Below are positions 1 through 64,000 of a DNA stretch of 64,000 bases, one piece after another. Position 1 is the first letter of the stretch. Every line of letters starts with the position of its first letter. The stretch covers positions 2,108,001-2,172,000 of the forward strand of contig NEEC01000011.1 in assembly GCA_002189035.1 (NCBI GenBank). The letters are read 5' to 3'. Made by a program: the position numbers and the translations under genes. The notes below the pieces were generated by a model, which had not been told where the DNA came from, did not search any database, and worked only from the letters and a program-made list of their open reading frames with translations. The stretch comes from Utricularia gibba. Lineage: Eukaryota > Streptophyta > Magnoliopsida > Lamiales > Lentibulariaceae.

Positions 1-606
1 CTCGATGATTATCGCATCCATAACATCCAGAATCATCGGAATCAAAGCAGCTCTCGCCTTGGGCTTGATGTTCAGGAGCAAATCAATCAGACCCTGAAAT
101 TTCTCAGCCAAAATCAGCTCACGCATCACCGCATTCCCCTTCTCCCCCACACCCTGAAAAAGGACAACCGATTTCTGATCAAGAAATGCGTAGTAGCCTC
201 TAATGAAGTTGCTGAATGGCCAGTCCCTATCACGAGCCGAGCGCCCATCTCTAAAACAAGACAAATCGACGGGCAGCCTGCCAATTTTCCGGACGCAGGG
301 GAAGTTGGAGGTGATCAATACGTGGAGGAGATAGAGCCCTTTGAGGGCAACGATCCAATCCGTTGTCTTTTCCATGCGAAAGGAGATCGCCCAGAGAACG
401 GGCTTGAGATTCGCCGGAGAAATGGCCAGCCATTCTCGGACGCGGTCGATGCGAGGGTAGTTGAAGAAGAGGCCGTTGTGGGATGTCGCGCGAATGACGG
501 CTTTTTCGATGTCGGGGTCGCGGATCGTGGAACGGGGCGTGGCGTTGGCGAGCCAGAGGCTGTTTTTGTCCTTCAAAGCTCCGGCGGCCCTCCTCCACAG
601 CCTCAT
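1..606 (-). CDS. ANTH-domain clathrin assembly protein, 3' part outside window
   Basis: A single reading frame stays open from the ATG at 606 to the window edge (202 codons) and begins MRLWRRAAGALKDKNSL. This is the usual start of the plant ANTH/PICALM-like 'putative clathrin assembly protein' family (Arabidopsis At1g25240 type). ANTH domains bind PtdIns(4,5)P2 through an N-terminal helical bundle and recruit clathrin to plasma-membrane or TGN buds. Visible family features are the KDKNSLWLANAT stretch, a central LYLLHVLITS helix and the later DRDWPFSNFIRGYYAFLDQK segment. The C-terminal clathrin- and AP2-binding tail lies outside the window. The gene is head to head with the glycosyltransferase at 932, sharing about 325 bp of upstream DNA. 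I chose the start because it gives the canonical MRLWRRA beginning; a longer in-frame reading would need a non-ATG codon. Confidence 0.9.
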   Translation of the reverse strand, partial: MRLWRRAAGALKDKNSLWLANATPRSTIRDPDIEKAVIRATSHNGLFFNYPRIDRVREWLAISPANLKPVLWAISFRMEKTTDWIVALKGLYLLHVLITSNFPCVRKIGRLPVDLSCFRDGRSARDRDWPFSNFIRGYYAFLDQKSVVLFQGVGEKGNAVMRELILAEKFQGLIDLLLNIKPKARAALIPMILDVMDAIIIE

Positions 607-931
607 TCTCCAACCGCGGGCTCCGGTAACGTCAACCTTTTGCTTTGCCTCCTTTCGTTCTTCGGGATTCACTTGTTATGGCATGGGGCTGATATTAAAA
701 ATAAAATATATATAATCATTTACCACATTTATTTAAAAATAAATTTTTGAAAATGAGAAATAAATAATAATTAATAATTAGGTATTTTGAGGCCCAGGGA
801 AAAAAAAAAGTTCGCCGCCGTTGTGGGGTGGGCCGGTCGTGGCCCCTCAGCGCTCTGTGGATTTTTTTTTCTCGAATATAAAAAATAAATAAATAAGGTG
901 ATGGAGTTTGAGATGAAAAGTGGCCGTTCCG
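607..931. promoter_or_regulatory. Short divergent intergenic region
   Basis: These 325 bp separate the start codons of the ANTH gene (-) and the glycosyltransferase (+). An AT-rich core at about 690-780 lies between two GC-richer 5' leaders. No coding frame with family similarity was found, so it probably acts as a shared two-way promoter. Confidence 0.5.
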
Positions 932-2748
932 ATGCCGGGAGGCTACTATCCGGCAACTGTCGCCGGCGTTGCCCGAGCTACGGCGGTGTCAGTTTTTCTG
1001 TTCCTTGGGTTTTATTCCTTCCTTCTCTACAGAGCTGCTGATTCCATCGGCTTCTACGGTTCATCTCACATTCGCACCCTGAGAGTAGATAGCGACCGTT
1101 GCCCTTACCTGGTGAGCTTACTTTTTTCCCTAGGATTTGTTTCTGTATCTATAATATTGTGTATACTGTGTAATAGAGTGTTCTTTTTGCTACAAGGATA
1201 TTTTTTCTCCTTGTGCTTGAAAGGATGATAGTTATGCTACGGATGATCTCGTTTTCTGGTGATCTAACTAGTTTTCCAATTTGATTTCTTTTCCTATCGT
1301 CATGTTGCTACAATGCTCGGTTTATGATGAAATTTGGTGATAGCTTTGATGCTTGTCGGAACAAATAGCGTGCTCGTACTAGAAAGACAGCTTAGACTGA
1401 GCGATTAGGGCAGCCTGAGTTTTTGGGGATTTGAGATGCTGTGTACTGGCCATAAAATTTTTTGTGTAGCTCTTTTGCGACATTAAGCAGCCATTCCGTA
1501 TTTGTAATCCACATATTACTAACGTTGATTCATAAAGCGCTTGTGGGATGTTTGCATGCGATGCCATGAGAATATCAGAAGTTTCTGTAAAACGTGGTTG
1601 ATTTCTTCACTGTTTTGTAGGACAGAGATAAATGCAGTCTTCGAAGAGTTTTACTGGATGCATCTATGCCAGAAAAGACTGTGATACTGACAACGCTCAA
1701 TGAAGCTTGGGCAGGCCCTGATTCACTTTTTGATCTTTTTCTTGAGAGCTTCAGAATCGGGAAGGGTACTCGCCATCTGCTAAATCATTTGGTGATCATT
1801 GCGTTGGATGAAGGGGCATTTTTCCATTGCACTGCAGTGCACACCTATTGCTATGCTCTCATTACTGAGGACGTTGACTTTTCACATGAGGCTTATTTCA
1901 TGACATCAGAATACCTGAAGATGATGTGGAGAAGGATCGATTTCCTAAGATCTGTTCTGGAAATGGGCTTCAACTTTGTCTTCACGGTGCGGTTTCGTTT
2001 GTCCTTACACAACTCTCTGTGTCAGCTCCGTGATTGCATGGTGTATAATTATTGTGAAAGTTTGGGAAATCTTTTGATCTTTTGTTTGATCCTCTTCCGT
2101 AGGATGCTGATGTTATGTGGTTCAGGGATCCTTTCCCTCACTTCCATCCACATGCTGATTTTCAGATGGCATGTGATCATTTCACTGGTGAACCAGAGGA
2201 TCCAAGAAATATTCCCAATGGGGGATTCAGTTTTGTAAGGTCAAATAACCGGTCTATAGGCTTTTACAAGTTTTGGCACTCTTCACGCAGAAGATTTCCA
2301 GGCTTGCACGATCAGGATGTTCTGATCAGGATTAAGAACTCCTCATATGTACGGGACATTGGAATGAAGATGAGATTCTTAGATACCGATCTGTTTGGAG
2401 GTTTTTGTGAGCCGAGCAAAGATATAACTCGAGTATGCACGATGCATGCAAATTGTTGCCTAGGATTAGGCACAAAACTTCATGATCTCAGAATCTTACT
2501 TGAAGACTGGAAGGAGTTTTTGGCTCTTCGAGGAAACGTGGATCCATATACACCTCCTTGGACTGTTCCTCAAAACTGCAGGTAATGCATGCTCATCTCA
2601 ATAACGTCTAGTATTACAATCTGCTTATCCCTGACCCGAATAATGCCGATTTTCATCCAGTATCGAGTCTCTCATCCACCCTGCAATGCAAAAACACCTT
2701 CAAAAGGAAGCAGCTTTTCTTACCTCTGAAGATAATCCTGATGATTGA
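932..2748 (+). CDS. GT77-type nucleotide-diphospho-sugar transferase (DUF271, At4g15970-like)
   Basis: Exons 932-1111, 1621-1986, 2103-2581 and 2661-2748 join in frame to about 370 residues. The ATG at 932 is followed by a hydrophobic stretch (residues 18-33), which fits a type II Golgi membrane anchor. The catalytic region has FTDADVMWFRDPF at about 181-193. Its D-A-D is the nucleotide-sugar/metal motif of this family, and LHDQDVLI follows later. The family transfers sugars in the secretory pathway; donor and acceptor cannot be read from the sequence. Exon 4 is inferred: reading through 2582 stops at once (TAA 2583-2585), whereas the GT-AG intron 2582-2660 opens 28 more in-frame codons to TGA 2746-2748. 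If that intron is not spliced, the protein ends at 2585. It lies tail to tail with CHR19, 262 bp away. Confidence 0.85.
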
Positions 2749-3010
2749 TCATTCTTGACTCCTTCGTAGAGATCTGTGTAGTACTGAGATGGGATTTTGT
2801 AAATACAGATCCTTGGAACAAGACTTTCCTTAGAACCATGTTGAAGGAGTATGGTTACTGGATTTTGTGAACACCATAGACACCGGCATTGCTGTTATAT
2901 AAGATAGACAAAAGGGATTTTGGTGCGTTCAACCGATGCTACATGGTGTTACAGTTAGTACAAATTTGGTAAGAACTCAGCTTATTCACCACAGTGCTTT
3001 GTGCCTAGAC

Positions 3011-6000
3011 TCACACCAGCAGCAGTGATGACAATATCTCCGCCATGGTCTTATCAGGAACATCACCTTCGTTCCCCAGCTCTACACCTGACTCCAGCAC
3101 CGCAGCATCCAACCGTAGCTTCCGTTTCGCAATCTCATATACATTCTCATCCACAGTATCCTTGGTCACCAGCCTTCAGAAGCACATGTGATGAGTTGAA
3201 GCCTCAAATTGAAACAATATGAAGCTTGAAATCTGCATGTATCATGTTCCCGAGCTAACCTGTATACTGTGACAGGCTTCTTTTGGCCTATGCGGTGACA
3301 TCGATCTTCGGCTTGGCGATCGATCTGGGGATTGAAATCCATGTCGTGTATGACGACTGTATCTGCTCCAGTCAAGTTAAGGCCTTGCCCTCCAGCCCTC
3401 GTGGACAACAAGCAGGCAAATATCGAAGTGTCCTTGTTGAAGGTATCAACAATGGTCTGCCTCTCTGTGACCGGCGTACTGACATAAAGAAGGTAGGAAA
3501 GCCATGTAAGATGCTAACAATGATGATGTATCATTGAGTTTTATTCAATAGATCTAAATCTTCTAGTTATTGTCTATGTCTATTGGCATGAAAACTCCAA
3601 GGTGAATCAAACTGGAAACAAAACAACATACCCTCCATCAAGGCGTCTGTAAGTTACCCCAATGACATCCAAGGCCCATTCTAATATGTCAAGCATTGAA
3701 GTCCATTGGCTAAAGATAAGTACACGACTACCACGTCGACTTAGTTCTGGGAGAAGCTCAGCCAATGACTACACAATATTATATAAATCATCACCCTTGC
3801 TCAGAAAGATGAACTTCAAGCTTGTATTGTGTAAATGAAATTAGATGATACCCGACATTTGGCTGAAAGCATAACATGCTCATCAGAGAGGATTTGCTTC
3901 ATGTCAGAATTGCCGTAGTAAAGTAAAAGCTACATTGCACCCATTTCAACCACATCAATCATTGATAATGTCACAATTCACATGCCAACAAAGTGCATAG
4001 TGTAGGAACGGGTTAGAGAATGCATAAAAATTGAAAAAGATGTTGGTATCTGGGAAAATAATAGGTAATAATTTGGAGACATGGTTACCCGATGGATGGA
4101 GAAGTCATTGTAACTTTTAAGTTCCTCAATAACACGTTCCAGTGTGCATTCAAAACCAAACACCCCTTTGGGATGGAGCATTTTTGCGAAACGAGTAACA
4201 TCATCATTTGTGTAGATCCTTCGCACCAGCAAGGGATGATTTGCAATCTGAAATGTGATGTCACAAAGATGACCATGGACATAGTGTAAAAACCATCATT
4301 ATGATGCCATAAAGAGGTAAATAAAACTCAAGCCAAGGGGTCAAGCAACTGGACAAAAAGCATCTTTTCATTACCTTGCGAAACTCAAGAAAAAAATTAG
4401 AAATTTGGCGTTGAGGAAGCAATCGTGCTATATCTCTCTGACTTGTTTCAGAAGACTTTGTCATACGAGATTGAGATATTGCACGGTAATTTTCAATGGC
4501 TTCTTTATAAGCTCTTTTCTGTTCATTGCCCATGTTCACATACTCAACCTGCACCATAGGCAAAACCCAATTAGATCAGTGGAATGAATAAATACACAAG
4601 AAACTGCCATGTGATTACCAAGAGATGATGCAAATGATCATGAAAGACTACCGGCATACCTTTTGAATCTTTGGAACTAGCTGCTGCATTACATCTGATT
4701 TTAGTCGCCTCAATATGAATGGTCCTAAAATGGACTTCATTCTAGAAATTAAAGCTCTGTCTTCCGTATTTAAGAACTTCTTTAGGTCAACATCACCAGT
4801 TTCAAAAAGAGCAGGCACAATGAACTCCAACAATGACCACAACTCCTGCAAATGAAGAGCCACAGTCTGAAGATACCCAGATAGACGAACGAGAACAAGA
4901 TATAAAATTGGAACATCCAAAAAAAAAATCATAATAAAGACTAGTGAAATTGGGGAAGGTGCATAATTTATAGAATGGTGACGAAGTTAAAGACAGCGGC
5001 ACAATACATGCAGATCATTTTGCAATGGTGTTCCAGTGAGCATGAGGCGCTGCCGTGCATTTCTTGCCACTGACATTAAATTTTTCCACCTGTAACTGTT
5101 CTTGTCCTTCAAAGCATGAGCTTCATCCATCAGCACACAACTCCAATTCCAACTTCTTAAAATTTTGCGGTCATCTTTCTGCTGTAGGCTGAATGACTTC
5201 CAACTTCAGATTAAAAAAGCAGTAGAATATCTTCAACAAAATCAAGTATTTGCATAGAAAGGACAAACCTGTGACGCTCAAATAGAGAATAACACACAAG
5301 GATTACATCAAAGGGAGGTGGAAGCCCAGCCTTTGCTAATGAACTCAGTTCCTTAGAATAAGTTGACCTCGCAGAGCCGTGGTACTGGAGTACGGTAAAC
5401 GATGGACACCATTTTTTAAGCTCTCTTTCCCAATTTTCCAACACAGACGCAGGACTCACAACTAAATGAGGTCCAGGATCATGTTCCAAATGTTTAAGCA
5501 ATGTTAGATAAGTTATAGCCTGAGACAAGGAAAACCGTTGGTGGACTCAACAATTAAGCCGCTACTTAACACTGCTCTTGAGGAGCTCACCTGGATAGTC
5601 TTACCAAGACCCATCTCGTCAGCCAGAATAGCTGTTTTAAGGAAAGCATGAACCTTTTTCAAAATACAGTGTGAAATCCAAACTTCAAAGCACCAATAAA
5701 ATAAAAAGTACCTCCTCCAATTTTTTTTCTGTATAAAAGTAGAAGAAAGTTGACCCCGACAAGTTGGTATGGCTTCAGAATAGGCTTGAAATCTGATTCG
5801 GAAGCACCACAAGCCTCATTTACATCTTCCTGCATTCAATATGAGAAAAACTCAAAACTTGGAGACACAAGCAAAGGAGATCTTCATACCTAATGAGTTT
5901 AGGCCAATGCCTGGATCAATGGACAGAAGTTTATACCTGGGTAACAATTCTAGCAGTAGAAGAAGACAACTCCACCTCTGAGTACACATCGCAAGCAGTT

Positions 6001-6487
6001 GCATTCGTACCAAATAACTCGTGTTTCAGATCCGCTGATATCTTTTCACACTTTCGAAGTGCATTTTTTACAACATCGTCGTGTCCTTCTCCCTTATCAT
6101 CGGACAAAAAATCCTCAAAGTCACTAACATCATCGCCGTTGTTGCCGCCGTCATCACTCTCTTCAGAATCTTGAATCACAACTCGATTTCGACGACGAGT
6201 CGTCGCAAACCTAATCCCCATTCCCGCTTCCCCATCATCATCGTCCAATTCCTCACACTTCTTCACCTCCTCAGCAGCCGCATCACCAATTTCGTCTCCA
6301 GATGAGCTTTCTATGACGATAGCCCCTGTGCTACCAAAACTTTTCCGGGTTCGGGAAAAAGAAAATGACTCAATTGGAGGAGGAGGGGTTTCAGCAGGGG
6401 CTTGATAACGCGAGAGGGTTTGAAGGAATCAGAGTAGGGCGCCCATTCGTCCTCTGATAGCTCGATAAATTCCCTCTCTCGCTTCAT
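3011..6487 (-). CDS. CHR19: SNF2-family chromatin remodeling ATPase, CHR19/ETL1 (SMARCAD1-like)
   Basis: A multi-exon gene on the minus strand, closest to Arabidopsis CHR19. The acidic N-terminal exon (to about 5938) precedes the Snf2 ATPase core. [13 protein letters not shown] (5590-5630) is the Walker A motif, [12 protein letters not shown] (about 5110-5140) the DEAH box, and LTGTPLQND (about 5025) motif III. The helicase C lobe includes [12 protein letters not shown] (about 3720), [15 protein letters not shown] and [11 protein letters not shown] (3270-3410). The last exon runs from LVTKDTVDE to the TGA at 3011-3013. The family ATPase slides or evicts nucleosomes. The predicted start at 6487 ([15 protein letters not shown]) is out of frame with the rest of exon 1: one base appears to be missing in the G run 6397-6400. 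The promoter carries a GGCCCA array. The identification is firm, but intron borders are approximate. Confidence 0.9.
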
Positions 6488-6717
6488 CGTTCACTCCGTT
6501 AGAGAATCAGAGAAGAGAAGGGAGGCTCGTAGAGAAAAGCTGTGAACTTGAGCTCCACCAAGTGTGGAGAGTGGGAGCGGGAGTCGGGGCCAGGCCGCCA
6601 TTTCTCACACCAACAAAGGAAAATTCACTTCGGGAAACTGCATTTTTGTCCCTATACTCATCAAAATTATGCATTTGGCTACGAGACACAGTCCTCCTTC
6701 AAAGTGGCCCCCGTCCA

Positions 6718-6972
6718 TGTCCTCTAACTAGTCCAGCTCATACCCTCTAATCGGCCCAACCCAAACCTATTGTCCAAGCCCTATAACCGGCCCAAACCAT
6801 ATCTAATAAGATCAGCCCAAAGAAGATAAGAGACTCAGCCCACATCCTGTAATGGGCCCAACCGATACCCACCTAACTGGCCCAAAATAAACTTTAAACC
6901 ATAAACCCTCTAATCGGCCCAACCCAAACCTTATTGACCCGCCCAGTCCTCTAACTCGCCCAAAAACCCCCC
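6718..6972. repeat. Degenerate tandem array of GGCCCA (site II-like) elements
   Basis: Units of about 25-60 bp with the pattern CCTCTAAYNGGCCCAA recur, with GGCCCA cores at about 6753, 6789, 6855, 6879 and 6917, and weaker GCCCA cores at about 6814, 6838 and 6959. The units at about 6741 and 6905 are nearly identical over some 30 bp. The array lies 230-490 bp upstream of the CHR19 start. TGGGCC/GGCCCA site II elements are known TCP-factor targets in promoters of growth-related and housekeeping genes. Confidence 0.6.
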
Positions 6973-9239
6973 ATCAAACCCCGTTTGCATGGCCCCTCCT
7001 GATGATGGTCCTACTAAATATCTCGGCACCGGGTGCGCGCGTATGGGGAATCCACGCCGTGGATTTTTTTTTTAAATTCTAATATTTTTAATGATTAATT
7101 TTAATAATTATTAATTAATTCATCAAAATTTTAATCAATTTATTTAATTTTCTCATATTTTTATATATCTTCATATAAAATATTCGATAATCACTTATTG
7201 ATTGTTATGATTATTTATCATTTAAAGTACCATAATCATTATTCATTCATTATCGTTTTAATTTTCGTTTCTTTTATTTTAATATTTTTTAAAAATAATT
7301 TAAATATTATAAATTGAAATTATCCCAATGCACCTATAATTTTTTAAATCACGAATCTACGTATCCGAATCCGTGAATTGATAAATCATTGCACCCGCAC
7401 CTATGTATCTTGCTTAAATATGCGACTTATGATTACATAGAAACAAAGGTACTATTTCGGGTTGATGAGTTCTTGCGTATGCATGGCTACTTGCCTTTTC
7501 TAAATTTACTTTGAATCATGCTTAGTGTTATGTCTGACCATTTTTTTATGTCCGTTGTTGATAGAAATCTGATCGAGAGTTGTGCATTATTTTCTTTTGC
7601 TGCACTAGTTTCTTCTACTGTGTTGATAAGGATGCTTCACGTTTGCCTCTTGATGCAATGCACCTCTTTATTTCGTTTTTAATCTTGTTCTTTCTGCATT
7701 ACACTTTTTTGCTCTTGGCTTGTTATGATTGGAATTCTCCCTTTCTTCCAGGCAAAAGAAGATAGTATTAGTTGTGTTCAACGTACATTCACGTTTGTTC
7801 TGCCATCATGCACATATCCAAGCACTCTTCCCTTAGAGTAGTATCATGTAGTTAAAGATCAGAGTGATGAAAATCAGACACCAAAAATGAGAAAATGATG
7901 AAAACTTTACACATGTATACATAATATTCTAAAAGATTTTTCGATCCCTTATCATTCAAGAGGTCCATTGAGAACACAATCAGCTGCTAACATGCAAGCA
8001 CTAGAGGTTTTCGGGATCTGATTTGCAACCCTCGTGCACACGTAGCCTTTTGGATTTTAGGGTCACTTTCAGAAGTCCAATACGATTTAACAAATTAGGA
8101 TGTGCACCACGCAAGATCCAACTCATCTTCAAGTTCATCAAAACTTATGTAGTGCCATTCAATATAAAGTAGTTGAAATGGATTTTGATTAGTAGTGGGA
8201 TTCCATTACCTATTCTCTAATGCCATATTTCTAACACATAGCATGGTCAATCTTCTTCCTCGCCCATGATGCATAACTTGTGGACTTGTGATGACTGATT
8301 GGGGATGCATCAACAACAACCATCCCCAGCCCGAAATCTGGTTAACAAGAGTAGGCAGGCTCTCTTTGCTTTATGTGTAAAGGGTGTGGTCCATTTACAA
8401 GAGAAGCATGAGATGTGCAAGGGCAATTACTTCTCTTGTTTTTTGCCATTAAACACTCCCTTCTTCCCCACCAAAATTGTGGTTGCCCTTAACAGAATGA
8501 TGTCATCCATTTTTGTGCTTTTGCCCTAACTCCAGGACTATGTCATTGCAGAAGTACCTTTTTCCACTCCATTGAATCCCAAACTTGAAAATGATACGAA
8601 CTGTGAGCCCCCATTAAACATCTCACCACAAAAGACAATACTTTTCCTTCGCTGTCTGCTAATATTATAGAAAAAAAGGGGTGGAAAGAAAAGCATTGAA
8701 TTACAGGTAGTTATTTTTGTAACTTTATGCTGGCTTTTTGGCATCTTCTCCTTTCCCTCTCTCTCTCCCTCTGTTTGTACATATTGCACATGCGCACTGT
8801 ACGGAAGAGTTGTGTGGTTTTTCCAGCGAAGACTGACGCACTTTTGCTTTCTGTTTCGCATTCATATCGATAATATTTTCATTTTGTGAGAACAAAATCC
8901 ATTGCTATATCGATGAATGAAGTGGAAAATAATGCTTTTAGTATTACTTGAGTGGGAGGTGGGGTTAGGGGATACGTCTGCGCCTGTGGACATCAAAGAC
9001 TAAGACTTCTCGTGGAACGGCCTGAGAAGAAGTAGCAGCGGCATCCTCCTTGTCTTCAGAATATCTGGTTCCTCCCACTGAGGATCGAAGTGGGGTGAAA
9101 CGAAAGGAATCTGATTGGAGATTAATCTCCTGCATATGCTGAATCCTTCAGTTCTGAAGGTGAAATCCATGTGATCAAATGAATGTTGATGTGAGTCTGC
9201 AAATCTAAGTGTTTTGGGGTTGTTTACAGGAAGCGAAGC
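6973..9239. other. Long intergenic region before the IDD gene
   Basis: No conserved coding frame was seen on either strand. The stretch 7060-7330 is strongly AT-rich. The remainder has ordinary composition with only short open frames and no recognisable protein. The last 200-300 bp before 9240 probably form the IDD 5' leader. No terminal repeats or transposase remnants were visible. Confidence 0.5.
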
Positions 9240-11394
9240 ATGGAATCTTCAACTTGTTCATCGACTTTTGACGCAGATCCCAGATCGAATAAGGTTCCAA
9301 TGTCGGCGCCTTCTTCAGTGAAGAGGAAAAGGAATCAGCCTGGAAACCCAAGCAAGTTTTTTTTTTTTTTTTTTGGTTTTTCGTTCAAAAACCCTGTTAG
9401 CAAAACGATGGAATCATCCGAAAGATTCTTGGATAAAGAAAATGGCTGCTCTCCCTCATTTGCATGGTTTCTAATCTCTGTCCTTTTATTTTCTTTGTTT
9501 CCATCGTTGCAGATCCAAATGCAGAGGTGATTGCTTTATCTCCGAAGACGCTAATGGCGACGAACCGCTTCGTCTGCGAAGTTTGCAACAAGGGTTTTCA
9601 GAGGGAGCAGAATCTGCAGCTTCACAGAAGAGGGCACAATCTTCCATGGAAGCTGAAACAGAAAGACGATGGCGGTTCAAAGGAGTTGATCAGAAAAAAA
9701 GTGTACTTATGCCCCGAACCGACGTGCGTGCATCACGATCCGACGCGTGCATTGGGAGACTTAACTGGGATCAAGAAGCATTACTCGAGAAAACATGGCG
9801 AGAAGAAGCACAGGTGCGAGAAGTGCTCCAAGAGGTATGCTGTGCACTCCGATTGGAAAGCTCACTCCAAGGCATGCGGGACTAGGGAATACAGATGCGA
9901 CTGCGGCACCCTTTTCTCCAGGTGATCCCCCATAAACACAACACACAGTAACGCACACTTAGGGTTTGCAGACTGATCTGCAGTAGGGTAGATGCCTGGA
10001 TTAGTGTTCTTGCATTAGGGTAGTTGCTCAAGCATGTCTGCATTCTTAAATCACCATGGTTTTGAAGTTTTCACGTGAAGTGTGTTGGGGAAAGTGTCAA
10101 GAAGAAAGAGGGTTTTGTTTGTTCTTCACAGGGACGTTGGTACAGGAACAAGTATACTTCGTCTTTGATTCCCTCAACTCGTGAAGGGAGGGGGTGGTAA
10201 GATGATCCAGCAGCAGATTTTGTTGGGTTGCGAATTGTCGACGCGTTTGCATGTGTTTCTCCCTAAGCCACTCGTAGTTGCAGTCCCAAGATTCGCTTTT
10301 TCTCCATCCCTGTCTGACATTGTTGTTATTTATCTGCTGAATATTGCTATGTATTCTGGTAGTGCTTCCTGTATGTGAATGGCGTTTTCTGGTTCTGCAG
10401 GCGAGACAGTTTCATTACTCACCGGGCCTTCTGCGACGCGTTAGCGGAGGAGAGTGCGAGGAACCTGAATCATGCTCATTTAGACGACGGGAACGGGGTT
10501 GACGGCGCAGGTGCTAGCCACCACCATCTTCATCTTCTGGGAGGCCTGATGACCGCCGGAATCCAAGATCAGAACCTCTCTTTCTCAAGCAACGGCTTCT
10601 TCCGATATGCCGGAGGAACTCACCTCGACAACCTGATCGGATCAGCGTCGTCTCGGGCGCCTCCATCTTTGCAAAAGCACAGTAATGAAGAAAGCTATCA
10701 ACCCTCGCTTCATTCTCTAATGCTGCTGCAGCAGCAGCAGCCTCCCCAGCTTCATGGCAATGGATCATCTTCCAGTCTTCTGAACCTCGGGTTCTTCCCC
10801 GGCGAGAGCGGCGGCGCCGGAGAGGATCCAAGCATCTTCACATACGGTGGGCAACTTTTACACTCTAATCCCATTCTCTGGATCTAAACAGGTCATCGTA
10901 ACATTACAGGTACTGGTAGCGGCAGCATGCACATCCCGAACCCTGCCTACATTTCGGCGGCATCGCTGCTACAGAGATCAGCAATGTACGGCTCCATCAC
11001 CACAGAAAATGGCGGTTCATCTTCGCAGCTGGAACTGGGAAGCACCGAAGAGCATCAAGACTTGAAGGCACTACTAGTCTTCGAAAGAAACAACAACAGT
11101 AGCGATGTGCAGGAGATGGCGAACTCAATCGCACACTCCTCGACTTCTGTGCTCGTCCCCGGTGTGTATCATCATCACCATCGTCATCAAGAGATGGATC
11201 AGTACGCAGCAGCAGGATTTCATCCGCATGGGATGGAGTTGGGGGAAGATGGAAAGCTGACTAGGGATTTCCTTGGCGTGGGACGACAATGGAAAAGGAG
11301 GAAGACAACTGAGGATCACCTGGAAAATCCCATCTCCCAAACTTCCCAAGGGGGAACATTCAATTCGACAGACAACCCAGAGCCTAACAGCTAG
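9240..11394 (+). CDS. INDETERMINATE DOMAIN C2H2 zinc-finger transcription factor (IDD4/IDD5-like)
   Basis: Exons 9240-9351, 9513-9921, 10401-10846 and 10910-11394 give 483 residues. KRKRNQPGNP marks the N-terminal basic segment. Next comes the ID domain: finger 1 (about residues 59-79, CEVCNKGFQREQNLQLH), finger 2 (CPEPTCVHHDPTRALGDL), finger 3 (CEKCSKRYAVHSDWKAH) and finger 4 (CDCGTLFSRRDSFITH). The C-terminal LTRDFLGVG is the conserved IDD motif. IDD proteins are nuclear DNA-binding factors that can partner DELLA and SCR/SHR proteins. Intron 1 is GC-AG: only the donor at 9352 (GCAAGT) keeps the frame, and the junction codon becomes Asn where the family usually has Asp. An alternative acceptor 18 bp upstream of exon 4 also stays in frame. 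Its position next to CHR19 favours the IDD4/IDD5 branch. Confidence 0.92.
9352..9512 (+). other. GC-AG intron in the IDD gene
   Basis: The donor is A|GCAAGT at 9351/9352 and the acceptor is TTGCAG ending at 9512. The nearby GT at 9355 would shift exon 2 out of the zinc-finger frame. The GC donor joins CCA A to AT CCA, giving the expected P-N-P-N-A-E-V start of the ID domain. Confidence 0.75.
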
Positions 11395-11623
11395 TACCTT
11401 AGCTTTTTGTTCTTGTTCTCAATTCGGAGGTGTCAGGAGAAAGAAGGGAGAACATGAATTTGTTTCCTGAATTTGATGGCTGTCAAACTAAGAGATGTTT
11501 GGATCATTTATATTTTGTCAAGATCAGAATAGAAGCAATGATCATTTCTCCAAGAAATATGAGAAAAGGTTTCTACAGATTCTGGATAACAAGAACACTA
11601 ACCAAGGATGAGATATAGATCAT

Positions 11624-14600
11624 TCATACATCAGGCAGCTTCATCAGCAGGTTGTCATACAGAATCCTGTCATCCCTTCCTGTGTTGCTCTCCAAGAGGG
11701 CACTTTGAACGAGCTCCTGATTCAGGAGGGGCGTCATTGAAGGAGTCAAGTGCACTGCAGTATTAACTAATGAAGAATGGATGTCGAAAAACGAACCTTG
11801 ACATCTCGGTGTGACAAGAATTTCCCCAAGTTGTGGAGGATCACCCTCAAATCTTCAACCTGGGGACAATGACACAAATGAGTTGAGAGATTGTGATCTG
11901 GCAAACATACACTCTCTTTCGGATAAACTGTATACACTCACCCGGATGTATCCAACACGATTTCTGTCAAAAAATCTGAAGGCCTGCAACAGTTCCTCAG
12001 AAGCCGCGTTCGTCCTTTTCACATCCAAATATGGCACGGAGTTCGTAGGTTCAACTTTATTGGTTATCTGAATACCAGCGGCTCCTGAACTTTGATGGGA
12101 AGTAGGCTGCAAATCGTTTGACACATTCTGAGCATCCTCACAAGCAGCATCATCAGAGGCATTTTCCTCGTCACAAATTGCCTGCAACAACCCCGTTAAC
12201 ATAATTAGCTATCTATATATGTGCATGACACTCTTAAAGGCACTCAGAACACTTATAACAGTTGTGGAACAACTTCCATCTTTTTGGGTATGAAAAGAAA
12301 CAACCACCAAGCGTGTGATTCAAGCTACTACCGATTCTCCCTCCTGAAATGAAACATCAAAAGTGCTACATATAGAGTTGAGTCCTGATTTGAACTTGCC
12401 TTGTTTATTTCACCTTCCACAAGATCAGCATCTTGCACTTCCTTCATTGGCTCTTCTTTGACTGGTTCTTCCTCCACTGGTTCCTCCTCCATTGGATCCT
12501 CCTCCACTGGCTCTTCTCCCTCTAGAACTTCCGCCACTGGCTCTTCTTCCTCTAGCACTTCCCCCACCGGCTCCTCTTCCTCTCGCTCTTCCTTAACGTG
12601 CGTCTCTGGCTCTTTGAGCTCCGGTTCTTCCTTAATGAGTCTGTTCTCTAAATTAGGTTCATCAACTTGATTAGCATCACCTTCATTCTTAATCATTGCA
12701 GTTTCATGCTGGGCAGCATCATCTATGACTGTTTCATTCTCATAAAGTTTATCAGAAATGCTTGACTCTGTCTTAATACGCTTCGCTGGTATATTCTGGT
12801 TGCTTTCTTTCTGTGAATTTTCCTCTCTCTGCCTCTTCTCCTGGTTTCTATTTGTTACAAACTTCACACGCAGTTTCTGTGAAAAACCATATCGGTGAAA
12901 GAGAGTGGCAAGGTGGAAAGTAGAAATGATGCTCCGAATAAATAGTTCAAGCCAACCTGAAGGAAAGTCAGTAGACGGCAGCCCATCTCAAACTGAAGCA
13001 TTTCGTAAAAGGATTCCGCAAATAATGAAACCTGAAAGTACGAGACCGTCAAATGCCATATTCATCAAAGAAACTCAACGAACGTCAGAAAACTACTAAA
13101 GAGCACTGCGAGCAAAGCTGGAAAAAAGGCAGGAGAGAACCTCAAAGGCTGACTCTTCTACATCATTGGCGTTGTGATCAAGCAATGAATCTAATGAGAG
13201 TGATAATGACTCAAGCTGCAGTAAAAAGCACAAATATATTGCTTCAACCTGACATTCAAACTTATACCATAAGAATAGGATACATCAGCAATCCTTAAAA
13301 CAAACCTTTGCATCCTTGCTGCACTTTGTCCGTAAAAAAATCCCCGGATGCTTAGGAGGTTCATCACTTTTCTTCTTTTCTTTTACTTTGGTTGCATTAC
13401 TTTTAGGTTCATTTTCAACGTTCTCTTTTGTTTCCTTTACTTCTTTCAGCACTTCTTTTTCCCTTGATTTCGGAGATAGATCACTTTGTGGTTCCTGTTC
13501 CTTGAAGTCATCAACAGCCTTAGCAGCCACCTGTTCATCTTCCTTCTCGCGGTCATTAGCAATCTGCCCTAAGTTTTTTTCAACATCTTCGGTGTGACCA
13601 CCCTCTCCCAGAACACTTTTTACCACCTGCGCTTGATCACCTCCACTTTCTTTAATATTATTATTTGTTGACACGGCCTTTTTCTTAGCAACCCTTTTAA
13701 CAACTTTCTTCTTCATGGTGATCTTGCTGCTACCTGCTGCGGCAGTTGGACTTACGTCCACAGGTTTGACCGATGCATTGCCTTCAACACTCATAGGTTC
13801 TTCCACAGGTGTTGCACCATCCTTCAAACATTCATCCTCCACCTGGGAGGATCAACCAACTTCTTTGAAGGCTTTTTCCTCAAAAAAGTTTTAATTGGCA
13901 AGGAATCCCTTGGAGAAACATCATTCTGTCCATCAAGTTCTGTACTGACACTCTTCCCTTCCACACTCTCTGGTTCATCATTTTGCTCAACCAGACATTG
14001 AGAAACTTCTTTCCTTTTAGCCACAATTTTCTTAACAATACGCCTAACTATTTTCTTCTTTCCCTGCTTGGACTCTACAGTCAACAGAGCTGAAGTTTTT
14101 TCTCCAACAACATTCTCTGGACATAGTTATCTGCGAGTTGAACTGCATCTGCATTTACAGCAGTGTCCTCTGCCTTCCCTTCAGAACTTAGATTTCCTTC
14201 ACCAACCACAGAAAATTTCTCCATTTTAGCATCACCTTGTGGCTGAACTGAAGGTTGACTCTTCAAATCCATCACTTCTGTGCTTCCACTCAAATGCTCT
14301 AGCTTATTATTATCTGAGACATGCAAATAGGTCAATACATATGTTAAGAGCATTACAACAGTCATGTAGCTTGTCACCTTTAAGATCTTCCTCCTCGATT
14401 CCAGTGATCTAGTTTGAAGAAAAACGTGGAAGTCAGAATATAAAGCTACAAAGCTGAGGAAACGTGGGATGCAAAAGAACCACAAAGGTAAGGACAAATT
14501 TAAGATGCACAAGGGCCATAACTTTTAATAAACAAGGATGAAAAATGACAAATAACAATTGGCGAGAAAAATACACAACTACACCCACACGTGCATGCAA

Positions 14601-17600
14601 GCAAAACAGGTTGTTTAAACCAGATAACAAAAGAAAAGCACCTTCAAGGCATGCACATGCTCCTGCTCTGAAGAAACCTTTTTGTAGTGAAGCCACTGCT
14701 CCCGCCATAAATCTAGAGAAGGAAGACATTCAGAGAGATCTGGAACGAAGAACACAGATACCTCCTTGTGACTGAAGAGCCCATCTTTTCCAATTCTGTC
14801 ATAATGAACCTGAAAATGAAAAAAAATATGAAAATGGGATGGTAGCTGAGCATTTGAAATGTAACCTCTACTCTTGTTCGACAAATAAAGTTTGATATAA
14901 GAAAACTAAAAGAAAGATATATATTTTTTGTTGGAAAAACTGTACAAAGATGTGAGAAAAATAACTGTGAAACCGTTCCACAATGAATCACGTTTGAAGC
15001 CAAGATTTATTTAACCAACACGAGTGCATCACTGTACGCAACATTAAACATTTATCAAAAAACTGGCATAACGTATCTATCACTTTTCCAACTTGCATAG
15101 TCAAGCGATCTCAAAAAATGGTAGCAGAAAAAATGAGAACCAAAACAATACCTCAAGAAACCTGTTCCAATGTCTACAGTTTCCCAAATCCAGATTAGCT
15201 ACATCCTTGGCATGCCTACAAAGAGGTTAGTTTAAACCAAAATACTAACAAATTATCACCAAAAAAATCCAGCGACAAAATAAACCTGATAGCAGTCCGA
15301 ACCAAAGATGAAGCATCCACCGAAGGATCACCACCATCAACAATGTCCCAGGGCCCCCAATTGCCATCAAGGAATTATTCTTTCTAAGAATAGCAAACCT
15401 TAGCATATTGCAGAAATGAGGAATTCGGTCATCAAAGGTTTTTTCACTTGATAGTTCTGAAAGAGCATTTTGGCTGAGCCCGCTAAGCAAAATGACCTGG
15501 AAGAGAAGGGAAGGTTGAAAACCTAGGACCCTCAAAATAATATAGAAAATTAAGGTTTTTTTCAATGGAAATATACAAAATTAAGATAACAAATTATTAT
15601 CTTGCGCAGAGTCTGATGCAAAATATAGGCAAATAAAAATACTGCAATTCATAACCATTAATCAGCAATAAGAAAAATCGATCAATTCGCAAACGTGCAA
15701 GGCAAAATTAATTGAAAAAAAGTATAGAATATAAATCCAGATAACACAAGCTTATGACTTGAAAGCGTGACATTACATCCTGAAAAGTGATACTTTGTAG
15801 TTTTTTAAACGCAGAATCTCAGAAATTTATAGCCAGATTACGATGCTCTTTTTCTTTTGCAACCAAAAAAAGCAGCATCTGAAGAAAAATCACAATCACT
15901 ATAAAAGAAAGACCTTAGCATTCCAAATGGTAGTTTGCTCCCTGTGCTTTGAAATGCTGGTTGAAAACTGAGCAGCATCCATCACCTTGGTGTCTACTTG
16001 TGCATCCCCGACGAATTCATGCTCAAAACTATCATGCATAAATGGTAGAAATTAGAGCAAAATATCTATGAAGGGACCCACATTTACCAATGAACTCAGG
16101 ACGCTAATAAGAAACTTCACACACTGATCTAGTCCACATTCTTCAGACTGTAATATACCAGAAAGTGAACCTTAACCACTAACATATAAATCAAGAGTTG
16201 CAAGTATGGTACCCCGTGAAACATAGAAAAAAAAAGAGAAACAGAGCAATATAAGAGAATAGATCTAACAGGCATACTAAATAGAAAAGGAGATAATACC
16301 TGACAGGGGTGTACAAAGAGAGCTTTCTCTCATTTCTTGGCCAGCATACAGCTACCTATTGTATTTGGTAATCTTTATTCAGTGTAAACTTGATGAAATA
16401 GCAAAATGCACACAGATTAAAATGACACCTTTGTGCACTCTGGAGATATGTAGAGGCGAGGATATCGCTTGTCCAAGGATAGATAATCCCTCTCAGCTTC
16501 GACAAAACTGAATGAGAAAACCTGCACATACAGAAAGATATATTACATGGTGCCTCCAAAATATGCTGATTTAAATCTTTCCCTAACCCCCACCCTTCAA
16601 AAGACAGATACATGGCATTAAAATAATTTATCAAAATACAATGCTCCATTTGCCACATAAAAGTGCTGCCCATGAATTCTGTCACTGTCAGCTTCATGCG
16701 GATTGTGTCAAGACAAGCGCTGAAATATCATATAATGATCCATAACATGATGAGGAGAGCGTGTGTCCAAATGAGAGCTCAAAGCGGGGGAACAAAGGGA
16801 AAACGAGTAAAAGGGATGAGTAAATTGGCAATGACAGAAGGCTGTCTGTAGCAGAATGAAGGCTCAAACGTGTACTGAAAGAGAGATATAAATGAGAATA
16901 GGGTAACAAGGAAGTGGACTAAAGATGGGAGAATCAAATCGAGATTATTTTACCTTGCATTCATATTCTCTCCTCTTTCCTTTAACAGGAGGACGAACCC
17001 TTCAGCAGTGCAAAATACGGTTAGAAAGGGTACAGGTTAGATAGCGTTTGACAAGCAGAACCAGAATAGGATGTAACTAATAGGATCCACCTATGCAGCA
17101 CTTCATGGCGAGGTGAATCTCCACGCAAAGGTCTGACATCTTTAACCAAAGAGGAACCTCGTCTCTCCCGTGAAACACGAGGGGGAGTTCGTTCAAGCTT
17201 CAATGGTAATCCCCGTTTTGGCTCACGGACCCTCTCCTTCTCCTTGCGCTCCCGTTCCCTTGCACGCTCTTTTTCACGCTCCCTCTCACGTTCTCTAGCA
17301 CGCTCTCGTTCTCGCTCCCTTTCACGTTCACGTTCTCGTTCACGCTCCCTTTCACGTTCACGCTCTCGTTCCCGCTCCCGCTCCCGCTCTTGCTCTCGTT
17401 CCCGCTCCCGTTCTCGTAAACGGTCCTTTTCTCTATCTCGATATTTTTCTCTTTCAGAAATGGTATCCCTATCCTTTCCTCTTCGATCCAGCTCCCAACC
17501 GTATGCTGATCTGTCATCTTTGCGACTAGCAGGTCCCAACACAGACGTTGGAAATTCTGGTTCACGCAATGCTCCATGAAGACCCTTCCCAGCCCCATAA

Positions 17601-19000
17601 TCTCTACCAGGGGGCAAGCTCACTCCATACCCAGGGTTGGAAGCACTTTGAGGGTAAATAAGGTTATCGACATTTCTCTGTGGAGCTGCACCCAAGATTG
17701 AGGAGGTATGTTGCAAGCTATATGATGGAGCACTTAACAATGCCATGCTATGAGATTCATGGTCACCCCTTCCACCATAAGCAATAGGATCTTGGGCAGG
17801 ATGACGAACAGAAGCCCTTGTTGCAAGATAATCAGCTTGTCTGCCATAAATTCGTTGCTATTTAGCCACTGTGAATTACCATCGAATGAAGCTGCATCTA
17901 GATTTTCTGGGTGCAAATCCACCACTAAACTTATAATATCCTTATATTATATCCTCAAGAAAATGTGACAAACACCACAGGAAACGAGAGTTGGAACATG
18001 TTGCGGCTGCTGCTGTTGTTTTATATTTGGAATTCTACCACAAATAGAATCAAACATAAACTATAAATACTGTTAAGGAAAACTCACCTAGCTCTGCCTT
18101 CAACGGAGGCTGACTGAAGAGCACGAGATTTCATCATTTCTTCTTGCCGAAGCACAGAGGAATTTTCTAAATGATCATACAGCTTAGACTGAAAAAACAA
18201 TGAAGCTTGAACAATTAGACGGATGAATCCATAATTAGGAAATGAAAAGCACATAGAAAATATCATCATTTAGTACCTGATTTTGCCTCCCGAAAGCAAT
18301 CGACTCTGAATATCTGCTAGTGGTTTCATTTGGTAAATCTCGCCCAAAAAATGCACCTTGGCGATCAGCATGTGGATGTCTGTCAACAGTTGGATATTCA
18401 GACATCCTCTCAGGGTAAAGCTGATCAACTTTAGGAGCATATGCACGACTTGAAGCTGAAGCATAATCATTTGCAGCAAATGAAGATGGCATTTGCATTG
18501 ACGACCCATAATTACTACGGCCGTCTAGTCCACTAGTTGCAGATGCCTTGGTACCTCTAGGCGAAACCTGTAAAAGTTAAAACCAACAAAAAACGAGGAC
18601 AAAGGTTGAAAAGGGTAATCTTACAGACCCGTTAATATACTACAAATTTCAATAAAAAACAGAAATCAACCTGCTGTGCAGCAGAGCCATACGCGGAACC
18701 ATACTGCCCTCCATAACGTTGGGGAGGAGGGGCCATAAGCGAAGGCATGTTAGCAGAATGACGCCCATGTACATGCGGCCTGTATCCTTGCGGTTCTGGC
18801 TCTGCATCAGGATGATTCGCTCCATGGAGGCCTGCGGCTCCAAACTAGAAGAAAAGCAACCCAAAATTTGTAATAAAAAATTTGCATCACCTTGAAGCGT
18901 CAACATAAGAAAATGAACTCACACTCTGTGGCGTGTATGGATTTTGCGCAGAGTAGGGTTTCTGTTGGCCGTATCCACTGCCTCCGCGCGAGGAATACAT
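11624..19000 (-). CDS. CCAR1-like protein (EMB1579/RSA1 type)
   Basis: A long multi-exon gene starting MYSSRGGSGYGQQ at 19000 and ending at TGA 11624-11626. The order matches plant CCAR1 homologs (Arabidopsis At2g03150): a Gly/Ser/Tyr-rich N terminus; ILGAAPQRNVDNLIY and NPGYGVSLPPGRDYG (about 17590-17700); a long Arg-Glu dipeptide tract (17244-17460); KGKRREYECK with DYLSLDKRYPRLY (S1-like region, 16440-17000); a DBC1-like region (LMAIGGPWDIVDGGDP, 15290-15480); Lys/Glu-rich tails with EEPVEEEP repeats (12400-12640); and a degenerate EF-hand ending in FFDRNRVGYIR (about 11945-12000). The Arabidopsis homolog is nuclear and linked to transcription and salt response. One base is missing in the C5 run 15354-15358, which breaks the DBC1-like frame. 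It lies tail to tail with IDD. Confidence 0.88.
17244..17460 (-). repeat. Low-complexity Arg-Glu repeat inside the CCAR1-like gene
   Basis: About 200 bp of nearly pure CGN-GAR dipeptide codons give a long RERERE tract, followed by RE/K-rich sequence. Such tracts in nuclear proteins form charged helices. The opposite strand reads as a serine/arginine ORF, which is only a shadow. Confidence 0.8.
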
Positions 19001-20302
19001 ATCAATTCAGAACGCAACAACGCTGACAGGAAATAACTACAAAAAAGGTCAGAAGAAATCGATCAAGGGCATAATCGATTCCGATTAGACCAGCCAGCAG
19101 ACGGTGACGATGGCGCGTACGTTGAAATCCGCCGGTCCGACAAAGTTATGGACGTTGTAATACGCCGTTCTGAACCCTGGAGGCTCGATGCGAAACCCAC
19201 GCTGGAGCACCATATATACTGGCATCCGGCGCGTAAATCCACTTTCCTGCGAGGTGTATTTGTGGTTTTCCCAAAGTACAGGGCTGTAATTGTAATATAC
19301 GTAAAACCATGGGTCAAAATCATATCAAAATATAGCTAAAAGTACAGGTGGGCTTCATGTTGAAGTCCACTAAACTACCCATGGGCTAATCAAGTAATTG
19401 AAATTAAAATAATTTTATGTAATTTTTATAAATATTAATCATTATTCATTTTTTATAAAATCAGAAAGTTAAATTTTATAAAATAATTTAATATAATTTT
19501 ATACTTATAATATTATAATTAATTTTATTCATATAAGTTTAAATGTTTATTTTATTTTATATAATCTGACGCATATATTTAAAATAGAAAACAAACTTCA
19601 CCAATCTTGATACAATTCATTCTATTTGAAATCATTTATGTTTTTTAAAAAATGGATAAATTATAAATCTGATATAATGTAAAATTTTCAATTTATGTAT
19701 AAAAAAATATATAAAGATGATCATTTTTCTAAATGATTCAAAAAAATATGAAATTGGTTTCCATTGCCTTTGCACCTAAGCTTACAAAAAATTTACATTC
19801 TATACATTTATGCACTTGTAGTTGCTCCAACGTCTCTCATGTTCCCATAACTGAACTAGTTGCAACACATGGTACAAATACTCAGTCGAACATACAGAAA
19901 TTAGATTCAGAAGAGTACCAAGCTGTACAGAAAAGAAAACTAGATTGTCACCAACGGTCTCTTAGGACTGAAGAAATACATTGTATTCACCTGTTTCTAG
20001 AATCCATATCTCATTGAAATGTGATGCATTGTTTATAAAGAAAAGTGAAAGAGTAATCTGAGCAGTGGATTGTCTCTAGATTGTGGAACTGCAGAGGAAA
20101 TAAGCCACCTCCAGTTGCTTCTTTTTATTGAAAAAATATAGTTCCCCTTAGATTCAAAAGAACACAGCAGCACAAATCATCACTGAAAAAAGCATGGATA
20201 AATCAAGCACCGAACTACATATTGTCATACAAACAACGTATGGTTATAGATGATATGAGATATCAGGTGCAGAACTGAATCCATCTCTGTTTCTAGGGAC
20301 TG
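19001..20302. other. Intergenic region between CCAR1-like and DUF3755 genes
   Basis: The first 330 bp are probably the CCAR1 5' leader and promoter. The stretch 19390-19730 is very AT-rich, and 19730-20300 has ordinary composition. The 94-codon plus-strand ORF at 19733 has no family features. The DUF3755 3' UTR probably starts near 20300. Confidence 0.45.
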
Positions 20303-22569
20303 TTAATGACTTTCACTGCAATGCTGCAAAAATTACCATGTCATCCCCTGCTGAAGAGATGAAGATGAGATGGATCCAGGATGTACAACGTGCCTGCTTG
20401 GTGCTAACTTTCATAGAAATAAGCTTTATACATACAGAGGCCAGATTTGTCTAAGATGATGTCCACAGATCCGTTTCATGGCTCATGCTTCAAGGATATC
20501 ACCACTGAAGAGATTATTACAATTCAGTTCCAACAGACCCACTACAAATGATAATGAAATATTTGATGAAGTAATTTATCGTTGAGATTTCACCAGTCCC
20601 ATGGAGATTGGTGAGGAAAATAAGGCCAAGTCAACTTTGGTTCAAAGGATGGAGTACTAAATTTAGTATAAATCAATGACATTTAGGAAGAATCAATGAA
20701 ACTCTCATAAGTTCAAGGTGGCAAAAAATACCTGTGATGCGGGTGGAAAAATACTATTCGCAAGTTCTTCATGTATGACTACAGGAAGAGGAGCCATTCG
20801 GCTCATGATTCCAGGCATATTTTTCATCCTGAATTATAAAACTCGAATAATTATACTAGAGATGAAATCCATTGAAGTATAAATTAGATTAACTTACTCG
20901 CTCAATATTTTACTCAAGTTGTTCTTTGTGCGAAAGAAAAGAATGATATTCTGCTGCAACTGTAAACAAGAATCATGACCAAGAATGAGTCTACTCTTTA
21001 CAAAGCAGGTGATCTGCAAATATTGTCACACTCACACTACAAGATGATATGATCCTTGACAACAACTCACTAAAACCAGTTATGTTTCATACTTAGACTA
21101 TTTTGAAATGTCATAGGCACTTGACAACACTAAAAAAGTTCGGTGAATCACATTATCGTAAAAACACTTCTAGCTACAAGGACTATGTGTCCTGGAACAT
21201 AAATGAGAATACCTTGAGTGATGAAAGGTTGGCAGAAATCTGGCTGAAGGCCTCATTATTTTCTTCTATAAGATGCTTAACAACACCACTTATTACTGCA
21301 GCAATACTGTTTGTATCCATTAAGTGTTTAAAACAGCATGTAAACAGGGCCAACATTCAATGAGAAAGAAATATATCTGGTTTAACAAGATGGAGATGAG
21401 ACAGACCTCCACAAAGTATGGAATCACAACGATCATGATTCTTTGTGGCAAAAGAAAGTGTGTTTACTGATGAAGCTGAGGCAATCCTATTTTTCAATGA
21501 TGATTCCACCAAAAGCTCCTACGCATAGCCTCCAAAATTTATCATTATATAATTAACATATAATCACCACGTACACTGAAACTCTCGATGTGATGGGCAT
21601 ATCAACGTCACCAAAATTGATATAAGAAAAAAAATATCTAACCTTCTTATATTTAACTTTTTTCTCAAGGATTTGATTTTGGTCTTCTCTTTTCCTCCTC
21701 TTTCTCTAAGAAACAACAATGACTGTTACTGATCATAAGGCTTGTAATTCACACTACTAGAGACACAATGTAAAATGCGTTACACTAAAAAATCATCGTG
21801 TCACACGAATCTAAAGTATTACACATGAAAACTGAAAAAAAAAAATGGAGACCAATAGCAAGTTCAAGAGAGTAGGATGTTACCCCCATCCATTTACACC
21901 GAAGGGCAACATCTCTGACGCTCTTCTTCGGCATTGACGCTGCAATCTTTATGTAGCGCATTATATTGGTCTCATTCGCATACCTGGGGAAATTAAAAGA
22001 CAGAATATAAAAAATCGAAAAAAGAACGACAAGTGCACTCAACTCAGTGACAGAAATGGTGAGAACTACTTACTGTAACTTCATAAGAAGAAAACACCAT
22101 ACTAAACAAGGGGAACTTTTTTTTTTTTTTTTATCCTGAGTGAATTGCTTAAGAATGTAAAAAAGGGGCCTTTGTCAGGTTGCAGATATGGAAGTCGGCA
22201 TTCCATTGGTTTGAACAATATTTTTGAGTAACTCATGAATCAGTACCCAAATTACCCATAACCAGGAAAAGATACCAACTTGGTCAGTCCCTCGTCCAAC
22301 TTGTATTGCTCATCAAGAGACCACTCAATTGCGAGTCCAGTGCCATGCTTCAGCCTCGGAACAGAATCGAGAAGAAGAGACGAAGCAGTGTCAATAGAAC
22401 TCTGCGACACCCCGGGGGAGAACACGATTCTCCTGGCAGCACCAGTAGGAGTTGAGTTCCCGTCATAACTGGTGATCGGAAACAAATTACCGGCAGAAGC
22501 GGCGGTTGTGGTCGATCTGAAGAGCATCTCCGGCGGCGGGTGAAAGCGGGAAGCGGGATCTGTGGCCAT
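20303..22569 (-). CDS. DUF3755 (PF12579) protein, At3g07565-like
   Basis: Exons (high to low) 22569-22280, 21983-21884, 21705-21643, 21518-21407, 21295-21213, 20959-20898, 20828-20732 and 20323-20303 join in frame to about 275 residues. The Myb/SANT-like core WSLDEQYKLDEGLTKYANE spans exons 1-2, followed by IMRYIKIAASMPKKSVRDV and ALRCKWM. Later come a basic KRRKRED segment, SQISANLSSLK and NMPGIMSRMAPLPVVI. All are hallmarks of this plant family, which is probably nuclear; its function is not established. The final 21-bp exon is inferred. Without it, the frame runs past 20732 to TGA 20705-20707. The gene is head to head with the biotin carboxylase gene. Confidence 0.82.
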
Positions 22570-23298
22570 TGACGTAATTTTCCTGGAATGAATCGAGAGA
22601 AGAAACTGTGTTCATCAGCAAAGATCCCATCAGAGCAACAGAGAGAAACCAATTGACAATCGATTGGTTGGTGGACGAATTCAGCAGGCCATTCTGTATT
22701 TTTTTATTCCACCCTGCTCCATACAACATTTCTCATAAATATCCATCTCATGGCATATTTTATTATTTGCATGAAATTTACAATAAATCACAATATTTTA
22801 AAAAATAAATAAATCATGAATTACATTATTAATCATAGGAAAAATTAAATTCAAATAGTATACTTAGTTACCAAATATTTACTATTCATCTCAAAAAAAC
22901 TATTTATTATTGATTTCCATTATTTTAAAATCAAAAAAATTCTATCTTACTATTTTTCAGTATTACAAAATTGATTCTTATTATCAAATTTTAATTTTCA
23001 CTCTCAATTTTAACTCTTCCCACCACCATCCCATGCAATCATTGTCAATGGGGAGATCAGAAAGACAGTGGGAATCAATTTTATCAAATACAAAAATCAA
23101 ATATATCCGATTTTTAAATAATGAAGATCAATAATGTCTGATATTTAAATAATAGAAATAAAAAATTATTAAGAAATATAATAATAGAAAAATATTGTTA
23201 ATCGATATGTAAAATTTTGGAGATTGAATACATTCAATATCACAATGTGTACTGATTTTTTTTAATAACAAGAATAATGTATAACAATTATATATATC
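22570..23298. other. AT-rich intergenic DNA
   Basis: The DUF3755 5' leader (about 22570-22730) is followed by AT-rich sequence with no coding signal, up to the first copy of the 323-bp duplication. Confidence 0.5.
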
Positions 23299-23621
23299 GA
23301 GATTAAATATGTTATTTTTATTAAATAATGGGGACTATGAGTATCATTTTTTAAATATTAGAAAAGTTTAAAAAAATTGAACATATATATATATATATTT
23401 AAAAAATTAAATGCATTTTTTGCATTAACTTTATCAAAACGTTCAATTCTTGAATTGTTCCGGTTTGAACCGCCGGCTGGCTAGCATGACCGGACAGCCG
23501 GTCCGGTGGGTTGGAAAAAATTTATGGGTTACCCATTTTTGGGAAAAATTCTTCTGAAGCTTTTACAGTAAATAGTTTTTGACTGTCCAGGACAGCGCCC
23601 TACATTTCCTTACAGTAGTAC
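23299..23621. repeat. Copy 1 of a 323-bp direct tandem duplication
   Basis: By eye this copy matches 23649-23971 base for base (period 350 bp), including the short AT microsatellite and the GC-rich palindromic CCGGACAGCCGGTCCGG. A 27-bp spacer (23622-23648) separates the copies. Confidence 0.92.
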
Positions 23622-23648
23622 ATTTTTGCATTAAGCTTTTACATTTTT

Positions 23649-23971
23649 GAGATTAAATATGTTATTTTTATTAAATAATGGGGACTATGAGTATCATTTT
23701 TTAAATATTAGAAAAGTTTAAAAAAATTGAACATATATATATATATATTTAAAAAATTAAATGCATTTTTTGCATTAACTTTATCAAAACGTTCAATTCT
23801 TGAATTGTTCCGGTTTGAACCGCCGGCTGGCTAGCATGACCGGACAGCCGGTCCGGTGGGTTGGAAAAAATTTATGGGTTACCCATTTTTGGGAAAAATT
23901 CTTCTGAAGCTTTTACAGTAAATAGTTTTTGACTGTCCAGGACAGCGCCCTACATTTCCTTACAGTAGTAC
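23649..23971. repeat. Copy 2 of a 323-bp direct tandem duplication
   Basis: Second copy, ending 275 bp before the biotin carboxylase start codon, so it lies in that gene's promoter or leader. No mismatch to copy 1 was seen on line-by-line comparison. Confidence 0.92.
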
Positions 23972-24246
23972 CTCGTTTTCATCGACGCCACCTTGAAATC
24001 ATCCTTACCCACGACCAGTGCTTGTACCGTTTTCTCTGCAGCTTGAGAAGAACTCTGAGGCGGGATCAAGATCTCATTTGTGCGACTCACAGGTATCCAG
24101 TTCTCTCGAAACCTGAATCCTGGCAATGCATTGACGAGAAAATTGAGACATTCGGAAGATTGATTGTTTTATATGATGTCTGATTTCGTAGTGGTTTGGT
24201 TAGGTTTGGAAACTTTGGATTTCCCTTGGGTGGATTTCGGGCTGCA

Positions 24247-27200
24247 ATGGACTTCGCCGTCATGAATTTTTGCACCAAATCTGTATCCTCTCCTCCGGTG
24301 AGTACATTTGCCATCTATTTAGCGAGCGATCGTTGTTTGGATTCTGAGAAAAATGTGTAGAAAAAAGGGGACTTAACATTTAGTGTTGTGCCTTCGTTTT
24401 GTTTTCGTGGTTAGGGTGTATTTGTGAGGACTACGAGAGGAATTAGAAGCTCGCAATGCAGCTTTATGGTAGGAAGAAGGATCAACTTTTCTCAGCAGAG
24501 AGCTCATGCTGCCCAAGTTTGTAGTAAAACTCGCAAAAGTGGAGGCGCTCTTACTGTTACTTGCCAGGGTGACAAAATTCTGATTGCTAACAGGGGAGAA
24601 ATTGCTGTGCGTGTGATTAGGACAGCCCATGAGATGGGAATCCCTTGTGTTGCAGTATACTCAACAATAGACAAAGATGCACTTCATGTCAAACTGGCGG
24701 ATGAGTCTGTTTGTATTGGGGAAGCGCCAAGTAATCAGTCGTAAGCAATGATTGTTACTTAAAAATGTTTTCTTTCATTAACAGACTGCATCTAGGTACG
24801 AGATTGATAACGCATTTCCAGCGTTTGGCATATGTTTTCTCCAGTGGGAACTTCAATTGACACCTTGCAGCCGTTTATCTTTTTTCTTTTTTTTAAGCAA
24901 AATGTGGATTAAGTATTGTGCTGAGAATGAAAGGTGAGAGGGTAGATAGGTGGATCTTATTTTGCACACCTTTCGTAATGGTTTGGAGGTTAGGGTCTGC
25001 TCATATAAAAAGAACTTTGCAATTGTTAAGCATTAAACCTGTTAATATGTAATGAAAAAATTCTATTTTTGCAGCTACTTGGTCATTCCAAATGTTCTGT
25101 CTGCTGCCATTACCCGTGGATGTAACATGCTTCATCCAGGCTATGGTTTTTTATCAGAGAATGCTGTATTTGTTGAGATGTGCAAAGAGCATGGGATAAA
25201 CTTTATAGGACCAAACGTAAGTGCTTTTGACTCAAATAATTGGACCATCTAGATTCTATCAATGTACTTTCTGATCGTAGAATACATAGACACACATGAT
25301 CTTGATCACCTTTCCTGTTTTCTTTGTAATCTTAGATATTCTTGTGATTTCGATAATAAGAAAGAAGTTGAAATCAATGCAGCCCGAGAGCATCAGGGTC
25401 ATGGGTGACAAGTCAACTGCAAGGGAGACAATGAAGAATGCTGGAGTTCCAACTGTTCCTGGTAGCGAGGGGCTATTACAGGTATTACATTTTAACGGAA
25501 GTAATACATCAGGTGCATCTCCCCTATTTTGTTTGAAACAACTCCATTTACTACAGAACAATGAAGAAGCAGTAAGAGTTGCAAATGAGATCGGCTTTCC
25601 TGTCATGATCAAGGTGAATTGTTAACTTGTCTATGGGGGCCAACGGTATCCCTGCTTGTCTTGTGGATTCTTTCTGGTGAGTTTGAAGCTAAGCCTTGCT
25701 TATACCATCTTTGTTATTTAAGGCAACTGCTGGGGGAGGAGGTCGTGGAATGCGTCTTGCAAAAGAGCCTGATGAATTTCTCAAGTTGTTGCAGGTATTT
25801 TTCTTGTTATTTAATTTTGATTTCCTCACAACTATCTTGTATCTTGATGTTAAGTTCGCAAGTCGTCCTAAATCTTTACTCCCTCTTAGTTAATTTTTGG
25901 TGTTCCTTTATAATTCAGCTCAAGGAATATGATTTTGTTTGTAATTTTTGGCCTTGGATTCCATGATATATTTAATTCATTAAACCATGAAAAGACCATT
26001 TTTAAAAGCATGTCTTCATGTTTTTTTTTTTCAAATTGGCAGCAAGCTAAGAGTGAAGCTGCAGCTGCGTTTGGTAATGATGGTGTTTACCTTGAAAAAT
26101 ATATACAGAATCCCAGGCACATTGAATTTCAGGTACCCAACATTGGAATGAACCAGAATATGTGAACTTCTGATTTGTATTTTTCATCAGTAACTCTGCT
26201 GAAAAGTAGAAAAAAATTTCTTCGTAGAGAGAAACTGTAGCTGTATTCAAATTGATCTCTTTAAGATTGTTACTACTGTTCCAAAAATCTATGTGCTCAA
26301 GCACATTGTGCGGATGTGTTGCAGGTTCTGGCTGATAAATATGGAAACGTCATCCACTTTGGGGAGCGTGATTGCAGTATTCAGGTAAATAGTTGAAACA
26401 AAGTATAACTAGCCCTTTTATTTATTATTTCTGAAGCACGTGTTTTGCCGCTATCCTTGTTGCTTATATGTAATAAAACTGATATCCAGAGAAGAAACCA
26501 GAAGTTGCTTGAAGAAGCTCCTTCTCCTGCACTTACACCAGAGTTGAGAAAGGCCATGGGTGATGCAGCCGTGTCAGCTGCAGCATCAATAGGTTACGTT
26601 GGTGTTGGTACTATTGAATTTCTCTTGGACGAGAGAGGATCCTTTTACTTCATGGAGATGAACACTAGAATCCAGGTGGAGCATCCAGTAACTGAGATGA
26701 TCTCCTCAGTGGACTTGATCGAGGAGCAGATTCGTGTGGCCATGGGCGAAAAACTTCGTTACACGCAGGCATGCTATCCATATATATTAAATTTGTATAC
26801 ATCATACTAGAATCATAATTGACTGTCTCTTTTACTCTTATCAGGAGGATGTTGTACTTCGTGGCCACTCAATCGAGTGCCGCATAAATGCAGAAGATGC
26901 CTTTAAGAATTTCAGACCTGGACCAGGTGACTGTCATCTCCTGTTCAGACTTCCTTCCAAGTTTTTCCATTGATTTCATGTTTCTGGATCACATATACAA
27001 AATAGGGAGGATTACATCGTACCTGCCACCCGGTGGTCCATTTGTGCGGATGGATAGCCATGTGTATCCAGATTATGTGGTGCCGCCAAGCTATGATTCC
27101 CTGCTTGGAAAGGTTCATCTCCCTTTTCTTCTTTCGGTTATCGCTTTATCTTTCAAGCCCTGTATCCACCCAGGCCATTGAAGGGCTGATCTGATACAAG

Positions 27201-27728
27201 ACTACATCTTTTAAATCAGCTCATTGTCTGGGCTCCAACAAGGGAAAGGGCCATCCAGCGCATGAAAAGAGCCCTTGATGACACTGTCATTAAAGGTGAT
27301 GGATGATTCCAGAATTCGAATCTTCGAAAAGAAATGAAGTGCCTTAACCGCTCTGTCGTCTTTTTGTTGGGTTTCAGGTGTTCCCACAACAATTGACTAC
27401 CACAAACTGATCCTCGACGTAGAGGTTGGCTAATGCTTTTTACTCCCAACAGCATTTATTCACAGCCTTGGTCAGGCTTAAATCTTGATGTTACGCCACA
27501 GGACTTCCAAAATGGAAAAGTGGACACGGCATTCATTCCAAAACACGAGGAGGAGCTTGCAGAGGTAAGCAGATCGCCATTGCTTCTCATCATTCATATT
27601 CCCGAATCTTGTTCCGTATCATATTTTCATGAAAACACACTAAGTACTACGCGTTGACGCAGCCTGTGCAAACGCGGCGAGGAAGGGTTGAGGAGGAGTT
27701 GGTGAAGACATCCCTCTCCCCAGCTTGA
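24247..27728 (+). CDS. CAC2: Biotin carboxylase subunit of plastid acetyl-CoA carboxylase
   Basis: A gene of about 16 exons (first 24247-24297, second 24415-24740, third 25075-25216) ending at TGA 27726-27728. The enzyme carboxylates biotin on BCCP with ATP and bicarbonate, the first half-reaction of plastid malonyl-CoA synthesis for fatty acids. Exons 1-2 encode a Ser/Arg-rich plastid transit peptide. The mature part begins near [18 protein letters not shown]. It then shows [12 protein letters not shown], the ATP-grasp loop [29 protein letters not shown] and [15 protein letters not shown] (catalytic Glu and Arg). The C domain has [14 protein letters not shown], and the end is [16 protein letters not shown]. 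All junctions I checked keep the frame. The promoter contains the 323-bp duplication. Confidence 0.95.
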
Positions 27729-28169
27729 TGCTTCGGTTCCCTTGCGCGACAAACAATAAAAAATTGTTTTGAATTCCTCCAGGCTGCATGGTGCGTAGAG
27801 TAGCAGAGGATGCATGTTTCTTCTAAAACTATGAGTGTAGCTTGAAATGGTTCTTGACTCTATGTCGATGACGGCTCTTGGCTGTAGTTTTTACTTCACG
27901 TTTGTTTAAGATATCCAAAGTTTGAAACTTGCAACTCCATTTTCAAGTATACCAGGTATTTTTTACCCTTCCTCCAAGCCGATCATGGTACTTGTTCCCC
28001 GTTATTGGATTCTGTGGCAACTGGCCGATGAACTCATCCAAAAACTTGCTTCTCTGCTGGTTCACAGTCGGATTTTCAGCCGGGGCGCTTATAAAGCCTT
28101 GCCCAGATCCCAAAATCCAATTTTTTTTGAGGTGTGTTACAACGCTAGATTTGATCAGAGAATAGAGTA
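27729..28169. other. 3' flank of biotin carboxylase and upstream remnant of the MYB pseudogene
   Basis: The first 200 bp are probably CAC2 3' UTR. 27950-28169 has unclear origin and may be the leader of the MYB pseudogene. No intact frame was recognised. Confidence 0.4.
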
Positions 28170-28800
28170 GTTGCCCCTCCTAGACAAGGAAGATAAGTAT
28201 TTTGAGAAAGCAATCGTCACGTACCGTGATGATGGGCGAAAGTTGCTTCGCAGGTTACAGGGAAATCCGTTGAAGAAGTTAAACATGACTATGAACTTCT
28301 AGTCGAAGTTAAACATGAGCATGATCTCTTCAGATGGCTTGATGAGTCCAGTCACGATGGCTCCAAGCCTTCTTCAAGGCCGTATCAGGATCGCCGTGAG
28401 GGAATCACTGGGACAGAAGATGAGCACCGGTAACTATTTCACCTGAATTTTGCTGCTTGGTTTCTCTGAAGCACTGGTATGATGATATCTTGAATCCGCA
28501 GGCTGTTTCTTCTTGGACTTGAGAGGTACGGGAGAGGAATCTCTCGTGGTGACCAGGACTCCGACCCAGGTAGCCACCCATCCTCAGAAGTACTTCATTC
28601 CCTTGAACTCGATGAACAAACATCAACGGCGGACATGCGCATCACTAGCGTAAACGGTGGAGCCACATCTGCCCCCCCGGGGACACGCCGCTGGAATGAG
28701 AAGCGCCGAACAACCACCCATCGGCGAGCCAGCAGTCGGGACGCCGGTGAATCTTCCATCACCAGGGATCTCGCTTTGTCTTGGTACCCGCCCATTCCAG
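28170..28800 (+). pseudogene. Decayed DIVARICATA-type (1R/SANT-SHAQKYF) MYB gene, intron retained
   Basis: Pieces of a DIV-like MYB appear in order but in different frames. First SANT: KEDKYFEKAIVTYRDD (28186 on), then, after a frame change, VTGKSVEEVKHDYELLVE. Linker: GITGTEDEHR, where the family has a conserved Trp and here Gly stands. Second MYB repeat: [12 protein letters not shown] (from 28502), then in another frame [18 protein letters not shown]. Tail: ITSVNGG and, shifted again, GTPVNLPSPG (about 28739-28768). Deletions of roughly 10 bp or more, not homopolymer slips, separate the frames, and the segment around DWR is missing. The intron 28430-28501 is still GT-AG, so this is a duplicated rather than a processed pseudogene. 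The parent factors bind DNA in the nucleus. Confidence 0.82.
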
Positions 28801-29897
28801 TGGCAATGTCTACATTGTCTGGGCAAGAAGAGATCTCCGTGGGTCATCAATCGGTGAAAAGAAGCAGCACAAGTTGGCAGAACCAGTGAAAGATTACCCA
28901 CCTAAAAAAGGCTTTTCCTGTGGATCATAAAGCACAAGGCAAGAGCAATGTCTGTGGCAGCAGGCATTTCAAGTACTCATAGATAATATGCAGCTGGACC
29001 CTCCCTTGTTCCCTTGCACAATCACTTGTAAAGAATGGTCTTTCCATTCATCAAAAGGTCGCCCTTTTACAACACCGGATCTGGTAAAAGGTAGGGAGAT
29101 TCCCAGCAAATCCAGCACCACAAAAACCATGTTAGAAGGATGTAAAGGTGACGCCTTTATGTGCCCCGGTCCAGGGAAGCTCTTCCTCCTTAAGCAAAAC
29201 CAACGCGGGTCGGGGTTTTCTGCATAGCTCATTGATGATGAGATGGTGTGCTGGACAAGTTCGACTCTTGGAAATGGATAAGGGAAGAATGAGTATTTGC
29301 AAGACTTGACTTACAAGAACAGTACCAACCGCAGAGTGCGGATAGGGTGCTTGATGAGAGGAAGGAGAGCCATTTCTTTTTCTTTGCTTCTCAACGAAGG
29401 TAGTAGAAGAAGAGGTAGGCGCAGCATAAAGCAAGAATGCCATGTCGATGCCACTTCAACAAAGCACCCCACGCAAGCACTTACACAGCATGCACGTGCT
29501 AGGAACGCCATGGCATCACCATCTTTTTTACTCATGGGCTGCCTCCAGAGTCATCACCAACTTTGCTGATGTCTCTTGCTGTCTGTGAGATATAATTTTA
29601 GAATCATGCAGCCCTGTTACTCATATTCAAGCTAAGCAAGTGATTTTGCTGCATCATATAGATTTGAAATGGCATTTGGGATGCAGCTTGAGTTGGGAAA
29701 GTTCATAGTGAAAGAAATTTCAGTGCTGCTGAAAAAGATCACGATTCACTTTTAGGATAGAATGACACAAAGCCGACTCATTCAAATGCGTTGCACTAAA
29801 GGCAAAAGCCTCCCTTTTTCGCCCTTTAAATAGAGCTCAACCGTGGGAGAGATTGACCAGAACAACTCTGAAGCAGCAACTGGAAGGAGAGGGATAC
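28801..29897. other. Intergenic DNA before the GEM-like gene
   Basis: Near-normal base composition with overlapping short ORFs on both strands (for example 28988-29227 + and 29132-29443 -), none of which I recognise. A possible TATA-like TTTAAATAGA at about 29824-29833 precedes the GEM-like start by about 70 bp. Confidence 0.4.
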
Positions 29898-30745
29898 ATG
29901 GAGCACATTCTGCAGCTTCCCATCACCCCTGCTTCGGATCATGGCTTCTTTTATTCTAAAAATCAGTTTCGTGATCCGGTCAATCAATACCAAATCATGC
30001 CATCCCCTTCGAAACACTACTCCAAGATCAGACATGGTAAGCCAAATAACATGCCTTGATCAAGCCTTGTCTTGTTTAGAATCAGTGGATGATGGAGAAT
30101 AATCAAAATGCAGGTGGGGTGAACTCAGTCATCACTAAGATGATCAAGCTAGGAGAAAACATGGACATTTTCGCAAAAGGAATCAGAGAGCATGGTAAGT
30201 TGATACTTAACAGAGAAACAAAAAATCAGAAGCTTCTTTCCTCTCATCTGATATAACCTAACGTCATCTTTGAACTCTGACCTGCAGTCAGATTGGGGCC
30301 AAAATTGAGCGAAACAGTGAAGGGAAAACTGAGCTTGGGAGCCAGGATCCTTCACGTCGGTGGAATTGAGAAAATCTTCAAGCAAAAATTCAATGTCACC
30401 AGCAACGAAGAAAAGCTATGGAAGGCTTCTCAATGCTATCTATCTACGACAGCAGGGCCTATCGCGGGGCTGCTCTTCGTTTCGAATCAAAGGGTCGCCT
30501 TCTGCAGCGAGAGGTCCATCAAAGTGTCCACCCCTATGGGGAACTTGCTGCAGAAGGTACACTACAAGGTGATGATACCATTGCGGAAGATCAAAAGAGT
30601 TGTAGAGAGTGAGAACATAAAGAACCCGTGTCAAAAGTATGTGAAACTTGTGACTGAGGATGATTTCGAGTTCTGGTTCATGGGGTTTTTGAATCACCAG
30701 AAAGCTCTGAATCACCTCCAGAAATCCCTTCTCCAGAGTAGATGA
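29898..30745 (+). CDS. GEM-like GRAM-domain protein
   Basis: Exons 29898-30036, 30114-30194 and 30288-30745 give 225 residues. After a variable N terminus (MEHILQLPITPASD) come VNSVITKMIKLGENMD and KGIREHVRLGPKLSETVKGK. The GRAM domain then follows (LSLGARILHVGGIEKIFKQ, AGLLFVSNQRVAFCSER, KVMIPLRKIKRV). It ends with KYVKLVTEDDFEFWFMGFL. This is the standard structure of plant GEM-like/ABA-responsive GRAM proteins (Arabidopsis At5g08350 group). GRAM domains bind phosphoinositides. The founding member GEM links cell division to epidermal patterning, but the role of this copy is unknown. Splice phases agree at both junctions. Confidence 0.92.
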
Positions 30746-31510
30746 CCGATCCCCTTCTCTTGGTTTCCTTCTGAAAACCAAAAGAAAGCGAGAATCAAGA
30801 AATGTCTCATATGCCATGTGAATGCCTGTTTCAAGTCAAAGCAGTGAAGGAAAATTCATTTTAACTACTTTTGTAATCCGTTAGAATCGAAATCGCCGTT
30901 ATGGTTCCGATTCCTTCCAAGCTAATTCCCAACATGCATATCAAAGTGTTGTAGGTATTACCCACGATAGTTTATATAGATATTTGAAAACACATTTTTA
31001 AAATCAGGTTTTGAACCACGTTTATACGATTCAATAAGAAATCTCTTGGATTACAATTCAATTCAATGATATCGGTTCTAGTTTCGAATCGAAATCGTAC
31101 ATTTTGGTTATGGTTTTGGTATGATTTAAAGTTTCGAAATCAGAATCAAAGTTTACTGTAAATCATATTTTATGAATCCATGTTTTGTAGAAATCATTTG
31201 ATTTTGAACCAAAATTAATCGATTTGGTACTGATCTCAACTTGATTTTTAACATTCCAAATTCCAAATTCACAATTAAAAAATTTAGGGCATTTTATAAA
31301 TTAAAAATTTTATTTTCAATTTTGTAAAAATATTCTTTTCATGTGTATAAATAAATAGGGTCTTTGAAATCGAACATTAATTTTTTAATTAAAAAAATTA
31401 TAGAAGAATTTTTACACCCACACGATTTACATATCATCCAAAATCTGATCCACGCTGCGCCACAAAAACTCGGCTCCTCGTCCTGAAGCAGAGCTCTGGC
31501 TTCAGTTGCA
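30746..31510. other. AT-rich intergenic region before GAPA
   Basis: 30990-31260 has a loose recurrence of GAATC/GATTC and GGTTTTGGT words but no clean unit or terminal repeats. 31260-31420 is AT-rich. The last 80 bp are probably the GAPA leader. Confidence 0.4.
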
Positions 31511-32938
<1,428 letters not shown>

Positions 32939-33770
32939 AGAAGAAGAATGAAGACGATGATCAATCCCCCTCCATTCGGACAATAATAATGAAGAGCAAT
33001 GGATTAATTTTCATAAAAAAATCGATAAATTATTCGATTTTAATGATGATTCACCCTCTCGCCTTAGACCATATTTAATCGTTTCCGGAAATATTGAGAT
33101 GGCATTTTCAAAAATTGATTTATTAGATTTTCTTTATTAGGTTTCCATTATATTTGTATCTATTTTTGAAAACAGTAATATTGAAATAAATATTATAAAC
33201 TATATTTTATAATCATTTTCGAAAGAAAATCAGGTTTTCTTATTTTAGTTTCCAAAAAAAAAAAATAAACAGCAAGTTTAATCATTTTCAAAACATTTAT
33301 CATATTTCTGAAAATGCTACATCAGCATTTGTAGAAACTAGTAAAGATGATCTTATAATATATTATTCATCTAGGCCTATAACTTTTACTTTTTTACATT
33401 CTTTTATTTCAAAGAAAAGATTTATTAAATTAGAAGAATTATTCTATTTAAACACGTATTTTATACCATGCCTAATTAATGTAGCATGATAAAGTAACCA
33501 TGGTGCTGTTGTTACATTTCTAATTTGAGTGCGATTTGAATACCGAATTTATAACAGAGAAAAATCCCAAAAAATCAAACATAACGGCACACAAAATTAT
33601 TTACGATAATTATTATATTCTCTAAATAATTTAGTCTCCAAAATAAATATATGGTGTACTTATTAATGGGCCCCGTTTTCTCGGCCCACTAAGCTTCCCC
33701 AAGCGAGAAAGGGTTTAGTCTGACAGCCGGATTTATCGAGGGGTTTTCGTCTAGAAGGCAAAGAAGAGAA
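32939..33770. other. AT-rich intergenic region with site II motifs before TIM13
   Basis: No coding signal at 32960-33650. TGGGCC (33667) and GGCCCA (33683), about 90-100 bp before the TIM13 start, are probable site II promoter elements. Confidence 0.5.
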
Positions 33771-34350
33771 ATGGATTCCTTCTCCTCCTCATCTTCCAAT
33801 GCGTCCGGTTCGAGAGTTTCGCAGGAGGATCTCATGGATCAACTTAAGACTCAGCTTGCTCAAGCTTATGCAGAAGAATTTCTTGAGGTACTCTTCATTT
33901 CTTGATTTTGGCTTCTGAATTTTGATCTAGGGCATTTTCTGAAATTTTCTGGGTCTGGTGGTTCCTGGATACAGCTCTGGATTCTTTTCTGGTCGTAGCT
34001 TTGTAGGTGAATGGCATGAATTCTGGATTTTCTAATGCGTTTAGTGTTACTCCGAACCATTCACAGATTTCTAGGGCACACTTTGCAGAGTACTTTTCAA
34101 TTGTGTGTACAAGTGATACTTAAATCTGCTTATCCCAGAAAGAGTCATTCTTTTTTCTGTGGCGTAAAATCTAACACGATTCTTGACAATGTGTTTGATC
34201 CAGACGGTCCGGGGTAAGTGCTTTGACAAGTGCATCACAAAGCCCGGCAGCAGCCTGGGCGGAAGTGAGGGCAGTTGCGTCTCCAGGTGCGTGGAGCGCT
34301 ACATCGAAGCTACTGGTATAGTTGGCCGGGCTCTCTTTACCCAAAGGTGA
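33771..34350 (+). CDS. TIM13: Mitochondrial small translocase chaperone Tim13
   Basis: Two exons (33771-33887 and 34204-34350) encode 87 residues. The protein has the twin CX3C motif of the small Tim family: Cys45-x3-Cys49 and Cys64-x3-Cys68, separated by a Gly/Ser-rich loop. The flanking helices contain QEDLMDQLKTQLAQAYAEEF and ERYIEATGIVGRALF. With Tim8, Tim13 forms a hexamer in the mitochondrial intermembrane space that escorts hydrophobic proteins to the inner membrane. The Ser-rich N terminus is usual for plant Tim13, and the length is normal for the family. The intron is phase 0 with GT-AG borders. Confidence 0.95.
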
Positions 34351-35902
34351 GAGCTGGCCACCACATTCTTCCTGTGCTGTTTGTTTCTCAGTGTTGAGTC
34401 GTGGAACCGTTTCAGAATGCTCACCCATTGAAACTCAGTCATTGATTCAAAACTTCCATACCCCATGTTTTCCTGTTGAAGTTAGAAACAGGCACGACTA
34501 TATACTGCAATCTTTTGAAATCAAGCCTATGCTAACATGCTTCTTGAAGGAATAACTCGATGTTAACTGCGCACGAGGCGGTTTGGACAAAGAACTTTGT
34601 GATATAGGCGTGACATCCACACCGCCCTGAACTGATAGTTCAATGTAATTCAACAAGAGTGGTTTTGAACATTGGCAGAATGTTGAGATATAGAATCTCT
34701 GATCACAGTCCCAATCCAGTGAAGATTGGATAAAAAGGATTAATGAACTCGAATGGAAAGGGTAGGTACCTCCCCTGGGCATTTCATCGAACACATGGAA
34801 GACAGTGATGCAAGGTCTCCAACATCAATGGCGAAGAATGCCGGTCGTCTCACTAGCCTTGTTTGCTTGGACCATCCACCTTCGAGTTCTGTCTCCCCTG
34901 CAGCCTGGGCTAGTGGTGGGCCCAGTTAGTTAATCCGGTTCCAAAATTGCAACGGTTTCAGTTATTTAGAATGAATTATGGCTTATTTGGAATAATGTTT
35001 AATTTGAGGAAAACATTTCATGATTAATTTTTTATTTTATTTTAAAGAAAATTCAAACATATTTTCTATATAGTAAAATAGTTTCTATTTTATAATAAAT
35101 AAATACTTTATATAATTCCCATCTATTATTCAAATAAGTTACATATAGTCTTTATTTTATACTCAACACCTTGTATTTATTCTATATTTTTTATTACATC
35201 TTTTTTATTATTTCAACTTGGCACTTATCATTTCAGTTCAAATGTGCTATCAAAATTCCACCTTAATAATCAATGTTTTAAAAACAGGTTCAACCCATTG
35301 TCCGAATTATTTTTAGTTCTGAGTTAAACCCTTATTCGAGTTAAATTCATTATAAATAAACATATAAAAATAAAAATAACTATACAAATTCATTATTTCT
35401 AAATTTTAGAAATTTTTTATATTGAATTTGATGGAACCCTCACATCAAGCCACGATTTTACAACCCTGATTTTGATTTGTGTAGCTCAAACTTCGTGACT
35501 TGTAATGAAATCTGAACCGTACACAGTACTTACTTGTCATCATCCGTCCTGGTTCTTACAACACCTGAAATGTGTGCAAGAGGAGGGGATGCAATAAATG
35601 GTGTATAACGAGTCCGTTGGAGCATTCATGAAATCCACCGTAATCTCCATTAAACCCAGTGGCTTCCTGTCCCGTGGCTTCACCGGAGAGTTGATGGGGG
35701 ATTCAATGCGTCGCCATGCCCGGAGAGAAGCCGAGTAAATGTGAATCCTCTCTTCTTCCTCCAGAGCTGATGGGAATTTAAAGGTAACGAGTCTTCTAAT
35801 AAATACGCTAAGTATAACTCTATAACTACTGCTGCCCTGTCCTTCCTTCTCTTCTTATCAAGATCATCATACCTCTTCCATCCCCATCTCTACTTGCCAA
35901 AC
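34351..35902. other. Intergenic region between TIM13 and the TSO1-like gene
   Basis: 34351-34920 has ordinary composition without a recognised gene. 34970-35450 is AT-rich. 35560-35902 is probably the promoter and leader of the TSO1-like gene; it contains TCCGTTGGA at 35613-35621, close to a reversed MSA (AACGG) mitotic element. That match is weak. Confidence 0.4.
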
Positions 35903-38398
35903 ATGGCTTCCTCCTCAACTTTGGAAGCTTTGGGTTCCCCGCAGAGGATCAGCAATGGAGTGGGCGCCGTCGACGTTGAGGTTCGATTCTGTGAAAGAAT
36001 ATGTTGGTTTTGTTATGCTTGGCATGGGGTTTTTTAGTTGGTTCTGAACATGTTTGTGTCTGTGCATGGGATTGCAGGATTCCCCTGTCTTCAGTTTTCT
36101 GAATAACCTGTCGCCTATCAAGCCCATAAGATCAACGCACATTCATCATCATCAGACGATAAACCTTCTGAGCTTCGCTTCTCTCCCCTCTGTTTTCAAT
36201 TCGCCGCATGTTGGTAATTCATTGAGGGACTCTAGATGCATCCCGAGGTACGTTGGATCGGGGTGCTTTTTTTTGCTGGTCTGGGTAGATCTTTATTCTG
36301 TAAACTGAACTGCTTCCTTTGAACTCAGGCAACCGTCATCGAGAACTGACATTTCTTCACCTGATGAGGGCGGTGGAGAAAAGGAAAATGTGGATCCTAG
36401 GGCCGCGTTGGAGGCCCTTTTTGCAGTCTCGAAGCACGAAATTAACAATTCGCAGTGTAATAATTTTTCCCAGAAGTCCCCATCCATCATTCCAGATGTA
36501 GAAGAAGGGTATGAAATCAGCAAAGGAGGCGCATTGGGTGACGCCCAAAGCTCTATTTTCGATGGGCAGTCTCTGGTTTTAACTCCTGAAGCACAAAGTG
36601 AAGTTTTAGCTTGCAAGAAGCGGTTAGCTGAGTTCCAGGATGTAAATCCTTGTTCTTCGGCTGCTGACCCTGATCCTTTTGCTACAATGGAGAATGAGGT
36701 GATTACTTCTATATATATACCATACTTTCCTTTTGACTTTCGATGCCTCAGTTTAAGGTTTCAGTTTCTCATATCTGTAACTTGTTGCAGCAGCTTTCAG
36801 TTTTTTACGGTGGTATGAGAAGATGCCTTGTTTTTGAGCCCACAGTTTCCCATCTCGAGGACACAAGGGATTCTGGTTTTGACTCTTCTATGTTCCCACA
36901 ACCACTTGGGAATTCTAACCACCAACTACCAGTAAAGAGACAGAGCCATTCTCCCCTACTACACCAGTTATTACCCGCCATTGGTTTGCATTTAAATGCT
37001 CTTGCTGCTTCAGCAAGTGAAAGATTGAGGATTGGAAATGACTCCTCCAGCACCTCTTCCTTCGTATCCCCGAATCCAGAGTTGATGCACAATACATATG
37101 ACTACAGCTGTTTTGGAAGAGAATTTGCCACATTTGACCCCCCTCTTAGAGACCCTTTTGAAGAATTGGGCATAATGATTGGAGGTTTTGCTCAGACCAG
37201 CAGTCCAAAGGCGAAGAGGTATAGAAACTTGCAAGTGAATTCTGTTCTTGCAAATGCAGTTCAGTTTGTTTATAGCTTAACTCATGTTTCAGGATGAAGA
37301 TTGAAAATCCTGGAGGTGCTGAATCTTGTAAAAGGTGTAACTGCAAAAAATCCAAATGTTTGAAACTGTATGTGCTGAGCTTTCCCTTCTTCTGTTCATA
37401 CTTTCACTGGAACTTGTAAGTTTTAAGCCATTAAATCATATCTGCAGTTACTGTGATTGTTTTGCTGCTGGTGTATATTGTACGGAGCCATGTGCATGTG
37501 TGAATTGCTTCAATACGCCTGCCCACAAGGATATCGTTCGTGCAACCCGTGAACAGATTGAAAGTAGAAATCCATTTGCTTTTGCTCCCAAAGTGATAAG
37601 GAGCAGTGCCTCTCAGTTAGATGCAATGGTTTGTTCTTCAGCTCATTAGTTGGTTGACTGATATTCATGTATCTGTATCTCATCTCAGTCATTTTGCAGG
37701 ATGATCTTGGGAAAACTCCAGCTTCTGCTCGACATAAAAGAGGATGCAACTGCAAAAGATCTGGTTGCCTTAAGAAATACTGTGAATGCTACCAGGTTCC
37801 CTTCCTCTCTCCTTTGTGTTTCCATGTAATCTATGTCAATGGCTGCTGGAAGCTGATGGAGAAAGCGTTTCTGCAACTTCAGAGTGGTGTGGGCTGCTCC
37901 AGCAATTGCAGATGCGAAGGTTGTCGAAACGCATTCGGCATGAAGGATGATGGAAAGTGGTGCACAGTGAAGGAATCAGAGGATGGAAATGGAATGGACA
38001 TGACAGACAAGGAGCTACTGAGCTCCAGTTCATTTACAAGTAGTGTAACTGCATTACATGGAGACCATGTTTTCAGTACAGCAAGGTATTATCATGTTTA
38101 CACACACTCCCCTGTTTCATTGACTATCCATGCTCAAGATAGTTCCTTGTGCACTTTCAGACCTCCCGGATCTTCGTTTTTTCCAGCCATCGGCGGTTCG
38201 TCTTCCGAATGGCATTCCCCAGCAGACAAAAGTTTCCTGCTCCCTCCTTTCTTCCAAGAAGGATTGCCTCTGGGGGAAACAACAAAGACATCCTCCCCTA
38301 ATGGTAAGCGAGTATCACCTCCTGAAATGAAGAGCAGCGGCAGGAGGCTGAAGCTTGAATCCATATGTTCATTTCCCCCTCTATTTGTTGATCAATGA
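35903..38398 (+). CDS. TSO1-like CXC-domain protein (CPP/tesmin family, TCX2/TCX3 type)
   Basis: Nine exons (35903-35980, 36078-36247, 36329-36698, 36791-37218, 37293-37367, 37448-37628, 37700-37795, 37883-38085 and 38161-38398) join to 612 residues. The N-terminal [19 protein letters not shown] is the family signature. CXC repeat 1 (about 361-394: [19 protein letters not shown] and the ACVNC end) is followed by the conserved RNPFAF linker. CXC repeat 2 (about 450-487: [16 protein letters not shown] and [11 protein letters not shown]) completes the DNA-binding unit, which binds zinc and CHR-like TTTGAA DNA. The animal homolog LIN54 and plant TCX proteins act in DREAM-type complexes controlling division genes. 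Introns 37796-37882 and 38086-38160 are multiples of three without stops, so retention would keep the frame. Confidence 0.92.
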
Positions 38399-38821
38399 GA
38401 TTTTGTTACCACTCCAAATAATAAAGTTTCTGGGAGCAAATCACCAAATGGTGTGTGTTTTCTTTTAGTAGAAGACACTCTCTGTAAACTGTCTGAACAA
38501 GTAGAGAGAAGGAAATCAATCACATACCAGTTACCCAATATGGGCTTAGAGCCTGCAAGAAAAATATGTATTTGGGGTCTGTAGCGAAACGAGCACAGCG
38601 CACTTTGTAAGATCCAACTCGAAGATATGGGCCAGAAATCGTAAAGCCACAGGAGCTTGAAGCTTTTACATCAAGAAATCCCACTTTTCTAAGATTTCCA
38701 CAGCGCATATCAACAAGTCTCCGCTTTTGGAGCTCCTTTGATGCGTAGCTTCTTTGAGTTTGTAAGCCACAGGTAAACTGAGGGTGCGCTGCGCGACCTC
38801 TGATTGTGTCGTGCATGGACT

Positions 38822-41508
38822 CTACATTACCTTGTCATGATCATCATCAGAAATCCCAACGACAGACTTAAGGGTTGACGCCCATGCTTTAAGGCCCCTT
38901 TCACCTTCCATCATCTCAAGCTTTTCAATGGCAAACTTGGGAACCCCCGTTTTGTGAGGATTGAGGCAAGTGACTTGAAAGTACAGCCATTAGGTTGAAT
39001 ACTGGATTCCAGCATCTCTTGAAAGGTCACAACTGCCTCCTTATATCTTCCATCAAGCAAATACAGCCTTAGGACCTGATTGTAACTCAACAGCTCCTTG
39101 AGTCCTCGTTCTCGCATCTTTCTCGCAATCTCATGCGCATCCGTAAAGTTTCTGTTCCTCGTGTACATGCACAGCATCATTGCGTACGTAAACTCATTGG
39201 CCTCTCTGTTCTGTATCAAATCATTAAAAATCTCTTCTGCTTCAGCCAACATTGACTGTCTGCTGTACATATCAACCATACAATTTGAAGTGTAGACATC
39301 CAGTCCGGTTCCCAGTTTATGAAGCATCTTGTACGCCTCCTGGGCTTCTCTCAAGTAACCTGCTTTGGTATAAAGTTTGATCAGTGTTTTGCATATAACA
39401 CCATTCACTGCTAAACCCCGGCTTCTCATTAAACTGACAAAGTATGATGTTTCTCTTACACTGCCTGCCTCAGCAAAGGCACTTATCAACACCCCAAAAA
39501 CTATAACATCCGGTTCGATTCCGTAACCTATCATCTCTTCGTATAATCCAACAGCTATATCCTTATGGCCCAACTTGACATAGCTCGAGATCACAGCACA
39601 ATATGGAATGCAGCTATTTAATAACTGAGCCTCCTGCATTTTCCTAAGATAGAGGATAGCTTTCTGCGGCAGGTTTGCTGATGACAGGATCTGTATGATA
39701 GAATTATAGCTACATGTATCTGGAACTAACCCATACTGTTCCATTGTATCGAAAAAATAACATGCCTGATCATATTTCACACTGACACCACATGCTTTTA
39801 TCATCACATTAAGCTCAAGAACAGTTGGCTTTCTTACCTGTAAGCTGCAATCGAAAACTTTTTGAGCTTCTGAAAAGTAACCTTGCTCACCGTAAGCATC
39901 CATGATAGCAGAATAGCACGTGCGTGTCATGTTCCCCATGAGGTGGAACTTCAAGAACCATAACCAAGACTGCTGTATCATTCCAGCTTCTACATACATT
40001 CTCATCACAGAAGATTGAGTGAATTCATCAATCTTCAATCCTCTATCATCCATCTCTGAAATCAGCTCCTCCGCTTCAGCAACCATGTGCCTTAATGAAA
40101 ATGCATACAGTAACGTGCGATAACTTACAGGATCAGGTTCCAAAGAAGCTTCCTTCATCTTTGCCAAGTACCTCACTGCCAGCTCAATATCATTGTGTTT
40201 AGCATGCACAAAAATGAGAATGTTGTATGTTCTAGTGTCAGGAGAGCATTTAAACTCTTTCATTCGTTGCAGAAGCGATGCGACTTTTTCTAACTTACCA
40301 TGAATCCCATGCACATGCATCATCGTATTAAAAGTTACTGTTGTAGGCTGTATGCCTTTTTGGAGCATTCCTTCAAAAGTTTCGCACGCTTCTTGTAACT
40401 TGCCAGCTTTCCCATATGTATCTATCAAAGTATTGTATGTATGAGCACTCAAGCCATCGTCACGATTGCTTCCTCTTTTGAATTGCAATACTACATTTTT
40501 GTGATCCTCCTTTGAGTTGCGGTGCGACCATTTATTGTAGAACTCTTCAGCAGAAACGAAATCCCCTGTCTTCTTATACATTTGAACTACAGTTCCCATG
40601 GTCACTTCATCTGGCTCTATCTCATGCTCATTCATCAAGTCCAGCCACTTCTTGGCCTTGTCTGTATGTCCTCCCTTGCAACACACATCAATCAGTGTAC
40701 CATAAGTTGAGTTTATCGGCTTGATACCTCTTTTCTGCATTTCTCCCCATAATCTATCAACCTCATGCCACTGTTGCGCCATACCCAGAATCCTGAACAC
40801 TATGTTGTAGTGAATGACATTAACCTCGTAGCATCCTTTACTCCGAAACCAGTTGAAAATATCCAACGCCCGTTCCCACCTCTGCTGCTCCCTCAATAGT
40901 ATGCTCCTTTCCTTATTAGTCAAGGTCCTTTCCCATGGTCTTAGGGCTTCGTTCAGGTCATCTATGGTGCTCAGAGATTCCAGCATTGCAGGTATGGATC
41001 CACAGTAACTCTTCCCTTTCTTTGCAATGAAAAAATCTGACTTTTCATGTCCCCTAGTTCCAGGATATTTCTTCTTAGCACGATCCTGTTTGCCACTATG
41101 TGTAACTCGCTTCAACCTTTTGACATCACCAGTAGAGTTTTCCCTACTCTCGTTCAACGAACCACGCGTGCGCAAATCCTCTCCACTACCAGTTGCATAA
41201 TCAAAAATCAGCTCGAAGCTCCTGTTCTTACTGATGCCTCGTTCCGAGATGCTACTAGTTGTACATTCCTCTTCGGGAATTTGATTTTTGGAATATAATC
41301 CACCAACATCACCATAAAACTTGCCACTTACCTCAATCCCACAGCGGCTTTCCCCCAACGGAGACGAATGGGTGCCGAAGGTATTCTCGATACTCCGTAA
41401 ATGCCGCCTTTGTTTGGTTGTACTGAATTTCGTAAGGGATGGACAGAATGCACGAGTAGAACATTTTTCTGATGGTACAGTGATGATCAGTTTCAAGTGA
41501 AAATCCAT
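38822..41508 (-). CDS. P-class pentatricopeptide repeat protein (At1g73710-like), apparent 1-bp frameshift near C terminus
   Basis: Intronless, with the ATG at 41508 (MDFHLKLIITV) chosen over an upstream GTG. After a basic, Ser-rich presequence, LSTIDDLNEALRPWERTL and LRWEQQRWERALDIFNWF-like sequence begin a run of 35-residue P-type repeats. Clear examples are HYNIVFRILGMAQQWHEVD, STYGTLIDVCCKGGHTDKA, HTYNTLIDTYGKAGKLQEA and RTYNILIFVHAKHNDIE. P-class PPRs bind organelle RNAs in a sequence-specific way and affect stability, splicing or translation; the target is unknown. The long frame stops at 38911, but the -1 frame then continues VPKFAIEKLEMMEGERG and WASTLKSVVGISDDD to TAG 38822-38824, matching the usual family tail. 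One G appears lost in the run 38944-38948. It is head to head with the DYW-PPR gene. Confidence 0.87.
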
Positions 41509-42660
41509 CCCGGTCTGGATATGGGTGCTACCTCTCTCGCGCTGCAAAACCAGCACCACGTTCGCAATCGAGATTTCTAGAAAATAAAAAGAAAATGGAA
41601 GTTACCTAAAATATCAAGGATACAAATATCTTGTGGGCTGGTAAAAGAGTAAGCCCATCTGCTGCCTGGTCTGGAAACTGCATTATGCAGGCCGAGCTCC
41701 GTGACCGGCCTCGCTACCGATGGATCCAGTGCGCTTGGAATCCTGTGTGAGGTGGATGGTTTCTCTTGCTGAACCTGCCGGCACCGCCGCTTCTGTATCC
41801 TGGTACGACGGACGGAGGATCGGCTGTGAAATCGTTCCATTTCGGGGTTCAAATTTTACTCCTTCCGAGATCTGTGAAAGGCTTATATGGTATAAACGTG
41901 GCCGTTGACAGAGCCGTACCTGGAAAAATGGAAAAAAAGGGCAGACCGGAGAGAGATAAAGGCATCAGAACAGCCGGCTAGCGATATAATTTCAAGTCAT
42001 TAAGGTAGCATGGCTTTTTTCTCGTTTGCGTTGTGTTTTGTTCTTCCCGTCGTAGCTATTCAATGCTTAGATTGTGTTGTACTCCGATTTAGAGTCATTC
42101 CTCTCTGCATGCTCAGACAATGTTAATCCCAATTTATAGTCTTATCGCTGATCTAGACTTTTTCGAATATACAACAGGTGCATGCTGCATGAGTTTGGAA
42201 AAATCAATCCTCCGGTTTCAAGAATATTTTCAGAAGTCGAAGCTGTTCCACTGGGATTTTCGTTTGAAATAGAAGAAAACACTAAAACGACGTCAAGGGA
42301 CTAAGAGATTACCTTGAAGAGGAGGCCACTGAGTTATTTTGGTCGTGAGGAGTCAAACTGGATTACATTGAGAAACACAAAATACTAAAGCCTTTGTGTC
42401 ATGTTAATCTGAGAAAGAAATTTGTGAAACTTCTCCGGTGTACCCTCATGGGAACTTGGACAAACGCCTGAGATAAGATGCCTTGCTGGTTCCATGACTT
42501 TTTGTGGATTAGGAAGTTCAAAAAATTCAGTCCTTGAAGTAGATGGGACTTCAGGGACAACATGGTACTACTGCTAAAACAGGTAAACCAGGTGTTGAGT
42601 TGTTCAAAAAAAAAAAAAAAAAACAAATGTCGTTGAAGTAGATGAGACTTCTGGGACATC
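41509..42660. promoter_or_regulatory. Divergent region between two PPR genes, with a start-codon-spanning duplication
   Basis: No conserved protein was recognised. Near the 3' end, 42534-42602 is a diverged copy of 42633-42702 (period 99 bp), with a pure A18 tract (42606-42623) between them. Copy 1 contains an ATG at 42571 that opens a short upstream ORF resembling the true N terminus. Confidence 0.55.
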
Positions 42661-42702
42661 ATGGTACCACTCCTAAAGCAGGTAGGCCAAGTGTTGAGCT
42701 GT
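42534..42702 (+). repeat. Imperfect tandem duplication spanning the DYW-PPR start codon
   Basis: About 70-bp copies (42534-42602 and 42633-42702) differ at roughly ten positions. Each contains an ATG followed by V-x-L-L-K-Q-V-x-Q-V-L-S-C. A homopolymer of 18 A's lies between them. Confidence 0.8.
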
Positions 42703-45401
42703 AGGCTTTCTGGTGAGAAGAAGTTGTATGCTGAAATACTGAATGTCTTGTTAGACAAGGGTGGTGTTATGCCTGATTCAGATGTAGTTCGTACATTAAA
42801 AGCATTTGCTGATTATAAAGTGTCACTTTGCTATACACAGCTGATACATTCTAAGTTCATCCTTTGTGGTTTCAGTAAAAGGATTTCTTTCTGTAATTTT
42901 CTGATTGATTTGTATCTGAAGAATGAATATATAAATTCAGCATATCAAATATTTAGGAAAATGTGCCAGAAGGATTCATCAACTTGGGTTGCCATGATCT
43001 CAGGCTTGTCCCAAAGAAGCCATGAACTAGAGTCTATCCATGTTTATTGTGAGATGCGAACATTAGGTGCGTTCCCAACTCCTTATGTGTTTTCAAGTGT
43101 AATAAGTGCGTGCACCAAAATTAACATGTATGAGCTCGGAGAGCAGTTTCATGCTGTGATCTTGAGATGGGGATTTTCAGCAGAGATCTATGTGTGCAAT
43201 TCACTATTATCACTTTATACAAGGTCTGGTAAGCTGAAACTAGCAGAACAAATTTTCACTGAAATGGCTGATAGAGATAATGCTACATACAACACTTTGA
43301 TATCAGGTTTCGCCATGCAAGGATCATTTAATAAATCTTTCCAGATATTTGAGGAAATGCAAATCAAGTCATTGAAGCCTGACGGTGTCACCATTGCAAC
43401 ACTCTTAGGCTCTTGTGCATCGATGGCTCTTCTGAGTAAGGGCATACAGCTACATTCTTATGTCATAAGGGCAGGAATGTATTCGGATATTATAATTGAA
43501 GGTTCTCTCCTAGATCTTTATGTAAAATGCCAAGATGTTGAAACAGCCCATAAACTATTTCTGGAAATAAACACTCATAATGTTGTACTTTGGAATGTGA
43601 TGCTAGTGGCGTATGGACAAATGGGAGATCTCCAGGAGTCATTCCATATTTATTCTCAGATGCAGATTCATGGTCTGTGGCCCAATCAGTATACATTTCC
43701 TAGTATTATAAGAACTTGTACTACTGTAGGGATGCTTTTTCAAGGAGAGCAGTTTCATGCTCAAGTTACTAAAGCTGGATTTGAGCCTAACGTGTATGTA
43801 TCTAGTGTGCTTATAGATATGTATGCTAAACTTGGAGATTTAGAAACTGCCCTGAGGATCTTTAGGTTTTACGATGAAGATGATATTGTGTCATGGACAG
43901 CTATGATTGCAGGATATGCCATGGCTGAGATGTTTATTGAAGCCCTTACACTTTTTGCTGAATTGCAAGGCAGAAGGATTCACTTAGACAATATTGTATT
44001 GGCTAGTGCTATAAGTGCATGCTCGGGATTCAAGCTCTAAACCAAGGGTGTCAAATACATGCCCAAGCTATTGTCTATGGTTACTCTTCTGATACATCTA
44101 TCGGAAATGCACTTGTATGTCTCTATGCTAGGTGTGCTCTAGTATTGGAGGCACGTTTTGCATTTGAGAGAATCTCTGAAAAAGATAATGTTTCATGGAA
44201 TGGATTGATATCAGGTTTTTCTCAGAGTGGAAGGTCAGAGGAAGCATTAAACGTTTTCTCTCAAATGATTCAAGCTGGAGAAGAGGCCAATACTTTTACT
44301 TATGGCTCTTCCATCAGCGCAGCTGCAAACATGATCAACTTGAAACTTGGTAAGGAAATCCATGCAAGAACACTAAAAGCTGGGTATGACAATGAGATTG
44401 AAGTGTGCAATTCTCTTATCACGTTCTATGCAAAGTGCGGATGGATTGATGATTCTTGGAGGATATTTACTGGTATGGCTTGGAAAAACGAGGTTTCATG
44501 GAATGCAATGATTACAGGGTTTTCTCAACATGGTTATGGCGAGAGAGCCATTGAACTCTTCGAGGATATGAAAGCATTGCAGATGGCTCCAAATCACATA
44601 ACTTATGTCGGAATACTGGCTGCTTGTAGCCATGTAGGGCTGGTGGAGAAGGGTTTGTGTTACTTCAGATCCATGAGCGACCACCACGGCATAGAACCGA
44701 CACAAGAACATTATGCTTGTGTAGTCGACATTCTTGGAAGAGCTGGTCAACTTTTTCGTGCGAGATCATTTCTGGAGTCTATGCCCATTGAACCTGGATC
44801 AATGGCCTGGAGAGCTCTCTTAAGTGCCTGTGCAGTGCACAAGAACATAGAAGTTGGCCAACTTGCTGCAAAGCATCTGTTAGAGTTGGAACCCAAGGAT
44901 TCAGCCACATATGTTCTTATGTCAAACATGTATGCAGTAACCGGTAGACAGTCCAACCGGGATGAAGCTAGACAACTGATGAGAAACAGAGGCGTGAAGA
45001 AAGAACCAGGCCAGAGTTGGATCGAAGTAAAGAACTCAGTTCATGCATTCTTTGCTGGGGACAAACTGCATCCTATTGCAGACAAGATCTACGAGCACCT
45101 AGCTGATCTGGATATGCAAGTGGCAGCACTTGGCTATGTGAAGGATGTCAACTATGACTTCCAACAGGAGAAAGGCCCCATCTCTCATGTTCATAGTGAG
45201 AAGCTGGCAATTGCTTTTGGACTTCTAAGTTTGTCTAACATGATTCCTTTGCATGTTATCAAGAATCTCCGTGTCTGTAACAACTGCCATGAATGGATAA
45301 AATTCGTAACCAGGATCATCGATCGACGCATTGTGGTACGTGATGCTTACCGCTTTCACCATTTTCACAATGGACAGTGTTCATGTAAAGATTATTGGTG
45401 A
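42661..45401 (+). CDS. PLS-class DYW pentatricopeptide repeat protein (At4g13650-like), apparent 1-bp frameshift
   Basis: A single-exon gene of about 913 codons once one frame change is allowed. Alternating P, L and S repeats run from about residue 50, for example CNFLIDLYLKNEYINSAYQ, CNSLLSLYTRSGKLKLAEQ and WNVMLVAYGQMGDLQESF. They are followed by E/E+ motifs (YACVVDILGRAGQL, GQSWIEVKNSVHAF) and a DYW domain. The deaminase-type residues HSEKLAIAFG and CNNCHEWIK are present and the protein ends SCKDYW. DYW proteins edit C to U in mitochondrial or plastid RNA. The frame breaks at GGG 44025-44027: the first frame stops at 44040, while the next continues IQALNQGCQIHAQ without loss. As written, the protein would lose its C-terminal half. 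Confidence 0.9.
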
Positions 45402-45417
45402 GTTGAAGAAGCTTTGT

Positions 45418-45627
45418 GATAGAGCTAGAATGGCTTTTTGTGCCATGGCTTTTGACTTATCCTTTGCAGCTGCTTGTGGCTATAGTGATTCCCACAGTAT
45501 TGGTTTGGGCAAGGAGCCTTCTGATAGTGCTAGAATGGTTTTTTGTGCCATGGCTTTTGACTTATCCTTTGCAGCTGCTTGTGTTTATAGTGATTCCCAC
45601 AGTATTGGTTTGGGCAAGGTTCTTCTG
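45418..45627 (+). repeat. 105-bp tandem repeat (two copies) downstream of the DYW-PPR gene
   Basis: 45418-45522 and 45523-45627 are about 90% identical. The period is divisible by three, so both copies read as one in-frame peptide (AMAFDLSFAAAC and SDSHSIGLGK repeated). It starts 16 bp after the PPR stop, so it probably lies in the 3' UTR. Confidence 0.85.
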
Positions 45628-45722
45628 CTGTGAATAGAACCATATAGTTATCGTTCATCTCCATTGACATCTAAATGAATCCCCTATGAAACCAACCGTT
45701 TCACAGCAAACAAAGTAAGAGA

Positions 45723-48109
45723 TTACTTGACATCACTACTGTCAAAATTTAGTCTTCTTAATCTCTGGTCAAGCTCTGCCATCACTGCCGGCTCCTGCTT
45801 CTTCCGTTGCTTAGTTATGGTGGTGGTCGTTGTGGATCCTATCTTCTCCAAGGCAAACTGTGTGCAAACATGTTACTTAACAAGAATGTCGATCACAGCG
45901 GTCTGAGTTAGAAACGTACACTCAAAAGCTCATCAGGATCAAAGAGGTGATGAGTGCTTCTCTGAATCACATTGATCACATCACCAACCTGGTTAGTAAG
46001 CAGCAGCTCCTCTTCATTCATCTGCATCCAGTCATTCATTCAAAGGTAGCTCTCTCATCATACTGTAAGGACAGAAGCACAACAATATGTTGGGGGCTGC
46101 TGTGCTTTACCTTAAAGATAGCCAAGGCGACGTTAAACAAAACGTTAGCTCCCTCGTAGAAGAGAATGTCCCATATCCGCAGGGTCGTCTGTAGAGACGA
46201 ATCTACAATCAGACTAAAGTTCAATGGCAGCTACAAGAAACTACCAGAGTAGGAATTTTGACCTCTGTGGGCAAGCTTTTGGAAAATAGGCAGATGAACC
46301 ACTCAGTGGAGACTAGAGAAACGTCAAATTCCAGAGCAGTGAGATGAGCAGCAATCCTGAAGTTCACTTTGGCCAGAGAATAAGGAAGTAAAAGCCAGTG
46401 AAGGAAAGGAAGAAAGAAACAAAGAAAAGGGAAGTGATAAAGACCTGGGACACTTCTTGGTGAGCAGATCCCTAAACACACGCTGGTCTACATGACATCC
46501 AGACAAGTTGTTTGTGTAGCAATCGTTAGCTAATACATCTTCTAAGAGCACAGCAAGCATCCAGAAGGCATCTTCTTCAGTTCTCATAACGAGCAGCAAC
46601 AGTGCTGCAACATAGTTTAAACCCTGTGCACAGAAAACACTCAGGAAAACTACACCAAATAAGCAATTACAGTATAGCCACCAAGAAATTGGTAGCATGC
46701 TTTTATTCAGTGAGAAGGGAAAAAACCTGGCAATAGCCAACATCGGAATCCCGGAAAGAATAACCAACAAGAACGCGCCTTAGAGCAGCATGACCATCAG
46801 CAGTGTCCAACCAAGGGTGACCAGGGAAGGTTCTTGGAAGATCCTGTAAATATTGATCAGGAAGGGCATGGAGGGTATGGAGGACTGCAAGCAAATGAAA
46901 AGGGAAATATCCAACAGAACTTGGGAATTTTTCAAAACCCCTGCTCTACCCAAACTTGTAGCTTATCTAGAAGAGCCACGTTGGTGAATTTTGCTATTTC
47001 TGAAGGTGATTAGTAGATCACAAGTTTTTATATATTTAAGAGACCTCCAGTTTTTATGTTTAAAACCAAAAAAATTTAGCTCCTTCCAGTATCAGTAAGA
47101 AAGGAAAATGGCTTTCATAATGTCAAACATGAAGAAAGTTGATCAAAAGTAACCCTGGAACTCATCATCCTAAGTAGTATATTATGCCTTCTAAAAGTTG
47201 AGGAAAGCCAACAGGCGTTAGAGTTGCATCAAGATCCAAAATTAGCCTTCAAAGGAGATCCCATTGTCCACTTCTTGATAAACAAAAATGTTACACTTCA
47301 CATTCACTACGGCAAATCCTTTTTCCTGAAGACTTAACTGCAACACGACAAAGTTGCCCCGGGAAATGTAATGGCACTGATCATACTGCACTCAAGTCAA
47401 TGGCACGGTAGATTTTTCCAAAAATGACTAACATGTTCATCACAGTGCCATGGTATCATTGATTAGACTCAATGAATTGTCATAAACCAGAGCACCGAAG
47501 TTGATTTCACTTAGAAACTTTTACCAAGGCATTCACATAATGTTTTATTAAAATCATTACAACACGAATAACTTCGATGAATGAGCAGTTGAAAAAAAAA
47601 AACGAATAAGAAAACTCACATACATGATCAATCTGTCGAGTTGCTGAGGTAACCTTTCCCTCAACAGCACTAATCAGATCGTTGTAATAACTATCAGGAA
47701 CAGTAGACTTCTTCTTGGCAGCACCAGATAAGGAAAACCAGACCTTAGGCCTCAAATTGAGAGGAATCCCTTTCTTGATGAGTCTCTTGAGAGTGATGGC
47801 GTTCACCACAGCAGAGAATTTGAGGGAAGACTTGGGAATGGACGAGACATGAGCGTCCAAATACCAGCAGGGTCCCTTGCTCGACTCCAAAGCCCACCAA
47901 ACTCTTCCCTGTTGCCTCGCTTTCTCCCTTACCTCATTCAACACATTTACATCATCCACGTTTCCTTCCACCGTGAACCCATACAGATCTTGGAATTTCA
48001 CGGTCATATTAGCGCGTCGTGCGCTTATTCTTGGACGCAATGTTGAAATTTGGGCCTGATATTCCATTTCCAGGTCCCTATTGCTATGAATCCCACTTCC
48101 CCCATGCAT
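45723..48109 (-). CDS. TBC-domain Rab GTPase-activating protein (At3g07890-like)
   Basis: A multi-exon gene from ATG 48109 ([20 protein letters not shown]) to TAA 45723-45725. ATG 48067 is a second in-frame candidate. [20 protein letters not shown] and [14 protein letters not shown] form the plant-specific N terminus. The TBC domain starts at [20 protein letters not shown]. It shows the catalytic arginine motif [13 protein letters not shown] (across the junction 47630/46845) and the glutamine motif [16 protein letters not shown], then [12 protein letters not shown] and [16 protein letters not shown]. The Arg and Gln fingers needed to stimulate GTP hydrolysis on Rab proteins are both present, so it is probably active in membrane traffic. 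The C terminus [20 protein letters not shown] matches the family. The intron 46860-47630 is long, about 770 bp. It is head to head with HSP90. Confidence 0.9.
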
Positions 48110-48857
48110 CTTATTTGCTATCGCTGTTGGAAAGGGAAACACAGGACGACAAAAGAAAAAAAAAAAAAAAGCAAACAGCAGAAGCAACCCCAGATGCAAT
48201 ACTTGAACTTCGGACAGGAAAAGGAACTTGACTGCAGAAACAGCACGCTCTCTTCCTCAGAAAGCAGACAAGGGGAAAGAGAGGGGCTGGTACCCTGAAA
48301 CCTTTTAATTGACCCTTCAAGTTCAGTTCAACCCAACTTCGATCGATCCATTCCTTTGCAAAGAACGAAACTTTTAGCTGCCATCATTGAACCCATAATA
48401 TTGAAGAAGTTTGCAACTAACAAATAACGATATTAGATTCTTGTGGATGTGAAGAGGGGGAAAAAGAGGAGAAGGATGGGAGGAACAGAAGGCAGAAGCT
48501 AAAAAGAAGGGAGGAAATCAAATTCAAGGTTATCTGAGAATGAAGGTAGCGCAAAGAAACAGGAGCAACACTCCAAAACAAGTATATTCAGGTAACAGGC
48601 CGGTTTCCGACCCGTCGCCTCGCCACGGCGGTAACAGAATTTTGGATGCTCGTAGCCCAACACTTGACGCGCTTTCAATGGACCAGCTCACAACCTACGC
48701 CCAACACCTGGTCCAGTTCTTATTGGCCCAGTTTGATTGTAGTCTTCTGTCCACAACCAATCGTTCTCCAGAACCTTCTTTAAACCCCATTCTTAACCCT
48801 GCAAAACCCTACAGAATTCCCATTGAGTGAGAGTGAGTTGCCAACGTTGCTGCGAAG
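48110..48857. promoter_or_regulatory. Divergent region between TBC and HSP90 genes
   Basis: About 750 bp separate the two start codons. Several GCCCAA/GGCCCA words lie at 48650-48735, closer to HSP90. No separate gene was seen; the ORFs at 48540-48830 lack family features. Confidence 0.45.
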
Positions 48858-51800
48858 ATGATGAGGCGCTCTGTTGCTGCTTTCCTGCGTGATGCTACGG
48901 CGCGACAACGACGCTTTGCTTCATCGTTCTGTGTTCATCATCAGGTTGGTTATTGGGCTTCTTTGCCCCATTATATCGTGTTGATTTACCATTTTTCTCT
49001 GATGCTTATGTTTATCCGGATGCTCCTGGAATGAGTGATCAGATTGTTTGTTTGTTTGGACTGATTTAATGCACTGGCTCATTTGCAAGTGCCCCTTGTT
49101 ATTCCAATTAAGCATAGTCGCTGCACTTTTTTTGCTGTCTAGTTTGAAACCGCCGATGGAACTATGAAGAGATACCCAACGTCAGCCATCGGAACCTGCA
49201 AGGGTGGCGGTGACTTGATGCACTCTCACCTTCGTAAAAATCAAGTGGGTTACATGTCAACTGCTGCTCAGTCTGATGTTTCTGGTCCATCTGCCGAAAA
49301 ATATGAGTATCAGGCCGAGGTTGACACAAGCTTCATTTTGCATATTTGTCATTCAGATAACGTGTATTTAGAAACCTTAGAATGAGCTGATTTTGGCAGG
49401 TTAGCCGTCTTATGGACCTCATCGTGAACAGCCTGTATAGCAATAAAGAGGTTTTTCTTCGAGAGCTTATAAGGTTTTATCGCTGTTGGTTTCTTAGTTT
49501 TCCATATAACTTGTTTTGGCACAAGTATTTGTTCATAGTTGCATACACGCTTTCCCTTCCTTGCATTATGCTTTTTGATGACCCTTGCGTGGATATCATG
49601 TCAACCTCATTTGATGAGATGCTCTACTTGTTTGTGGTTACCAGTAATGCTAGTGATGCTTTGGACAAACTGCGATTCCTAAGTGTTACTGAGCCCCAGC
49701 TTTTGAAGGAAGCATTTGATCTTGATATTCGCATTCAAGCTGACAAGGATAATGGAATTATTACAATCACGTAAGTCTGCATTAACATAGTTTCTGTTAC
49801 ATGATTATGGCTCCTTATGTGCATGGTATTCCTGTAGAGATACTGGGATTGGCATGACACGAAAAGAGCTTGTTGATTGTCTCGGTACAATAGCGCAGAG
49901 TGGAACTGCAAAGTTCTTGAAAGCCTTAAAGGTATAATATCACTGATGCAGACACAGTTTTTTTTTTTTCGTATGTAACACTTTGTTTTGTATTATTGAC
50001 AGGATAGCAAGGATTCTGGAGCTGAAAGCAATTTAATTGGTCAGTTCGGTGTTGGATTCTATTCAGCCTTCCTCGTCTCTGAACGGGTTTGTATGCAATT
50101 TTAATTACACATGTGTTAGCACACATTTTATGTTTCTCTCTCCTTAAACTGTTGGGGTTCTGTCTTGCTTCAATGAAAGGTTGAGGTTTCAACAAAGAGT
50201 CCCAAGTCGGATAGGCAGTATGTGTGGGAAGGTGAAGCCAATTCTAGTTCTTACACCATTCGTGAGGAGACAGATCCTGCTAAACTTATGCCCAGGGGAA
50301 CTCGTCTCACTCTCTATCTCAAGGTTTTTTTTTTTTGTTATGTTTCTTATTTCATTTTGCATAATATTGTGACTTGTCCCAATGTTTTTTTTTCCAGCCT
50401 GATGACAAAGGTTTTGCGAACCCAGAAAGAGTGCAGAAGCTTATTAAAAACTATTCGCAGTTTGTTTCTTTCCCTATATATGTGTGGCAAGAAAAAGGGT
50501 ACACCAAAGAGGTATGCTGTTTAGTAAATTGTCAATATCTAATGATGGAATAGAACTTCCCTGCGACTATTCCATAGTATGCTGTTTAGTAAATTTTATT
50601 CCATAGTATGTTTGACTTTTCGCATATGAGCATAAAAATCATCTTATTCAGGTTGAGGTTGATGAGGATCCTGTAGAAAGCTCCACGGGAGAAAAAGATG
50701 CAAATTCTGAGGTTTCAATATAATTTCTTGCACATTAATTATGTGGAAATTGTGTTCACATTCACATACACAGACACATGTTTATGGATAACACTTTTGA
50801 AACGGATCGGTTATGTTTTTTTGCTGCAGAAAAAGAAAAAAACTAAGACTGTTGTGGAAAGATATTGGGATTGGGATCTAGTGAACGAGACCCAACCAAT
50901 ATGGGTAAGCTAGGAAATACTAGATTTTTTAACTACAAAATTTAAGATTGTGTTCCATCTAATTTCAGACAAGGTATGTATTCCTTTATGCAGCTACGCA
51001 ATCCCAAGGAAGTTGGTGTGGATGAGTACAATGAGTTCTACAAGAAAACATTTAACGAATATTTAGACCCACTTGCCTCCTCTCACTTTACAACCGAGGT
51101 TTTGTAGCAATATATCTCTTCGATTATCCAAGATTTTTCTGCTAGCTCAAACTTCATTTCTATTTCTTCCTTGCAGGGTGAAGTTGAGTTTAGGTCTATT
51201 TTATATGTCCCATCTGTAGCGCCAACCGGGAAGGATGATATCGTCAACCCAAAAACAAAGAATATAAAGCTTCATGTCAAGCGTGTATTTATTTCTGATG
51301 ATTTTGATGGTGAATTGGTGAGAAGCGTTACAAGTTTTTAATTGAGAATCTTGATAGTGAATATCAAGGCAACCATTCATGCTGTTTTCTCTATGTATTA
51401 GTTTCCCCGTTACTTGAGCTTCATAAAAGGGGTTGTGGACTCCAATGATCTCCCACTGAATGTATCACGTGAAATACTTCAGGAAAACCGAATTGTAAGT
51501 TCCCAAATAATAACTGCATATGTAACTTATGTCTATACTAGTGTTCATAAAAGTTTGGTTCTTACGTCAAACACTATTTATTGTCACTGCTTTCTAGGTG
51601 CGGATCATGAGGAAACGACTGGTACGCAAGGCATTTGACATGATTCAGGGGATAACCCTGAGCGAAAACTCTGATGTGAGTTTTTCTCTCAATATTTTCC
51701 AAGCTTAGTTAATTTTTTCTCAAGGAAAACATTGTTTATGTTTACCTTTTACTTACACTGGCTTGGATGATGAGATATTTTCATTTTTCAGGCATTTATA

Positions 51801-53170
51801 CTCACTGGCTGAGAACGTTTTGTTTTCAGGACTATTACAAGTTTTGGGACAACTTTGGGAAACATTTAAAATTGGGCTGCATTGAGGATCGTGAGAACCA
51901 CAAAAGAATAGCTCCATTGTTGCGATTTTTCTCATCTCAAAGTGAGGAGGATATGATCAGCTTGGATGAGTATGTTGAAAACATGAAAACTGACCAGAAG
52001 GATATTTACTACATTGCCGCCGACAGTGTAGCGAGTGCAAAGAACACACCCTTTTTGGAGAGGCTGTTAGAAAAGGATATTGAAGTAAGCCTCGTTCTAA
52101 ATTCTTATTTTGATTTTTGCTCTGCACCATTTAGTAATTGATTGTGCCTTTTCTACCATGAGTGAAGGTTCTGTTCCTAGTGGATCCTATAGACGAGGTA
52201 GCCATACAAAACCTCAAATCTTACAAGGACAAGAATTTTGTTGACATCAGCAAAGAAGATTTAGACTTGGGTTAGTGTTTTTGGATTTCCAACTCGTAGT
52301 TGTTGAGTTTTTCCCTTTTTCTAGCTTGTATGTTAGTTGTTTTCTCTGGTCAACTTTTGTTTTAGGTGACAAGAATGAGGAGAGGGAAAGGGAACTGAAG
52401 CAAGAATTTGGCGTGACATGTGATTGGATTAAAAAACGTTTGGGTGACAAGGTTGCCTCTGTTCAAGTCTCAAACCGTCTCAGCACTTCTCCTTGCGTTC
52501 TTGCATCTGGGAAATTTGGTTGGTCAGCCAATATGGAGAGGTCAGAAATCCCACATGCCCGTCTCCTCTCCGTTACACATCCATGTTGACACTTAATTTC
52601 TTCTTTCTTCAACACCTCAGGTTAATGAAGGCACAAACAGTTGGCGATACCTCAAGTTTGGAGTTCATGAGAAGCAGAAGAGTGCTGGAAATCAACCCCG
52701 AACACCCAATCATCAGAACATTAAACGTGCGGTTTCAGTAAAAGCTAAGCTCACTTCCATGCCCCTGTACCTATTCCTTACTTCTTTCTTGCATTTGGAA
52801 AACGCAGGCGGCATGCAAAACAAGCCCCAACGATGATGAAGCCCTCAGAGCCATTGACCTTCTCTATGACACTGCACTAATGTCCAGTGGCTTCACTGTA
52901 AGTTCAATCACCATGCCTCCTGCCTCTCCTAAAACCCTAAACCCTAAACCCTAAACACTAAACACTGGTATCTAAACACCGCTTCCCCATTTGTCACAGC
53001 CGGAGAATCCCGCACTTCTGGGAGGAAAGATCTACGAGATGATGAACCTGGCTCTGGGGGGCAAATGGAACTCAGCTTCCGGCGAGCAAGTTACCTCCTC
53101 AAGTTCCCAGGAACCGGTAGAGGCCGAGGTTGTGGAGCCTGCTGAAGCTGCTCAAAAGGGACAGCTTTAA
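48858..53170 (+). CDS. Organellar HSP90 chaperone (HSP90-6 type, mitochondrial)
   Basis: About 20 exons from ATG 48858 ([19 protein letters not shown]) to TAA 53168-53170. The Arg-rich N terminus is a plausible mitochondrial presequence. The GHKL ATPase domain shows [20 protein letters not shown] and [11 protein letters not shown] (ATP-site Asn), [22 protein letters not shown] and [16 protein letters not shown]. The middle domain has [25 protein letters not shown] and [14 protein letters not shown], with the catalytic-loop Arg in SREIL. The dimerisation end is LMKAQTVGD and [13 protein letters not shown]. There is no cytosolic MEEVD or ER KDEL tail, which supports an organelle form closest to Arabidopsis HSP90-6. 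The charged linker is short. One intron (52917-53000) contains CCCTAAA repeats. Confidence 0.93.
52928..52966 (+). repeat. Interstitial telomere-like CCCTAAA repeat in an HSP90 intron
   Basis: Three near-perfect CCCTAAA units with an imperfect start (CTAAAA) and a degraded end (ACTAAACACTAAACAC) lie in the intron before the last exon. This is the plant telomere repeat and also a telo-box. Confidence 0.85.
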
Positions 53171-53455
53171 GCACAACATCAACCATGTGGAGTTGTTCCA
53201 TTTAGGAGGGTCCCCGTTCATGTGCCGGGGCAATGCCTGTGTTTGTAGCCAGGATTGAAGTTGATGATGGATGCCCTTTGGTGTGCTCACTCTGCCACAT
53301 AAAACTCCACGTCAGTTTCTTTCTTTTTTTTTTAATTTTTGGTAGAAAAAGAAAATTATAGTCTAGCTTTTTTAAAAAGTTTTTATGGTAGTTTATGAAG
53401 AGTTATGTCCAGAAGTTTTCTTAATTCAGATATTAGATTCACGAATTCATGGATG

Positions 53456-53489
<34 letters not shown>

Positions 53490-55124
53490 AGTGTCTAATA
53501 AATTTTTATTAAAAAAATTAAAAATAAGAAACACACAATTTTATATAAAATATTATTATTTAATTCTATAATTATCATTTTATTTTATTTCACTAATAAT
53601 TTTATGGATGAACTTTTTTTCATTGAAATTAAAATCATGCTATTCGTGTATGTTAATTTTGATATTTACATATTATTTATAGTATTAATAATTCAATTTA
53701 GAGTTTATATATCAACTAAATTATTTGTTATTATATAATTTTATTTTTTAAAATTTATTTATTTTAATAAATAATTTTTATTTTAAATATAAATTATATT
53801 TATTTAAATTTCATGAATTCACATACTCATATTAGTGTATTCCTAAATCCGTGAATCCGCATCATAGCTATAGAGTTTAGAGGTGTGTTTAAAATTAAGT
53901 TCAATCTATAATATCATATTGTTTTTTAATTAAATGTTTTATTATAACGGGACGTAAAAATATTAAGAAAAATAAAAATAATTATATAAATTTAAAACTA
54001 TTTTAATTTTATGTAAATATTGTAGAAATAAAATCATTTATTTTTTATTTGACTCTAATATTTAGTCAATTAAAATACATTATTGATATATTTTTAAACC
54101 TAGAGCCCTTCTTTTTATTTAATATTATCTAGGCCTGAATAAATTAAATTTTCTTACACCAATTATTAGTTAAAATAGTTTTTTAAATGTGATTTGAAAT
54201 TTATGTGGAAGGTGTGGGGTCCATCCACTGGACAAAAAGTGCGCATTAAGCCCAGGGTCAGCATCCCTTTTAGCAATAAAAAAGAAGTCTAAAGTCCAGG
54301 TCGGCATTTCGCTTTTAAGGCGCTACCGCAGACGAGTAGATCCAATCCTCTTGTCTTCATCGTTCCCTTCGGAAAAGCTTGCACAAGCACTGGGAGATTC
54401 AGCGAATCTCGCCTTGTTTGCACTGCCGGTGATCGAAGCCAACTCAAGAAGAAGAAGAAGAAGAGTTACTCACGCTCTTTTCTTGTCACTTTTAATCTGG
54501 GTTTCAGTTCTCGGTTTATCCAAAATCAGGTTATATCCTTCCCCTTGCCGTGTCTAACAACTGAATTTCATAAGAGAGATATGATGATATCACGCATCCT
54601 GTTAGCGTCCGATCGAGTTTTGGGGTAAATTTTATCAAAATTCGCATGCTTGGAATCTGGAATTTTATCCCTTTTTGGTGGGTTGCCTGCGACTACTTAG
54701 TCTTTCTTATCGTGATGCACTGGAATCGGTGTTATGTAGCCATTTGGCCACAAAAAAAAGTATGCTCTTGAAATTTCTGGTACTATGTGACGGGGATGGA
54801 AAGCGAAATAAATATCTCGAACGCCTTTTCGGATATTTCGTTTTGACTAAAAAGCTTCCATTTCCCAATTTTTTTTCTCTGTCTGTTGTGTTTCTGGTAG
54901 CTCGTTCACTTTGATATTGAACGGTGAAGCAGGTACTTGGAATATTGTTGTTATTCTCCAATTTTACTTGTACTTGTGTTGCTGGTGATACATATGCAGT
55001 ATTATCTAATCATATTCATCTCTAGTGCTGCCCATGTAACATAGCATTTTGTACCAGTAAGATCACTGTTACCTTCTCGGTTTGATTTGTTGGGAAGCAC
55101 CTGTCCGGCACTTGAATTTATGGG
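53171..55124. other. AT-rich intergenic region and COL9-like leader
   Basis: 53330-54200 is very AT-rich, with a (TA)n microsatellite at 53462-53489. From about 54300 the composition rises and probably marks the 5' UTR exon(s) and leader intron of the COL9-like gene. Short ORFs here (54351-54557, 54675-54914) lack family features. Confidence 0.5.
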
Positions 55125-56598
55125 ATGGGATACCTCTGTGAATTTTGCGGGGAGCGGAGTTCGGTTGTTTACTGTCGATCAGACATGGCTAGCTTGTGTT
55201 TATCCTGCGATCACAATGTTCACTCTGCCAATGCTTTGTCAAGTCGCCACTCAAGAACATTAATTTGTGGAAGATGCAATACTCAGCCAGCTCTCTTGAG
55301 ATGTGTTGATGAAAGTATGTCACTCTGCCAAAGTTGTGATTGTATGGGACAGACAGGTTCAGATGAAACATCTGCCCATAGGAGAGAAGCGATTCGGTGT
55401 TATTCTGGCTGCCCCTCTGTTTCAGAACCTTCTGCAATGCTGTCCTTTCTCTTAGATTTTCGTTTCGATGGAAATTCTGCTTGTAATCATGGCATGGGAA
55501 CAAAGGGTGTAAAGACCAACGATGCCCAAAGGTCCCAAGGAAAGGATAAACCTGAAAATTCATCCTTTTGGGTGGAATCCAGTACTTCCCACGATGATAT
55601 GGATGGTGCAATATTATGGTTGGAGAATGTAGACAGCCTTGCTTCTTCTAACCCGATTACAGCCAAGGTAAATACACCGAACACTGTCTTTCCTGCTTTT
55701 ATCACCTGATTAGTTGTACACCTTATCTCTGATATTCGAGATACTACACCGCTCAGCTACATTTCATTCACTGAAATTCATGGTTGGCTTCTCTTTCATC
55801 ACAATTAAAGGAGTCTCGTTGTTCTTCAGGCATTTATATCTGAAGAAAAGGAGCCAAATGGTTTCTGTGATCATTTCAATATGGATGAGATTGACTTGAG
55901 CATCGAGAACTATGATGGGCTTTTCAATGATGATGATATTGATGGATTGTTTGATCCAAAATACATGCCAGAGTTCAGTTGTCAGGACGTCACTCTTGCC
56001 GAGGTTCATTCTTGCCACTTCTACCAGACGATAATGAACTAAATCCTGTTGGCAAGGATGATTAACATACTCCTGATCTTTCTTCTTAGGTATCTTCTGA
56101 TGGTGGGATGTGGCTTCAACCAGAATGCAGCAAAGCAGCGTCTGCTGATTCAGCTATCAGCTGCTGCAAGACAGAACCCAACCTTCTTCTAGCAAGACAA
56201 CATTCAAGCATCTCCTTCCTTACTGGTGAAACCAACAATGGCGGTGATCACCAAGACACTGGAGTCTCTCCAATGCTACCACCATGGCTTCCTCCAGCTC
56301 ACGAAAATTCCATGGCCTCCTCTACCAGAACTGACGCTGTGGTGCGTTACAAGGAGAAGAAGAAAGCAAGAAAGTAAGACCCCTTCATCTTCTCTCCTAC
56401 AAATTATCCACCAAGAAAGCAACACAAATAATCCAGTGAGACCTTCATTCATGGTGTGGCAGATATGAGAAGAAAGTAAGATACGCATCTCGCAAGGCGA
56501 TGGCCGACGTAAGGAGGCGCGTGAAAGGACGCTTCGTCAAGGCCGGGGATGCATATGACTTCGACCCGTCGGAGGAAACCAGGGAGCAGCTAAGTTAG
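55125..56598 (+). CDS. CONSTANS-like B-box/CCT transcriptional regulator (COL9/COL10 type)
   Basis: Exons 55125-55667, 55830-56003, 56090-56373 and 56463-56598 give 378 residues. Two zinc-binding B-boxes open the protein: box 1 from Cys5 ([35 protein letters not shown]) and a second at about 48-90 ([22 protein letters not shown]). The middle is acidic. The CCT domain, joined across exons 3-4 ([20 protein letters not shown] and [15 protein letters not shown], about 325-366), carries the nuclear import and NF-Y-type DNA contacts of the family. [10 protein letters not shown] is typical of the COL9 group, whose Arabidopsis member delays flowering; light or clock regulation is likely but not shown here. 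An overlapping ATG at 55120 is in the wrong frame. Confidence 0.93.
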
Positions 56599-57119
56599 TC
56601 ACCAAGCGTTGCTGAGGTCGTGGATAGGGACAGAAGAACTGAGCGTGGACTTTGTCTGTGTATTATTACCATGCTCCTCTTCCCCCCTCACACATCATAC
56701 ACATACACATACCCACACGGGCTGTTGACGCCTAAAACTAGATATGGAACACTTTTTGCGTTGAGGAAGCTGCCACTGCATGAGTATGAATGAATAAAGC
56801 TTTGCATTTTTGCCTTTTGCTGAACTCGCAGCACCCTCTCTACTTGCACTTTGCCCAGTCCACTGGTTCTTTCATTGGATGACCAATTTGGATTTGAGTT
56901 GAACTGAACAATGAACCAGGTGGTTTGAGTGAGTAGCAGCCACTTTCTGGATGCAAGAGCATGAGATGTTATAGCCATGAATGCTCACTCCACAAGTAAA
57001 AGGGAACTATTTACAGAGAGAAGGGGGAGAGAATCATCTCCCTGTCCCTAGGAATTTCAGTGGGAGGAAGGGAGGGAGAGCCTTCTGGGTTTCAGGCTTT
57101 CCCGTTGCTATGGCTGGCG
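56599..57119. other. Convergent 3' flanks of COL9-like and WDR26-like genes
   Basis: About 520 bp with no coding signal. AATAAA-type polyadenylation words occur near 56790-56800. It probably holds both 3' UTRs. Confidence 0.45.
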
Positions 57120-59290
57120 TTAACAAGAAGTCTCTGGATTCAATCCCCATATGCGTATCGTACGGTCGTCACTTGCGGAGGCCAGCATGTGAGGATTTGC
57201 TGGATTCCAGCTTACGCAGTTCACCGCCGCGGAATGTCCGGCCAGTTTCGAGATCAGCTCCCCGGAGAGCCTGTGCCATATGTAAACCTGAGCACATGCA
57301 ACACAGACATCAGAACATACGCATCCAGGAATAAAACCAACAACAATCAGAGCGAGATCGATGAAGAGATGACCTGAGAGTCCTCGCTCCCGCTGGCGAC
57401 AAATGATTCGTCTAGTCCACCGAAGCAACACCGTACAACAAAGCGGGAGCGTCTATAACCTTTGTATGTTGATACTAGCTTCGGGCAATCATCTATGTTC
57501 CAGAGATGAATCTCCTCATCCAATAGGCTAACGAGCAAAAGATTTCTATCCTGAGACAGTGCAAATGAAGTTATTGGTTGATCTTCTTCGATGCTTCTTT
57601 CACTGTTTGTTTGCCATGCAAACAAGGATATCATATTCTCCGCGGAAACTGTTACTATATCTTTTCCGTCACTAGTAACTCCCAGGTCTCCAGCCCTGAC
57701 GATCCTCTGCCCTTTCCAACAATCCATCTCTGTTCCTTCCAAGTCCCACATGCAGATGCTATGATCAGTAACACCAGTGAAAAAGCTCTTTCCATCGACA
57801 GCCCATCCACAAGAGACGAAACCAAGACCGTTTTTCTCGTATGCCTTGATGCATTCGCCAGAAAGGACATCCCATCGTCTAACCATCTCTGCTACTCCAC
57901 ATGTAAGAATCTGAAGATCATCTGGGCTCCATGAAATATACGAGACGGGCTTCAGGTGACCGGATAATCTATGTTTCAAGCACATTTGACCATCATCCAT
58001 AAGCTAAAAAATAGAAAAAAGAAACATTACGGCACACCATGAGACAGCACAATGTATAATGAAATTAAAGAAGGTTCAGAATACATTAAGGCTGCACTCA
58101 AAGCAAGCATCGTTAGCATAAAAAGCCAGACTTCGTCATTGTGATAGATAGATTTCTGAGCTTTCTTAAAATGTTTCAAAAGAAAAGTAATAAAACGTTT
58201 GCACATACTTCAAATTTTATGCAAAAAACGTCTGGAAAAAGACAAGGCAATACCTCCCATATGAGCACAAGACGATCTTCAGATGATGATGCCAAGTACT
58301 TCCCATTGTGCGAAAATTGCAAAAACCAGATTTCATCATCGTGATCACGTAGAATCTGAAAAACATCAAAACAACAGCAGAAGCATGCTTAGAACAACTA
58401 AAAGCACAGAGAATGTAGCCCATGGGATTCGACACACAGAAAAGAATAGCTATGAATAATCAACAACAAAGTAATTATTCATGATCAAAAACATCAACTC
58501 CCAGTCCGAAGGAAATAAAATGCACTACCTGCAACGTCTGCTGAGGAATATGATCCATACCACACCGGTGATCAATGAGTAACGACATTTCACGAACTGA
58601 GGAGTTGTGAAACCTACAAGCATCTCTTTGCATGTCTAGAGCCTGTTCAACAAGATGGACCAATCTATTTTCTGGAATAATCACTGTAGGAGGAAACAAC
58701 TTTCGAATATCCGCGAGTAACTTTTTACGAGATTTAAGCCTTGTATCTTGAGAAATTCCTTCACTGGTCTCATTGCATTGAGAAAAAAGCGAATATGACA
58801 ACTCCCGAACTCTGCCACTCTCAATACAGAGGGGGGTGATCTCATTCCTTAGAGTATTCAAAGCATCCATAACCATTTTTTCATCAATAAGTTCCAAAAA
58901 CTTCCGTTCAAGTATTAAAAAAGAAGCCAACTTAACGATTGCATCATTCCTTAAACCAATCTCATGCAGTGTTGCAACGCTTTCATCCCATCTACCATCA
59001 ATTATTTGCTGAATGAAAGAATCTACAGGAAGGCAGTGCAAAGGAATTCCCGACTCTTTCTCAAGTCGAGCCGCAGACTTTGAATAGCCAAGAGAATATA
59101 ATGCCTCCACTATAATGCGTACAAGTTCACCTTTCTTTATAACACCTTTTGAGCCAACAACCTCATCAGCCCCATCGGAGGCTAGCAACCGAGCCATTGA
59201 GTCAATCAATGAGGAACAACTACCTTGATGCCTGATCTGTGATACTTTCACACGTTTTGTAGGTGGCTCATCATCCTCTACACTTCCCAT
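57120..59290 (-). CDS. LisH-CTLH WD40 protein, WDR26-like (At5g08560 type)
   Basis: Exons from ATG 59290 ([20 protein letters not shown]) to the stop at 57120. The LisH motif is at about residues 50-85 ([20 protein letters not shown]). The CTLH domain follows ([20 protein letters not shown], then [20 protein letters not shown]). Seven or so WD40 repeats begin at [20 protein letters not shown] (about 58260-58360), then [31 protein letters not shown] and [15 protein letters not shown] near the end. WDR26 proteins are scaffold subunits of the CTLH/GID ubiquitin ligase and bind substrates or RanBPM-type partners. The gene is intact in all exons examined, with its 5' leader probably starting near 59990. 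Confidence 0.93.
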
Positions 59291-60215
59291 GAACAGGACG
59301 TATCATCCCATATATTGATATCTCGGAAGCACTATAACAGAATTATCTTCTTCAACTGTGATGAATCTAGAACACCTAGCACCAAAAAAACTGTAAATTA
59401 GGTGACCAAAACAAAATATCTGCAGAAAATAGAAACCGACAACACTCGAGCTCAAGAAATGCGAAACGCAAAATGTCGCAGAATGAAAAAAACAAGAAAC
59501 ACGAACTTCCAAGATTCCATAACCAAGCTGCTATGCGAAAGCTACCCTACATACCAGGAACTTTTATAGCACGAAAGCTACAGAAAACCGACTAAAAAAA
59601 CATCATCCACTAAAAGATCCTCATAAAAACACAATGAGAGACCAGAAACCCCGAGAAACTGACTTCCGCAACAATTCCCCTTCAAGCGACAAGAAACTGA
59701 TCAAACAGACGCTTTAGGACCTACTATATTACGTGAAAACAGGAGAAAGATCAATACAGAGTTTGCTATCTCAATGATCCTCACGCTCGATTTCCAGTAG
59801 TCCACAAACCGAAAATTTCCACCCGTCACCGAAACCGAGTCATCACAACTTCAAGATTCATCCAAACACAACGAAACATCGGAAAGCGTTCTTAAGAAAA
59901 GTATAGAAACCGAATTCCCGATCTCTTCAGCAGCGGCAGCAGAATACAGACTCTCGAGGTTAACAGTAACTGCCCTGCGCGAGGTGGTGCGATTCCAGAA
60001 TGATGCGCGTTACTTTCAAGCTTCAGCTACCGACGGGATAAATACTTTTTTTTTCCTTTTTCTTGATAAATAAAACAATTTCCTCTTCACCAAGTATTTA
60101 ATTTCATAAATAATATTTTTTCTACACTTTTAGTCAAATTTAAATTCCAATTAAAATTATTATAATAAATGTAATTAAAATTAATGAAATAGATTATTTA
60201 AATAAAAATGCAGTG
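59291..60215. other. Leader and promoter region between WDR26-like and FLA genes
   Basis: 59291-60010 has ordinary composition and probably contains the WDR26-like 5' UTR, perhaps with an intron. 60050-60210 is AT-rich. No gene was recognised. Confidence 0.45.
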
Positions 60216-60289
60216 AGGCGGTTTAGCGACAACTCAGAGGCGGTTTAGGGACAACTCAGATGAGTTGTGGGCACAAGGAGTATATAAGG
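60216..60289 (+). promoter_or_regulatory. FLA promoter: 22-bp tandem repeat, inverted repeat and TATA box
   Basis: AGGCGGTTTAGSGACAACTC(AG) occurs twice end to end (60216-60237 and 60238-60259) with one mismatch. Its right edge forms a perfect 8-bp inverted repeat, ACAACTCA-GA-TGAGTTGT (60251-60268). A TATATAA box follows at 60281-60287, about 52 bp before the predicted start codon. The arrangement suggests a duplicated binding site. Confidence 0.6.
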
Positions 60290-60338
60290 TCACAGGCGTC
60301 GGCACATGTTCTTGCAGCCAGGAATTCCTTATCCCGCG

Positions 60339-61529
60339 ATGAAGGCAAGCTCGGGGAGCATGGCTGCTCTCTGTCCCTTTGTCTTCTTCGGGCTCCTCCT
60401 CCTCCTCTGCTCCTCCGGCGACGCCCACAACATTACTCACATTCTCAATGAGTACCCGGAGTTCTCGATTTTCAACCGCTACCTCACAGCTACACACCTT
60501 GCGCCGGAAATCAACCGTCGCCGGACAATCACCGTCTGCGTCGTGGACAATGACGCAATGAGCGATCTCCTGGCGAAACACTTGTCGATCGACACTATCA
60601 AGAGCGTCCTCTCCCTCCACGTATTCGCCGACTATTTCGATGCGAAAAAGCTCCATGACATCTCCGACACCTCCACCACCACGTCCTCTCTCTACCAGGC
60701 CACCGGAGAGGCCACCGGGACGTCGGGATATGTCAACATTACTGATTTGAAGGCAGGAAAAGTCGGATTCACACCCGCCGACAGCAACTCCGATGAGCCG
60801 ATGGCGACCTTCGTCAAATCCGTCGAGGAGCTGCCGTACAACATCTCCGTAATCCAGATCAGTGACATTCTTTACTCGCCAGAGGTGTTAGCTGAGGCTG
60901 GGGCGGAGGCGCCTACGACTGGACACACCGCCGTGAATCTGACAACTCTGTTACCGAAACATGGATGCGGAGCGTTTCTGGATCTGCTGGTCGAACAGGG
61001 CGTCGAGGGGACCTTCACGGAGAACGTCCACGGCGGACTCACGATCTTCTGCCCCTCTGATGAAGCGCTGAAATCGTTTTCCTCCAAGTACAAAAAGCTG
61101 AAATCCGATGAGAAAGCTTCACTGCTTCTTTACCACGCGATTCCGGTGTACAATTCCATGGAAATGCTGAAATCGAGCAATGGGCTGATGAACACTCTGG
61201 CCACAGAGGGCGCTAATAAGTTCGATTTCACGGTAAGTAACGACGGCAATGGTGTTAAGCTGGAGACGAAAGTAGTCACGGCGAAGATAACGGAGACCTT
61301 GATAGACAAAGATCCGTTGGTGGTTTACAGAGTCGACGAGGTGCTGTTGCCGCATGAGCTGTTTAAAGCTCCGAAATCTGGGAAATCGCGAGCGCGAGAA
61401 GTCGCCGCCGACGCTCCGGGCCCCGCCGGCGACGACAATCCGGCGGATGTGACCTCCAGCGGTGGGACACTGGACGCCGAAGCCATTGTCAGCGTCGGTT
61501 TCAGTGTGCTTTTGGGTCTGTTGCTCTGA
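60339..61529 (+). CDS. Fasciclin-like arabinogalactan protein (two FAS1 domains, GPI-anchored)
   Basis: Single exon, 396 residues from ATG 60339; an in-frame ATG at 60306 would add 11 residues before the signal peptide. The signal peptide (MAALCPFVFFGLLLLLC core) is cleaved near DAHNITHIL. FAS1 domain 1 (about 25-170) has TVCVVDNDAM and VLSLHVFADYFDAKKL. Domain 2 (about 190-340) has LTIFCPSDEAL, LLLYHAIPVYNSMEML and VYRVDEVLLP. Ala-Pro/Pro-Ala glycosylation sites (EAPTTG, DAPGPAGDD) surround it, and the C terminus (AIVSVGFSVLLGLLL) is a GPI-anchor signal. Such proteins are cell-surface adhesion and wall proteins; it resembles Arabidopsis FLA1/FLA2. Codons are GC-rich at third positions, unlike most neighbours. 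Confidence 0.93.
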   Translation: MKASSGSMAALCPFVFFGLLLLLCSSGDAHNITHILNEYPEFSIFNRYLTATHLAPEINRRRTITVCVVDNDAMSDLLAKHLSIDTIKSVLSLHVFADYFDAKKLHDISDTSTTTSSLYQATGEATGTSGYVNITDLKAGKVGFTPADSNSDEPMATFVKSVEELPYNISVIQISDILYSPEVLAEAGAEAPTTGHTAVNLTTLLPKHGCGAFLDLLVEQGVEGTFTENVHGGLTIFCPSDEALKSFSSKYKKLKSDEKASLLLYHAIPVYNSMEMLKSSNGLMNTLATEGANKFDFTVSNDGNGVKLETKVVTAKITETLIDKDPLVVYRVDEVLLPHELFKAPKSGKSRAREVAADAPGPAGDDNPADVTSSGGTLDAEAIVSVGFSVLLGLLL

Positions 61530-62447
61530 TGATAATGATAGTCATCCATTTTGAGTGTTTTTCTTATCCAATTTCTGAATTCGTATAGCAAATTATTCCC
61601 ATTTGAAATCCAAATTTAATCAGAAACAAAAAAATAAATCGTTTTTCATAATTTATATTTTCAATACAAGTTTTAAAATATTAAAAATAATTAATAATAT
61701 ATTTAATTTATTTGTATTCAGATAAACATATATTAGGTGACTAATATTAAATTTTGTATCATTAGCCACTTTTGAATCTATACATTTAAAATAATATTAT
61801 ATTTGATAAAATATGTTTAAAACAAATAATTTATAATTTGAGCTGTTTAGAAAAACGCATGTTGATTATAAGTTTTAAAATACCTAATTTAGAATATTTA
61901 AAATTAGTTTATCAAACATATATTATTATCAACACATAAATATTTAAATAATTACTATCAAACACCCATTAACAATTTCAATATTTTAAAATTTTTATCT
62001 CAATTGAGTTTTATTAATGAAGACAAATTTTTATGTTTTTATATATGTTAAACATATTTATCAAACAGAATAATATTTTAAATACATATTTATCAAATTT
62101 ATATACAAAAAAAATTTCCAATTATAATCATGTGTTTACTCAAACACAAATAATTCAAATGCATCATTAAAAATATCACCATATGATGGACAATTTGTAT
62201 TAATTGGATTAAAATACAATAATACTTTGAAAAAAGGAAAAGCAACCAATAAAAATCGTCGGTGAAAGACAAGGGTGATGTGGACACTTTGTAGTAGCGG
62301 TTGGGATGGGGCCCATGGTGGATTTGTGGAGAGCATTATTGCATTCAAATGCTCACCTACCAATCATGCCATGCCTTCAATATTTTTCGTCTATTATTCA
62401 TAAAATTAAATACAAAATAATATACGCATGCAAATGAAATATAATAT

Positions 62448-62489
<42 letters not shown>

Positions 62490-62902
62490 ATAGAAATTAA
62501 TTGAGTCCAAAATTGGAATTGGACTGGCCCATGATATGTCCGTCTATCTGGGCCCAGGACCAGTAAGGGAGTAGTGCTAGTTGATTCAAGGAGGCCCAGG
62601 CTCATTAAACAGTACCCTCAGGCCCAAGGATTTGAAGGAGGTACAGCCTAAATATCTCGACGATGGTGCTCTTTCTTTTCTATTTATTCTGTGGTAACAC
62701 TCCACGACCAACAGCAGCTTCCGCCGGGTTTTTCTCATCTGCTTTCGTCTCTGGGTTCTTGCGGTGCGTGGCTTTTTTCTTTTTGGGATTCAAGATTGCG
62801 GAATACGTTCTTTTTTTTTTGTGACTGGTTACGGTTGGCGTAGATCTGATTTCGTTTGCATGTCTTGACGATTTTTGTTATTGGTTTTGATAGAAAGTTG
62901 AG
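61530..62902. other. AT-rich intergenic region upstream of iPGAM
   Basis: No coding signal at 61600-62400. A (TA)n microsatellite spans about 62450-62483. GGCCCA cores at 62526, 62551, 62593 and 62621 lie 280-380 bp before the start and resemble site II promoter elements. Confidence 0.5.
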
Positions 62903-64000
62903 ATGGGTACCGCTGGATTCACATGGAAATTGGAAGATCATCCGAAGCTTCCGAAGGGAAAGGTGATAGCAATGGTTGTTTTGGATGGCTGGGGTGAGGC
63001 TGCCGCCGATCAGTACAACTGCATCCATGTAGCTCAGACGCCCACCATGGATTCGCTCAAAAATGTAATGTTTACCGTCATCGAAATTTTTATTGATTGC
63101 CTGGAAAATTAAAATACTGACTTGTGGTTGGTGAAATGATAAAGGGTGCTCCAGAGAAATGGAGACTGGTGAAAGCCCATGGTAAGGCTGTTGGGTTGCC
63201 CACGGACGATGACATGGGCAACAGTGAGGTGGGTCACAACGCTCTTGGGGCTGGCAGGATTTATGCTCAAGGGTGAGCTTTGTTTGTCTTTTTTTTTTTA
63301 ATCTGCGTCATTCGTTTCCGCTGGTTTATTAGTTAAAGGCGATGTCTTTGAATTGAAGTTTTCATTTTTGTGATGGACTTTTTCTGTTTTCAACTGCTAA
63401 ATTTTTTGTCTTCATTTCGCTAACTATGCATGTGAAACTCTCGACATATTTCCCACCTCTGAAGTATCATGCTTTAACTGGTGTTCTTATCCGTGTCTCT
63501 ATGTAGTGCAAAGCTTGTTGATAGTGCTCTGGAAACTGGTAAAATTTTCGAAGGCGAAGGTTTCAAGTACATAAAAGAAAGCTTTGAAACTGGAACATTG
63601 CATCTCATTGGCTTGTTAAGTGATGGAGGCGTTCACTCCAGGCTCGATCAGCTACAGGTGTTAAATTGTTACTTGACCCATTCTGCCGATCAATTGTTAC
63701 AGACTAATGATGCATTCATCTTTAAAATTTTGTTCCTCATTCACTTTTTATTACTTGTGTCAGTTGCTTCTTAAAGGCGCTAGTGCCAATGGTGCTAAAA
63801 GGATCAGGGTACACTTTCTTACTGATGGACGCGATGTATTGGATGGATCAAGTGTAGGCTTTGTTGAAACCCTAGAGAATGATCTCGCAGCATTGCGTGA
63901 AAAGGGCATAGATGCGGCTATTGCATCTGGAGGCGGGCGTATGTATGTGACCATGGACAGATATGAGGTACGTCTTCTGTGTATATGTAATTATGTTACT
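62903..64000 (+). CDS. 2,3-bisphosphoglycerate-independent phosphoglycerate mutase, 3' part outside window
   Basis: Exons 62903-63064, 63145-63272, 63507-63659 and about 63765-63967, then a donor (GTACGT) near the window end. The cytosolic enzyme interconverts 3- and 2-phosphoglycerate in glycolysis using metal ions. The start [19 protein letters not shown] is family-typical. VVLDGWGEA carries a metal-binding Asp. [18 protein letters not shown] holds the catalytic Ser that forms the phosphoenzyme. [18 protein letters not shown] and [13 protein letters not shown] are conserved substrate and metal loops, and the visible part ends at MYVTMDRYE. About 215 of the usual 555-560 residues are shown. 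All splice phases agree. Confidence 0.95.

Follow-up and report, generated by a model that had tools for sequence, protein, structure and literature searches.

The seven breaks of reading frame that occur in conserved genes of a 64,000-nucleotide stretch of Utricularia gibba DNA (hereafter the window) are, with a probability of about 0.96, assembly errors in which runs of G or C are one letter short, and not lesions of the plant. An artefact of this type is a known kind of sequencing and assembly error. An earlier note on this DNA had preferred shrinkage of homopolymers in the consensus of long reads to a biological cause, and the present analysis supports that preference through the direction of the breaks (43 one base short versus 2 of opposite sign) and through their enrichment at G/C runs without a corresponding enrichment at A/T runs. 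Moreover, the risk of a break rises with run length, a locus that was assembled twice displays one-sided losses, and the broken gene for chloroplast glyceraldehyde-3-phosphate dehydrogenase A (GAPA) is under selection, all of which further support long-read consensus error.

Materials and Methods

The window comprises positions 2108001-2172000 of contig C255 (3,424,836 bases) of assembly G000, which contains 100,091,633 bases in 516 contigs, among them contig C451 of 6,822,880 bases. The sizes of contigs C1, C2, C505, and C409 (8,500,000; 6,192,500; 3,452,500; and 2,492,500 bases, respectively) are all divisible by 2,500, a pattern suggestive of trimming or of cutting at a fixed size.

For the genome-wide sample, 30 PPR-DYW and 30 GRAS loci, representing approximately 101 kb of coding sequence, were each compared with intact paralogs using a frameshift-tolerant aligner. 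The PPR-DYW candidates L021 and L023 contained introns and were dropped. A further 22 joins were read from the tables of the GRAS, DYW, Exo70, BAHD, and UDPGT families, one of which, L070 (+1), is an intron and was rejected; the joins in P450 genes are mostly introns and were left out. Locus L057 had been a candidate for a single +1 event, and its conserved GRAS motif displayed two one-base losses instead. Run context was assessed by the longest G/C run within the interval in which a break was placed, with equally long random intervals in the same genes serving as the null.

Results

The earlier note had listed five genes in the window, each broken by one missing base in a G or C run. Direct reading of each site and translation on both sides recovered all five at the positions given, and at each of them the frame that follows the G/C run is the one-base-short frame, with no residue lost, in agreement with the loss of one base per site. 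The count of five was too low, as seven breaks are present when two more in the CCAR1-like gene are included. The accompanying estimate that about a quarter of the genes is affected is roughly right, given that at least 14 genes were counted by eye in the window on the basis of partial annotation. The breaks, and the GAPA coding region, are the following:

6397..6400, minus strand: CHR19-like gene; four consecutive C on the coding strand, with one base missing; the frame changes after MKRE...VIKP
13845..13847, minus strand: CCAR1-like gene, extra break; CCC, one base short; ...KKLVDPP continues directly in QVEDECLKDG...
14115..14120 (about), minus strand: CCAR1-like gene, extra break; one G missing next to a single G; ...LADNYVQ continues in ENVVGEKTSALL...
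15351..15358, minus strand: CCAR1-like gene, break in the DBC1 domain; GGGGGCCC, one base short
31846..32938, plus strand: coding region of the mature GAPA protein; two exons; matches in PDB
31925..31927, plus strand: GAPA break; CCC, one base short
38944..38948, minus strand: P-class PPR gene; GGGGG near the C-terminus, one base short
44025..44027, plus strand: PPR-DYW gene; GGG, one base short

On the strength of sequence comparison, GAPA is the cleanest of the five sites initially listed, its break being proved by alignment to the sequence of a solved structure: the 27 amino acids encoded by positions 31846-31926 align with residues 1-27 of Arabidopsis GAPA (3k2b), and the 62 amino acids encoded by positions 31926-32111 in the other frame align with residues 28-89. 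In the PPR-DYW gene, PPR repeats precede the GGG run and Pfam identifies PPR, E, E+, and DYW domains downstream of it. The DBC1 profile of Pfam continues across GGGGGCCC in the CCAR1-like gene, with profile positions 2-23 matched before the run (weakly, E 0.12) and 26-47 after it (E 0.0019), each half on its own falling under the Pfam cut-off. The exon of the same gene at approximately 14.3-13.3 kb (window 13285-14330, minus strand) is translated in three frames in turn, and the two joins that this involves were absent from the earlier list. The P-class PPR gene encodes 885 amino acids of PPR repeats in one frame and a 40-residue tail, VPKFAIEKLEMMEGERGLKAWASTLKSVVGISDDDHDKVM*, in the other; this tail is without a Pfam match, and the site is supported by frame continuity. 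By homology, CHR19 is the weakest of the five sites, as no domain spans the run at 6397-6400 and frame continuity is its sole support.

Genome-wide, the 60 sampled PPR-DYW and GRAS loci contained 15 frameshifts after prior removal of two introns, and all 15 are one base short, corresponding to a loss of about 1 per 6,800 coding bases. Five of these were found in 51 kb of PPR-DYW sequence and ten in 50 kb of GRAS sequence, which is richer in GC. Among the 21 further joins that remained, 19 are one base short and two are of opposite sign: L087, which lies at a run of eight C, and L069, which is located less than 1.5 kb from a contig end and contains an in-frame stop. Together with two GAPA paralogs and the seven window sites, this amounts to 43 one-base-short events out of 45. 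Genes of the Exo70, BAHD, and UDPGT families (L071-L087) were observed to be split in the same manner, some of them twice, and the gene models of the assembly are probably split widely.

A G/C run of at least three bases was present at 28 of 36 breaks, as compared to 11.6 expected (standard deviation 2.6, maximum 20 in 5000 random draws); manual placement of a few intervals (L057 and the GAPA paralogs) slightly biases this comparison toward run enrichment. Runs of A or T were found at 10 breaks versus 13.4 expected, i.e., without enrichment. A run of three or more was not clear for L009, L022, L052, and one of the events in L060. Within the 101 kb of coding sequence, breaks were recorded in 2 of 7112 G/C runs of two bases, 3 of 338 runs of four, 3 of 64 runs of five, 2 of 11 runs of six, and the single run of seven; these counts cover 11 of the 15 events, whose run lengths were assigned manually. 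Hence, the events are one-sided losses of single bases that lie at homopolymers and are commoner in the longer ones. Several GRAS paralogs break within one GC-rich motif, GGPPxFRLTG, at different runs inside it, which is the behaviour of a context-dependent error.

The assembly contains four GAPA copies: the copy in the window, L064, L065, and L066. Each of the first three lacks one base, and the G/C run affected differs among them; none of the three paralogs of the window copy is shifted at the homologue of the window site, the breaks in L064 and L065 being located elsewhere. The fourth copy (L066, G000:C375:2197700-2199400) has no break, but its motif is TTIRSYAG instead of the TTTHSYTG of the others, so that the catalytic histidine is replaced; judging from this change, L066 is perhaps a truly degenerate or repurposed duplicate of the window gene. 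All three copies that retain the histidine thus carry a one-base-short break, and it is not credible that a photosynthetic plant would be left without any functional GAPA. The window copy differs from its paralogs by dN values of 0.014 to 0.036, with dS at 0.82 or saturated, which indicates strong purifying selection and agrees with the earlier statement that the breaks are not accompanied by decay. Neither the relaxed selection nor the further decay that would mark a pseudogene was found for GAPA.

Part of contig C412 is duplicated by the 38,022-base contig C316 (loci L062 and L063). Comparison of the two over 10 kb reveals 8 substitutions and 13 indels, all 13 being losses in C316 and none in C412, a comparison in which the error rate of the small contig C316 is possibly above that of large contigs. 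One of these indels reduces GGGG to GGG in C316 and disrupts a GRAS reading frame that is uninterrupted on C412; a second copy that reads differently was therefore found at this locus, not at the five sites of the earlier list. The one-sidedness of the losses argues against true haplotypes, as these would display losses on both sides. Some of the differences, i.e., the multi-base changes and the substitutions, may be real haplotype differences. Identical match scores were noted for C376/C413 and for C199/C414, which may likewise be redundant.

For DCL3 of U. gibba, a truncation has been published; the possibility that it is a single-base artefact was considered and rejected. At the DCL3-like locus L089 (G000:C213:2754200-2762300), which contains an RNase III pair at C213:2761967-2762970, no recognisable helicase was detected by eye in approximately 7 kb upstream; the helicase therefore looks truly absent, which agrees with the RNA-seq and 5' RACE data of the authors who described the truncation. 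The region at C255:2643-2652 kb, also considered as DCL3, is DCL1-like instead.

Discussion

Small deletions might really have inactivated many genes in the recent past, for example where whole-genome duplication relaxed selection in a genome that is shrinking. Such a wave of loss would be in keeping with the reduced genome and duplicated genes of U. gibba, with the seemingly true degeneration of GAPA copy L066, in which the catalytic histidine is replaced, and with the DCL3-like locus that is without recognisable helicase sequence in the examined upstream stretch. However, insertions, stops, and changes in A/T runs are expected from such a process, whereas 43 of the 45 events lack a single base and no excess was seen at A/T runs; moreover, the broken genes are without decay (GAPA dN 0.014), and every catalytic GAPA copy of a photosynthetic plant would have been killed, which renders this explanation very improbable. 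Even less credence is given to the possibility that the shorter runs are real and reflect a mutational bias of the lineage, which would have removed single G or C bases from runs in thousands of genes and be tolerated by virtue of duplicates or slippage. A mixture, in which assembly errors account for most sites and true lesions for one or two of the seven, draws on the CHR19 and P-class PPR sites, for which frame continuity is the only support, and on the one GAPA paralog that seems really degenerate; nevertheless, these two sites match the rest in run context and direction, and a mixture is considered unlikely.

The proteins could in principle also be restored by programmed -1 ribosomal frameshifting or transcript slippage, and the CCAR1-like site does contain an in-frame heptamer, G GGC CCT. 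This is, however, the only one of the five sites with a slippery heptamer in the zero frame, as none was found at the other four. In addition, the site is not conserved, given that the GAPA paralogs are unshifted at the position of the window break, and one and the same locus is both open and broken within the assembly (C412/C316). Recoding is consequently regarded as extremely improbable, and consensus error is retained as the explanation of the window breaks.

According to this explanation, raw long reads would drop bases in runs of G or C, after which the consensus step would fix the run at one base too short, so that reads carrying the longer runs should exist at the sites. In a U. gibba consensus that is presumably PacBio-only and Quiver-polished without short-read correction, about 1 in 6,800 coding bases would be missing in this way, making conserved genes look frameshifted. 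The published U. gibba PacBio assembly was obtained with HGAP and Quiver at 88x, and its contig N50 is 3.4 Mb (PMC5793159); its Unitig_8 measures 6.8 Mb, and a review gives 581 contigs (PMC8333044). Quiver has been described as prone to frameshifts at G runs (PMC4853030), and many indel-broken genes are reported for an assembly based on PacBio RSII only (Watson and Warr, as cited in PMC12007338).

At a rate of about one base missing in every 6.8 kb of coding DNA, the genes that look broken or split could number several thousand. Claims that genes have been lost or truncated, or that additional gene models exist, should be checked against short reads or transcripts when they derive from the U. 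gibba assembly, and the rates per run length provide a simple rule for the lesions to distrust. The practical weight of the artefact lies with the users of this genome.

Genuine plant pseudogenes share with the present cases a broken reading frame, and differ by their mixture of insertions, deletions, and stops and by relaxed selection, none of which was seen at these sites. The conserved-gene frameshifts resemble the interrupted coding sequences of Mycobacterium smegmatis, a significant proportion of which are sequencing errors according to that report (PMC1852416), although that case concerns a bacterial genome and older technology. The closest resemblance is to PacBio-only assemblies polished with Quiver, with which the U. 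gibba sequence shares single losses in G/C runs, frameshifted conserved genes without surrounding decay, and errors that increase with run length (PMC4853030, PMC12007338). In contrast to the nine-G run discussed in PMC4853030, most of the breaks described here are located in shorter runs of 4-6 bases.
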